A program made the position numbers and the translations under genes. Below the pieces are notes generated by a model. It saw nothing but the letters and a program-made list of their open reading frames with translations, did no database searches and had not been told where the DNA came from. A DNA stretch of 64,000 bases from Arbacia lixula (lineage: Eukaryota > Echinodermata > Echinoidea > Arbacioida > Arbaciidae): the NCBI GenBank assembly GCA_963669155.1, contig OZ022587.1, positions 1,753,808 through 1,817,807 of the forward strand. The letters run 5' to 3'. This document shows, one piece after another, positions 1 to 64,000 of this stretch (positions within the stretch are counted from its first letter, which is position 1; every line of letters begins with the position of its first letter).

Positions 1-984
1 TGTTCATGGGTCTGTATTTGACCATAAGGACAGTGGTCACAGTCTGCGGTGCCTCATCTTTTCATTATAGATGAGAAGCGACCAACACCAGGCCAAAGCC
101 CGTTGATCCAGGGCTTCCTGGGAGATTGTTGCCATGCAGGAGGGTAAGATGGTCGAAGTTTCAATGCATTGGAGAAACTTGTCTTTCTTGCCCAAGGTAC
201 CCTCATTATCGTTAACCATTACTTCATGCATGTGATCAATGGATCATGCTTGGTCCCGTTCTCTCTCCAAGGTATGTTTATGAAACAGCTATGTCGACCA
301 CTAGCAGCTGTAGCTGCAACACTTGCAGCTGGCTTTGTTCGGACCCATATCCATCAGATAGATAGGTTCAGCAGAATTATACATTATACTTTATTATTAC
401 CAAAAATGGACACAATTGAAATACAGTCAGAGGGCCGGTAGATACATGATCATAATGAGGATATTGAGCATAACAAAATGTATACCACAAAGCTGTTTTA
501 AACACGCAAGAAGAGCATTGTCAGGTTCAATGTTTGAATTGAGTGAATATATATTAATATTTATGTAAAGTACATATATCATTTAGTTAGAATTTACTTT
601 CAATTCTGGTATTATACATTCCGTTGTTTGCACTATGGTATTGGCATAGTAAACTGGCATTATCCGTATGGCCGTGACAACATTTAATTCGCAGGTATAA
701 TTCACAACCAATGGCACAGTTACACAAGTCATATACCTTGCTACCTTTTATATGTTTCTTTTTTGTTGTTTCCTTGGTTGAGTTCTAAAATGAAATGTCT
801 TTTCATTATGTCGTTGCTATAAGAAATAACCATATTTGACATGACTATGACCATAATTCACCCTAATTTAAAGCATCTATCTGGAAAGATCGAAATTTAT
901 ATCTCTTCGCACTTTAAGTGTGTAGATTCTGATGCCTGATAGTCCTGGCTAATATATTAACACACATGCACAAAAAATAACATA
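1..984. other. No supported gene
   Basis: Short open frames on both strands at 37-441 have no recognisable domain, no splice partner and no bias I can defend. The rest is AT-rich. Confidence 0.5.
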
Positions 985-1660
985 ATTTTTTATTGAAGAA
1001 GTTTTGGGCAAAATAATTCGACAGGACTGTTCCTTAACTTATTGACCAACTTATGTGTGACAATCACATTAATCCAATCAGTCATGCATGAGTGGGCAAA
1101 TTTTAAAGGCATAAATGTCACTTTTCAGTCACAAGGGTAATTTTGGGATTCTGTCACATGATTTTTTATGAATTCCATTTCTGTTGCATAATTTATGTAC
1201 TGTGAATGTTTATCATCAATCTCTTGATGCACTTACACCTATCCTGACACTGAATTCATTGTTCTGGTTGAGTGAACAAATACCCATCCCTCTTGAGTTT
1301 GAAACTTTTGAAAAGCCTTTATTTTGGTTAAAAAAATAAAACTCTGGATATTTTTAAAAAGATGTAGCGTGGCCTGATGTGTAAACATATGAAGTTATTT
1401 TCGTGTCATGGTTGAGTGAAAACACTTTAAAAATCGCACAAGAAATGCCAAAATGTATTGTTAACACGACATAAACAAATACCCTTGTGACTTTGGAAAT
1501 GTTACATTTTTCTCTTTAAAGTTTAAAGTTTGCTCACTCATGCATGACTAATTGGTTTAACGTCATTTTCACACAGAAGTTACTCCATAAGTTGAGGAAC
1601 AATCCTGCCAAATCATTTTGCCCAAGACCTTTTTCGATAAAATGTTATGCTGTTTTGCTT
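985..1660. mobile_element. Foldback (inverted-repeat) element
   Basis: Arms at about 985-1145 and 1480-1655 are imperfect reverse complements; for example CATGCATGAGTG on the left pairs with CACTCATGCATG on the right, and TTGGGCAAAAT pairs with ATTTTGCCCAA. The centre is non-coding. MITE or foldback type; no target-site duplication was established. Confidence 0.65.
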
Positions 1661-3389
1661 GGGGGGGATTACTTTTTTGTTGTGTTTATATATATTAAAA
1701 ATACATAAATATTTGTGCTAAAGGCATGAAGGTACAGACGGGGAGGGGGAGAGGGGGGGTCACTTTAATACAACAGAGCCTAGAAATGTGCTTTATGATG
1801 ACACATTACATTCAACGTGTGAAATACCAAGAAATTCTCATCAAACCTTTTGATTATGCCGGGTCAGTATCTCTCTGTCATATATGCCTTAGCCGAGCGT
1901 TGGAGACCGAACGTACGTTTTGCATCGCACCGTGTCAATTCAGGCGCCAGATCGCGCTACTTTTGACTTCCGCGCCGCGACTTGCAAAGCTTTACCGCTA
2001 CTTCGCTACTTTTTGGCTACTCCTGACTTGCTAATTTCTCCATTGCCAATGATACATTTTCACCTAGTATCATCATGCCTTGAAATTGTGATATTTCCGT
2101 TTGGGCGACCTTTTGCTAAACTGGGCGATTTGTTTACGGATACTTACCGCTAAATGCGCTGAGAATTGTTGGCAGCACTGCACCGGGTAGTCAGCAATCG
2201 GTTCAGACTCAATAATGGCGATCTAACACTGTACAACAGCAAAACAAATTCAGTCTTCGTCGCAACAAATACACGAGTCGCAGTTCAAGTTTTCCGGCTA
2301 AAAGATATAAAATGTGGTAAGATGGCGGTCATTACGAAGAACAAAAGCAGGAACAAAACGTTGTAAAGGCTACCAACGTTGTTCTGATGTCACCCACAAG
2401 CGGAACGTGTAGTACGATCAGAGACTCTTTTTTATCGCATGCACGTCGCTGGCGGGGCGGTCTATGTATCATTAATCAATGTGTAAAAAAAAAAAGTTCG
2501 TTCTTTAACCTCGACTGCTATAGTATCAAAATTGGCCGGGGGCTTATTATGTAGCCGAGGCTGTGTTACAAGAAATAAAAATAATATATTTACAAGTTGA
2601 TATGCTATTATATAGTATGGTATCAATTGGCTCAATAATCACAAACAATAACCACGTTTCACGTGATAATTCCTTTTTTTTTTCTCTTAATGGAACGTGA
2701 TACATGTACGTCACAATGTACCGTTCATGATCTGTGTATCATCTGCGCCCGTGCGTTTTGATATCCCTCCGAGCTAATGTCGCGATGTGTCACGGTTTAT
2801 GACGTGGGAACTATGATATCCGTCGGATAGGCTCAAATCCAAATCCACATAACTGACGAAGTTGTATCAATTAACCGAATGTTTAAAGAAAGGATAGAAC
2901 TCTTATATCAATCATGTCATAATTACATTTGTTTGTAATATCACGTTTGCATTTTCACATTCCGTGCACCATCTGTGTATCACATTACTTATTACAAAAA
3001 GTTTTGTAGCAGTGTCATTGTGGTAGTAGTATTGAAGTAGTAGCAGCATTGCGGTAGAAGTAACAGTGGTTATGTATATAGTAGTATAAATAGCAGTACT
3101 TCAGAAAAGAAAGAGCTGTAGTACTGAGTGTCATGAAGGAAGTATGGAAAAATAACTACCACTATATGCAATGGATCTTACATGTCATGGTTGTGCTGTG
3201 TTGATTCAAATCGTTCTTTTATGTACACACGGTAGATATTTTTTTCATAGCAATGAACTCTGCGCAACTTCTTTCTGAAGAGACAATAGCACAGCCTGGG
3301 GCGATGTACCAATGTGATCTTTATTCGGAGGACGTCAACTATAAACTATTCAGTTTGTTCAGTCATAGTCATGGCTAGACGCTGTTAAC
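1661..3389. other. Non-coding; nothing recognised
   Basis: Contains a G-rich stretch near 1740-1760, several ORFs under 105 codons without domains, and AGT/GTA-rich low complexity near 3015-3110. Confidence 0.4.
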
Positions 3390-3883
3390 ATGTTCTCTAC
3401 AGAGTGAGTCAAAAACATGTCCCATCTTGTTAAAGTTGTCTTACTTGAAGTATAAACATTTAATCATGGCTTCATGATTATATCCTGGACGAGTGATCCT
3501 CTCAGAATACTTCGGTGCCAATTTTCTTTTTTGGATCTTGGCACGCATGACTGAAAAAAAAAACAGACATTTTCAAGAAAAGTAACAAATATCACTAGCG
3601 CCAAGTGGCTGAGTAAGGAATATCATGAATTGTAACATAATGTATGACTTTTGTGCACACATAAAGCCACACACACGAAACTGAGGACGAACCATAATGC
3701 CAATACATGTGCTTCTAAAACAGGGCTCAAAGTGTTGTCTTTAAATATAAGTGTAAGGGTAGAAGAAAAGCAAAAAAATTGTTGTAATTTGCCATCGTTC
3801 ATCAACAAAATAGAAAACTAACAAAACACATTTATATTGTTCTCGTGTCTACGTTTTGAGTAATATTATAATCCGGTGCATTT

Positions 3884-3885
3884 GG

Positions 3886-3926
<41 letters not shown>

Positions 3927-3940
3927 ACGATGATGATTAT
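3884..3940. repeat. (TGA)n microsatellite
   Basis: About 14 nearly perfect TGA units followed by interrupted ones. Confidence 0.95.
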
Positions 3941-4097
3941 TGTTATGATGGTGGCAGTTAATGTCTGATAATGTTCTTTCAAACATTAAGCGATCTGAGT
4001 ATCAATGCTTAATCAGAAAAGGGAAATGTTAACACTAAGCTACGAAACCATGTTTATTGAATGTGTGTATTCGTGAGTGAATGTGTGTATATGTGGG

Positions 4098-4099
<2 letters not shown>

Positions 4100-4131
<32 letters not shown>

Positions 4132-4150
4132 TGTGTGTGTATGTGTGTGC
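4100..4150. repeat. Compound (GA)n(GT)n microsatellite
   Basis: A GA run passes directly into a GT run. Confidence 0.95.
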
Positions 4151-4339
4151 GTAGAGAGGATCACTCTACCTGGGTCGTGAAATCAAGATCAAATGTTCAT
4201 GCACAGAACGACACAACTTTAAAACGATGAGATCTTTTTTTTACCCACTCTAGACATCATGCAGCATTGGACGAAGAATTAGGTGCCGCGTAAGAACCCA
4301 TTCGGCATATCGTCCTCGGTTCATATTAAAGACCAGGCA

Positions 4340-4700
4340 TGTTTTTACTTCAGAGGGATTGTCCTCCCTGAACTTCAGTAATTTGGTTTTGATAAAACCA
4401 AATATATACAATAGAGTTATTTGTGTAAAAACGTGTTTCTAATGATGTATCAAATGTACAATTTAAATGATGCATATCCTTTTGGGAAAATGGACGTTTC
4501 CCTAAAAAAATATTGTACACAACATAATAAAAGAGCATCTCGCACGTGACGCCACAACATCATAACTACAAGCAATCGTTTGAAAATGTCGCATCCTTTG
4601 ATGGAATTTTATAAAAACTTCATAAGTATGTTTTACTTTCATGTTATTGCTTTGATGAGAACCAACTCATTTCCAAGGTAGACTCTCCCTTTAAGTTTAT
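4340..4700. mobile_element. MITE-like repeat, copy 1
   Basis: Shares with 45165-45630 and 60905-61330 a core around GCACGTGACG, a neighbouring TGTACACAACATA-like string, a TTTCATGT-type stretch and CTCCCTTTAA at the edge. Non-coding. Confidence 0.55.
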
Positions 4701-5355
4701 TTAGTTTACCAAAATATCAATACCACATGGCTCATTTTTCGTTTTACTATAATTTCAGATTTCTTGAAAAAAATAACGTTCATATTTTCGAAAGTGTTTC
4801 ACAGTCCTCATAAGAAACTTTCCCTAACTTTTTTTTTCAGATACCTCGGACACCGCATTATGATTGTTTCCGTAGTTGGTAATACACTCTATTAACGCTT
4901 TACAAGATGTTTATTAAACAAGTCGTGTGACAAAAGTGCGAAATGGAGGCATTTCTTTGACATCATCATTTTCTACATCATTCTTCGTGTATTCTTTAAA
5001 CGAAAGAACAGTATCATTTGGCAATAACAAACAGAACTGTACGGTTAAAAGATATAATATTACTGCACGTTCACTTAATTAAATAAAGTGATCCTGAAAT
5101 CCTCTGCGCATATATCTTGAATATTTTTCAAAATAAGTCCTAAATTTGTGTTGCTCGTTTGGCACTAGATGCCCCTGGACCAAATGAGCAAATGAGGATA
5201 TCGATGGACTCGACTGCTGGATGTGTAGATCACTCTTCGTGCTGACTCCATTCCTTATACCTCCCTTGCGATCAATATCTCATATATCGATACAAGCTTT
5301 TGCTTTCAACACTCGCCTCCATGTCTCGTGTCGCCTACAGTACTGTATCACACAT

Positions 5356-5428
5356 AGCCTAGGTACTAGGCTGAGAGTTGAATGGACAAAACCCAGTCTG
5401 TTAACAACTAAGTCTGGTAAAACAGACT
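5356..5428 (-). repeat. Inverted monomer next to the 74-bp array
   Basis: Reads as the reverse complement of one unit of the array that starts 70 bases later: GCCTAGGTACTAGGCTG, then GGACAAAACCCAGTCTGTT. Confidence 0.75.
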
Positions 5429-5496
5429 ACGTCCTAAATACGTAATGGGTCCTCTAGCTTCTTCCCAGAGGAAGAGCGAAGACGAGATAGGGGCGT

Positions 5497-6297
5497 GGTC
5501 TGTGTTACCAAACATAGTTGTTAACAGACCTGGTTGTGTCCTTGCACCTCACAACCTAGTACCTAGGCATAGTCTGTGTTACCAAACATAGTTGTTAACA
5601 GACCTTGTTGTGTCCTTGCACCTTACAGCCTAGTACCTAGGCTATTTTACCAAACATAGTTGTTAACAGACCTGGTTGTGTCCTTGCACCTCACAGCCTA
5701 GTACCTAGGCATAGTCTGTGTTACCAAACATAGTTGATAACAGACCTGGTTGTGTCCTTACACCTCACAGCCTAGTACCTAGGCATAGTCTGTGTTACCA
5801 AACATAGTTGTTAACAGACCTGGTTGTGTCCTTGCACCTCACAGCCTAGTACCTAGGCATAGTCTGTGTTACCAAACATAGTTGTTAACAGACCTGGTTG
5901 TGTCCTTGCACCTCACAGCCTAGTACCTAGGCATAGTCTGTGTTACCAAACATAGTTGTTAACAGACCTGGTTGTGTCCTTGCACCTCACAGCCTAGTGC
6001 CTAGGCATAGTCTGTGCTACCAAACATAGTTGTTAACAGACCGGGTTGTTTCCTTGCACCTTACAGCCTAGTACCTAGGCTATTTTACCAAACATAGTTG
6101 TTAACAGACCGGGTTGTGTCCTTGCACCTCACAGCCTAGTACCTAGGCCTAGTCTGTTTTACCAAACATAGTTGTTAACAGACCTGGTTGTGTCCTTGCA
6201 CCTTACAGCCTAGTACCTAGGCATAGTCTGTGTTACCAAACATAATTGTTAACAGACCTTGTTGTGCCCTTGCACCTCACAGCCTAGTACATAGGCT
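5497..6297 (+). repeat. Tandem array, 74-bp unit, 11 copies
   Basis: ACCAAACATAGTT recurs at 5507, 5581, 5649, 5723, 5797, 5871, 5945, 6019, 6087, 6161 and 6235 (the last with one change). Spacing is 74 except two 68-bp units that lack TAGTCTGTG. Units include the palindromes CTAGTACCTAG-like and GTTAAC. Confidence 0.95.
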
Positions 6298-6439
6298 ATA
6301 TCAAAAGATACAGACCTTACATCCACTTTAACTCCAGGTGAAGAAAAAAAAAACACATCCTTGTTCATGGTTCCTGGGCAAAACTCAAAAGAATATTTGT
6401 ATTTTTTTTTCACTGGCCATTGTGTTGCGTGGCTCACAT

Positions 6440-6490
6440 TTTTTTTTTTGTGTGTGTGTGTGTGTGTCTGTGTGTGTTCGTGTGTGTAAT
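6440..6490. repeat. (TG)n microsatellite
   Basis: A T run followed by TG repeats with two interruptions. Confidence 0.9.
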
Positions 6491-6879
6491 ACGTATTCCT
6501 AACATTGAAGCATGCGAGACACACACCGTTGTACTTTGTATGGATATCATTTCATGTATAACCCACAGAACGACACCTATCAATCTGGTGATATCATGAT
6601 AACTTCTGCTACAGAAATATATCTTGTGATCTGAATGTATGTCGTGTGCTATTTGAGCAATCCGTTTGTTAATATGTAAAATGTAAAGTGCAATTGTATA
6701 CAAAAAGAAAAACATGAGAAAGAAATTATTGACTCGAATTCTCACAACCACTAAACCAAATCGCAGAGTCAAGCTAATCAATGTTCACCCACACATACCA
6801 CTGCATATCATCGTATTCCACGTTAATGCCATTTCACGACAATAATTGAATCAAGCACAATAGGTGTTGAGGAAGCCAA

Positions 6880-7265
6880 CTTGAGAAATTGCATATAATA
6901 CGAAGTGATGTCATTTTTCGGTTTAGAAGCAGCAGTCATTTATATCTGTCCTGCTAAAGCGGAACAGAGCAGACCCTTATTCACCGCCACGTTGCGTTGT
7001 CACCCAAACAAAACTTTGACTGGACTTTCCAAACTATTTGATTAAGATTGCCGTTTTTGGGAATCGGGATATCATTGGTTCAACTTTGGGCAAAACCCCA
7101 GGAAGATATATTATAGATTATTTGGGCATTAGCTTGGAAATAAGACTCGTTTTGGCCAGGAAACGTAGCGCAGAAGACGGTTTCTCAGTTAGAGACTATC
7201 CAAGCCCTATTGAATCGCGGGGTCATCGGTGTGCGGTGTGATGCGTGTGGGGTTTAGTTTCCAAT
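6880..7265 (+). promoter_or_regulatory. Possible core promoter and 5' UTR of gene A
   Basis: A TATA-like string (CATATAATA, about 6892-6900) is followed within 10 bases by a CRE-like TGATGTCA (about 6906). The proposed start codon at 7266 has A at -3 and G at +4. The transcription start is not determined, and AT-rich DNA gives TATA-like strings by chance. Confidence 0.22.
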
Positions 7266-7346
7266 ATGGTGCCTAAACATCTAATTTGGATGCCTGACCG
7301 TGCGGTCATCCTGGTTGGACTACTCGTTCTGGTTTTTGACCCTACT
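7266..7346 (+). CDS. Gene A exon 1: signal peptide
   Basis: ATG at 7266 has a good context (A at -3, G at +4); an in-frame ATG follows at 7290. The 27 residues contain a charged start (MPDR) followed by the hydrophobic core AVILVGLLVLVF, typical of a signal peptide. The exon ends at a GTGAGT donor in phase 0. The first FN3 exon has an acceptor at 9335 that also opens in phase 0, so the join reads FDPT-AGVTDLS. Both phases had been assigned from the reading frames, so the match supports the model. Confidence 0.6.
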
Positions 7347-8993
7347 GTGAGTACAGTACTGAAACTAGTACATCATAGTATAGCTCTGTATTGGCCAATG
7401 ATACGCAATGTGGGTATTGCTGTATTCTGAATCTATCATCTGATACGCTCACTTCTCTAGGTCGATATTTGTCGAAAAGAGACAAATCTCATTAAATATA
7501 TCAAGGTTTCTTTCAAGAACAGTTGTTGATTAAATGTCAAGGGTTCTGCTTCTAAAAAATTGACACATCCTTTTAATGTATGATGTGTAAATTTCAGCTT
7601 CATTCGAATGTAAATGCTTAAAAATAATTTCTCAAAATTGTCAACAGCATTTTTTTTTACTTGAAGCAACAGTGTGCCTAGGTCGAGTTTCTTCGGAGCA
7701 CCTCTTTAGTTAGTTAAAAGAAAATGTCCCATCATTGTAAAGTTGCCTTGTTTGAAATCAGAAGATTTTATTAAGGGTACATGATTATATTCTGGCAGAA
7801 TGATGCTTCCAGAACGTTTCGGTATCATTTCTATCTGGATTATAGCATGCATGACTGCACAACGGACAATCTGTGGAAGACTGCAAAACATCATTATTTT
7901 GCCCAGTGGAAGACATACACAAAATGAGGACAAGACAATAAGTCATTTGCTACTCACACAGGGATCAACATTAATAACTTTTGTCAAATCATTCGTGGGT
8001 ACGAACAAAAAAAGCAAGTATGCCCAAATTGTAAATTGCCATTGTTGATCAAAGAAAGACAACAACAGTAAGGTTTTGTTTTTGTACATACGTTTTTAGA
8101 TAGCCCTTAGGATTCAGCTGCACTCAATACTGATGATGATGATGATGATGATAATGATGATGATAGGTAATGTTTTATTGGATATATTGTCAGGTAGGTG
8201 TCAGTGAAAAAAAAATCAACAATCTTGATACTAATCAGGGCTACATCAGCAAAGGAGTAATGTTAACACTGCATTATGAAACAAGTTTACTATGTGTGTG
8301 TGCAATAGTGTAAATTACTGTAAATGTAGGTATGTTTATGAAGGGAGTGTATGTGTTAGTATGTGTATCTTTGTGTTTTTCTTCTGTGTGCACTCGACTT
8401 ATGAATTATTTCACAATGCGTTGCTTTCTTTACTCAGCCACTTTGAGCAAGTTAGATTTTGCAATATTCTGCATATTGTCCGTTGTTCAGTAATCCAAGT
8501 GAAAATAATCCAAATGAAAATGATACCGAAAAATATTAGGAGGATCACTTAACCAGGGTATAACCATAAACATACGATTGTATGTTTATACTTTAAACAA
8601 CACAACTTTAAAAACATGAGACATTTCTCTTTACTCTCTCTAGGTATACATAAATCAAAATTTTAACAATCAATGAAACAAAGCACGCTTTGCATTCGCT
8701 TTATAGAGCAGAATGAAATTATTGTGAGTCCATTTGTAGTATGCTCTAAGAAATAACAACATAGAAATCGACTTGCTAATCATGCCCTTTCAGCAATCTC
8801 TGGCGGGTACGAGAAAAGGAGATACAGCGGGAAGGAACTTAGAAAGAAGGAGACAACTAAGAGTTACAAAGACATCCGGAAAAGGAGAAGAAAGAGGGAG
8901 AAATGGGAGGATAGCGAGTTACAAAAGAAAGGATAGAGATTCGGAAAGACGGGCAGGTCGAATGAGGAAAAGGGAAGAAGGGAAGAGAGAGAA

Positions 8994-9024
<31 letters not shown>

Positions 9025-12000
9025 GAAGGGGGGTACAAGCGGGGAGATGAGTGCTTAGGCATGGTGTAGTCATACAAATGTACCTGGCTAACATAACATT
9101 TGTATATCATCCCCCCCCCCCCCCACATCCCTCACCCACAAGTAAACGCCGATACTTAGGCTTCATTCTTGCACATCTCGGCTGTTTCAGATTCGCTCAC
9201 TGGTCGATGAATGACATGGAATTGTCTACAAGCTTTTATTTACCACTCGCGTTCCGATGAAAAAAACCTCACCATCCGCTGCGTAATGTACACGGTGTAG
9301 TACAACTCATTACGATATTGATCTCTCATTGACAGGCTGGAGTAACTGATCTGTCCATCTCCGACATAACGACCTACAGCGCGTCAGCTACCTTTACTCC
9401 CGGCGGCGCTACGGAGGTCAGTGTCAACGTGCTCGTCACAAATGGCTCCGCGGAGAGCGCTACGGGTTACCCTGTGTTGCACGCCATCTCGACTGGGGTT
9501 GCATCTACTTCCCTGTCCCTCGAACATCTGTTCCCGAGTACAGAGTACAATATTACTGTGCAGCCAAGATTCACCAACAGCACGGGAGTCTTTCTCGGTG
9601 ATGGTGACTCGGATTCATTCACTACACAAGGTAGGCAACTATTGTGGCATTCTTCACAAACCTGCATTGCAGCAAAGTAAAAAGCGATATGGTTTAGGCT
9701 TGCTACATTCTTTCATTGAAATTACCTTTTTTGTGAACCAGATGCAGTCGCATCGTATAAAACAACGAAACAGAGACCTATTTTTGGTCTTAGTTCGGTA
9801 GGCATGAGCCCTAACCAGGGCCTGCCCTAACATTATGAGGAACCCTACGCCTTCGCCTTGTGTGGTCCTCATACACGTCGTAGCAGTACGTGTAGGTAAG
9901 TATCAGTCCTTGGAACTAAGTTGGGTGGGAGGGGCCAACATTTGCCTTAATATCTAAACCTTTTGCGCACAATGATCAAATTCAGTGTAAAGTGGAAAAC
10001 ATTTCACGGTGCGTGCTTATGATTATATCCATTTAAACAATCAACCAAACATGCTGCATTCATGATATATGACAAGTCAATTAAGTGAATACATTTTGAA
10101 TTCAGATAGGTAAGTGGCCAAACATCATTGGTCAAGGTCATATGAAAATGGAACTCAATTTATTATAGCTTTGTCAGACTTGGAACAATAATAACATAGA
10201 CACGATAACTTACTTGTAATTATTGAGGTCTGATATGTGAATATGTCAAATGTGAATTTGTGATGTTTCCAATTCTACCGGGTTTCACCATGGAGCATGC
10301 ACGTCTGATATATAACAGGTGTGTCTCAATAAAATGTTATGATCAAAACCCAGCTTTTGGAGGCATTGGACAATAAACTTGAATGATTAGAGTTGATTGC
10401 TATATATTTCAGTGCTTCGCAGGAGGACGCAGGCTTGTATATGCGCAGTCGATTTTTTATTCTATCTAGTAATGTTGTCCTTGTACAACAAAGCATTTAG
10501 ATAGGTGTTGTGGATTTTGAGTGTATTATCATTATTTATTTCTTTTTTTAAAGAATCTAGTATCACTCTGGAAATAATCACCGAGACCCTGGTTCAATTT
10601 ACGTACCAAACTGATCCTGGGACACCCAGCGCAGCTTACACGTACGCAGTCGCCCATTTCGGTCGTGAGGATGAGGCTGAGACTGGCGTATCGAACCTTA
10701 ATTCCCAGGCAGGAATAGCTAGAGCTTTTCTCTTCAACTTTCCAACTATCAGCCCTGGCGATCTCCTTTACGCCTCCGTATCTTTGCAAGGCGCTCTTGT
10801 CAATGAAGTTGTACAAAGGATTGGTAAGAGGACAAATTTAATTTGCAGATATCATTTTGATTGAGAGATTCCGTGATTTATATTTCGTTGCTGAAGATAT
10901 AATTTTGTAATTTGTAATCAATTTTTACATGTGAAAATAGTACATCTCAAAGCATATCATGGTCCCAAAGTGCCATTCATTATATTATGTTTGTAAACAA
11001 ATAACACTGCTCACCATTCATGGGACAGTATTCTGACCGTAAACCAGAAATGTTCAGTAAACCTCCCGTTAGAACATAAAATGCCTCAGAATATCTTTGT
11101 TTTCTTTTTATTCCTAATTGATATCAATAAGGCTACCAGTAATGTACATCCTTCCACGTAGATTTGATACGTTAACACCACCAATTCTCTAAGAATTGAA
11201 ATGCACATCAAAGATCATCTATGCGTCTTAATGCAGAAGATCATTTCAGATAAACATCACAGTTGATGAATTTATTTCTCCTGAAGCTCATCATCACATT
11301 ATTTACCATATCTCCAGCTCTTTTAAATAAAACAGACAACTGTAATGTAAGTTGGCTTTTCGGCATATTAAAAGATGATTATAAAAACTGTATGCAGATC
11401 CATATTATTGTCAATATGTATATTTGAAGATTATTCGACATTTGATGACTGATGTGTGCAGAGTATGGTGCACCAACACGAATGATATCCCTGTTTCTTA
11501 TAACACAAACCCTGATCTTGTTTTGTGCTTGATTAATTTCAAACGGATGAAATGCCTCTTCCTTCACGCAGCGCCTGCTCCTCCAACCAATCTGGTGGCC
11601 ACCCCTGTTGGATGCAGCGCAATTCAACTGACCTTTGACCTTCCCGCAGAGGGTTCATTCGACAGCTTCATAATCCGAGTAAACGGCATGGTCTATAGTT
11701 CCCTGGACAACTCCTCAAACACGATGATCGTCACCGGCTTACAGAAGAACATGTCATACAACATCGCAGTCACCTTATATGTTGGTATCGGAGGAGATGG
11801 AGCTGAGAGCGTACCGTTGTTCAACTCTACCAATCTAGGTACATGAAGTTTATTAGTTCATACGACCTACTTATTAACATTACCTACCACCACAATGTGG
11901 TGTGAGCTTGAGGTATCAAAAATAATAGCAGATGCATAACATAAGAGAACATACATTTCTGAACAAGTTGAATCCATTTTTGGCATTTTATGATGCCATT

Positions 12001-15000
12001 TTCTTTGTCATGATGTCATATACACCTTTTTTGTCATGATTTTCCAAAACAGAACAAGGCTCATATCATCTCTTAATCTCAAATTAACAAAAAGCTGAAA
12101 ATATTTAAATCATAGCTTTGCTTTTCAAATTGGCACATTAATCAGTTATTGGCTTTGAAATGTATGTTTTTGAACTCTTGTAATGTTCATTCTGTTCAAC
12201 AGTTAAAGTATCTTTAATTGCCTGTTTTTGGCATTTGCCTTGTGCAGAAACATGCACTTTGGATGGCTTTTTCACTTGTTTAGTGCACAATTTATGCATA
12301 ATGCCCACTAATACTGGAAAACATGACTTGTCATCTTAAATCCTCTTTATCAACTAAGTAGCGGTTCAAATTGTATGATATGAACCCAAACGACTGGAAA
12401 TAACATTGCAATCATTAGAGACGGGGGCCATAATATCTTGTGTTCTTGGCCTATTTTGTATTCCTTCAACGCGAAGGCTGCCTTAGTTGGAAAACATAAA
12501 AATGAACCGTAATAGAATGGAAACATCCGCTTGATGATGATAATGATGCGCGTTGCAATGCTATATAAAAATAGCAGAAAAGCTTAGGCGTTTTCATTGG
12601 ACATTTTTTTGAGAGAAGCATGTTTGGAGGCAAGGCTGTAACTAATAGTTCGCATGCACACAACCAATGTTGACCCAGCAACATTTTGATATAAGTGACA
12701 TTGTTTTGACCCTAATTAGACTCTGCCTATTACATCAGATCACAATATGTCACTAGAACGGTCATTATGCCCCCCCCCCTCCCCCCATCCCCAGTCTGAT
12801 TACAGTTAGCAGAGGCAAACATGCTCATAGGCATAGATTTAATAATCACTTTACACGAGTTAACATACATGTGATGTTATCACGTGCACGGGTATGGAGA
12901 CATTTTCTTTTACAAAATGTTACTTAATTAAGACGTTTGCTGGCTAAACCTACAAGGTGTTAAAAAGAAAACTTATTACTCTTGATTTTTTTTTTAAATG
13001 TCTTTCAAGTATTCTTGTAATCCTACCTTAAAAAAGCAAGTTTGTTATCAGTTATTATTATTATCTTAATGATTCTTTGAATAACTAATTTTAAAAGAAT
13101 TACCAAATTTTGACCAATATAATTGTAGTTAATGATTAATGCCTATTGTACATCACAAAATCAATCCACAGGGTCGTACCGGCCAATTCGCTAATGGGTT
13201 TATGAGTCTTGAACAACTATGAAAAAATTATTTTTGGAAATGTGCCCCAAAGTTTTTGGTTTCCTTTTGAAGCCCGCACCTTCCACATACATTGGCTAAT
13301 AACCCCCAAAACAAGGTGATAACACCGACTACTGCATACGACACATACCTGCATAGCTCATACAGTACATGGTACATGAATGAACAACGCCACCTCGCGG
13401 CATATTACACCATCACACTCAGAACTAAGACAGTTCTAGCCAGTACTCCGCTATGTGTATTATGGCTTTGTTCCTCAGCATGTTGGCAGTGGGTCAGAGC
13501 GCAACCACCGTTTCATGAATGAGGGGAAATGATATTACGCAAGTATGAACCCGGTATACGCCAATTAGGCATTATTGCGCAAGAAAGAACTTGTTTTAGC
13601 ATACATGGGGCTATAGTAGAACAGTAGGTATTTTCGTGACGGAGTGCATTAGTGTATTTCCAACATACGTATTAGCTGACAAGTTACTGCCTTTGGCTCT
13701 AATAAGTTTGTTATCACCATTACATTTAATTTATTGCAGTTGAGTATTGGACATGTTCACATTTCTGGTGCAGAGAAGTTAAAAGTGAGATTAGCGATGG
13801 GTCCAGGAGGTTCAGTGTTGACATATGAATGTGTACTCGATGAGACCAAACGCGTGCATACATTAGGCTAATTCAAAGTTAAAATGTTGCTTACATGGAC
13901 ATTAATGGGTGAGCCTTGTGGGTTGCTTTCGGACATTTCATGAGTCAATTGGCCATTCTCCATACCATATTATTTAGGAAAGTCGTCCCAAAATGCACCG
14001 CACAGCGACATCCAGATTTTGTTGGCAGTTGTCTCCGCTTCCAGTATCATACACTATTGCACCCGACGAAAAGCGGACATAACCGCAAAATACAGTCATA
14101 TCTGGCTATGCAGTTACCTGGATTTAGCGGCCCCCTGCCTTTAACGGCCACCCCAACTCCTTTGCAGAGAAATTCAGTGTTAAAGACCCTTAATATAGCG
14201 GCAACCTGTTTTACGCGGCACAAATTTTGACCGTTTATACCGTGTACAAATATAGCTGCGCAGTGCATCATGTGACGGCTTTCCTTCCATGTAGTAAGAA
14301 GAATTAACCACGCCGACATTCACCTCTGTTCCGTAGTGCCGGCCCGGCCAGATATATCAGTATCCAGAATAACTCCAACAAACTCCTCTTTGAACGTCAC
14401 CGTAGAGGTCCCTGAGTCTCCTTCCGATGATGTGATCCTGCGGTATTACGAGTTCGGGTCTACAGATATCTCGACCATTAGTGCGAGTGCAAGTATCATT
14501 GTTACCCTCACTGGACTGAATGCGTTCACAAAGTACATACTAGAGGCCGTTTCAGTGTGCGAGGGCTTGGAAAGCAGCGTACAACAAATATCTACTTTTA
14601 CAGGTATGTGGGATGTTAGTTTAAGTGACAGGTATGTTGTTGTAGGTCACTAGGCCTATACCCACAATAACACTCTCATTGGAACGCTAGCTTATACTTG
14701 GTAAAGGAATTTTCCTGATGTCAGCTGACAACATACGTCGAGCGGCAAAGCAAACCGCATCAACGTGAATACAGCTTTGATTATAAGTTACCAAAGAAAA
14801 GAACAGGAATGTAATTGGCATGCCCCCTTCATTATGGCGATAATGAACATTTGATTAATGCAGAATTGCTCAATACACAGGCATTCCCTCAGTCCCATAC
14901 GTAAATAACTCGGTAATGATAGGTGATATGTTGGTACTGAGAGGGTTAACACTCACGAACCTGTCCTGTCACTGTTGATCTTTGTCTCTCCCCCAGCTCT

Positions 15001-18000
15001 GAGCCCGCCTACAAACCTGCGTGTGACATCCGGCACCTACTCCACTCTGGACATCGAGTGGGAGGGTGTCCCGGGCGCACTTGCCTACAAGGCTGCTATC
15101 TCAGACGACAGTTCCACTCTCAGTGCCACGACACACAGCTTCATAAACTTGGACTCTGGCGTCGACTACACTATTACCGTCATCAGCACGCTAGGGGACG
15201 ATGATTCCGTTGATAGCGAAGCAGCGACAATCACCGGAGCGACTGGTAAGTGCCGTATGGACCATAATCGTAATGAACATGAGCGTCAGGTCAGCTTCCT
15301 TGCTGACTAGAGTCAAAGGAGTTCAGCTCCATGCATGTCAACGTATAGATTAAATGACTGTCTTCACTGATTGGAATCGATTGAAGTCAAATGCATTCAG
15401 CTCCCTGTATGTCAACGCATAGATTAAATGACTGACATCACTGATTGGAATCGATTGAAGTCAAATGCATTCAGCTCCATGTATGTCAACGCATAGATTA
15501 AATGACTGACATCACTGATTGGAATCGATTGAAGTCAAATGCATTCAGCTCCATGTATGTCAACGCATAGATTAAATGACTGACATCACTGATTGGAATC
15601 GATTGAAGTCAAATGCATTCAGCTCCATGTATGTCAACGCATAGATTAAATATTACTGACATTACTGATTGGAATCGATTGTAGTCAAATGCATTTAGCT
15701 CCATGCATGTCAACGCATAGATTAAATCAGTGACATCACTGATTGGAATCGATTGTAGTCAAATGCAGTCAGCCCCATGCATGTGAAGACATAGATTGAA
15801 TTAATTACAACAGTTGATTGGAATCTAATGAAGTGAAATGCAGTCAGCTCCATGCATGTCAAGACACGGATTGAATTAATGACAACAGTTGATTGGAATC
15901 TAATGAAGTCAAATGCAATCAGTCCCATGCATGTCAAGATTCAGATTGAATTAATGACAACAGTTGATTGGAATCTAATGAAGTCAAATGCAGTCAGCCC
16001 CATGCATGTCAAGACACGGATTGAATTAATGGCAACAGTTGATTGGAATCTAATGAAGTCAAATGCAATCAGCCCCATGCATTTCAAGACACAGATTGAA
16101 TTAATGACAACAGCTGATTGGAATCTAATGAAGTCAAATGCAATCAGCCCCATGCATTTCAAGACACAGATTGAATTAATGACAACAGCTGATTGGAATC
16201 TAATGAAGTCAAATGCAGTCAGCCCCATGCATGTCAACGCATGGATCGAAACAATAACGTTACTGACAGGAATCCATTGAAGTCAAATGTATTCAACTCC
16301 GTGCATGTCAACGCATGGATCAAATCACTGCCATCACTGACGGAAATTGATTAAAGAATCTTTAATCTTATACAAAAACATGGTGTACAAGAGGAATTCA
16401 TAAGCTTATTCAGAAGAAATGCAAACTTACATATCGAAAATTCCTCACTTCATAGAGAGTCAGTCGCCGCGAAACATAATACAGATTGCAAAGAAGTAAT
16501 ACTATCGTAATTAATTTCATAACACTGAAGGAAACATGAAGAAGAATTGACAAGTTATCAATTGTGCTCTTGGGTAAAGTTTCGCTAAATAAGTACATGC
16601 GTTATGAAATCATAACTACTAATGTAAAATGGTTGCATCTCTTAATTAATGTGTGGTAGATATTGCATATAACATGCCGTGTAAATTTACACCATCCGAA
16701 ATATGTAACTAATAGTTATGAATCTATTCATCTTAACCCGAGAGCGAAATTAGGAATATTTGACATTGTCGACAAAATGTAAAGAAATGCAAATGCGGGG
16801 TGGGGGCCGAATTCATGTCAGTGATGTTACAGAGGTTATCCACGTTATAAGTGGTCAATTATGTGCAATAGTCAATCAATGTTTAGAAACTGAGAACTTT
16901 CCTGATAAACGTACAACAGCGAGAGTCATCACTGTATTTATTGGTGGCTCACGTCTAATGGAATAATAAACTTTCGTCCAGTCTCTGTTTTGCCTGTATA
17001 TGTACAACAATTTTAAGTTGTATTACTCAGTGAAATATATCATATTCTAGTCAGCTTGGCTTTAGGGCAGAGCATTCTATTCCTTTTGCTCTTGTAAATT
17101 GTGTTCATAAACGTGTAATTTCTGTTGATAACAATGATTTTTTTTTTTCTGGTTGGGGGGGGGGGGGGGGGCATTTCTTGATCTTAGTAAAGCATTTGAT
17201 TTATGGGACCAGAATATTCTTTTAAATAAATATGAACATATATAATCAAATTTAAATAGATATTTTCAGTAGCCACTACGGCAGGTGTAATCACTTAAGT
17301 TTCATGAAATAATCATTGATGTTTAACCGAATTGGGATAGTTATGTATAGTCATTAAGTAATAATTTGTCAAAGAATATTCAGAATTATGTATGAGCTGA
17401 AATCATTTCAGAATCAACCTATTTTACAAATGATATATATCTCAATAATAATCCCATATTTGATGTATAAATGTATAAGGTATTGATGCTTGAAGTTATG
17501 TTTCTGCCACGCATTTAAACAGAATTATCAAACTTCAGAACCGTGCAGTTAGAATTATAGATCATTCGTCATTTCTTGCCCATACGACTGAAATATTTTA
17601 CTCGTTGAAAATCTTCCGTGTTGATGACATGTTAACTTTTCATGCTGCAATATGTATCTTTTTTCCGCAACAATCTTTTACCGAGACCCCTCCAAGATTT
17701 ATTTATCTTAAACTCGTGTATTCATTACCATGATGCACGCAATGTTGTCAATTGTCACTTGCCAAAATTCCGAACCTCTCTCGGTCGCCATTTGGGTAAA
17801 ATGTAGCTTTCAGAAAAACGTATATTTTGGGGTCTTTGAGGTCACACATTTCCTTTAGCCAACTATCAATATTGCTAGAGTTTTCGTTTTTGAAATTAGA
17901 GGAGCTATCTTCAGTCATTTTCACAATATTGTGGTCAATCCGTTGGCAAAAGGGCGTATCTGTAGTTACATCCCTTGAACGGCAGTTTATGCCGATGTTT

Positions 18001-21000
18001 TTTTGGTTTGTTTTGTTTGTTTGATGTTTACACAATTTTCTTTCGTGCCTCCAAATGGGCTAGCCTATTTTTTCAAAGCAAAAGTCCACTCTCAGCTGTT
18101 ATTCAAACCTGGCTGATCAATGTATTGCTCTGCACATATGTACACTCACACAAAGGGCAAGATAACGATTTCTCAAATTGCTTGCACTTATTCAGAAAAT
18201 ATGATTCCCTGGAAGTTGAGCTGCTGAGCCATTTTACAAAAGTAATATTTCAAATGATATCAATTAACATTAGACCACTGCATCAAAATTAAGTGGCGAT
18301 ATTCTAAGAACTCTGCATAGACAACTTGTATCTTTAACTTCAATATTGCTTCAAGAAACTGTAGAGATCTAGAGGTCTACTTGTAGTCTTAAAGTTAAGA
18401 CTAATCGATACCTACAAGGACCCAGGACTAAGACTAATCAAACAAAAGAGCCTAAGTGAGTTCTAACTCTAATGACTCTTACTCTTAGATAACAATCTCG
18501 TCAACTCAATTGTGAGACCATTTAAATCCAACTATATGCTCTTCTCCGACAACTAGCATAACTCAGTGATGTTCTCTAATGAAGATGTTAAATGAGTAAA
18601 TTGGTAATGAAAAATATGCTGTCGATGTCAACAATATTTTTTTCTGAACTATTTGTTTAGAAAAACAATGATAGCCAGCAGTGCATTGACCTTCCTGCAC
18701 CCTGAGTAAGGTCCAGACAGAGCTCGACAAGGCTTACGTTAGTGTCAAGACATGTTGGAACAGACGTGCATCGTGGTCATTGGGCTTACATTAACGTGCA
18801 CAATCTTTTAAATCTTTTACAGTACATGGGACTGAGGAACAAAGAGCGTGCGATCTATATACTTTAAAAATATAATGTCTGAAATTCACACTTTATTACC
18901 AGCACATAGTAATTTACATACCATCTGCCTACCTTGACAAACATTCATTTGATAACTACGCAAATACTCAACAAGTCAGTGCTTTACCTTTCTATGGTCG
19001 CGAAGAAATGTTTTCGTCTCCACCGGTATATTTGCAGATACGCCCTTTGGCATGAAGAGAGGAGGAATTTATCTCTAGATACACATTTTTGACAAGTAAA
19101 GAATGGAGATTTTCTCGTGTATCCCTAGATATATCATTTTGCCATATAGAGAACAACGCGGCAATTGTAAGATTTTCTTAGCAATGGGACGTAGGCCTAC
19201 CGAGATAAAAGTTATTCTACTACTGGTAAAAACAAAATATTTGGAAAAGAAAGAAATATTCAAAAATAATCTTTGAAGGATAAATAAAACCCTAAAACAA
19301 ACTCCATCATCATCATCCAATCCGGTGGCTACTACAACAAAAACAAATGCCCAAAGTTTCAAGTCGTCTATCTCCATTTTATCTTCAATAGCGCAGAGCT
19401 CAGTAAATCCTTTTAGCATATAAACGGCCGCTGTTTTGGAACAAACGTACAAAAGGACCTATTATTTTTAACTTACTTTCGTTCAATGTAAATTCGCAAT
19501 AGTGAAATATTTTTTAACGTAAATGTAAAATTTTTTCATTCCAGAAATACATTTTTAACAATATTTAATTTAAATGCCTAAATTTTCATTGAGCACTTCG
19601 GAATTGTATGTAATGTTTTTGTTGTAATTTTGTTCTAGTTCTCTGTTTGTTATTGTCTACCGTCACAGATTTCAACAATTTAGTGTCGGCCCAGTACATG
19701 GTTATTTCTTCCTGGCTGCTACCCTCTCATGCAATATTGTTTGTCTGTGTTTTGTATAGTTATGTTCTATTCATGTTCATGTGTCTATTTATTCTTTTGC
19801 ATTGAGTGAAATAAAGTTGAATTGAATTGGATAAAAAAGACCATGTACATTAATTAAATCAATTAAAGAACTTCCGTACATTATCAAAATAAACTCCGTA
19901 CATGTATTCGGTACATTCACAATAGACCCCTGTGGAATCGTTTTACTTTCTCATACGCTATCGTACAATGCCGGGCTGAGTTCTGTGTTTTCGTCGAGGC
20001 CATTTTTATGTTTAATGGGATTTTTGGGGTTAAACTTGCATCAAAGGCACTCGAAGTGTTTATTACATATGGCTGAAACCGTCCCTGAAAATTTCATAAA
20101 TTGTTTGATTCCCTCTGCCATCTTGCAGGCTCCATTCCTAGTGGGACCTTGATTGTAACGGATATTACATCGATATCGGCCACTGTACGGTGGGGGGCAT
20201 ACGATGGGGTTAATCTGTATATCATCTCGGATGTTGATGGTTACATCGGTGCTGAGTCAACAACTGACTTGAAAGCTGAAGTCAATATAATCCTTGGCGG
20301 AACTGTGATCAATATTACCCTCAAAGACACTGCACAAACATTACTGTCATATAAAACATTCAGAAGTGGTGAGTATGTGTTTGCTTTAATTGCATTTTCA
20401 ACCTGTTTGTACTCCTAATATTAGGACCAGACCAGGCCAGAGCGCCCTTAACAAACTGTCAGTCAAATTAAGTCGTTATTTGGGGGTAATGTGGAGGCTA
20501 TCCCTTTGAAAATTGTTTATGTGGAGTGGCGTGGGCAGGGTTGTTTCTTACAAGGAGCATGTGGACATTGGAATGGATATTGAGAGAGATAATCGTAGAA
20601 ACTCTGATCGTGGCACATTGGACAAGTGAAGTCTGGCTCACTGAAGAGGTTCATCTGATTGGCGTGTAATCATGGAAAACGTTTTTTTTTTTTACACAAT
20701 TACGAAAATTCACTTTTTTTTTAAGCTTTCGCTTGCTAGGCTGCAAGCTTCGTCAGACCGTCGTAGCTGTAGGAGCTGTCGTAGCTGGCGCTGTTGCTGA
20801 TGCAGCACGACGGAGAATGGGATCGTATGTCTAGGATAATGCGAGCATCTAGAACAGGAAGCCATTGCCACGGCCCCAGATGACATCAAATCTAGACTCT
20901 GGAAGCGCTATGTAGATGACATTCTTGCCATTGTGGACAAGAACAGCATGGACAGATTACCTTTGCATCTGAACCAAGTCGACGATACTGGCAGCATCAA

Positions 21001-22735
21001 ATTCACACACAAAGTCGAAAAGCAAAACTTCATCCCCTTCCTAGACACCAGAATTTGCGAACAACCCGATGGCATAACCAAACTTGTCGTCTACAGGAAA
21101 GCTACCCTCACTGGACAGTACCTCAATTTCAAGTCTCACCACCCTCTCCACCAAAGGTTGGGTGTTATCCGTGCTCTTATGCATAGAGCGAAATCCATCA
21201 CCACCAAGGAATGCGACCTTATTGCTGAGGAAGAAAAACACATTCGGACTTCTCTCAGCAGATGTGGTTATCCAGACTGGGCTGTTAAAAAGACAGACAA
21301 CACTCGACCCAAACAGCAACCTTACAAGATTGTCAACGACCTTCGTCAATCCATGAAAGTCATGGTCACAATTCCCTATGTTAAAGGGACTTCGGAAGCT
21401 TTGCAGAGAGTTTACTGCAAGTACAACCTATCCATTGCTATGAGAACTCACACTAAGCTGCGTGCCCTTCTAGTACACCCCAAGGACAAGTGGAGAGATG
21501 AGGACTGTACCGGCGTGGTTTACAAAATCCCTTGCAACGACTGCATCAGTTGCTACATTGTCGAAACAGACAGGAAATTCTGAACGAGAAAAAGTGAACA
21601 TCAAGGAGAAGCAGAGAGTGTAGGTTCAGCACCTTTCACAAGAACAAGGAAGAAACTGGCTTCTACTCAACCGAAAAAAGTTTGCCACCAGTGACCATTG
21701 CATCAATTGGAAGGAAAGTACTATACTTGCTCGCGACAAAAACAAGTCTACCAGATGGATTGGGGAAGCTATCCACATTCGAGCGAAACACAATCCCCCT
21801 ATGAACAGAGACTTAGGACAATACGCATTTATCCTGGACGTACGATCCCATTCTCCGTCGTACTGCATCAGCAACAGCGCCAGCTACGACAGCTACTACA
21901 GCTACGACGGTCTGACGTAGCTTGCAGCCTAGCAAGCGAAAGCTTACCAAAAAACAGGTATGTGTTCGCGATTGTGTAAAAAGAACGTTTTCTCATGCAG
22001 TCTGGCCCCTAGGTTGTTGGTTATTTTAAATTTACGATATTTAATACAAGGGCCTGGCTTTATTAAACTACTATAAATCTGGATTTGTTCTTCTGCTCAC
22101 CTGGCTGAGAAAAAGAGGAGCATGAAACGGTGACTAGTATCATGAATACTACAACTCATTCTGTACATTGGATTAGAAATGAAGAGTTGCCTGTAATACG
22201 GATGTTTTAGTTCTCTCAATGTCAGATAGTTTTTTTTCTTCTATATCCTATAGTATGATACTACGGTAGCTGAGCAATTAGGCATTAGGTTTCGGACAAT
22301 CCGTCCAAGATCTAATCAAAATGTAGCAATGAATATAATTGTGCTGAAACTCAATTCCAAGTTTTACAATTGTTGGGGACGTTCGTTTACATTATTTCCT
22401 TCCATATTCCATGTTTTGCTTTCGTTTTAGCCTGCATAAGAGCTACACTATCTACGTTTTGTTCTAAATTATTTATGATATCTATCTAATTGCAGCTCCT
22501 GATGCCCCGACGGATATCGCTGTGAATAGCATTGGGGTCCATGAAGCCAACATAACCTGGACTGCCCCTACAACCCCCCACGATGCGTATGAGGTGTACG
22601 TCACAGATGTTGCCACCGGTGAACGCACACTAACAAGTACGGGGCATCATATAGGGGAAAAAGTTGTCCCATAATGCAACACTCAGCTGTTGGACAAAGT
22701 ATATACAAAGTCTGTGTGTGTGCGCGCGTGTGTTT

Positions 22736-22768
<33 letters not shown>

Positions 22769-25700
22769 ATTGTGTGTGCAAGTTTCATAACCTCAATTCG
22801 CAAACATGACGGTGGCAGAAAGTACGGAGTGTTTAACTGATTGTGACAGTCCTCTCACGCACATTACCGTCGTGATTTGGAAGCGCTTGCACTTTGGCAA
22901 ATCTGAAAGTGAGAGATCGAGACGGTCGTCTGTGCTAATGCTCTCGATATTTGGTATTTACGTAGGACGCATACCTCTGTGTGATATTAATGCTTCTAGT
23001 AATCTCGATTTCCAGTTTGTCGTCATGCAGGCGCACACAGAAATGAACAGTACACGCTTTGTATATAATTATACACTTAGCGTCGTTTTTTTACAGATCG
23101 GTCAATATCTCACTTTAAAACTATTGTCTTCCTGGACGTGACAAAGATGATCTATGGTCCGCGCATGCGCAGATTTACACATCTCTTGTATAACTGTCCT
23201 CCTCGCCTCCCGTTCTCAAAAGCACTTTGCAACTTTCACATCATGAAAATAATGTTTACTTTTTCACTTTGAAAACTCGTTCGTACAGATACCATTGAAG
23301 AGCAAGAGTATATTGTCACTGGGCTGGTTCCACTTAGCAACTTCACGTTTGAAGTTGGGACTGTCTTATACGCTGGTGATCTGTTCCCACTGCAGAGAAG
23401 CATCCAGATGGACAACCCTATTGTACAGGCCGAGACACGTACGTACACACTGCGTGGTCAGACAACAAATACATACGGAGTAGGACCAGATGGAGGAAGT
23501 TCCTACGACTTGTTTCCCCTAGTGCTGTCAAACGGTCATATTTGTTGGTATTTTTTTAGGACTTTTTTAATAACATTATTATCAAGATGAGAGTTTGGTT
23601 ATTGATTCCTAAGACTTTTTAGGTCAAATCTCGTTTATAATCGTAAGAGTTTATGTATATTATTTCTTTTTATACAACGGTGCGACTAGTGGCCTATATT
23701 TGGCTACAGCAAATAATTCTGCCGCTTTAATCCATGAGGGCAACTCTCATGACTTTATTCATTCCTTGAGGCAAAGCAAATGGTAGAACCAATCCCTATG
23801 TGATTTTGTTGTTCACACTGAGATCAGAGTACCTGTGTGTACAAGGAACAATACTAGTCCGAACCCCTTTTTTTTATTAGGTGCTCTATCTACCAATGAA
23901 ATAGTGGTGGTATCGAGTGATACCGACTCCATCCAGTTTGCAGTGGGTTGTACGTTGGCCAGCGTTAGAGTGGAGCCAGCTTTCTTCACTAGCTTTGGCC
24001 TTGACCTTGTGAGGTATATCGTTACCTTCACGGGGCTGATGTCAGGGACTGAACATATCCTGACAGCTGAATGCAATAGTGGTGACGAGCCGTCTCTTGC
24101 TGCTTTCACATGTAGGTACAATCAGTATGTATGAGCGAGGTGTGTACATTAAACTCAGAGTTGTGTCTGAGTGTGTGACTGGGGCTATTACATGTACTAT
24201 TTATAATATCCTCTTGCTTTAATTGTAATAAATCAATGTCCCCTTTCATCAATAAGCATCCGCAAATTATTATGGGAGGTTCGAAGAAAGGAAAAGAGTG
24301 AGGATTTTAAAGATACAGTTTAGGATTAAGAGATAAATAAACTAATGATTGGGATAGAATTTAGGATAAGTGATAGAATTTTAAACAGTTTTGGGTGTTC
24401 AACTTTTAACGGAAGATTCGCAGCTTGTACTAGGGGTATAAACCTAGGGATGAGGGGGGGGGGTACAAAGACACACAACTACGTGAAAATAAACAAATAG
24501 AGTGATTCTAATCTTATGGAATCAGAAGTAAAATACAGAGGCAGTGAAAATGAAATAAACTTTGGCGAAACTTAGAAAGTCGAAAGTTAGATTTTGTCAA
24601 TTTAAATCGGATGAAAACAACACAAAGGCGAAGGTATATCTATTTTATCACGGTGCATGGCTATCAAGTTCCTCTAGTCTGCTTACAACAACCTTTACTT
24701 AATACTTGATACCTGTATTTGAATCATGAACAAATTCAATCTGTAAAGTTTTGACTGAGTAAAAATTGGCCGACAGATCTTTTTCGCAATATCTGCATTT
24801 CTGTAATTGCTGTAATAACTGTAATTGCTGTATGATAATTGTGTAAAAATAATTTTGGTACAAAATATGATCTTTCCCGTTGCGATCAAATATCCATATA
24901 TAAATAAAGATATTTTGATGAAACAGCATTTTACTCACAAATACTATTTGACACGAAAATGATTCTCCGTGAGCTTTGCAAACCAAATGCGCACATTGGC
25001 AATAAATATGTGTTATTATGAGCACTGACTGCTCATCAACAATGCATTGAAGCTTCGTGTAGATTGAATATCTCGCAGCAAGATAAATATTTCTTGTCTA
25101 GATTTTGGGTGTAGTTAAGGAATGCTGGGTACAATCTAAGAATACCAATAACCCAGATTTGAGTGATTTGTCACTTGATTCCTTTTGTTAGAATAGGGCA
25201 GTATAGATCACGATTTGTTTCTGACGCACAGTGAGTTTATATCAACATTTTGTTGGAGCTTGTATATATTGATTGCTGTTTTGTTCTGGGATAGCTCCGC
25301 TGCCGCCGGAAAACATTATTGTGACAACGGACTACACGTCTGCAAACATATCCTGGACACCCAGCCTGGGAGATAATGTGACATACGATGTGTGGGCGAC
25401 TAGCGAGGCTTGCGGAGGAATCACCGTATTTCCCTGCCCCGCCTGCTATCTAGATGAGTCATCCACTATCGCTCTTCTTCTATTGAGGATTGCGACAACC
25501 TACACTTTCCATGTAGTAGCAATTGCCGGTGACAAGAGGAGCAAGGAGACTACGATTGTGGCATCTACTGGTAAGTAAGATCCTGCCAATCATTGGTCAT
25601 ACTCTGGATTGGCTTGAATTGAGGATCACAACAACCTACACATTCTATTGCACTTTCGATCGCCGGTAACAAATACGAGCAGAGAGGAGACCACTATTGT

Positions 25701-28700
25701 GCCATCTACGAGAAAATGAGGACCTTTCAACCATTGGTCATTATGAGCCTCAATGCGGTCCTAAGTACTCATTTTAAATTTCAGGATTTAAACCTCTATA
25801 AACGATTTTGACGTGATTTCTATCACATAATCCTGAAACCACAAGAAAACAGTACTTATGATTATGCTCGACTGGTCATTTCATTTTTTGTTTAGAGATT
25901 GGTGTACGAAATTAAGAAAAAGTATCTATTTCAAATTCCAGGGCCAATGACCTCCTCTCTTGAACAACAAAAATAATCTCAAGGGCTGAATTCAAAATTA
26001 CAGGAGGGGTCAAGTTGCAAACTCTGATATATCCCTTTTTTCCAAAATTGTTCATTGTATTTTGCAAAGCTGTGTTGTTTTTTATGCGCTCATGTGGCTG
26101 CATTTTTTTTTTTATTCATTCCTGCTCTGATTTCAGACGGAGACAACATCATTCAGGATACCCTTACCGTTCTTGGAGTGACGAATGACCTTATTCGAGT
26201 TGTCTTCCTCTCAGACAACGACTTCTTCATTAACGGGAATTTAGAATTATGTGACGAGACAGATGGAGTGTTTTCCTTCGATGTCAGTGGTGGTGAAGTA
26301 TTTAATGTCGTTGTGGTCCTTCCAGGAGAGAACATTACAAGGACCTTAAGAGCAGGTGCGTTGACAGACCAATTAATTGATGTGTGTTTTTTTTAGAAAG
26401 CAATACAAGCAAATCCCACACCGCACCGTTTTCTATCTAGCACCAAAGTGATAAAAAACAGTATAAACATTGTAGCAAAGAAATTATGACATTTCCAAAA
26501 TAGGTTAATATACAAATGTATTCTTGAAATATCTTTAAAACATCTTGCATGTACAGCTTATATCCAGAATTTGAACTACGTAAACCATCTCAACTCGGCA
26601 CTGTGTTCATGATGTGTAAACGCCAGAAATCAATGTACTCCTGAAATGTAAATGACCTTTGATCGCCAAGTGTCTATTCAGTGTAATGTCTGACACACTG
26701 TATTTGCCAATTTGGAAACTTCACCCCAAAGCACTTGTTTTCGTCACATTTTTGGAGCAGAATTCTCTTTAATATGATATAAAGATCTCTAAAATTGCCT
26801 TTCGTATAGTAGCCGGGTAGGAACTTTCAGGAGACACCAAACTACAAAATTTCAACCGTCGTCTGCTCTTAGTGAGTGCACATGAAGATGTGACGTTGTG
26901 TGCCCAGCCAGCTTATCTGCCTAGCAGTATGTACGGTTTAAAGAGCAGTGCGCATCGTTTTCACTCTTGCCTGCATTGCTGCCGGTATTTCTTTTCAAAA
27001 CTGAGTAAGATAAATGGATTGAGTTGGTTCCCCCGTTACTTAATTCCTATAGTTATTCATTGTGATGTTTTGTGATTTTTTTAAGGTGAATAAAATCTGT
27101 AAACGTCCACGGATGAGCGGTAAGAGTGAATTGACTAACGATTGTCAAGCTGTTTGCTACCCATTTCAGGTTTCATTTCAGTAAAGTGGATTTTTTTTTA
27201 AATATTTTTTTTTTCTAAATTTCTTGTTAAAAATATGCCAACTAAAAACTGAAGTGTGCCAAACATGGTGGTCGGCCAAGTGTTCCATTGCAGAGATCAT
27301 CTTCAATAGCGAATAAAACGACTCAAAATTACTTGCCTTGAATACAGGATAATATTCTTGAGGAACTAAAAACGTTGAAGTGTGAATACATTTCTTTGTG
27401 ATTTTAACAATAGGTGCATAATAAAGCATTGTGTTAACTAATCACTACTGTACCGCATTGCGATTTGTTTGTACAACAGACCCTGATCCCGTGGGTGAAC
27501 TGGCAGAACAGTTTAACGGAGAGATTGTGTGGGAATCTATGGGAACCTTTGATGTTACTCTTGTGAGAGTTGTGTCATCATTGCACGACAGGTTCTTCGA
27601 CCCAGGACTCACATTTTACATACACGAATCATCAGCAGTAAGCAAAACTTCTTATGTTTGTCTCATTGTTTGTAACTCTAAGCCTAATTCCCAAATCTTA
27701 AACTGTTGTAGGCAAAATGGAGATAAGGCAAGGTAACATTAATTGCACTGTAGTATAATACCTCATGTCCTATCTTTACATTGTGTACCTTTTCTGGGGC
27801 GTCTGACCGTCCGGACTCCGTTTGCACAATATTTTGAAAACTGTGCAACGGATTTTTTTTTACAAACTTGATAACTGTATGTAATCTATAAAACCAACGA
27901 ACTCTGATCAATTGAGGTAAAATCGGACAGAGGTCAAAGGTTACAGGTCAATGAATTTTGTCAAAAAATACCCTAAATGTCCGTTTTGAAAGCTTTCTAC
28001 AATATTTTAGAAATGTTTAATGGATTTAATACTTGTGATTAATCTATAAGACCAATAAACTGTGGAAAATGAGGTCATATGGAGAGAGGTCAAAGCTCAA
28101 AGATAAAAAAAACTGCAAAAACTGCCAGAAATTGATATATTTTACAAAAAACGTGAATCCAATGTCATTCCTCGCATCAGCGATGTTACAAAGACACTGT
28201 ACGATATGAAGATAAAATGTGTACAAGTGTATGTCAAAAAATAAACAAAGGTGTATTCGTACAAACAGAGACATGGTATAATAAGATGTCAAATTTTGAA
28301 GAGTTAAAAGATCGATAAACTCTACCAAAATTCGCTAAAAATGGCCACAAAGTGATTTGTTTGGTAATAAATATATATTAAATGGGTTAGATTTAACCCA
28401 AATGTAATAAGACGATGTATTGCTTTATGGAGGTACATTAATGGATCTGAGGTCGAATCATTAAAATTATTGTTAAACAGATATCGTACAGATTTATGAG
28501 ATATGAGGTCCAATTCCTCAGAGGTCAGGTGAATGAACTTAATAAGGAATTGATTACTCCAATCTGATCAAAGCACGCGAGTTTTCTGAGGATAGAGTAT
28601 TATCGATTCAAACAAGGAGACATATTTCTTGACTGCGAGGCAGTCTAAATGCTTTTTAGTTAAATAGGCAAGATGGTAGAGGTAGGGTGCAGAGAATATT

Positions 28701-31700
28701 TTTCTTAGTGCTGTCTATTTGTATAATTTTGCTTTGCCTTAACATGTGCAAATGGAGTGTTCTATACGCTACATCATATTTGTGGTATAATTTTCTTTAC
28801 TTCCACTCGTTATAGTTGTATGTGAAGATTATTTTCTTTCCATTGTACATTTTTTTCTGTTTTTGTTTTCTTTCATCCAGGCAGGATACGAAATACCAGA
28901 CCTCCTCCCTACGACGCCGTACTCTGTTTACGTGTCACAGCTTCTAGAGGCCACAGATGAATTCGAAGAACAAGTGGGGGAAGAGCTTATGACTTCATTT
29001 GTATCAGGTAAGATGACAGGCCGTTGGTATTAGCTAAATGTTAACTCTTTATGTGCCAATTTTGTTGAGTTATGTGCAGAGTCCAATGATGAAGGAATAT
29101 GACAAAGAGAAGTAAACCATACTGAGGACGCCAGGAGACTATTCTTCAAACATTTACATTCACTTTAAACTCTTCAAAGATGGCTAATCCTGAGATAAAT
29201 GAATTTGATTGAAAGCCCGTTAATAGTTTCTACTGTGTGTTCTTTTAAAATCTTCCCACATGAGGCATGCTACTTTTGGGTACTATGAATATTAACGTCG
29301 CACAAAGTGGATACATGGAAGTTGGACTCCCTTGACTAAAAAAGACTGAGGACATGATATGGTAGACCTTATCCATGAACAAGCCAAAGTATCATCGGGA
29401 ACCAGGGCCTTCTCGGAGCAAAACTTATCATTATTTGGCTTTTAAATTGGCAAAATTAGTTGCTTCAAATGAGATTGTCATTAAGAGATAGAGCACATAT
29501 TTCTATGTTAATTAACATACTGGTTAATACCATAAAATTTAAGGCAATATTTGTACCAAATTGAACAAAAATCATTTTAAAATTAATAAATAACAGTAAA
29601 TGCTCAGAATTTATTAATCTTGTGCAGAAATGTATGTTCTTTCATGTGATGCATCTATTGGTTTTATTTGTTGATATTCAAGTGCAAGTTAATTGTTTTC
29701 CGTAACTGATACACTAAAAATATGGTATTCAGTCTAAAACACATATTGAAATAAAATCAATCAGAACACTTTACTGTATTGTGATATGTCGACATAATAT
29801 GATTTATATAATTCAAAATACATTACTCTTTACACATTCCCTTTCTATTCATCGGACGATATACAAAATAAAGGCAATACTAAATAAATATATATGTGAA
29901 TACATTAATGAATACAAAATAAGGTACGACATAAAAGATAGGGGAAGTAAGCGGTGACGGGTGGGATGGATCGATGTTAAAAAAAATCAATGCTTTTTTT
30001 AAAAAAGTTTGAACATGTATGTGTATGTGTGTTTATCTTGAAACAAGCTGCACGGCCGGATGATACTTGATTTCTGTATCTTACAAGATTATAGTGCATC
30101 AACGCCAGCTATGTGTTCTTATAACAAGCGTTCTTTAAGCTTTCTTTGTTTAATGTGTGTCGAATGGCCGTTTTATGGTTGAATGTAAGGAATTTTAATA
30201 TTTTGGTGAATAGCAATGTGGACACTATAGTAGCGAGGACTATTCTGCTACATGGAATATGATAATGTGTTGATTGTCTAATTGGATATGAGTGACAAAC
30301 AACTTTAGAAAATTGGTGAATTAAGGGTTAAGGGTGTTACCACATGCAAGAATACCGTATTGTAGGTGAGGAACAATAAGTATAACATGGGTTTTACTCC
30401 GGAACGGCGTGTTAATGGTACTTGGTATTGTTCACTTGTTTATTCTTCATCACTCCATCACAAGTTGAGAGTCACGTTAAGACTCTAGAATAGAACAGAT
30501 TGTTGCAAGGAAGGACCATACATACACAGTTATATTATCGAATTATGTTTTAGGATGTGTTCATTGCACATTGGTTTAAGTCATGTTGGAGCAAGTCGAG
30601 TCAGTGTTGCATCATTGTGATTCGTATGCAGATACTATACCGGCAGGGGATTTTAGAGTCCTAGTGCGTAACCTTGAGTCTACTGTTGAGGTGATCTGCG
30701 GAGGAACTGGAAATATTTCCGATGTTAACATCTCGCCCTCGGAAGGTGTCATCATAACTGAGGGAAAATACCGGCGCATCACCTTCTCAAACTTACTACC
30801 CGGTGTACTCTACAATGCAACCTATATGGACTTGGATGAGGTCCATCCCATATTTAGACTGCGTAAGTGCTTTATGGCTTCTCACCAGTACTTCCGCCAT
30901 ATTGTCTGGATTTGGAGCTTATAGTACCATAGCTACGATACGACTCAAATGTGTGGTCGTCGTGCTCTCCGTTGATGGGATCGGGGGTGGGGGCATTATG
31001 TTCCAGTAATAGGAAGATTTAAAAAAAAAAAAATCAGCTTCATTAGGGTTAAGCCAATGCTACAAATTTCATACAAAACAAGTGCGATATCAACATTTCG
31101 AATAAACCCGGGGGGGGGGGGTTGATTATGTCCCCAGTATTAGAAACATTCTAAATAGTCCAGTCAAATTTCATACAACAAATGAGTTTAAGGGTGATAT
31201 TAATATTTTTCATAAACTGGCATTCTGACGGTTATGTGTTATTTTTTTTACAGTAAAGGTTTCGACGCCTTAAAAATGCGATATACTCTATATATGGAAA
31301 TATAACGAGAAAAAACATACGAATTATTTTCAAAAGCGATGCGGTTTTACGTGTTTTGTTTAGAAATTCAGAGACAATGATGGGGAAACTTGATAACGTT
31401 CTTTTTTTGTTGTTGTTGTTAAAAAAGCTGTGTCAGAGCATAGCCCAGGTTGAAAATAAGTAGAATTCTGAGAGGGGAACAGATCAGGACTGTTTAGTCC
31501 TTATGAAGGACGTTATAGGACAATTCTGATGTTCGACTTGCAATCACATTTGACATCCCCGAGCTGTAAAAAATGCGTTTTGTATTCCCCGCATACATGT
31601 TGCACAAATTCCTTTCCTCCTTTTCTTATTCCTCATTTAATTGTTCTTGATATGTCAGGTGTGCATTGCAAAGCTAGGAAATAGTATTTGGGGCTTGTAT

Positions 31701-33910
31701 TTGTGTTGTTTTGGCGCTTATAAATTATATAAATTTTGTGTCAATATTGCTTTACATATTGCATACTTGATGGATATAACCATACGGTCTGTAATACTTA
31801 CAGACCTTCTTTTTCGTGGACCCTTTTCACAAGAAACAGTATGTCTATTTGTATTTTACTTGATAAAGTTCTTATTCGTTTTTCGTTCTTCATACTGGAA
31901 TGTATATATATATAAATATATATAAGAAGTATAGAGGTTGCGATGGCGCTGATTACTAGGTGAAGACAAACAAATTAAATGAAACGCCGGAGAAGAAAAA
32001 TAATTCGAATGTTCGGTCATAGACCTTTATCTTGACCGAAAATTCGAATTATTTTTCTTCTCCGGCGTTTCATTTAATTTGTTTGTCTTCACTTATATAT
32101 ATATATATATATATATTGTGAAAGAAGTGGATGAAGAGAACAATGGTAGGCGTAATTTAAATCAAGGTTCCCCAGAGCTATCTACCCTTTGGAAAAATTG
32201 GTGATGCCGAAAAAATGTCTCTGCCGGGAATCGAACCCGGGCCCCCAGCTTTGAACGCCGGTGCCTTAACCACTAGACCACAAAGACGGGTTAGTGGCTA
32301 AGGCGACCCCGATCCGATTGACCGTCAGATTGACAAATTCTCGACACAATACCAATTATAATTTCCTTTGTCGGGTGTAGGTGGATTTTGAACAATGACA
32401 AGCCGCCATGCCTCAGCTGGATCAAAGCTATTACTTTGATGCAGTACACGTATGGGAGAAAGTATGTAAATGTGAGAAATTATACATAAACAACAGCTTT
32501 GGCAACTGTTTTATTTAAATATTTTGTGAAAGAAATGGATGAAGATAACAATGGTAGGCGTAGCTTAAATCAAGGTTCCCCAGAGCTATCTACCCATTGG
32601 AAAAATTGGTGATGCCGAAAAAATGTCTCTGCCGGGAATCGAACCCGGGCCCCCAGCTTTGAACGCCGGTGCCTTAACCACTAGACCACAGAGACGGGTT
32701 AGTGGCTAAGGCGACCCCGATCCGATTGACCGTCAGATTGACAAATTCTCGACACAATACCAATTATAATTTCCTTTGTCGGGTGTAGGTGGATTTTGAA
32801 CAATGACAAGCCGCCATGCCTCAGCTGGATCAAAGCTATTACTCTGATGCAGTACACGTATGGGAGAAAGTATATAAATGTGAGAAATTATACATATACA
32901 AGAGCTATACAACAACTATTTAACTCTTTGTGCGTTCACCTCTGAACCCCCTGTGCGTTGCATTAATTTGAGTGTGCGCATATTCCAATGAACTCTTGTC
33001 GGAGTAGTAGCTTTCAAGAGCTATAACTTTTTATTAGATTGTTGTGAGGAAAAATAGTGTACATATAAAATATAGAGAATTGCATGGGCTTTCCACTCAT
33101 ATGTATTTTGTCTAGCAGTTAAGGAGCTACTGTATCACAGGGCTTTACTTGTGCAGAACATTTGGAAAAAAAATGTCAATGTGTTCAGTTGTGCTAATGT
33201 AATTGATATGTTGAACTCTTCATTGGCTGTAAATTGCAGGGAAATTATTACAGTTATTTTGGTAAGACCATGACCTTTCTATTGATATCAAAATCACTAA
33301 GTTTTGAAAAGAAGAAAGTTCGATGCAGGAAGTGCATAGAAAAGCCTGTATGGCCAAGAATTTGGCTCGATTAGTACTCTAGGAGCTCTTTGTGTTGTAA
33401 TACAAAGAGATCGCCTACAATGCGGACATGTACACGCACCCACTTAGACCGTGACCTTTCTATTGATATCAAAATCAATAAATGTTGAAAAGAAGAAAGT
33501 TCGATACAGGATGTGCATAGAAAAGCCTGTATGGCCAAGAATTTGGCTTGGTTAGGACTCTAGGAGCTCTTTGTGTTGTAATACAAAGAGATCGCCTACA
33601 ATGCGTACACGTACACGCACCCACATAATCACAGTACAATAACAAGGAACTTGTGTGATTTTCTTCTGTACTGCACTGTACAAGATGGAAAAATACCGAA
33701 ACAAAATGATCAAAATTCTCCGAAATCTTCTATGTAACCCTATGCTGCAACGCGAACGAGCGGAGAGCCTGTTACAGTGACGATCGCGAGCAATAGTACC
33801 GAACAGTGGTACGGTTCGCAGTACGCACACATTTCCATTTCCATTCACCTACGTGTGTTCTGTGCAAAATTGCGAACGAAACGTACGAAGAGTTAAATAG
33901 TTTAAGCTGT

Positions 33911-33961
<51 letters not shown>

Positions 33962-36900
33962 GTGTGTGCAAATTAAGATTGAATCTTGAATCTGGGCTGA
34001 TCCCTTGTTGATGTTGTCAGGTCCGGCAGCCGCCGAGGATGTGACAGTCATCAACAGTACTGCGACATCCGTCACTTTGCGGATCACCGCCGGAGCAGGA
34101 ACCGCAGACATCTTTGACGTAGCCCTGACACCCCGCCCCGCTGCCATCAACGTCACTCAGGACTTCGCAGAGGAGGTGGTGTTCAACGTTCTTGACCTCC
34201 TCCCTGGGACGGTCTACGATGTGGTGGTCGTAGCCAGTGTTGGAGCTGTCAATGTTGAGAAAGCTGCATTCAGCCCTGAGCTGAACGCCACATTTTCAAC
34301 AGGTACATGAATAAAGCAAAGCATAAGGTTGCCATCGTCATATCATACCATGTCTTTGCCCTTGTCGTTATTGTGGGTCTGATAGTCTTTGTCAACCTTA
34401 GCTCCATGTTCCACTGACATTGATATTACCATTTGTCATCCCAAATAATACCACATTAGAGTAAAGAGTTAAAGAGTTAAACAAGTAAAACCGATCAAAT
34501 TTTTTGGAAAATATTAATGTGAACAAAAATTACCCACGCGTAAGACACAAATCAGTTGGAATGTAGTGTACAAGCAGAAAACTGGGATGTTTTTTTATCG
34601 AAGGCTGGTATATCAGCTACGTATATCAGCTTCAATGAATCGCGTATAAAGTAGCAAAACTAATTTTAAATTCATTCACTCACCTTTCAGAAGACCTGTT
34701 AAACTTTTCCTCTTATTCAATTCACCATAGCTTCACATTTTCTTTTTTTTTTATCATGTACAGCAAAGCATTTCACCTAATCGTCTCTAGCATTTGCCAA
34801 AAAAAAATATAACAATATATTACCCTCTCCTGTTAAATCAAGTTTTTGTTTTTACAACTAGTTAGGTGCTATGATTATTCGTTTATTAATTTCCAGGCAT
34901 CACCTTTCCCAAGTCAAACTTTTTTTATCATGTACTTCTTGGTTGATTCTTGGTTGATGCTGATGCAAGCAGTGCTCTACACATCCATTGTAATATACAT
35001 TATTTTGTACAACGTAATAAATGAACAAGCCGTAATACCAGTACATATACATGTGTCTTAAAATCAACAATATCATGTGTCATATGAGTGCCCTTCTTTC
35101 TTAGATCCATTTTTTTTGTGCTAATTTGTTTGTGATACATAACTTTATCAAAATTCGTTTAAGATAACCAGTTGTCCTTAACGTTTTGTCTTGTCTTCCA
35201 GCTTCCTTTCCACACTTTTTGTTAACATAACTTCATTTGGCAGCATTCGTAATCCGGAATAGACACTTAAATATCAATACTGATAAACACACATAACTTG
35301 CTATTTGATTTATAGATACACCCCCATGTGAGCATCTATTTTACATTTGTAGGCTTCTTATTCCTACTTGCATTGCTAAATTCCATATGCTTTTGTTCTA
35401 ATGTAATAAATTAGAGCCGATCACACGTGGACCAGGTTCAACCGCAACCCATTTTGGTAAGCTTACATTTTCAGCAAAAATGTTACTCGAATTTCTTTAC
35501 AATTCCATATTTTGAATTGTTTTACCAATCCTGCAAACTTAGTTCCCCAGGTTAGCCGGGCTGCACGAATTAATAGAACTTTTCTTCTTTATATGCATTA
35601 TCGTTTTTCTTTTTTTACATCGATCATATTATTAAAAGATTTGCTATGAATATCATTTTTGAAAACACTTCAAGATGAAAAAAGAATAGGATAAATTGAG
35701 AAACTCTCCTTAATTTGTGCACATAGTACGAGCTAAATGTTTGAGAAAAAATTATATTGTGATAAAATTGAAGTCTTGGAAATATTCTAAGACATTACAA
35801 TTTTCGGTTTAAATTTCATATATATTTAAAATCCACCACAAGTGTACTATCTTATCGTACACTCTACCCATGGACTTCATACGATGTGAGATAATGTTAT
35901 CTGTGAAATTGGTCAACATTTTTTTTCCAAAGCGGCCATTTTCAAACAACCCTGTCTGGTGGTCCCCCCAAATTGAGGTTTGTTCGATGTACAAAACTCG
36001 TTTCCTTAACATCCCATTAACTGTACACATCCACACTGGGAAGAAATGAACTGAGTGTTTTGTCAACACTAACGAGTGTTGTGTATGTTTCCTCGATTTT
36101 ACAGCTAGTACCGCTGCTCCTACGTCACCTGCAAGCAGTCAACAAACAAATGCTGTGTCGGGTAAACACTTCTACATAATCACGAACTAATCACAACAAG
36201 TCAATCTCATGTATGTGTTTTGTCAGTTAACATATCTCTATGTGATATATCCAAACAAAGAATACAGATGATATCTTCTATGTATACAAATCGTTTCCTC
36301 AATAATCACAGTGACTGTACAAATCCACTTACGGTAGATGACATACTAGGGTAGTCACATGGACTATATAGATATTTCGACCGCACTGAACTCTATAGCA
36401 GGATGTTATACACCAAGCATTTTAATGCATCAGCTTTATTGAGCTTTGCTTCGTGTCTTTTATCATCACATCACGGCATTCCCTCCTATTTTTAAATCCG
36501 TACTTTGACCTCATACTTTCACAAATGTAGACAGAAAGCTACAATTGCACTGAATTAGTATGTTAATTATGCTCCATCTAAATATGTTCATTTCACAAGA
36601 AATGAATAAAATGCACATGTAATTGTTATCTCAGATATTAAAGTATTTACATTATTGTTCATTATCAAAGTACAATAGAAATTGAATATTTATTTTGATG
36701 TAAAGGTTCACCTGGAGGTGCTATGCCATGCAGTGGTCTGAGCCCTGGTGCTATGGCAGCCTTGATTGTCCTGGCGATTCTTCTTATTATCTCTGTTTGC
36801 ATCAATATTTTACTATTCGTGCTATGGAGAAGGGACCGTATTAAGCGAGGTTTGTCATTTAGACGTAGACTTCTATTATCACCCAGTGCAATTTACGGAA

Positions 36901-39900
36901 TGTCACCAGGAAACCCAAAATGAGCAAAATGACCACAATCCTTGACTTCCTTGGCTCAATGCATCATTGCCTATTTGATGCACTTTGGTTATTAGTCATG
37001 TAAGTACCAAGTGTCAGTTAAAAGCTTTGCATGTATCGAATAAGAAGCTGTAATCAAATGACAAAGCGCGTCCCCCAAGCATAACTTAGATTTCTAGAGC
37101 AACGATTCACATTTGATCTTTATATGCCAAGGACATTGTCCAAATGAAATATGACACTTACCAATTGTGTAGATTTGAGCGATCAATAAATGAATTTCAG
37201 TGAAGCAAGGACACCTCACTAAGTTGAACATATAAAATGAGTATCTATATTTATATTTTGTCCCATTTTGTAGGACAACCTGCTGACAAAGGAGAAAAAA
37301 TCAGGTAAATACATCAAGTTATATTTGAACCTCTAAAAGAACATAATTATTTTTTTTTGTTCCAAACGGCCGCGCATACTACAACTAAATGTTTGACCCA
37401 TCGAAATGTTCAATACTATTGCAACTGAATAATCCTATATCACCATAAATACATATCAGTGAGTTTGTATTCATATCGTATTTTTTGTTGGTATCTTAAA
37501 AGTGGAATCTATGTAGGTGTTTTTTTTTTTTATCAAGAATGACTTCTTGGTTCGAAAAGAGGGCGTCCGCGTTGTGTTTTGCCCGTAATGTTGGTTTGTA
37601 TTGATTCAATTTCACGTCAGTATGGAAACACGTTCTATGTCAACGATTCATTGCAGAGAACGAGACAAAGCGCAGGAGGGAAATGCCGCTCAAGCCTATG
37701 AGATGGTTCAAAGTACATTACATGGTGAGAGTCTTTACCCTTCCTTCATAACCTGATGTCATGATAAAACTCTTTGAATGTTTTTGGTATGATGGGCTAA
37801 GAGGGTAAGGGTGGGATTTGCTTGCTTATTCATGTACAGGTGGCAAATGCCATAAGCCATACCTTATTGTTGAAGCTGTCATGCGGGGAAAAGTACATGA
37901 AAAGTACTACATGTATACTCGTTTTTTGCCGACGTATCTTCTAAAGGAATGAAGGTAAACGGATTGGTTACGGAACTTGGGCTAGCACAGTTTTGTAAAA
38001 AAAGGATTAAAAAACGTTTTTTTAAGGACTTATATTCTCAGCGTTTTCAAATGAACTATATTAAAGACCTCCAAATGCACTACACCCCCTTCCCAACAAA
38101 AGAGAGAAAGGAAAAATATAGAATAGTTTCGGCCTAGTCAGCAATCATAGTTTCGAGGAAATAAAGACGGTCTATCGATGATGAGTATCTGCAATTAATT
38201 ATGCATTTGAACGAAGTATGCATGGAAAAGTAGAAATAATATGTATTAAAAGGCTATGCTTTCGAGAAATTATTAGCAAATTATAAGTGTCATTAAATGC
38301 ATTGGTGATGTAGAACTATCATATCGCACTAAAATCACCTTATTCAGCAGCAGCATACACGCCGTCTAATCTGGCAATGCTGGGTGAAATCTCCATAGCT
38401 GGGAAAGATGTGTCGTTCTTCTCGCGACTGGGCCCCATCGGATGCGGGGAGTTCGGGGCGATGTGGACGGGAGCACTCCGCTCAGAACGTGGGCAGCTGC
38501 CCGTGGCTATCAGAAACGTACCGGGTATGTCTGTATTTTTTTTTCTTGTCTGCACTTAGCGTTTTAAGAACAGTAGAAGTAAATAATGTTATAACTATTG
38601 GTGTGTTGATTAGTTTAGTATTAACAATGGTTTCATTGTGGAAGAAGAAGCTGCTTTACTCAGACGTATATTTTGTGTTCCGTTTCTTATTATAGATCAC
38701 GTGACCAAGTCAACCAATATTGACCAATCATCGAAGATCCTGTCAAAGCTCCCAAATCATCCCAATGTTGTCACATGCATCGGTTACTGCGTAGGAAAGG
38801 GTACATGGACAACATATGTACAGCGAGTATTTGTTTAGTTTTATACAGAATTAGGTCGAATCTGCATGTCGGAGCCAATCTTTTGACAGAATAAAGATAT
38901 ATTCAAACAGACGTGCAGATCGATGTCAGTGGAGAGTTTCTTAATCACATTTTAACTTAAATTATAGTAGTAGACTATGGTGATGATGATGGTGGTGGTT
39001 TATACGGGTGGAAGGGTAAATGTGGGGTGGGGTAGTAGTGAGTGTGGTTGGGGTTTGGTAGTGGTACATTTATATACAGATTGAATATCACAATGGCGGA
39101 GGCTGTGGTAGTTAAGATGGTGACACCATAGGTTGCGGATGTTCTGTTATGGTAGTTGCAATGCTAGAGGTTGTGACAAATCAGGTAGCCGTGTGCGTGT
39201 TATGGTTGATGCGGTGGTGTTACGGGTTATGCAGGTAACATATGTAGTTAATAGTTATATGTGTTTATAAGCAAAACAGTCACGAATATGTTCTTGATTC
39301 CTTGGCCTAGAGTGTATTGCTTTTCAACGAGGTTTCTCTGTTACTTCGTATTGCAGCCAGCCTTCTTTATGAGTTGATACCAGGAGGGTCTCTCCTTACC
39401 CATCTCCAGACCAGTGGGGGACAATCCGCACCCACCTACAGCAACATCAAACCTACCAGACTGAATCTCGAAGAATCCAACATACTCAACTTAGCTTGGC
39501 AGGTCGCGACAGGCATGGACTTCTTGGCTTCTAGAAAGGTCAAAAAACTTACTTCTTATTTTACCAATTCGCAATTCTTTGTTCATATAACATGTAATTC
39601 TCTGAGATGCTGATGTCTCAGAATGTTTTTTTTTACACTTCCAAAATATAAATGAGTATACACACTCTTATATACGCCTACTTACACACACACACATACA
39701 TGATATTTGTATGCAAACTATTTAGAATAATAGTATCGCCAAAATATAATATTCAACTCGTTATTTAGGCCATAGACTTTTATCAAGAGTTTGTTTTTTT
39801 CAAATGTGTTGAAAATGTAGATGACAATACACACAGATTGAAACGATTTAGAAAAGTAGTTTGCTCCCTAGTTCGTTAATAGAACTTTATCAAGACTTTG

Positions 39901-40229
39901 TTCATTTTTTTTTTCAAAATTAGAATTTCAAAGGTATATTTCCGAAATGTTGAGCAAGCTACTCTTCTCCGGCGTTTATTTTTCTTTTCATTTTTAAACT
40001 ATGTATGAAAGTATGAAAAACAATTTAAAGTAATATGAATTTTATTACACTTGCGAGAATTCTCAACTCTTTCATGTGTTCCAGAATATGTACGAATGAA
40101 AAAAATAGTCTAGTAACGTGAGGAGTAGCAACCTGTACTTCACAATTTTATTGCAAGCTTTCGGATTGTGAGGCGTTCCTCTGTTTTTTGCTTGCATGTA
40201 TAGATATATATTTATATGTATATATATAA

Positions 40230-40264
<35 letters not shown>

Positions 40265-40464
40265 AACACAAAAATGCAATGAAACGCCGGAGAAGAAAAA
40301 TTATTCGAATTTTTGGTCATAGAATAATTGTTCTTCTCCGGCGTTTCATGAAATATTTGTGTTTACCTCTACTTATTCAGGGCCATCGCAACATCATTTA
40401 TTCTTCTTATATACATATACATCTTATTTCATATATATATATATATATATATAAATGTATATAC

Positions 40465-40506
<42 letters not shown>

Positions 40507-43500
40507 TGAAATAAATGGATGAAGAGAACAATGGTAGGCGTAGCTTCACCAAATTTTCCAAAGGGTAGATAGCTCTGGGGAACCTTGACTGAAGCTTCGT
40601 CTAACATTGTTCTTCCATCCATTTCTTTTACAAACTATTTGAATAAACGATTTGCGTAAGCTGTTGTATATGTGTAATTTCACATATTTATATATATATA
40701 TATTCATGTATGAATATATATTCATACATATTAATATTTACACATATAACTTTCTTCCATTTATATTTGCCTGTCTGTTATAATTGTATTTTTTCATGCA
40801 AGTATTTGGTTGGAGATATTTAAATTAAACTTCCATCAGCATTGGTCTACGACTTGAATCATTAAATGTTGTGATTTTCGACATACCTCACGATATATGC
40901 TTTGGCGGTTTTCCTTCAAGAGTTCTCTCAATCTATAGTTTTGTTTCGTGAGTTGATCATTTCAATTTCAATATTATGATTTGTTGTATAATGAATGTAA
41001 ATGTTATTCTTAGATCACACACGGTACACTATGCGCACATAACGTGCTGATGACTGAGAACAAGCAGTGCAAGATTTCAGACTATGGCGTGGCTTCCGTC
41101 TTTGACATGAACAATGTGAGTTGTAAGAACCTTCCTAAACCTTATTTGTTAGAAAATGCTTATTTAGAAAGACAGAACATCCTTTGCCGTAAGCCATACT
41201 GTTTGCTTACATAAAGTGGTAGTTACATGAATAAACATATATGTACATATATTTATAGGCATATATATACAAAACAAGACAAAAACTAAAAACTTCTCAG
41301 CACAGTATGGAGTGCATTATACTAGGAATAACCAAATAGGATAGGAAGACACTCCAATGGATCAGAAGTCAGACCAAAGTAGCAGACACAATACAATCTA
41401 TCCGGAGAAAGAAATGGAAGTGGGCTAGCCACCTTGCAAGAACTTGTTATAATAGGAGGACCAAGCGTATTATAGAATGGTGAACATGGTTTGGTTCACG
41501 ACACGGGCGCAGGCAGAAACTCATATGGAATGATGAGGTCACAAAGTTGATAAGGCGTTAAATGGATAGCAACAGCACATGCCATACATCTGTGGCATTA
41601 ACTTCTTCTCTGGCGCTTTAATTAATTTACTTGTGTTTACATTTCATTTTTAGCACGATCGCAACCTCATATGTTCTTTTTCTTATACATATTTATAACA
41701 ATATGAATACAATGCTTTTTTATCTACCTAGAATCGTATGTAGGGCGAATGATCACATTGATATACATTTATTAACTTATTCCTACGTAATTTCAATATG
41801 GCAATATCAAATCATGTTTGCGGGATTAAATGCTTTCGTTGTTACATTAATCATTTTTAAACAGAAACCAACTCGATGGTCTGCCCCCGAAATTATGAGG
41901 AACAGTGCATGCTCATTTGAGGGCGATATCTGGTCGTATGGTATCGTTATGTGGGAGATCGTGACATTAGGTAATATTTTACGATTTTTTTTTACACCAG
42001 GATTCATAGCGCATTGCTTGGCAACGTACTAAATTCTTGTCTCGTAGAGAGTCATTAACATTATTTTTACACACCCTTATCATTAGTTAAACTAGTTATA
42101 TATGTCGACACTCCTCCGTTAAAGCTTATACCAGCTATTGACTGTCCATTTCTTCTTTTTCATACATTAACATGATATCGACTGATATGTGAAAAACTAC
42201 ACTTTAATAGCTTAATCTGTGTTTCAGTAGGACTGTAAGTAAAAATGGCAAACATAAACTCCGTAAATACTAAGTTAACGTAGTGTTTCATGCATCACCC
42301 GACAGGCGACAAACCATATCCAAAGATGACCTTTGACATAGTTCAACGTGAGGTCACGCAGGGATACAAGATGCCACGTCCACAGCACTGTGACCCGGAA
42401 CTGTGAGTCCAGAATAGAGCTAGAATCATTGTAATATCGAAATATTAAAGGAAGATAAAATGATTTGAAAAATCATTGATTTAATCGAACCACAAATGCA
42501 TATGGTATAAAGGAGCATTTCAATAGCTGTTTGATAGTCACTCTTCGAAAAAAAGGTGATAAATCAGAAATATATTTGCTTCTACACATAAACGGTGACA
42601 TCCAGTCAGTCAGTCAAATCTTTAAATATTGATTAACCTGCTCAATTAAAACAGGAGTAAAAATTACGAAGAAAAAAAAAATAGCATTGCTTGTGAATCT
42701 GTCGATAATCCGTTACTGCTTCATTTACACATGCGCCGCCGTTAATACTCACTGATACCATTCACAATTACCTTCAGCGTATGATTTTATGACTGCCACA
42801 TTTCCCCCACAGGTACGCTATCATGAATGCATGCTGGGAGAATGATCCTCTAAATCGATCGACCTTCCAACAAATCCTGAAGAAACTGGAACGCTTAATG
42901 GAGAAAGACCATGTGAGCCACAGACAAATGGTTCCATACACAATATTTATGATAACACATGAGACATAAGTCATGATAATTGGTAGGGATATCACATGAC
43001 TTGAGCATTACACTGAGAGAGACAAGCTAAGAATTCCATACAAATCCGATAAGTACTTGCATGTTCATGTGTTTGTGTGCGTACACTATGATGGTCGGCT
43101 CTGGCCAGTGCCAGGATCATTCTTTTTTGCGATCAATTACAGTCCTTAGTCTACTTTTGTTCATTAGAATGTAATTAATTACACCTGTCGATCAACTAGT
43201 AACTGCCACCACATTGTCATGAATCATTCATCATGCTTTCATCATGCTTTGTGGACTGGCATGTGTGATTCATAAGTTGCATTGGTTCATCCACCTACCT
43301 GACAAAGAGTGATATAAAATTCAATATTTATTACAATACAATTCATAAGATTTCAAAAGCCTACCCCCTAAGAATAGTTCTTTGACTTTATCCATGTATG
43401 ATAAAGGTTTTATTTGAATCATAACTCCTTTTCTTTTCCCAAACTGTCAAATACTAGGTCAAATACATCTGCATGCATCAGGATTTGTATATAAGTATGT

Positions 43501-43729
43501 GAGTTTGTGTAAGTGCGCGTTGTAATGGACGAACAACATATATGGATATAACTTAATTAACTCTCTATTCTGCATCTAATGACCAATGATGCAATGTCTT
43601 TTTGTGATCAGTTTCCTTACCTTACATTGTTTTCTGTCCATCTTACAGGATTACCTTGTGCCTGACAAGCTAGATGAGTACCTGGTGCCTGACAAGCTAG
43701 ATGAGGGTCTCTACGAAACTGCAAGCTAA
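7266..43729 (+). CDS. Gene A: FN3-repeat single-pass receptor with tyrosine-kinase-like pseudokinase domain (29 exons)
   Basis: Exons were joined by hand at GT-AG sites. All 29 phases are compatible and sum to 4776 nt, i.e. 1591 codons plus TAA. Order: signal peptide; 13 FN3-like domains (two split by an internal intron); stalk; transmembrane helix; juxtamembrane segment; kinase-like domain; tail ending in LYETAS. FN3 exons are mostly phase 1-1, the usual shuffling-competent form. The kinase-like domain keeps a glycine loop (GCGEFG), DYG, APE and DIWSYG, but has VAIR instead of VAIK and HGT instead of HRD, so phosphotransfer is unlikely. A role as a surface receptor that signals through partners or docking tyrosines is inferred. 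No exact orthologue is recognised. The 3' half is paralogous to gene B on the opposite strand. Exon borders are inferred without transcript evidence. Confidence 0.85.
7715..8650. repeat. Downstream copy of a diverged duplicated block
   Basis: Pairs with 3390-4260 in the same orientation, 4.3 kb apart. Includes the (ATG)n tract at 8132-8164. Confidence 0.6.
8955..9035 (+). repeat. Purine (GA-rich) low-complexity tract
   Basis: GAGAAAGAGAGA-type sequence; the Arg/Glu/Lys-rich open frame through it is a composition artefact. Confidence 0.85.
9336..9630 (+). CDS. Gene A exon 2: FN3-like domain 1
   Basis: An FN3-type beta-sandwich pattern is visible, including the late STEYNITVQP strand. The acceptor TTGACAG opens phase 0 and the donor GTAGGC is phase 1. 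An alternative acceptor at 9342 would give phase 1, but then the signal-peptide exon would not join in frame. Confidence 0.82.
10554..10823 (+). CDS. Gene A exon 3: FN3-like domain 2
   Basis: Phase 1-1 exon of 270 nt between a TTTAAAG acceptor and a GTAAGA donor. It encodes about 90 residues with an alternating beta pattern and the late strand PGDLLYASVSL. FN3 identity is weaker than for its neighbours and is supported by phase, size and position. Confidence 0.75.
11572..11838 (+). CDS. Gene A exon 4: FN3-like domain 3
   Basis: Phase 1-1 exon of 267 nt. It starts PAPPTNLVATPV, the classic Pro-rich FN3 opening, and ends with the strand NMSYNIAVTLYV. Several N-glycosylation sequons (NSSN, NMS) are present. 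Acceptor CACGCAG, donor GTACAT. Confidence 0.88.
11839..14336 (+). other. Gene A intron 4
   Basis: 2.5 kb with a C-rich run near 12771-12790 and a segment at about 14085-14235 with TTTAGCGGCC / TTAACGGCC / TATAGCGGC motifs reminiscent of pogo/Tigger-type elements (weak). No exon recognised. Confidence 0.35.
14337..14603 (+). CDS. Gene A exon 5: FN3-like domain 4
   Basis: Phase 1-1 exon of 267 nt beginning PARPDISVSRITPTNSS and ending with the strand FTKYILEAVSVCEG. The length equals that of exon 4. Acceptor CCGTAG, donor GTATGT. Confidence 0.88.
14997..15245 (+). CDS. Gene A exon 6: FN3-like domain 5
   Basis: This is the clearest FN3 domain: opening LSPPTNLRVTS, B-strand Trp in LDIEWEGV, and late strand GVDYTITVIST. 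Phase 1-1, 249 nt, with a pyrimidine-rich CCCCCAG acceptor and a GTAAGT donor. Confidence 0.92.
15305..16350 (+). repeat. Tandem array, 74-bp unit, about 13-14 copies
   Basis: GATTGGAATC recurs every 74 bases. Early units read ATCGATTGAAGTC with ATGTCAACGCATAGAT; later units read CTAATGAAGTC with GTCAAGACAC. The two subtypes form blocks. Long open frames here on both strands are products of the repeat. Confidence 0.95.
16760..17810 (+). mobile_element. Decayed non-LTR retrotransposon (CR1/Jockey-like) reverse transcriptase
   Basis: Conceptual translation with stops and frameshifts gives INQCLETENFPDKRTTARVI-like text near 16855 (seen as VNQCLETENFPDK), AFLDLSKAFD at 17171-17200 (RT palm) and LQNRAVRIIDHSSFLAHTTE near 17532 (thumb/C-terminal region). 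A G run interrupts it at 17155-17171. Non-functional relic. Confidence 0.75.
19640..19835 (+). mobile_element. Probable LINE 3' end
   Basis: Ends in GAAATAAAGTTGAATTGAAT, a tail style common at the 3' end of CR1/Jockey-type elements. It may be the displaced 3' end of the relic upstream. Confidence 0.5.
20129..20368 (+). CDS. Gene A exon 7: FN3-like domain 6
   Basis: Phase 1-1 exon of 240 nt, starting GSIPSGTLIVTDITS with the conserved Trp in ATVRWGAYDG. Somewhat short for FN3 (80 residues). It follows the longest intron of the gene (4.9 kb), which holds a tandem array and LINE debris. Confidence 0.85.
20671..21997 (+). mobile_element. Penelope-like element, 5'-truncated, flanked by inverted repeats
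   Basis: An open stretch encodes LWKRYVDDILAIV (YVDD at 20909-20920, RT motif C), KVEKQNFIPFLDT, then GVVYKIPCNDC with YIVETDRKF, the start of a GIY-YIG endonuclease. A stop/frameshift occurs near 21583 and the C-terminal part continues in another frame to about 21830 (NKSTRWIGEAIHIR, MNRD). Inverted repeats of about 157 bp lie at 20671-20827 and 21841-21997. Sits in the intron before exon 8; dead copy. Confidence 0.85.
20841..21583 (+). pseudogene. Penelope-like RT/GIY-YIG ORF remnant
   Basis: Covers the RT palm from just before YVDD through the thumb to the beginning of the GIY-YIG nuclease. The N-terminal RT fingers are absent and the nuclease is cut by a frameshift. GIY-YIG variants here are VVY and YIV. 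Confidence 0.8.
22496..22636 (+). CDS. Gene A exon 8: first half of FN3-like domain 7
   Basis: Starts PDAPTDIAVNSIG with Trp in ANITWTAP, i.e. strands A-C of an FN3 domain. The reading stops at a GTACGG donor in phase 1; the second half is in the next exon. The preceding intron carries the Penelope-like element. Confidence 0.85.
22716..22775. repeat. (TG)n microsatellite
   Basis: Interrupted TG/CG start, then a pure TG run. Confidence 0.93.
23289..23438 (+). CDS. Gene A exon 9: second half of FN3-like domain 7
   Basis: 150 nt, phase 1-1, completing the domain begun in exon 8 with YIVTGLVPLSNFTFEVGT (strands E-F). The internal intron lies between strands C' and E. The donor is GTACGT; a second GTAC four bases on would change the frame and is disfavoured. 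Confidence 0.8.
23881..24111 (+). CDS. Gene A exon 10: FN3-like domain 8 (short)
   Basis: 231 nt, phase 1-1, encoding about 77 residues. Includes the strand MSGTEHILTAECNSG. The canonical Trp is absent, so this is a divergent FN3 recognised mainly by size, phase and position. Acceptor TTTATTAG, donor GTAGGT. Confidence 0.72.
25295..25570 (+). CDS. Gene A exon 11: FN3-like domain 9
   Basis: 276 nt, phase 1-1, opening PLPPENIIVTTDYTSANISW with a standard FN3 Trp, and ending TTYTFHVVAIAGD. It carries extra cysteines in FPCPACYLDE that could form a loop disulfide. A decayed partial copy of its 3' end follows in the next intron. Confidence 0.9.
25610..25720 (+). pseudogene. Decayed partial copy of FN3 exon 11
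   Basis: TTGAGGATCACAACAACC mirrors TTGAGGATTGCGACAACC in exon 11, and later ACGAGCAGAGAGGAGACC mirrors GAGGAGCAAGGAGACTACG. The donor has become GAGAAAATG and the frame is broken. CATTGGTCAT follows both copies, so the duplicated unit is about 140 bp in tandem. Confidence 0.8.
26137..26355 (+). CDS. Gene A exon 12: FN3-like domain 10 (short, divergent)
   Basis: 219 nt, phase 1-1, about 73 residues: DGDNIIQDTLTVLGVTND at the start, GENITRTLRAG at the end. It lacks the FN3 Trp. Coding status is supported by an open frame with matching phases and a strong pyrimidine tract before TTTCAG. Confidence 0.7.
27480..27637 (+). CDS. Gene A exon 13: first half of FN3-like domain 11
   Basis: 158 nt, entering in phase 1 with PDPVGELAEQFNG and the Trp of EIVWESMG, leaving at GTAAGC in phase 0. 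It is the only FN3-region exon with a phase-0 donor, matching the phase-0 start of exon 14. Confidence 0.78.
27931..27950 (+). promoter_or_regulatory. Three AGGTCA-type half-sites at 1-base spacing
   Basis: AGGTCA-A-AGGTTA-C-AGGTCA gives two overlapping DR1 elements, the binding pattern of RXR/HNF4/COUP-TF-type receptors. A further AGGTCA-A-AGCTCA lies at 28087-28099. Both are in an intron within a diverged duplicated stretch, so they may be repeat-derived. Confidence 0.35.
28881..29007 (+). CDS. Gene A exon 14: second half of FN3-like domain 11
   Basis: 127 nt from CATCCAG (phase 0) to GTAAGA (phase 1). It encodes AGYEIPDLLPTTPYSVYVSQ, the E-F strands with the FN3 tyrosine-corner-like pattern, then an acidic linker. 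Confidence 0.78.
29008..30631 (+). other. Gene A intron, nothing recognised
   Basis: AT-rich, non-coding, with a G-rich patch near 29940-29970. Confidence 0.4.
30632..30862 (+). CDS. Gene A exon 15: FN3-like domain 12
   Basis: 231 nt, phase 1-1. The segment TFSNLLPGVLYNATYMDLDE matches the FN3 E-F region; the Trp is missing. Acceptor GTATGCAG, donor GTAAGT. Confidence 0.75.
31960..32092. mobile_element. Foldback element with perfect 51-bp arms (family F1)
   Basis: Arms 31960-32010 and 32042-32092 are exact reverse complements and contain AAACGCCGGAGAAG. The loop holds TCATAGACCTTTATC. TA repeats follow. Copies or pieces at 39770-40000, 40261-40367 and 41600-41640. Confidence 0.93.
32117..32524. 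repeat. 408-bp direct repeat, copy 1 (carries antisense tRNA-like gene)
   Basis: Starts TGTGAAAGAAGTGGATGAAG and is followed head-to-tail by a highly similar copy at 32525. Confidence 0.92.
32217..32287 (-). tRNA. tRNA-like gene, anticodon UCA, copy 1
   Basis: A 71-nt cloverleaf on the minus strand: acceptor GTCTTTG/CAGAGAC (one G-T pair), D arm GTCT/AGGC, anticodon stem CCGGC/GCTGG with loop GTTCAAA (anticodon TCA), T arm CCGGG-TTCGATT-CCCGG. Box A (TGGTCTAGTGG) and box B (GGTTCGATTCC) are intact; a T6 terminator starts two bases past the acceptor stem. UCA would read UGA (opal), but the body is not selenocysteine-type. Confidence 0.75.
32525..32930. repeat. 408-bp direct repeat, copy 2
   Basis: Second head-to-tail copy, few differences from the first. 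Confidence 0.92.
32625..32695 (-). tRNA. tRNA-like gene, anticodon UCA, copy 2
   Basis: Same cloverleaf as copy 1, but the acceptor stem is fully Watson-Crick paired (GTCTCTG/CAGAGAC). The T6 terminator is again two bases downstream. Could be a functional tRNA of the Glu/Asp-like class with a changed anticodon, or the head of a tRNA-derived SINE. Confidence 0.78.
33266..33443. repeat. Direct repeat, about 180 bp, copy 1
   Basis: Begins CATGACCTTTCTATTG and ends near ACACGCACCCAC. Pairs with 33447-33624. Confidence 0.9.
33447..33624. repeat. Direct repeat, about 180 bp, copy 2
   Basis: Begins CGTGACCTTTCTATTG; few changes from copy 1. Confidence 0.9.
33912..33958. repeat. (TA)n microsatellite
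   Basis: Uninterrupted TA run, 60 bases upstream of FN3 exon 16. Confidence 0.95.
34021..34302 (+). CDS. Gene A exon 16: FN3-like domain 13 (membrane-proximal)
   Basis: 282 nt, phase 1-1, starting PAAAEDVTVINSTATSVTL and ending with LLPGTVYDVVVVASVG, a typical FN3 late strand. It is the last domain before the stalk. No counterpart exists in gene B, which has an Ig domain here. Confidence 0.88.
35415..35456 (+). CDS. Gene A exon 17: stalk mini-exon
   Basis: A 42-nt phase 1-1 exon (PITRGPGSTATHF) between AATTAG and GTAAGC. It was found by alignment with the 48-nt minus-strand exon 60570-60617 of gene B (shared GPGS segment). Upstream of this point the two genes no longer align. Confidence 0.7.
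36105..36161 (+). CDS. Gene A exon 18: Thr/Ser/Pro stalk exon
   Basis: 57 nt, phase 1-1, encoding STAAPTSPASSQQTNAVS, a likely O-glycosylated stalk. It is homologous and equal in length to gene B exons at 59824-59880 and 61554-61610, with the same GGGTAAAC donor context. Confidence 0.82.
36706..36849 (+). CDS. Gene A exon 19: transmembrane segment
   Basis: 144 nt, phase 1-1. LSPGAMAALIVLAILLI followed by ISVCINILLFVL forms one hydrophobic helix, capped by the basic stop-transfer WRRDRIKR. The direction (FN3 outside, kinase-like inside) follows. Gene B has 153 nt here with the same SPGAMA start and VCINI core. Confidence 0.92.
37274..37304 (+). CDS. Gene A exon 20: juxtamembrane micro-exon
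   Basis: 31 nt, phase 1 in and phase 2 out, encoding GQPADKGEKI. Too short to call alone, but the gene B counterpart (58209-58239) is also 31 nt, and both follow a TTTGTAG-type acceptor. Confidence 0.8.
37657..37724 (+). CDS. Gene A exon 21: juxtamembrane segment with YEMVQS
   Basis: 68 nt, phase 2 in, phase 1 out. AQAYEMVQS is conserved as QTYEMVQS in gene B and is a candidate tyrosine docking site. Acceptor ATTGCAG, donor GTGAGA. Confidence 0.85.
38348..38524 (+). CDS. Gene A exon 22: kinase-like N-lobe, glycine loop and beta-3
   Basis: 177 nt, phase 1-1. The loop GPIGCGEFGAMWTG keeps the GxGxxG spacing. The beta-3 strand reads LPVAIRNVP, with Arg where active kinases have the ATP-anchoring Lys. 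Gene B has the same Arg in VAIRCVP. Confidence 0.92.
38696..38800 (+). CDS. Gene A exon 23: kinase-like alpha-C and beta-4
   Basis: 105 nt, phase 1-1. HPNVVTCIGYC is the typical alpha-C/beta-4 boundary. Counting back ten residues from the His places Ser in the salt-bridge Glu position (segment NIDQSSKILSKLPN). No acidic residue lies at the expected place. Confidence 0.9.
39357..39538 (+). CDS. Gene A exon 24: hinge, alpha-D and alpha-E
   Basis: 182 nt, phase 1 in, phase 0 out. LLYELIPGGSLLTHL matches the hinge/alpha-D of tyrosine kinases (compare YE-GGSL). A Ser/Thr/Pro-rich insert with two Asn residues follows, then LAWQVATGMDFLASRK, the alpha-E helix (compare QVA-GM-YL). Confidence 0.93.
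40261..40367. mobile_element. Foldback element, family F1, second copy
   Basis: Arms starting GGTAAACACA and ending TGTGTTTACC, with ATGAAACGCCGGAGAAG and its complement inside. The terminal bases differ from the copy at 31960, the inner core is shared. Confidence 0.88.
40432..40504. repeat. (TA)n microsatellite
   Basis: Interrupted TA arrays between two foldback elements. Confidence 0.92.
40506..40632. mobile_element. Inverted-repeat relative of the 408-bp unit, lacking the tRNA
   Basis: The left arm carries GGATGAAGAGAACAATGG, the right arm the complement CATTGTTCTTCCATCC. The centre holds the complement of CCCCAGAGCTATCTACCC, found in the 408-bp repeat. Confidence 0.75.
41014..41115 (+). 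CDS. Gene A exon 25: degenerate catalytic loop and DYG
   Basis: 102 nt, phase 0-0. The catalytic loop reads ITHGTLCAHNVLM where active tyrosine kinases have HRDLAARNVL: the catalytic Asp is Thr and the Arg is Gly, while the metal-binding Asn is kept. DFG is DYG in KISDYGVAS. Confidence 0.93.
41290..41590 (+). mobile_element. LINE fragment, RT C-terminal region
   Basis: Broken translation includes IRRKKWKWASHLART and a GSRHGRRQKLIWNDEV-like string, the well-known WAGHVAR region after the reverse transcriptase in RTE/CR1-type LINEs. Many lesions. Confidence 0.7.
41865..41970 (+). CDS. Gene A exon 26: P+1 region, APE and alpha-F
   Basis: 106 nt, phase 0 in, phase 1 out. RWSAPEIM and DIWSYGIVMWEI are the APE and DxWSFG motifs. 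The segment from DYG to APE is short and has no activation-loop tyrosine beyond the DYG residue. Confidence 0.93.
42306..42402 (+). CDS. Gene A exon 27: kinase-like alpha-G
   Basis: 97 nt, phase 1 in, phase 2 out: GDKPYPKMTFDIV followed by GYKMPRPQHCDPEL, matching the G-x-x-PYP and GYRMP-P-C-P elements of tyrosine kinases. Confidence 0.92.
42813..42912 (+). CDS. Gene A exon 28: kinase-like alpha-H/alpha-I
   Basis: 100 nt, phase 2 in, phase 0 out. ACWENDPLNRSTFQQIL is the classic CW-DP-RPTF motif, with the structural Arg kept and Pro replaced by Ser. Confidence 0.93.
43649..43729 (+). CDS. Gene A exon 29: C-terminal tail and stop
   Basis: 81 nt ending in TAA. The tail contains YLVPDKLDE twice in tandem, then GLYETAS. 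Gene B has a single YLVPNKLDE, so its exon is exactly 27 nt shorter. Confidence 0.9.
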   Translation, partial: DYLVPDKLDEYLVPDKLDEGLYETAS

Positions 43730-44745
43730 ATTAATAGCTACCTAAACAATATGATGTGCCTGATGTAGATATAAATGGTTTTATTCAAAAGGTACAAACT
43801 CATATGAACAACTCAGTGGAAGGAATTAAAAGTTTTCTGTATCCCGGTTTGAATTTCATATATTTTTTAAATCAAATCTAGAGGCCTATCTCGACAACTC
43901 TGAAAGAACGTCTAAAATACCCTCGCAAAACATAAACTTCTTTTGGATAGCTTCTACCTTCAGTGGCCGTGGAACTGTATCCTGTGTGAATGATATTGTA
44001 GCTCTTTTTCTATGAATGACGGTAGTTTGGAGAATAACTAGGTTTGACCTTCGCACTTCTTGTGATCTTCAAATCAATTATCTCTTTCTGCCAGTGTGCA
44101 TAATTGGCACGCATTTCGATGTCAGTGCTCAAATTAAGGTAAGCACATGCTTACAATTATTCTAATACATCGAGTTATTTGTTCTATTAGATCCTACTTT
44201 ATTCTACATGTATTCCTCTTACTGTCATCAACTAATTTTCTTATTGAACTATTCATATTCACGTGAAATAGTCATTTCTTGTCCGTCTATTTCAATTGCG
44301 TGAATGTTTGATTCTAGTGCAGAAGTAGATAATATTTTACACTATTTTATAATGTACGAATGTTACTTTATGTTTTCTAAGCTGTTGCTAGTTTAACATG
44401 AAATTAGAGTTGGGAATTATTTCAAACGAAATTGTAATTGGTGTTAAGATTTCAGTTTACATTTATACATATTATATGAAAGAACACTGAAAGTGTTTGT
44501 AAGGGAAACATATGTATTGGTATATTTTTTTCTGTACATTGAATTTTGAATTATGTGGGCATATAACGTATCACTGTAATCATGGTAATGGGAAAACTGT
44601 AATGAGAAATAGAACACACACGTATCATTTTGTAGACATCAGACACAATGGAAGAACAGATACGACCATTTAGAGAAAGTTTATGAAAGTTTTCAAAGCA
44701 TATTATTTCTGTAAATCAATAACTTGGGAAAAGGAACATAATAAA
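43730..44745 (+). other. Gene A 3' UTR (extent estimated)
   Basis: About 43770-44010 aligns with 52600-52835 on the minus strand (gene B 3' UTR); for example, both share CTGTATCCCGGTTTGAATTT. A candidate AATAAA lies at 44740-44745. The true cleavage site is not known. Confidence 0.5.
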
Positions 44746-45164
44746 AAAAAGTTTTGCCACACGAAATGCTCACATTGGAATAGAATGTTACGATCTTCAA
44801 GAGATATGTTTAAATACGTATGCATATGTGGATGAGTGTATGCGTCTTATCTGTGGTGATTAATTACGCGTTTTGTTTTGTTGCTGCAAATGTTAAGTAC
44901 AGGACTTCGTATAATAAGCTCGGATTCCTGAAAGGTCATTCCATATGATTTTATAACTATTTGTTTTATACATGTATCATGTGGTTTTAATGGAATAATC
45001 AAATAAACCAAACGTGTTAAGACCTCCTCTATCACCCATACATAGCTCCTGAGTCATAATGCGCCTCTCTTACGAAATGTAGTGTATGTATATCAACCTT
45101 TGTAATATTATAGAGACAAAATACAGTACACCCCGCGGCATTGAAATAAATAAGGAGATAGTTA

Positions 45165-45630
45165 AAAGAAAAAATGGGTTTAATATAAGCAGGAAGATGA
45201 AAGAAACATATTAGTGAAGGTTTGACGAAAATCGATGAAAGGAAAAGAAAGTATTTATAATTTGAAATGTTAATTTTGTGACGTTACGTGCGCGGTGCCT
45301 ACCCATATAAAATGACATAAATTGCTCTTTTTTCTTTTTTTGACAACGAAACAATTTTTTCCATACAGGTATGTGTGTAAAACGTCTTTTTGATATTGTA
45401 TCAAATGAACAACTACAAGGATGCATATTTGAGAACATGCACATTTTCGAAAAAAAATGTACACAACATATAGGAGGGCATCTCGCACGTGACGTCACAA
45501 AATCAAAACTTTAAAAGATCATAACTTATCATTTGACACATTTTAATCAAACCTTCACTAATGTGTTTCCTTCATGTGTCTGCTTTTATTGAAACAAGCA
45601 TCATTTTAGGGTGAACTATCCCTTTAACTA
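45165..45630. mobile_element. MITE-like repeat, copy 2, with inverted arms
   Basis: TTAGTGAAGGTTTGA on the left pairs with TCAAACCTTCACTAA on the right. TGACGTTACGTGCGCGGTGC on the left pairs with GCATCTCGCACGTGACGTCA. The edge reads AACTATCCCTTTAA. Confidence 0.75.
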
Positions 45631-47519
45631 GCTCGTACACGTGACATGAGATTTAATGGGTGGTTTGCGCCTGAGAGTGAGGCTAATTATGCAATATTTT
45701 GGTTATCGTTGTTCTTGTACTACATACACGTACCCTACATTGTAAAGTTAAAGTACAAATCAATACTGCATTACTAAGGCAGTATTCAAATCAACAAAGG
45801 AAACAAAGTTATAACAGAATCCACATGGTAATAGTTCCTTTAATATGAAAGTAAACAAGCTCTTCAGCAGAAAGATTTGAACACTTATAAAGAGATTTGA
45901 AGATTGCAAGTTCATGTGATCTTTTATAGAGCACACGAAATGATGGATAGTACACACATTCAATCAGCACTGTTCTTCGTAACTTAAAGTAGATGAAATA
46001 AACGATAATTTTTATAAGCAAGTATTCAATAGTTTGGTACTGTTAACAATAAGTTTCAACAACAATTGACTTACTCTTACTCCTTAAAATTCTAAAATTC
46101 GAAATAACAAAATCACTTTTAGAGCATAGTTCAACAACATGTAAAACTTTTTCCCCTTTAGAGCCATTTGCATGTAAATGCGCTGAAACAAGGTTACAAT
46201 AAGGAACTTCATTTTCAATTCATAGAAACTGAATAAATCAACGTCATTTTAGTGTACTTTGAATATGGTGCTAATTGTGCATCCCATAGTACTGTCATAA
46301 TTATATTAACAACTAGGACATCCGCCAAGTTAAAATTTCTTTTATTTTACACACAAGATTAGCTGTATTTTTGCAATGTCTTTAATCTGGCCAAGAAATG
46401 GTAACATTTTTATCAACATCAAATACGCGAGTTATATGCAGGCAAATTTTATCTATGAGCCAAAGTAATTGACAACCATTCAATAAGCATGTTTTGAATA
46501 CTTCTGTTGTGTTGGAAAAACAAAATGTATGACCAGTCAATCACCAAAAACAAGACAATAACAGTTATTTAAGTGCAAGTACATTTTCAAGAAATATTCA
46601 CTATAGTATCATATCATATCATATGATTTCATAATTCTTCATATGATTGGGAGTGAACTCTCAAGAAGTATTTTCTGCTTTTACGTTGAGTCCACATTCT
46701 CATGAAATGTATGTTGTGTTTATTTGAAATTCCTTATTACATACATATGTAACTGATGTGTTCGTGTCTGAAAAAACTGTTATGTTTTGTTAAGAAGAAT
46801 GAATTCGAGCTGATTCAATAACCAATTAAATGCATACACCATCATATGAACACAGGATAAACGGTAATCCTAATTATATATGCAAATGTGACTTTGTCGT
46901 AATACACGTCAATGGACACTAATGGACCCATCTACAGCTGTACACGCTGTACAATTTCCTTCACGTGTTTATCTGCATCGTTCAATCACTTATGGCAAAA
47001 TAAATTTATCTAGGCCCCCAAACAATTGATCCTTTATTTTCGTTATCTGACGTCATTTCTTTGTTGTGAGAAAGCAACAAATCACTTACGATACGTTAGT
47101 ATGAAAATGTTCATAATGATGCTTACAACTTAAAGGGAGCTATTTTCAAGCTTTGACTAAAGAAACATTGTAAACATGCGCACTTTGAATATAATTTACA
47201 TCCTGTTGTCTGTGGGCAGACATTGAATGAAAATACATTTGTATAGTGTTGAATGAAATATTTAAAAAAGGGAAACACATTGATCATAATCGCGATCATA
47301 CATTTACCTTCAAAACGGAGTAAAATATGATTTAAAAAACCGTAAATATGAATATATATCAGTATATATATATATATATATATACAGTGTATATATATTG
47401 TTACACTTCAGGACTTGACTGAAGAAGGCCTAACAGCCGAAAGCTCTTAAATAAACGTGGATGGTCCAGCTACGCCCCAGCTCCTAGACTCTCTTTTCTC
47501 ATTAAAATATAAATATATA

Positions 47520-49200
47520 TATATCTCAAGGAGTTACCCCAAGGAGTTGAGTTGTGGTGTGCCTTGGCTGTGTGTTGTTTAGTGAACGAACATGGTGACG
47601 GGTTATGTTTTGAAGGGAGTGGCAAATGTACCGAACTGTATTGGTGGGCGGTTGGGTGTGGAGGGGTAATTAAGCGCGCCGAATTTTAATGGCGCCAGGG
47701 GGAGACGGGAGGGGGCGGGGGGGGGGGGGGGCTTGTAAGATTGTGCCACCGATGGGGGGATTTGGGGATGGCCTGATAGGGTTAAGATCTGCCTTGATTC
47801 CGCGTGGGCTTTAGGTGTGTAGTTTAGAGATCCAGTAGGACTCACGTTTCAGTATGATGTGGGGTTCTTTTTTCTTGATCAGTTCTACGCCTGTCATTTT
47901 TACGTTGCGAACTGAATCGTTTGGTAGATTGAAGTGTATGGTGTTTGGTAGGATTGTTTTGGTTGGGCGGGTCTTGGTTGATGATTTCAGAGCGTGTGTT
48001 GTTCAAACGGGTTAGAGGGATGTTTGGGTCTTTCCTACATACTGCAGTCCGCATTCAGTACATGTGATTAAATATATCAGCCAGGAAGATTAGCAGTCAA
48101 TATAATCTGTTAGGAAGTGAGGTTTCTTTGTGGATGTGCTTGTGAACGTGTTGGTTTCTTGGATGTGTTGGTGCAAGATGCATTTTTTTTTAATTTGCAT
48201 CTGTGGAAACCACGTTTAGCAGAGATGGTGTCTATTTGTGTGGCTCGGGTGGGTGGTGTGTCTGGAAGGTATGTGTCTGAGGAGATGTGTGAATTGTTGT
48301 CTGTCGTTAAGTGATTACTTTGCAAGGCGTCTTCCTCGTTCGCATCTACACGCATGGACATTGTCTGGGCGTCTGTGTTTTCATGCTGGTCTGTATCTGA
48401 AGTATGTGGTGTGGGTGATTTGGCATTAACAAAGATGTCACGTAATGTTCTGGTACGTCGGTATGATGTGATTGGGGTCTGTGTTTCACATTCGCTGATT
48501 AAAGATTGTCCGTCCCTTTTGCAAGCTTGAAATTTGAAATCGTCTATCACGATCGTAAACTGAAGAAAGTGTGATTCAAGACCATTTCTAAGAATATAGC
48601 ATGTTGAAGCTTTCTGTATATGTAAAACATTTCAGCCGTTAAATATCAAACCGACTTTTTTCGTACTACGAAAAAAGTATTAGTCTTTGTTACAGTATCT
48701 ATGTGGTTATTATGCGTGTGTGAAATCCTAATTTTATGAGTAACTACCAAACTTTAGAGATGATTTCTTCCATCGAACATTTTTTTTTCATAATGCGTTT
48801 TATAGTTTAATAAGCAGATTAATCAATAAAGCAGATATTTCAACACAAACTGCTAAGAGCCTGAGGTAAAGACTATTAATCAGACGTTGTTTATGTGCAT
48901 TATTTGAATTTTACATATTCAAATTGTGAATGTAGAGCTTGCTAACACTTCTCTATATGTTTTGCAAATGTTTCGATGGTTTTGTGGTGATCTGAAAAAG
49001 GGACGGGCTGTCTTTAAGGGAAAGTGTTTGTGAATGATGCGGGAGACGTTGGCTTTGGCGGGTGTGTACATGGTGTATGTGATAGGGAAGTGAATGTCGT
49101 TGTGTGCCGTTTCTTATAGCTGAGAAGATCTTCCCGAGGGGCTTGTGATTCCCGGGTTACTTGCCGCGGATGCGTATGGCTTGGCTGCATGGGATGCTAG
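47520..49200 (-). mobile_element. Penelope-like element relic (minus strand)
   Basis: On the minus strand in order: YTPAKANVSRIIHKHFP (about 49080), TSYRRTRTLRDIFVNAK (about 48450), CTECGLQYVGKT (GIY-YIG core, about 48045) and EPHIILKRESYWISKL (about 47850). All are broken by stops and frameshifts. About 400 bp near 48560-48960 look unrelated, so an insertion is likely. A G/C-rich run is at 47718-47730. Confidence 0.75.
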
Positions 49201-52069
49201 TGAATACATGTGAAAATCTAACACTTCGATTTGATTCAAATTGATTGCCGACCGTTGACTTTTTGAAATTACGACTATTTTCGTGGTACGAAAAAAGAAA
49301 ACTCGATCAATTACTGAAGACTATTTTATCAAAACGAAATATTACGTTTTGTGGATTCCAGGGAAAGGTTATACAGCCACTCTCTCTCAAATGATGATAA
49401 AGTCAGGGAACTTTCAGAAATAGTTATGCAAAAGGGACCGGCTACCTTTAAGTGTCTGATTTAGCACTGTATTTATTCAAAGCATTTTTAAACGGAGACA
49501 AGAAAATTAGACGAAACTCCCAAATTCAGTGACACCATTTTAATAAGCAGAATAGGAATTGCTCAACGGTGAGAGAGCACAACCACCGGAGATTCATTAC
49601 ATACACCGCATACATGAATAATCAGTACATAAAAAAATATACCATGGTCATGCCCCTTGGCTGGCGGACTAAAGTAGCTTACTGTAACATCAGTATTTTA
49701 ACGTTCTTGCTTACTCCTAGAGGGGTAGCGTTCATCTTCATGAAAGGTATGACATTATGTTACGATCTTGTCAAATAAAACAAGATGGGAAGTGCTTGTA
49801 TTAATATATTCTACGCGCGCTGGTTTTCTATTTCTATTCCATGTATGTATTATACTACACTATACACTCTACTATATATTGGGATGCCTAAGAACATGAA
49901 GATGTGCAGATGTTTCTGATATGGTGTATAAGTGTTTAGCTTTTATCCAAAGTAAAGCCAAGGTCTCTAATGGATTCAGTAGTCCTTAATACTCAATCCT
50001 GAGTAACTAGCCCTGCGAGACGATCTGTACTTCTGAGCTGTGACGAAAAATGAATGAACTCAGATTTGTCTTCGTTCAGACGGAGTATGTTAGCAGTGGA
50101 CCAGGCTTTGATATCCAATTGGGAAGTTTGCTAAATCGATGTAAATGTTCATAGAGATAAAAAATATCAAATTATAAGCAACCTGGGGAACAATTTATAT
50201 GTCAGAATATAGAAGGTAGCGATAGCACTAAACATGTAAATGCAAATACAAACAAATAAATACGACGGAGAAAAGTAGTGTGCTCAACATTTTAAACTTG
50301 GTTATTATAGACCTTCATCAAAAGTAATGATATATTTTGTGACTACGCAATTACGGCTCACTGCCTTCTTAAAACGACATACTAGCTCATTTAAAATTCA
50401 TGTCTACAATTACAATGCTCTTTGTACTGGTACATTGACAGAATATAGGGGGATGGTTCTGAAAATATAGATACAATACAAACTAATAAAAACAACAGAG
50501 AAAAGAAGTGTGCTCAAAATTTCCGCCATAGACCTTAATTAAAAGTAATGACATATTTCAAGATTTACGCAATTACGGCTCACTGCCTTCGTTCAGAATT
50601 TCTCCCTACGATTCCATTTTGTTTTCACTGGTACTGGTACTTAATTATCCTTATAACGACACATAGTCTCACCTCCTCAGTTAATGATGATCATAGTGGG
50701 ATACACAAAAGGAATGAAAAATAGAGGAAAATATAGAGAGTGGGATAGAGTGAAAGGGAGAAAAGCTGGGCCGGATTAGCAGGTGGGGTAGGGGTACAGA
50801 AAAATGAGAAGGATTGTTAACCATGATTGGTATAACATGGACTTTTTCTTTAGTTTGTTAAGGTATTTGAAATGTAGTTTTGAAAATGTAGGTAAACACA
50901 CGTTATTGGACGTTATTGTTATTGGAAGTGTTTTACCTATAGACATATAATGTACTTTTTATTTCAATTCTATTACATATATCAACAATCAGTACCATTC
51001 AGAAATGATCATATTTCGCATCTAATGCCCTTCAATATTTGGGCTCGGTATCGTTCATTATGTTAGGGTAAAATTTCACACTTAATGTGTTACAATGTAA
51101 AAAACAATATTCATTACACTATCAGGTTTTTTCAAAATATATCTGACTTAGATCGATCATTTTATCCTTTGATATCAATGTTGGGTAAATTTTCACATGA
51201 ACAACCCAGTTGTTATTCATTGAACAAGTTTTTACAAAGTACGTTGCTGTAAGATATGTATTTAGTAAAGAGGCATTCTTATAGACTGTTCACAATAATG
51301 TTATATTATGTAAAAGTATCCAATCAAATCCTCATGTCGGTACAATTTCCCTTTTACAGATTTGTCTTCAATAGTCATTTCAAAGCTTATGAATCTTCAT
51401 GAATCGCATCTTATGCACGGATGTTACAGATATTGGTACGTTTAAGTTTCACCTTATGATGCGTGTGTGTTGATTTACCATTTATCTTGAAAGTGGTCTC
51501 AATACCATGATTACGGTGATATATCATATGCCCTATAAATCATATTTGATGGTAACGAAACAGTAATATGGCGATAATTGTGTTGCCCTTCTAAAGCTGT
51601 TCATCGTTTTTCATACACTATGCATTGTGTAAATTAAATACCTAGTACAATATTGTTTGAAATAATTTCCAACTCTTAATTTATGTTAAAACTAACAAAG
51701 GTTGTGAAATAATAGTCACATTTTCAAATGTCAATATAATGTAAATCGTTATTTCTCCATACATACGAATGAAATATTCACGCAATTAAAACAAAATGTA
51801 ATGACTATTCCATAATGATATGGAGGTTAGATAAAATGATCCCTTGATGACAGAAGTGGAGAATGGACTTAGTAAAGCACGCTCTAATAACATACATTAC
51901 ATGTTGTAGGATGTTATTTTTTTAATGCGCTTACCCCAACTTGAAAAGTGATATCAAAGTGCGAACCAATTTATGCACACTGGCTGAAGGGTTAGTAAGT
52001 TTCAGATATATATATACACATTACTTTTCATGAGCAAAAGTGTTTTTGTATTATTTTGATTAATAAAGA

Positions 52070-52164
52070 CTGGCGGCGGTTGTCTGCGCTGTGGGTATGC
52101 TTGTTGTGATATGTGTGTCACATATCACAACAAGCATACCCACAGCACAGACAACCGCCGCCAG
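52070..52164. repeat. Near-perfect palindrome, 46-bp arms, 3-bp loop
   Basis: Arms 52070-52115 and 52119-52164 differ at one position. The ends read CTGGCGGCGG / CCGCCGCCAG, the loop is TGT. TA-rich DNA follows. Confidence 0.95.
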
Positions 52165-52599
52165 CCAACTATATATATATTCATTGATATGTATATATTT
52201 ATATACGTACATACATATATGTTTATATACATGTATATTTAATACACATATTATATATATGTATATATATGGTAGTATAGATTTGTGCTTGTTGATAGTT
52301 TTGGAGTGTTCGAACCATAATACAAAACGTGCATATCACAAAAACTGTTCCCTGTGGAACGTGGAAATGAAATATTTCATTGTCATATCTATAGTGCTGT
52401 ATATGCTGTAATTGTTAGCGTTGCCATTTGTATCAATTAGCATTTCATTTCCATATGCATCATCATGCTGAAATCGTTTGAAACATGTCGTTTCTTGGCA
52501 CTAGTGAATTGATAGGAGATAAAAAAAAAAACATGCAAATGTGATACCTATTTATCAATCAAACTACCGTTAATTAATTGACACAGAATTACAATAGCA

Positions 52600-52865
52600 T
52601 TCACACAGGATACATATAAAGCAATGCAGTACCACGGCCACTGAAGGTAGAAGCATTCCAAGAGAAGTACATGTGTCGCGAAGGTTTTTCGATCTTCTTT
52701 CAGAGTTGTCGCTATAGGCCTCTAGATTTGATTAAAAAATGATATGAAATTCAAACCGGGATACAGAAAGTGTTTACTTCCTACCACTTGATTGTCCGTG
52801 TGAGTTTGTAGCTTTTGAATAAAAACCATTTACATGTATATCATATTAATTATGTAGCGGTTGAG
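52600..52865 (-). other. Gene B 3' UTR (part aligned to gene A)
   Basis: Aligns with 43770-44010. Shared pieces include AATCAAATCTAGAGGCCTAT and CTTCTACCTTCAGTGGCCGT. The polyadenylation signal was not identified. Confidence 0.55.
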
Positions 52866-52919
52866 TTAGCTTGCAAGTTCGTAGAGTCCCTCGTCTAGCT
52901 TGTTTGGCACCAGGTATTC
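52866..52919 (-). CDS. Gene B last exon: C-terminal tail and stop
   Basis: 54 nt: EYLVPNKLDEGLYELAS then TAA, after a CTTACAG acceptor. One copy of the YLVP-KLDE motif, against two in gene A. Confidence 0.88.
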   Translation of the reverse strand, partial: EYLVPNKLDEGLYELAS

Positions 52920-55900
52920 CTGTAAGATGGAGAGATAACAAGGTAGTGTTTGGAAACATGTCATTACATTGCGTCGTTTATCCATACATACAGAAAAGCG
53001 AATTACAGCATGCACATGCTGTCTATCCATTACAATGCGCATGTACACAAACTCTTGCACAACGACATGCTTAGGTACATACAAATACGCACGAAAATGA
53101 GTTAGACAAAACATGTGACAAAATATGGGAATAATATAAAAAGAAAAGTCAAATTCGAATGACGATAATACCAAACATTAAACAAGTAAAAAAAAATGTC
53201 ATTGCTAAGGGGGTAGATTTCGTAACATTTTGTAACGGCTGCTAATGGATCGGCAGTTAATTGATCTCTAAGTAAGATTTTCCTTACAGTCGTCTAAGAG
53301 GAACGCACCCGTGCACACAAACACACACACACACTATGTATTCATCGGAATTAGGGGATATCCTTAGGTTCTTTCGTTCGGTTGAATATTTAAATAATGT
53401 TTCCTTTGTATCAAGTATCATGACTTGACATCTTAAGTGTTATCATAATAATTGTAAATGGAACTTCCTTGTCGGGGCTCACATGTTCTTTCTCCATTAA
53501 ATGTTCCAGTTTCTTCAAGATTTGCTGGAAGGTCGATCTGTTCTGAGGATCCTTCTCCCAGCATCCATTCATAATGGCGTATCTATCGAGGAAAACACGA
53601 CAGTGGCGTTTTGAGTAAGGGGCATGCTTGATGGGGGCTGGAATTAACTTCCGTCTTAAAAAAATATTTTCAGGGAAAATTGATTAGATCGTGCACTGTG
53701 GCTCTTTTTACCATCAGCAAACACAGTTTTGATAAATACACAACGTTTGCCTAACTTTTGTTGGGTAGTCTAAAGTTCAGTTTCCATTGAGCATTTTGTT
53801 TCTTCTCGTACGACACTTTTTCCTGGCAGACTGAACATCAACTGTTTAAATATACCATTGCTATTTCCGTTGTATCTCTTGAGAACCAATTTGCTCCAAC
53901 ACACCACTGTCAATGCGAAATGTGACTATCTAACAGCTGTGTAAATGCACTTCTATTGCAGCTGCATTTAAAAATAAATAAATGTATCATCGTTAAACTC
54001 TGGTGTCTTAATATTTCAATAATTCTAATTCTCTTCTTGACTCACAGTTCCTGACCACAGTGTTGTGGGCATGGCATTTTGTAACCCTGCGTGACTTCAC
54101 GTTGAACTATGTCATCGGTCATCTTTGGGTACGGTCTGGCACCTGTCGGGTGATATAATAAATCTATAATGTCAACTTGCTATCCAAAGCTCTTTTTCTC
54201 ATTTGTCACAAAAAGTCCAATCTTTAGAAAAAGATGTGATATGTACGTGCAATATTGTTTTTTTAATGATAACGACATAAAGAAAAAAAAAGGCTGACGT
54301 TGAGGCAAGCACAAAAGGAAGGTTGTCGATGTTTAGGACATATTATGCACCAAAATATAATTTGCATTCATAAGGGTAGGTAAATCAAATAATAACGACT
54401 TGCTTTACGGAGCAAGAGTTGAATATTGTTTTTTAGCAATGTCCAATTATTCTTGGTTGAAAATATTTGTAAAAACTTCACCTAATGTCGTGATCTCCCA
54501 TAAAACGATACCAAACGACCAGATATCGCCTTCGACTGAGCATGCGCTGTCCTTCATAGCTTCGGGGGAAGACCAACGAGTTGGTTTCTAATTAGAAATG
54601 AATCATACAACGAGAAATAAATATATTTTCGCGGCAGTGAACATAATTCGATCATATTGCAATTTTGATTATGTACGATCAAGCAACAGAGTTTGAAATT
54701 TTAATCAAAATGTAGAACCAATATGTTTTGTCATTGATCTTTTATGCAGTATTTATCATGTTTACACGATTCTGATATCATCACGTTTAAACGCGTATTA
54801 GCATGGCAGTCTACAATCGTAGAGGGCACATGCTCATCTTTTTTCCTGCAACATAGTCTATGCTTTATGTACATTACAGCGACTATGGAAATGGGGATTC
54901 CTCCTTCCGCTGATTATTTCGCCTCAAAAAATTGGCTCAAGTGAGAATTAGTAACTGAATGTATGTTGGAGTATTTGAATCGCAGTCTACAACCGTATAG
55001 GGCACACGTTCATCTTTCATCCTGCAATGTAGCCTGTGCTCTTATGTAAGCGACTAAAAAAATGGTGATTCCCGCTTTCGCTGATTATTTCACTCGAAAT
55101 TTACTTAAGTAGAGATTATTTATATATGCATGTCTATACATCGATTCGGCCTACATTTGATGATAGGTATATGAACAAATGTATTCATGTATTTACTATC
55201 TTATAAAAACCAACAGTATGCCTGAAGTCTCACAGGTTGTTCTACCATTCGAAATAATCATCTTTTCCCAACTGAGCATCGAGAAAGTTATTACTGCTTA
55301 CAATGTTTATGCCGTAGATAGAAGCAAGGCCATAGTCCGAAATCTTGCACTGCTTTTCCTCAGTCATCAGCACGTTATGGGCGCACAGTGCACCGTGTAT
55401 TATCTGAACAGAATAATGAAACTGAAATTATGTAAATTAAGAATAAGTCAAAGAATAAATCTCATTGGTTACGAAAGGATGTAATATTGATGACAGATAA
55501 CAAGTGTTGTATACGATTCTAAATTAAACATTCATAATCCGTTGTCCTTGTTTTCCAAAATTAGTGGCCTGAAAATGCAATAGGTTTCCCATCAAATCAA
55601 AGCAGATCATTCATGAAACATGTGCCGGTATTTATGGGAAAGAAATGTTATAATCACTAAAAGTGTTGATTTTATATATGTATGTGGAGAAAGTAAACGT
55701 GAAGAGGTTGCGATGGCGATGGAAAAAGTGAGGCAAAATACAACATACTAAATATAATGGGTCTTTGAGTAAATTTATGATTTAGATATTTTTCTCTGGA
55801 GTGTCTACTATTTTGTATGTTGTAGATGTGTGGGGTTTTTTGTGTGTGTTTTGAGTGTGTATGTTCATTGCATTTTTAAAGAGCAAACAATCCGATGCCT

Positions 55901-58900
55901 AAACTATCAGTTACAGTTAAGAAAACGGGCGAAATAACAACAATGTAAGTAGGCTTATTGACCTTTCTAGAAGCCAAGAAGTCCATGCCTTTCGCGACCT
56001 GCCAGGCGAACTTGAGCAAGTTGGATTCTTCAAGGTTGACTCTGGTAGATTTGAGGTTGCTGTAGGTGGGTGCGGATTGTCCCCCACTGGTCTGGAGATG
56101 GGTGAGGAGAGACCCCCCTGGTATCAACTCGTACAGGAGGCTGGCTGCAAGTAATACGAAGTAACAGAGAAACCACGTATAACAGCAATACACCAAAGGC
56201 CTTAGTGCCATCAACAGTATCCGTGATTTTTTTGCTAATAAACATTTATAATTTTTAACTGCATGATTATGTAACTATTACCACTCCCAATATTCGTACT
56301 ACTACCAAATTTACCAACAACACCAAAAAAGTAAAATAAAAACACCATCTGATTTGCTAAACCTACATAATTCCAACTACCACACCGCCACCACATCTAC
56401 CACTACAACTACCACACCTACCACTTCAGCCGAAACACCACCCCCAAAACCCACGGTATCATCTAAATTACCACTACCTCCGCCATTCCAACTGCCACAC
56501 CACCATAGCATCTACCACTGCTACCTTTACCAATATTACCACCACAACCACCAATACTACTGAAACTTTTACAAGTTCGACTATTTATAGTCAAAAGACG
56601 ATTAAGAAAACTTCCCATTGGCATCAAATAGCGTGACTGTTAATTTGATTAGATTCTCATTTTCTCACAAGCTTAGATCTGATGACAAAATATTCGACCT
56701 GATCTTTCTGGAACATGCTATGCTAATTAAATATTCCCTTTACAATCGTGTAGATGTACACTTTCCTACGCAGTGACCGATGCATGTGACAACATGAGGA
56801 TGATTCGGGAGCTTTGACAGGATCTTCGATGATTGGTCAATATTGGATGACTTGGTCACATGATCTATGACAAGAAAAGAAACACAACATATATTTTAGA
56901 CTGAAGCAGTTTCCCCTAACACAATTGTACGATTGTTTATGAAAATTAAACTAAAAAAAAACTACACTCCAGAAAACACAAATGATAGTGCAAATATTAT
57001 TTTAATAATCCGATGTTCCAATTAATATAAGATCAGGCCATAAAGAGTTAACATACATACCTGGCACGCATCTAATCGCCACAGGCAGCTGCCACTGTTT
57101 TGAGCGGAGTGCTCCCGTCCACATATGCCCAAACTCCCCGCGTCCGATGGAGCCAAGTCGCGAGAAGAACAACATATCGTCCGTGGCTGGTGAGACTTCG
57201 CCCTGCTTTGCGAGAATCTGTGACGTGTATGCTGCTTCTGAATAATGTGAAGTCAGTGCAATATAATATTTCAAGATCAACAATGCATTTATTGAAAGCT
57301 TTAGCGGAACTTGCATGTCACGAATCGTTAAATGATACAATTTTTGTATTACTATTCCATGCATATTTCGTTGAATCCCCCCCCCCCCTAAAAAAAAAAA
57401 CATCATTGATAGGCCTTCATTAGTTAGATTAAGTGTTGTAAGAAATTAAAAAGTTGTAGGGAATTCCCCCAAGTTCCATTTCTTACAAAATGTCATCGCT
57501 GTGTAAGCCTACACGACGAGATTGTGTGATATTTGTACTTTCTCTTTTGTTTGTTGTTGGGTTGGCAAGGGAATGTAGCGTATTATAAGGTCGCTAAGTT
57601 CATGTGACAATGCGGAGAATACAGACCTTTTCATTCAAAACAATAATGTTGTAGTCATGACAACAGGATATAAAGGAAGGATGCAGACTGTTACCATTTC
57701 CTGAACTTTGAACCATCTCATAGGTCTGATTGTCATTTCCCTTCAGCGCTGTGTCTTGTCCTCTGCAATGAATTATTGGCATAGAGCATGGTTCCATACT
57801 GACGTGAAATTGAATCATTACAAACCAACATCAATAGCGAGACACATCAATCTTAATACATGAACGTCTACTCCCCCTTGTTGAACAATGGCGTCACTTG
57901 TACTAAAAGAGAGGGTCTCTACGTAGATTTCACTCTTTGAAATACGAACAAAAGGCGATTAAGTGAACAAAATCTCACGGGCATGTTATCATGGTTATAT
58001 GAAATTATTCAGTCCAAAATTCGATGTGTCAAGCATTTGGTTGTTTTTTAAGCGCTAGTTTAAGACAAAGGCTATTTCTAAATGATCAATGCTATATTCC
58101 CTTACTTCACAGACCAACCAAATTTCAAAAGCGATCAACACCTATCATTGTATGATACGTAGTGGTTCATTTAGAGGTCCAAATATGATCTGTTTACATT
58201 GTACTTACCCTTTCTTCTCTCTTTTGCCAGCAGGTTGTCCTACAAATTCGGACAAAATGTACACATAATTTATATTTGCTTATATTGATCGCAGTGACGT
58301 GCTATTGCTTCTCGACATTCCTTTTAGAAGAATAAAAACCAACAGTAAGTTTAATATGGTAATTGGACAAAGGCATCAGTATATTAAGAAGACATGTGGG
58401 CCGTTGGTTTATAAATCCAAGATATGTTCCAGAGACTTGGTTTGCCTTTCAATTGCAGTTTGTTATTCCATTCATGCTAAGCTTTCTACTCGCTCTTTGT
58501 TCTAATAAGAGAAAATTTCCGAGCATGTCAAATACACCATGTTGCATTGAGTCAAGGGAGATGAGAATATATTTAGCCAACTCGCCGCTTTAGGGTTAGT
58601 TGGTGACACATCGTACATTGCACTAGATAATATTCATGGATATTACTGATTAGGAGACTGAATGTAAATGTTTTGGGAAATGTAACAAATATATTAAAAG
58701 GCAAGAGAACTAACAAACCTCGCGTATAACGGTCCCTTCTCCATGTTCTCGAAAGTACGAATTGTACAATATTGATGCAAACAGCGATGGTAAGAAGGAC
58801 TGCCAGGACGACCATGCCTGCCATAGCACCAGGGCTCAAACAACTGCATGACATAACATCCTCTGATGGACCTTCACATTTAAGTAAATTATCAATTAAT

Positions 58901-61900
58901 GATTCACTTGATATAAATATTACTATTACTCCCCCCCCCCCCCCTTTGAGTTCAACTTCAAGTTCAAGTTTATTTATTTCAACACTTACTTAAAGAAAAA
59001 AAATCATAATATATACATGAACAGGTTCATGACATAAACATATTAAAACAAGTTAGCAAACACAAATATAACAAATTAAAGAAGTGTTCCTTACGAGGGG
59101 TGGGCTTTAAATAAGGTAATGCCTTCATGCCTACTCCACAACACTTCTTTAGTTTTGTGTATTTGTGTTTGGTAAATGTTACAATCGTTGTTTGTCATAT
59201 TCCCCTTGATTTGTGTATTTTAATGCTTATTTTTAAGTCATTGATGATATAAATGAACTTGAACCTCATATAGAACAATATCTCAGATAAAAAAAATGTG
59301 TTCGCTTTGTACACATTTAAGAATCAATGTATTTTGATAGAGCAACATTAACATGATCATATTAGTGCAAATTCAACTTTCTGTGTACTTTCGTGGAAAA
59401 AAGTAGGTCAAAAGTAGGGAGGGGAGGGGGGGGGGGGAGAAAATGATGATATTGATGTTGATATGAAGTGAATCATTAATTGATAATTTACTTAGACTGT
59501 ATTTCACTGGTGACGACAACAATGGAGCAAAGCTCACATAGGCTCACGCATTAAAATGCTTGATGCAACCAGAATACAACAAAACTTGACTACTATATCT
59601 TTATACTATTTTTGTCCATCTATATAACTACCCCTACATGCATTCGACTAGGTGTGAGTTTGTACAGTCATTTCAATAGTGGAAGAAACGAGTTTTGTAC
59701 ATAAAGGATAACAACTGTATCGTGATTGGAATATATTGCATAGAGATAGATATGTTAGCAGACAAGCCACGGACATGAAGACAACTTGTGGTGATTAGCT
59801 CGTGATTAATTAGAAATGTTTACCCGACACAGCACTTGTTTGCTGACAGCTTTCAGGTGACGAAGGAGCAGCCGTGGTCGCTGTGAAATCGAGAAAAACA
59901 TAAGCAACCAGAAAAATCGTTTTGAAAACAAAACAAAATCAGGTCAATTCTGTGGATGTGTACAGGCAATGCAAATGTTGAGAAAACGAGTTTTGTACAT
60001 AGAACCAACAAAAATATTCTCCAATTTGGGGGTCCACCAGACACGGGCTGACTCAAAATGGCAAGAAATATCGACGAATGTAATAAGTAACATTTGACTG
60101 GTACATTTTCTCACATCATATGAGGTATCATATCAAAGAAAGGAAAATGTACTAAAAGATGGTAGCACATTTGTTGGCCTTAGGGTGATTTTCATAAGAA
60201 TTTTGGGTAAAGAATCTCATTTTTCTATGTTCTATCTGAAATATTTAACTTTTATGACATCACAATTTTGTTCATATTTCAAAAACTCTATTCATTCATG
60301 AGCTGGAACTTTTCAATAAAATGTGCAAACATATAGTTTATACAATATGAACAATTAATGACAGTCTCTCAATCTATTTAGATTTGTCAGCTTTGACAGT
60401 TTGAAATGATTAAAGGTCAATACATATACAAATGCAAAAGATATGAAAATCTAAAGACTTGTAAATTCCTGCAGCCCTACTAATGTTGAAAACTTTACTT
60501 TTTGGGAATATAGAAATACAAATTATGAAGAAATTTTACTTTCTATTTCTGCTGAGAATATAAACCTACCAACAGTAGTTGTTGTTGGTGAACCGGGTCC
60601 ACTTGTGCTCGGCTCTGCTTTGTTAGATTAGAACACAAACATATTGCAATTAGCAATGCAAATAAGATCTAGGTTTAGAAAAATAATAAGCCTTCAAATG
60701 TCAGATAGCTGATTGTATTCATGCATCAACTGGCAGGATAAGTTCTTTGTGTTTATCAATATGAGTTTCTAAATACCCTTTTTCTGGATTATAAATACTT
60801 CCAAATTAATGTGTAAAATAAACAGGGCAAACAGGAAAGGGGTAAGAAGTATTATCGTGATAGAACATGATGATTATTTCGGTTACCTTGGATGTTGTTA
60901 ATAATACAGAGCTTTATACCTCAAAGGGATGGTTCACCCTGTATATAAGTTGGCTTCAATAAAAGCAGAAACATGAAGCAAACATTATAGTGAAGCTCTG
61001 AAGAGAATCCGTCAAACGATGATAAAGTAACAATCTTTTGAAATTTAAATTTTTTAACGTCACGTGCGAGGTGCTCTGCCATATGTTGTGTATAAAAATA
61101 AACACGAATTGCTATTTTTTGTTTTTTGCACAGGTGAAAGGGTGCATTTTTTTTTAAATTTCCTATATACATTTCCTAAAAAAATTGTACATAACAAATT
61201 GGAACGCCAACCCCCCCCCCCTCTTTTTTCCCCACGTGACGTCTCAAAATCAAAACTTTTATGTTTCTTTCATGTGTCTCCTTTTATTGAGAACAATGTA
61301 ATTTCAGAGAGAACTATCCCTTTAAGAGTTCACTACGCTCAAAATATCTTCATACTTGTTTTGTCCATCCATATCACTGCCCCAGTGAGCCTTCTACATG
61401 GTGTGGATTTGTACAGTAACTACGTTGTTGAGGAAAGAAATGTTGTGCATAAAATCTCTTTTTTATATATATATTGCATAGAGATTAATAAGTAAGAAGA
61501 CAAATTACAGGGGACTTGTTGTAATTCGTTCGTGGTTATGTAGAATTGTTTACCCGACACAGTACTTGTTTGCTGACTGCTTTCAGGTGACGGAGGAGCA
61601 GCCGTGGATGCTGGGAAATCGAGAAAAATGTCAACAAAAAAATTTCGTTATGAAAACAACAAACGTCCAAACATCAAATGAAACTGTACATTGCGTATAC
61701 ACAGTTGAATATTGTAAAGCTTACCCAGGAAAATTATGAACAAGATATTGTTGAAACTGATGTGCCGTAAAATATATATATTTTTTTATGTTAACATTAC
61801 GCGATTCGTATTTGTTTGATCGCTTTGTTTTTTGTTTTTTTTCCTCGATGCTAAGGAAAGTGTTTTTTTTTAAAATATCACTTTTTTCCGAGCTAGGTGA

Positions 61901-63954
61901 TACATAAGATTAAAACCAAACAAGCATTGATAAGGTTACATTGCTATCATGCAAAAAACAAGTCTGTTAGGCAAGCCACTTACACCCTGGGTCGTAGTTG
62001 ACAGCTTCAGACCATATTATGCCCAGATCATTGCCAGCGGTGCACTTGTAGTCAGTTACATTTTCTGAGATGTCCACCAGAACAGAGTGGTCTGTTGTAG
62101 AAGAGTGAATCTGCTCAGATCCTGCGTAGATGGTGTAATTGTTGATGGCAGGATTAGCGGGGTCTACACAGCCTACAACAGGTGAGATTTGACAGGATAC
62201 ACGCAGCTTATCTCCTTCCTTGCTAGGTTCCAGAATAGCGATAGTGGCTGTATCAATCGTGGGAGCATCTGTTGGAATCATATGAAACAGTCAGCATCGG
62301 ATTGAAAAAGTTCCCAACATTTACTTTAAAGTGCTAACAGCACCATATCTTTCCTTCAAACATTATTTAGTACGGCATGTAGACTGCAAAATTGACTACA
62401 CTGATAAAATGTATCTGCCATGATGACAACTAAAATACTTCAGGGCATTAGATGTTTGATAAACACTGTACATATGTATATGTACTCTATTCCACAGTTA
62501 GTCAAATGGGAAGCGCAACATGCTTAGCATTAACATGTACCCCCCCCCCCCTCGCACCCACCCACCTTTTGCTTTCATGTTATTACAGTCGAATTTCCTT
62601 TGCATGTACATTACATCTTGTGATCTACAATTAGGCTATTTTTATTACGGGAGCTACGTTTCCCTGAGCCCCTGTGTAATGCTTAACTGCTTGCCATCTC
62701 ATACATACCGTACATGTACCATTCACAAATCAAACAACTTGGGGAGATAAAAATTACATTGAACATTTAGCTGTGCAGCAGCTGCGCTGTTGAGGCTCGT
62801 AACCACATGGCCACTGGTGGTGCACTTTAGATCCTGTCCATTCATTGTAGTGGTTGCTGTAAATGTGATTTCACTTCTTGTGTCAGACAGGTCTGGGTCG
62901 GTGTTTTTTAGGATTAGTAACAACAGGAGTCACGCCCAGTGGGATGTCGTTGAAGGTCCATGAAATGTCTAGTTGTGGTCTGCTACCAACAACGTCACAC
63001 GTGGCTGTATACTCGGTGCCAGCACGCAGTGGGTCAGTGGTTGACAACGTCATGGTGGGAGTGGAGCCAACTGTCGATATCGAGACACAACACAACATTC
63101 AGTGTCCGTGCATGTGTTTGTTCTACTAAGAAACACTTTTATCAATAATTGATATTTGAAACAACTTTCATAAACTGATGATGTTGATTCCAGCCCTTAT
63201 ATTTGCATCATTGTTTTATATTTGCATTGGTAATACACTCAGACCCCATAGAACTTCATTCCGTCTGGCGTAGAGCCTGATTTAACCCTTTGTACACTGT
63301 AAACCTTACTGTGCCAGGCAAGCTAATCCAATGTCAATTATTTTAGGATGGTCACACTTTAACTTTTTTTCGGCGTTAGAAACAAAGCTTTGAAGCTTGC
63401 TTAGATCGGAGTTTGTTAGAGATTAAGGAGAAATACATATCTCTTCTGGGAAAAATAAAAATATCTGGAGAAGTATAACTACATTGTTGAGGGTTCATTT
63501 ATTTCAACAATTATACATATTAGTTAGCCTATATCCAAGAAAACCTATGTCGAAATTAGCTTGCTCCAATTGAATTGTCACATTGCTACTTGGGCAAGTC
63601 ATTATTGCTGATGGAAACGGACTCACCCTCCACATTCAATGCATATCCTGTGATATTGGCTTGAACTAGGACGAGGCATTGGTAATATCCCTCATCCTCG
63701 ACAGTCGCTGCAGTGATGTTCAGTTTGTCTCCTGGTGGTGATGACACAAAGTTGCTGTACTTCGGATGAGCATTGGTCGTCCCTCCATTGACGACAATTT
63801 GTACAGGCCACGGCCCTATCCCATCAGTCCATATATAAGAGCCTGACTGTACAACATCTGATGGGCATCTGAGGACAACGTCTCTGCCTCTCTCTATGGC
63901 TCCTCCCTCTGGCCCAGTCACAGTCGCCGTTTGTCCTTGAATCGCTCCAATGAG
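52866..63954 (-). CDS. Gene B: Ig-domain single-pass receptor with tyrosine-kinase-like pseudokinase domain (17 exons, 5' end beyond window)
   Basis: Minus-strand exons encode three Ig-like domains, a stalk made of three small exons, a transmembrane helix, a juxtamembrane segment, a kinase-like domain and a tail ending in LYELAS. From the stalk onward the exon lengths match gene A almost exactly. Catalytic residues are lost as in gene A: VAIR for VAIK and HGA for HRD. The first visible exon (63627-63954) begins in phase 0, as does the first FN3 exon of gene A after its signal-peptide exon, so only a signal-peptide exon may be missing. An extra A in a six-A run (T run 62904-62909 on the plus strand) breaks the frame of the second Ig exon. 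This could be an assembly error or a genuine null allele. Confidence 0.85.
53483..53582 (-). CDS. Gene B exon: kinase-like alpha-H/alpha-I
   Basis: 100 nt, same length and phase as gene A exon 28. Encodes YAIMNGCWEKDPQNRSTFQQ, with the CW-DP-R signature intact. Acceptor TCGATAG, donor GTGAGC. Confidence 0.92.
54046..54142 (-). CDS. Gene B exon: kinase-like alpha-G
   Basis: 97 nt, matching gene A exon 27: ARPYPKMTDDIVQREVTQGY then KMPCPQHCGQEL. The 11 intronic bases before the exon (TCACCCGACAG) are shared with gene A. Confidence 0.92.
54482..54587 (-). CDS. Gene B exon: APE-like motif and alpha-F
   Basis: 106 nt, as in gene A. The APE motif reads SPE (RWSSPEAM) and the alpha-F motif is DIWSFGIVLWEI. 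Donor GTGAAG, acceptor AATTAG. Confidence 0.92.
55302..55403 (-). CDS. Gene B exon: degenerate catalytic loop and DYG
   Basis: 102 nt. The loop reads IIHGALCAHNVLM: HRD has become HGA, so the catalytic Asp is Ala here but Thr in gene A. KISDYGLASIY follows, with Asp of DYG kept. Confidence 0.92.
55690..55830. repeat. Piece of a dispersed repeat
   Basis: GAGGTTGCGATGGCG is shared with the left edge of the F1 element region at 31934 and, in complement, with GATCGCAACCTC at 41660. Confidence 0.45.
55963..56144 (-). CDS. Gene B exon: hinge, alpha-D and alpha-E
   Basis: 182 nt, nearly identical to gene A exon 24 (LLYELIPGGSLLTHL; WQVAKGMDFLASRK). It is among the most conserved exons between the paralogues. 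Confidence 0.93.
56290..56570. repeat. ACC/CCA-rich low-complexity tract in gene B intron
   Basis: Runs of CCACTAC/ACCACC. The gene A intron at the same position (38980-39250) is the GGT/GTG-rich complement, so this is a shared diverged intronic tract. Confidence 0.7.
56760..56864 (-). CDS. Gene B exon: kinase-like alpha-C and beta-4
   Basis: 105 nt: NIDQSSKILSKLPNHPHVV, again without Glu at the alpha-C salt-bridge position. Donor is GTACAT as in gene A. Confidence 0.9.
57061..57237 (-). CDS. Gene B exon: glycine loop and beta-3
   Basis: 177 nt. The loop is GSIGRGEFGHMWTG and the beta-3 strand is LPVAIRCVP, with the same Lys-to-Arg change as gene A. The residues before the loop differ more than the loop itself. 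Confidence 0.92.
57695..57762 (-). CDS. Gene B exon: juxtamembrane segment with YEMVQS
   Basis: 68 nt: GQDTALKGNDNQTYEMVQSS. The tyrosine motif is retained while the flanking residues vary from gene A. Confidence 0.86.
58209..58239 (-). CDS. Gene B exon: juxtamembrane micro-exon
   Basis: 31 nt: GQPAGKREKK. Recognised by match to the gene A micro-exon at 37274-37304 and by the TTTGTAG acceptor and GTAAGT donor. Confidence 0.8.
58719..58871 (-). CDS. Gene B exon: transmembrane segment
   Basis: 153 nt. SCLSPGAMAGMVVLAVLLTI then AVCINIVQFVL forms the single membrane helix; SRTWRRDRYTR is the basic stop-transfer. Three codons longer than in gene A. Confidence 0.9.
58945..59267. mobile_element. 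Foldback pair of LINE-tail-like ends
   Basis: Left GCAAACACAAATATAAC and AAAGAAGTGTT pair with AACACTTCTTT and GTATTTGTGTTTGG on the right; AAGTTCAAGTTTATTTATTT pairs with AAATGAACTTGAACC. A C run (58931-58944) adjoins. Confidence 0.75.
59824..59880 (-). CDS. Gene B exon: stalk exon, proximal copy
   Basis: 57 nt: TTAAPSSPESCQQTSAVS. It aligns with gene A exon 18 and with the distal copy at 61554-61610. About 100 bases of intron upstream (minus strand) also align with the gene A intron at 35950-36060. Confidence 0.82.
60570..60617 (-). CDS. Gene B exon: stalk mini-exon
   Basis: 48 nt, phase 1-1: a Ser/Thr/Gly/Pro-rich sequence (EPSTSGPGSPTTTTV) matching gene A exon 17 around GPGS. Confidence 0.7.
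60905..61330. mobile_element. MITE-like repeat, copy 3
   Basis: Terminal inverted repeats CAAAGGGATGGTTCACCC (left) and AACTATCCCTTTAA (right); centre with AACGTCACGTGCGAGGTGC. Lies in a gene B intron. Confidence 0.75.
61554..61610 (-). CDS. Gene B exon: stalk exon, distal copy
   Basis: 57 nt: STAAPPSPESSQQTSTVS. A duplicate of 59824-59880 including flanking intron (both share the intron string GTTTACCCGACACAG on the plus strand). Gene A has only one copy. Confidence 0.8.
61984..62268 (-). CDS. Gene B exon: Ig-like domain 3 (membrane-proximal)
   Basis: 285 nt, phase 1-1. The Ig cysteines are in KLRVSCQISP and DYKCTAGNDLG. A further Cys (VVGCVDP) may form an extra disulfide. Opening APTIDTATIAIL. 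Acceptor CCAACAG, donor GTAAGT. Confidence 0.88.
62758..63070 (-). CDS. Gene B exon: Ig-like domain 2, frame broken by one extra base
   Basis: The 5' part reads GSTPTMTLSTTDPLRAGTEY with Cys in TATCDVVG and Trp in ISWTFN. The 3' part, in another frame, reads DPDLSDTRSEITFTATTT with Cys in DLKCTTSG. The two join at a run of six A (T run 62904-62909 on the plus strand). The exon is 313 nt; 312 would fit the phase 1-1 pattern. Sequencing error or true frameshift cannot be told apart here. Confidence 0.8.
63627..63954 (-). CDS. Gene B exon: Ig-like domain 1
   Basis: 328 nt, entering in phase 0 after CTTTAG with LIGAIQGQTATVTGPEGG and leaving in phase 1. Ig cysteines are in VVLRCPSD and DEGYYQCLV; SYIWTDG holds the core Trp. 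The phase-0 start resembles the signal-peptide junction of gene A, so the next upstream exon probably carries the signal peptide. Confidence 0.87.
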
Positions 63955-64000
63955 CTAAAGAAATGAGGTGAAAAGGAGTACTTACATACATGTTGAATGG

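Follow-up and report, generated by a model that had tools for sequence, protein, structure and literature searches.

Facing genes of the sea urchin Arbacia lixula with a common kinase-like half and different ectodomains, and the receptor family to which they belong

Two facing genes, A (+ strand) and B (- strand), span nt 7266-63954 (from the ATG of A to the Ig1 exon of B) of a 64,000-nt stretch of A. lixula DNA, hereafter the window. They raise the question of how receptors with one kind of inside came to have different outsides, and what such receptors might do.

Gene structures and the shared module

Gene A started with an ATG at nt 7266, ended with a stop codon at nt 43729 and comprised 28 exons encoding 1589 aa without an internal stop. 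The signal-peptide exon of B was located beyond the window, at L055 309-365. The exons of A were as follows.

7266..7346, +, exon 1, start codon and signal peptide (open frame, GT donor, phase 0)
9336..9630, +, FN3-1 (Pfam fn3 1.5e-4; paralogue C22:10366924, 72%)
10554..10823, +, FN3-2 (by position, alone without Pfam match; paralogue C22:10368853, 89%)
11572..11838, +, FN3-3 (Pfam fn3 5.2e-9)
14337..14603, +, FN3-4 (Pfam fn3 0.0023)
14997..15245, +, FN3-5 (Pfam fn3 3.6e-6)
20129..20368, +, FN3-6 (by position, no Pfam match; paralogue C22:10386591, 71%)
22496..22636, +, FN3-7 first half (Pfam fn3 5.8e-4)
23289..23438, +, FN3-7 second half (splice phase 1-1; paralogue C22:10390798, 73%)
23881..24111, +, FN3-8 (by position, no Pfam match; C22:10392126, 47%)
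25295..25570, +, FN3-9 (Pfam fn3 2.5e-5)
26137..26355, +, FN3-10 (by position, no Pfam match; paralogue C22:10394888, 61%)
27480..27637, +, FN3-11 first half (by position, splice model)
28881..29007, +, FN3-11 second half (splice model)
30632..30862, +, FN3-12 (by position, no fn3 match; paralogue C22:10398298, 69%)
34021..34302, +, FN3-13 (Pfam fn3 6.6e-5; against C22 copy dN 0.11, dS 0.44, 89 codons)
36105..36161, +, stalk exon (84.2% to B stalk exon b)
36706..36849, +, transmembrane exon
37274..37304, +, juxtamembrane exon 1 (31 bases)
37621..37724, +, juxtamembrane exon 2, AYEMV tyrosine
38348..38524, +, K1, glycine loop intact, β3 Lys replaced (VAIR)
38696..38800, +, K2
39357..39538, +, K3
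41014..41115, +, K4, HRD changed to HGT, DFG to DYG
41865..41970, +, K5
42306..42402, +, K6
42813..42912, +, K7
43649..43729, +, tail exon and stop, two YLVPDKLDE units via a 27-bp duplication

Those of B were as follows.

63627..63954, -, Ig1, V-set-like (Ig_3 2e-5, V-set 1.5e-4, both below Pfam's cut-off)
62758..63070, -, Ig2, frameshifted near 62,905
61984..62268, -, Ig3 (Pfam Ig_2 5e-5)
61554..61610, -, stalk exon a
59824..59880, -, stalk exon b
58719..58871, -, transmembrane exon
58209..58239, -, juxtamembrane exon 1
57695..57798, -, juxtamembrane exon 2, TYEMV tyrosine
57061..57237, -, K1 (VAIR)
56760..56864, -, K2
55963..56144, -, K3
55302..55403, -, K4 (HGA, DYG)
54482..54587, -, K5
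54046..54142, -, K6
53483..53582, -, K7
52866..52919, -, tail exon and stop, one YLVP unit

The original prediction gave A 13 FN3-like domains and B three Ig-like domains. Scanned singly, seven of 12 candidate FN3 open frames of A matched Pfam fn3 (E < 0.003), only two of them exceeding Pfam's own cut-off, and five had no fn3 match; the joined ectodomain matched fn3 in seven stretches (1.3e-46). The 13 units therefore consist of seven supported by Pfam and six assigned by size, exon phase and colinearity. In B, the three Ig exons were found in the window, with Ig2 frameshifted within an A-run in this assembly. Five further open frames in the window were without any Pfam match.

The module common to A and B (stalk, transmembrane, juxtamembrane, kinase and tail) comprised 12 exons in each gene, with GT-AG introns throughout and matching phases, and identity over the ten equal-length exon pairs was 84.7% (1061 bases), confirming the predicted homology of the cytoplasmic exons. 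Exon lengths, said to be the same, were so in ten of the 12 pairs, the exceptions being the transmembrane (144/153) and tail (81/54) exons. Introns and 3' flank were also alignable in gapped pieces (A 35115-44736 with B 60925-51347, 60-65%), so the module represents a segmental duplication, far beyond chance, and homology of no more than a general kinase kind, which had been named as the finding that would overturn the prediction, was rejected on the shared exon lengths, phases and introns.

Origin of the outer half of gene A

On contig C22, another chromosome, lay a longer FN3 gene whose units 1-13 ran in the same order as the 13 FN3-like units of A; it continued with further units absent from A. 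The phase-1 intron 34303-36104 of A bore homology to both the C22 gene and B: A 33982-34439 aligned to C22:10399500-10399965, and A from 35115 onward aligned to the B intron from 60925. The putative junction was placed accordingly:

34439..35115, no strand, fusion breakpoint interval inside phase-1 intron 34303-36104

Given this colinearity and the breakpoint intron, a fusion that supplied A with its FN3 ectodomain is the best explanation of the difference between the outsides of A and B. A thus seems to be a chimera, its outer half having come entirely from an unrelated FN3 gene of a different chromosome. A descent of A from an old FN3 receptor kinase was disfavoured, since no module match was found at the longer C22 gene and the A kinase exons fell inside the clade of copies from this genome, at a place in it that the tree left unsettled.

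We infer that FN3 exon 16 of A is spliced to stalk exon 17. As the joined model is a splice model built from sequence, and as ectodomain pieces do get copied around (other fragments of the FN3 part of A were found at C12:1319425-1320937 and C22:8677728), A might instead not be one receptor, the FN3 part being either secreted on its own or a decaying duplicate beside an orphan module that lost its Ig exons, or the assembly being misjoined. This is unlikely: both parts were open across 1589 aa, with GT-AG sites and compatible phase-1 ends, FN3-13 gave a dN/dS of 0.25 against its C22 copy, and between nt 34,303 and 36,105 nothing matched the signal, Ig1, Ig2 or Ig3 exons. Furthermore, the window contained no N, and a random misjoin is improbable because the intron that contains the join shows homology to each of the two parents. 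A chimeric A is accordingly the preferred reading.

Resemblance of A to the R3-type receptor tyrosine phosphatases (PTPRB, PTPRJ) was confined to the FN3-repeat ectodomain; those receptors have a phosphatase inside, whereas A has no phosphatase domain and ends in the kinase-like domain and tail. Exons matching PF00102 were located about 98 kb downstream of the C22 FN3 gene, and no tie to its cytoplasmic end was found. In Diadema P0047, a relative of the C22 donor, the later units matched the Ptychodera PTPRB-like protein P0053 (6.7e-65).

Catalytic residues and docking tyrosines of the kinase-like half

The kinase halves of A and B matched PF07714 (2e-64 and 2.8e-67, respectively, positions 6-258 of 258). 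The β3 Lys was replaced in all 29 locus rows ([VL]AIR; 28 distinct copies), the HRD Asp was absent from every one of the 28 rows that hold K4, and the DFG-like Asp was retained in the 27 rows reaching that site and lost in one further C20 copy; the glycine loop was retained in nearly all copies read. Among 13 proteins of sea-urchin relatives, the β3 Lys was absent from the 12 covering the site and the HRD Asp from all 13, whereas VA[IV]K, HRD and DFG were present in six of six starfish proteins. The dN/dS of the kinase exons, a simple pairwise count, was 0.23-0.44 (15 pairs, six copies), showing the exons compared to be under purifying selection. An active RTK has the β3 Lys, HRD Asp and DFG Asp, of which the first two were replaced in the 28 copies checked; a kinase fold with lost catalytic residues and retained selection is instead what is expected of a pseudokinase receptor. 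Both the predicted loss of catalytic residues and the presence of different ectodomains on one module were thus borne out.

The tail tyrosine (Y715 of the relative P0001) was invariant in 11 aligned proteins, the juxtamembrane YE was present in at least 90%, and tail docking units ranged from one to four per gene in the nine genes read. The kinase half of the family looks dead yet keeps its docking tyrosines. Some catalysis might be kept through an unusual geometry, making these active or weakly active RTKs, in line with the retained glycine loop and DFG-like Asp, the purifying selection and the Tyr that many copies of this genome, B included, have in their short activation loop (SVYG/SIYG), so that the loop is not Tyr-free; ErbB3 is known to have weak activity. 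However, as neither the β3 Lys nor the HRD Asp survives in any of the 28 copies checked or in those sea-urchin relatives that cover the two sites, and as the activation loop is about 8 residues shorter than in the starfish homologues, we regard residual catalysis as very improbable and a dead kinase as the better reading.

Ranked by PDB bit score, the kinase matched Tie2 (167 bits) and Kit (157 bits), below a top row formed by an EGFR chain whose two kinase copies scored 111 and 112 bits. Tie2 was the best match with one kinase per chain, and its alignment reached the first tail tyrosine. The Tie family combines Ig domains, EGF repeats and FN3 outside; here, no EGF repeats were found, Pfam detecting nothing but Ig domains in the B type (C20 copy 1) and nothing but fn3 in A, with its 13 FN3-like units, and the catalytic Lys and Asp of Tie1/Tie2 are missing. 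SpTie1/2 is reportedly a Tie/angiopoietin-type receptor of a sea urchin. PTK7/CCK4 and ErbB3 are vertebrate single-pass receptors that carry docking tyrosines and whose tyrosine kinase domain is likewise dead or impaired; these are single genes, whereas at least 39 arrayed copies, variable tail units and a chimera were observed here. The Ig-RTKs of the starfish Asterias amurensis (P0014, P0015 and P0017) are of similar length (742-760 aa), likewise have Ig domains and juxtamembrane and tail tyrosines, and shared 28-30% identity with P0001 and with the family query, but their VAIK, HRD and DFG are intact and they are predicted to be active.

These three starfish proteins carry the database name "uncharacterized protein". 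The database names FGFR-like, Tie-1-like, Fer-like and Cad96Ca-like, given to relatives, hide the fact that these form one kinase-dead family.

The family in the genome and its possible role

The 607-Mb genome contained at least 39 module copies, counted as K3 matches and mostly in tandem, 23 of them inside one 0.55-Mb stretch; one K3 match stood alone at C12:1.155 Mb. The proposed pair is therefore two members of a larger family, and an isolated paired-receptor system was rejected. Activating/inhibitory pairs have similar outsides and opposite signalling; A and B have different outsides, and since they carry the same kind of cytoplasmic half, nothing suggests such a pair. Taken as a whole, the original prediction was partly supported.

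Ectodomains were read for eight of the 39 copies, and seven were of the Ig type. All five C20 copies showed the order signal-Ig1-Ig2-Ig3-TM-juxtamembrane-K1-K7-tail, and a stalk exon like those of A and B was not found in them. No A-like FN3 units were found beside other copies in a genome search that scores best candidates only, by which divergent FN3 ectodomains could be missed. Broken-looking copies included B (Ig2 frameshift), C20 copy 4 (a stop in K5), C20 copy 2 (DYG changed to GYG) and the solitary K3 match on C12. The V-set-like Ig1 was the most divergent domain between distant copies; among four young C20 copies it was no faster than Ig2 or Ig3, by counts based on few synonymous changes, which disfavours a steady diversification. 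In the predicted structure of P0001, mean pLDDT outside the Ig domains was 48, and since the kinase half was poorly predicted only the Ig part was used; its nearest PDB folds were nectin-like 4, nectin-1 and CD22, with modest scores (target TM 0.38-0.48, among the first 23 PDB neighbours). No paper on this receptor family was found in a literature search covering few subscription journals.

On balance, A and B are probably single-pass docking receptors built on an RTK-derived pseudokinase, phosphorylated in trans and belonging to a recognition repertoire, with A chimeric. Binding of a ligand or partner would cluster the receptor, and a partner tyrosine kinase would then act in trans on the YEM(V/I) tyrosine of the juxtamembrane region and the YLVP/LYE tyrosines of the tail. 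SH2 adaptors would dock at the phosphorylated sites, the pseudokinase serving as a scaffold or as an allosteric partner in a dimer. As copies duplicated and their ectodomains diverged, a repertoire would arise that may serve immunity or allorecognition; A would channel an FN3-bound cue into the pathway common to the Ig-type copies.

An immune role for the family is conjectural: tandem expansion, a V-set-like Ig1 divergent between distant copies and the three-Ig outline would fit it, but adhesion fits them too. Sea-urchin TLR, SRCR and Sp185/333 families likewise represent lineage-specific expansion of recognition genes (PMC10855541; see also PMC10855680 and PMC5103432), with domains differing from those here, where the inside is an RTK-derived pseudokinase. 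It is quite possible that the family acts not in defence but in adhesion, development or gamete/tissue recognition, its expansion providing cell-type codes: the Ig-part neighbours include the adhesion molecules nectin-1 and nectin-like 4, Tie2 leads the single-kinase PDB matches, and the homologues in starfish resemble active RTKs, which mostly have developmental roles. Against this, though not decisively, stand the many-copy tandem arrays with some copies broken and the outermost domain that diverges strongly between distant copies, features more usual in defence repertoires.

For the recognition repertoire, a wider scenario is offered tentatively and remains somewhat doubtful: a sea-urchin RTK lost catalysis, turned into a receptor for phosphotyrosine docking alone and was then used as an exchangeable signalling cassette, which through a tandem repertoire, diverging V-type Ig domains, variable tail units and at least one FN3 ectodomain swap would bring several recognition surfaces into one pathway, possibly in immunity. 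More swapped ectodomains may exist among the other 31 copies.

As a similar receptor has an intact kinase in starfish but a dead one in sea urchins, an RTK appears to have abandoned catalysis within one animal group. The docking tyrosines were kept, and in some copies multiplied, which makes the pseudokinase scaffold model testable in a tractable animal. Gene A would provide a natural example of an ectodomain swap via one intron, and the family would be one more candidate recognition repertoire in animals already noted for their extensive innate immune gene families.

Gene structures and the common module

Translation and splicing of both strands of the window gave two genes lying tail to tail, with the following limits:

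7266-43729, plus strand: gene A, from ATG to the end of the stop codon, 28 exons, 1589 aa, no internal stop
309-365 of L055, a stretch of the same assembly, just past the window: signal exon of gene B

The rest of gene B was made up of three Ig exons (Ig1 to Ig3), a pair of stalk exons and the module. Its Ig2 exon has, in this assembly, a frameshift in an A-run (window 62880-62920), compatible with either a sequencing error or a true defect (a broken copy). A shared set of 12 exons formed the cytoplasmic half of each gene: one stalk, one transmembrane and two juxtamembrane exons, the kinase exons K1 to K7, and a tail exon, with introns that were all GT-AG and equal in phase. Ten of the 12 exon pairs were equal in length, sharing 84.7% identity over 1061 bases, and the introns and 3′ flank also aligned at 60-65%, in pieces with gaps (A 35115-44736 versus B 60925-51347). 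These findings bear out the original prediction of homologous cytoplasmic exons beneath differing ectodomains, FN3-like units in A and Ig1, Ig2 and Ig3 exons in B; the equal exon lengths also predicted hold except for the transmembrane and tail exons, which differed by nine and 27 bases, respectively. As for the 13 FN3-like domains proposed for A, Pfam recognized fn3 in seven of the 12 candidate frames scanned singly, two above its cut-off, and, when the ectodomain was scanned as one joined sequence, in seven stretches (E 1.3e-46), whereas the other six were assigned by size, phase and colinearity with paralogues.

Minisatellite arrays were observed at 5498-6296 (74-bp unit, about 11 copies) and 15311-16340 (75-bp unit, about 14 copies), the latter within a gene A intron. 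Other gene A introns contained tandem duplications at 32104-32906 (408 bp, 96% match) and 33265-33624 (181 bp, 93%), and an open frame of 247 aa at 20840-21580, which by eye looks similar to a retroelement fragment and which had no match in a Pfam scan.

Copies of the module and their ectodomains

The window occupies C12:1753808-1817807 of the 607-Mb genome, which was searched with the gene A module; copies were counted by exon K3, and all counts are lower bounds. At least 39 matches were found, indicating expansion in arrays:

C12 1.79-2.34 Mb: cluster of 23 copies, A and B among them, of which 20 lie on the minus strand
C12 0.60-0.74 Mb: cluster of 8 copies
C12 1.155 Mb and C12 4.486 Mb: single matches, one each
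C20 14.82-14.89 Mb: cluster of 5 copies
C345 (15-kb contig): one copy

The view of A and B as a pair was thus not sustained. The C345 copy may be the second haplotype of that at C12 4.486 Mb, and the C12 1.155-Mb match is probably a fragment, since it stands alone within 30 kb.

Ectodomains were read in eight of the at least 39 copies (A, B, the five of C20, and the C12 4.49-Mb locus), and all seven other than A were of the Ig type. Each C20 copy, read whole, had the receptor architecture of signal, Ig1, Ig2, Ig3, transmembrane, juxtamembrane, K1-K7 and tail; no stalk exon resembling that of A and B was found in these five. In C20 copy 1, Ig1 matched the V-set and Ig2 the CD80-like C2 set, while nectin-like 4, nectin-1 and CD22 D1-D3 appeared nearest to the predicted model of a Lytechinus relative in its Ig part, the only part in which that model was acceptable. 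At the C12 4.49-Mb locus, Ig2 and Ig3 exons were each matched more than once upstream of the transmembrane exon, with no Ig1 matched there; either the Ig domains of this copy would number more than three, or two ectodomains would lie side by side. Within C12:4480001-4510000 (L052-L054), several Ig2/Ig3 exons occupied 4492214-4505462 upstream of the module copy, and an Ig1-like match lay at C12:4481929-4482054, downstream of the tail of the 4.48-Mb module copy.

The kinase exons of B were 90% identical to those of the nearest C20 copy, and identities with C20 copy 1 were 48% for Ig1, 62-71% for Ig2 (two pieces) and 61% for Ig3. The kinase exons were under purifying selection (dN/dS 0.23-0.44, 15 pairs from six copies). 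For the C20 Ig exons the ratios are rough, dS being small: Ig1 gave 0.76-1.08 when copy 5 was compared with each of the remaining four. Comparisons among the remaining four gave 0.29-0.87 for Ig1, which was not faster there than Ig2 (0.43-1.48) or Ig3 (0.45-0.92).

Origin of the gene A ectodomain

As a genome query, the FN3 ectodomain of A matched itself, C12:1.319-1.321 Mb (a fragment), C22:8677728 (one unit) and C22:10.37-10.40 Mb (the full set); no A-like FN3 units were found beside the other 38 module copies in this search, which divergent units could escape. The units at C22:10366924-10399842 matched the 13 of A in the same order with 47-89% identity; a few of these matches contain stops, which may reflect damage to the C22 copy or matches that extend beyond exon ends. 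Seven more matches followed at 10404312-10416288, along residues 1134-1960 of P0047, an FN3-rich Diadema protein of 1962 aa, and had no counterpart at gene A.

Signs of an ectodomain swap were present in the fusion intron of A (34303-36104), which joins two phase 1 exon ends. Positions 33982-34439 aligned with C22:10399500-10399965 (73%), and from 35115 onward the intron aligned with that of B (64%), placing the putative breakpoint between 34439 and 35115. FN3-13 of A and its C22 copy gave dN 0.11 and dS 0.44 over 89 codons, and thus the exon is constrained. The C22 copy of this exon (L056, C22:10399500-10402000) ends before GC where gene A has GT, and the following C22 intron reads as a tandem repeat. 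In a K1-K5 tree, A fell inside the 28 rows of this genome (support 97/99), though without a fixed place among them, and Lytechinus/Strongylocentrotus and Diadema were separate from this clade; thus, the module half of A is part of this lineage's own expansion. Among the six proteins returned in a limited search with the A ectodomain, none combined FN3 with a pseudokinase. Gene A therefore looks like a chimera, in which a C22-type FN3 ectodomain was joined to the module.

The C22 donor gene is similar to R3 receptor phosphatases, the later units of P0047 matching a PTPRB-like protein of Ptychodera (P0053; 6.7e-65). Phosphatase exons at C22:10514864-10517499, on the donor's strand about 98 kb past the last mapped unit, are candidates for part of this gene, although other C22 phosphatase exons matched P0053 better. 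Among the matches listed, Y_phosphatase (PF00102) exons were numerous on C27 and along C5 (about 0.2-5.1, 13.7-13.9 and 16.7-20.2 Mb), a pattern suggestive of a large expansion of phosphatase genes.

Catalytic residues, docking tyrosines and possible function

In 29 locus rows, representing 28 copies (A twice), the beta3 Lys was replaced by Arg throughout, and the HRD Asp was absent from all 28 rows holding K4. The DFG-like Asp was present in 27 of the 27 rows reaching that site; one further C20 copy had GYG there. Sea-urchin relatives from Lytechinus, Strongylocentrotus and Diadema (P0001-P0013) lacked the beta3 Lys (12 of 12 covering the site) and the HRD Asp (13 of 13), whereas all six starfish relatives from Asterias and Patiria (P0014-P0019) possessed VA[IV]K, HRD and DFG. 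The urchin activation loop was about 8 residues shorter than that of starfish and, in the aligned proteins, lacked the starfish loop tyrosine; a Tyr at another position of the short loop (SVYG or SIYG) was present in many of this genome's copies, among them B. The products are thus predicted to be kinase-dead and, because active kinases carry the beta3 Lys and HRD Asp, the simplest reading is that catalysis was lost in the sea-urchin line, a loss that looks lineage-specific.

The docking tyrosines were kept: a tail tyrosine (Y715 of P0001) was invariant in each of the 11 proteins aligned, whether dead or active, and a juxtamembrane YE was conserved at ≥90% in this alignment. The number of YLVPDKLDE-like tail units varied: B, the next array gene and the C12 4.48-Mb copy had one each and A had two, while on C20 there were three in copies 1, 2 and 5 and four in copies 3 and 4.

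Kinase-dead receptor tyrosine kinases are known as single genes. The highest-ranking PDB match was an EGFR chain that contains the kinase twice; of the chains with a single kinase, Tie2 scored best (167 bits), but the ectodomain make-up of the Tie family (Ig domains, EGF repeats and FN3 domains together) was not seen here. The parts consulted of PMC10855541 describe expanded innate families in sea urchins, name a 'Tie-1-like' kinase of Paracentrotus and quote 353 kinases for S. purpuratus; in those of the holozoan tyrosine kinome paper (PMC8662651), no mention of such a family was found. No description of this kinase-dead receptor family was found in the literature searched.

Binding of a ligand or partner would cluster the receptors, another tyrosine kinase would phosphorylate the juxtamembrane and tail tyrosines, and SH2 adaptors would bind these, with the pseudokinase acting as a scaffold or dimer partner. 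Because of the arrays and the Ig ectodomains, a role in recognition, be it immunity, allorecognition or adhesion, is likely.
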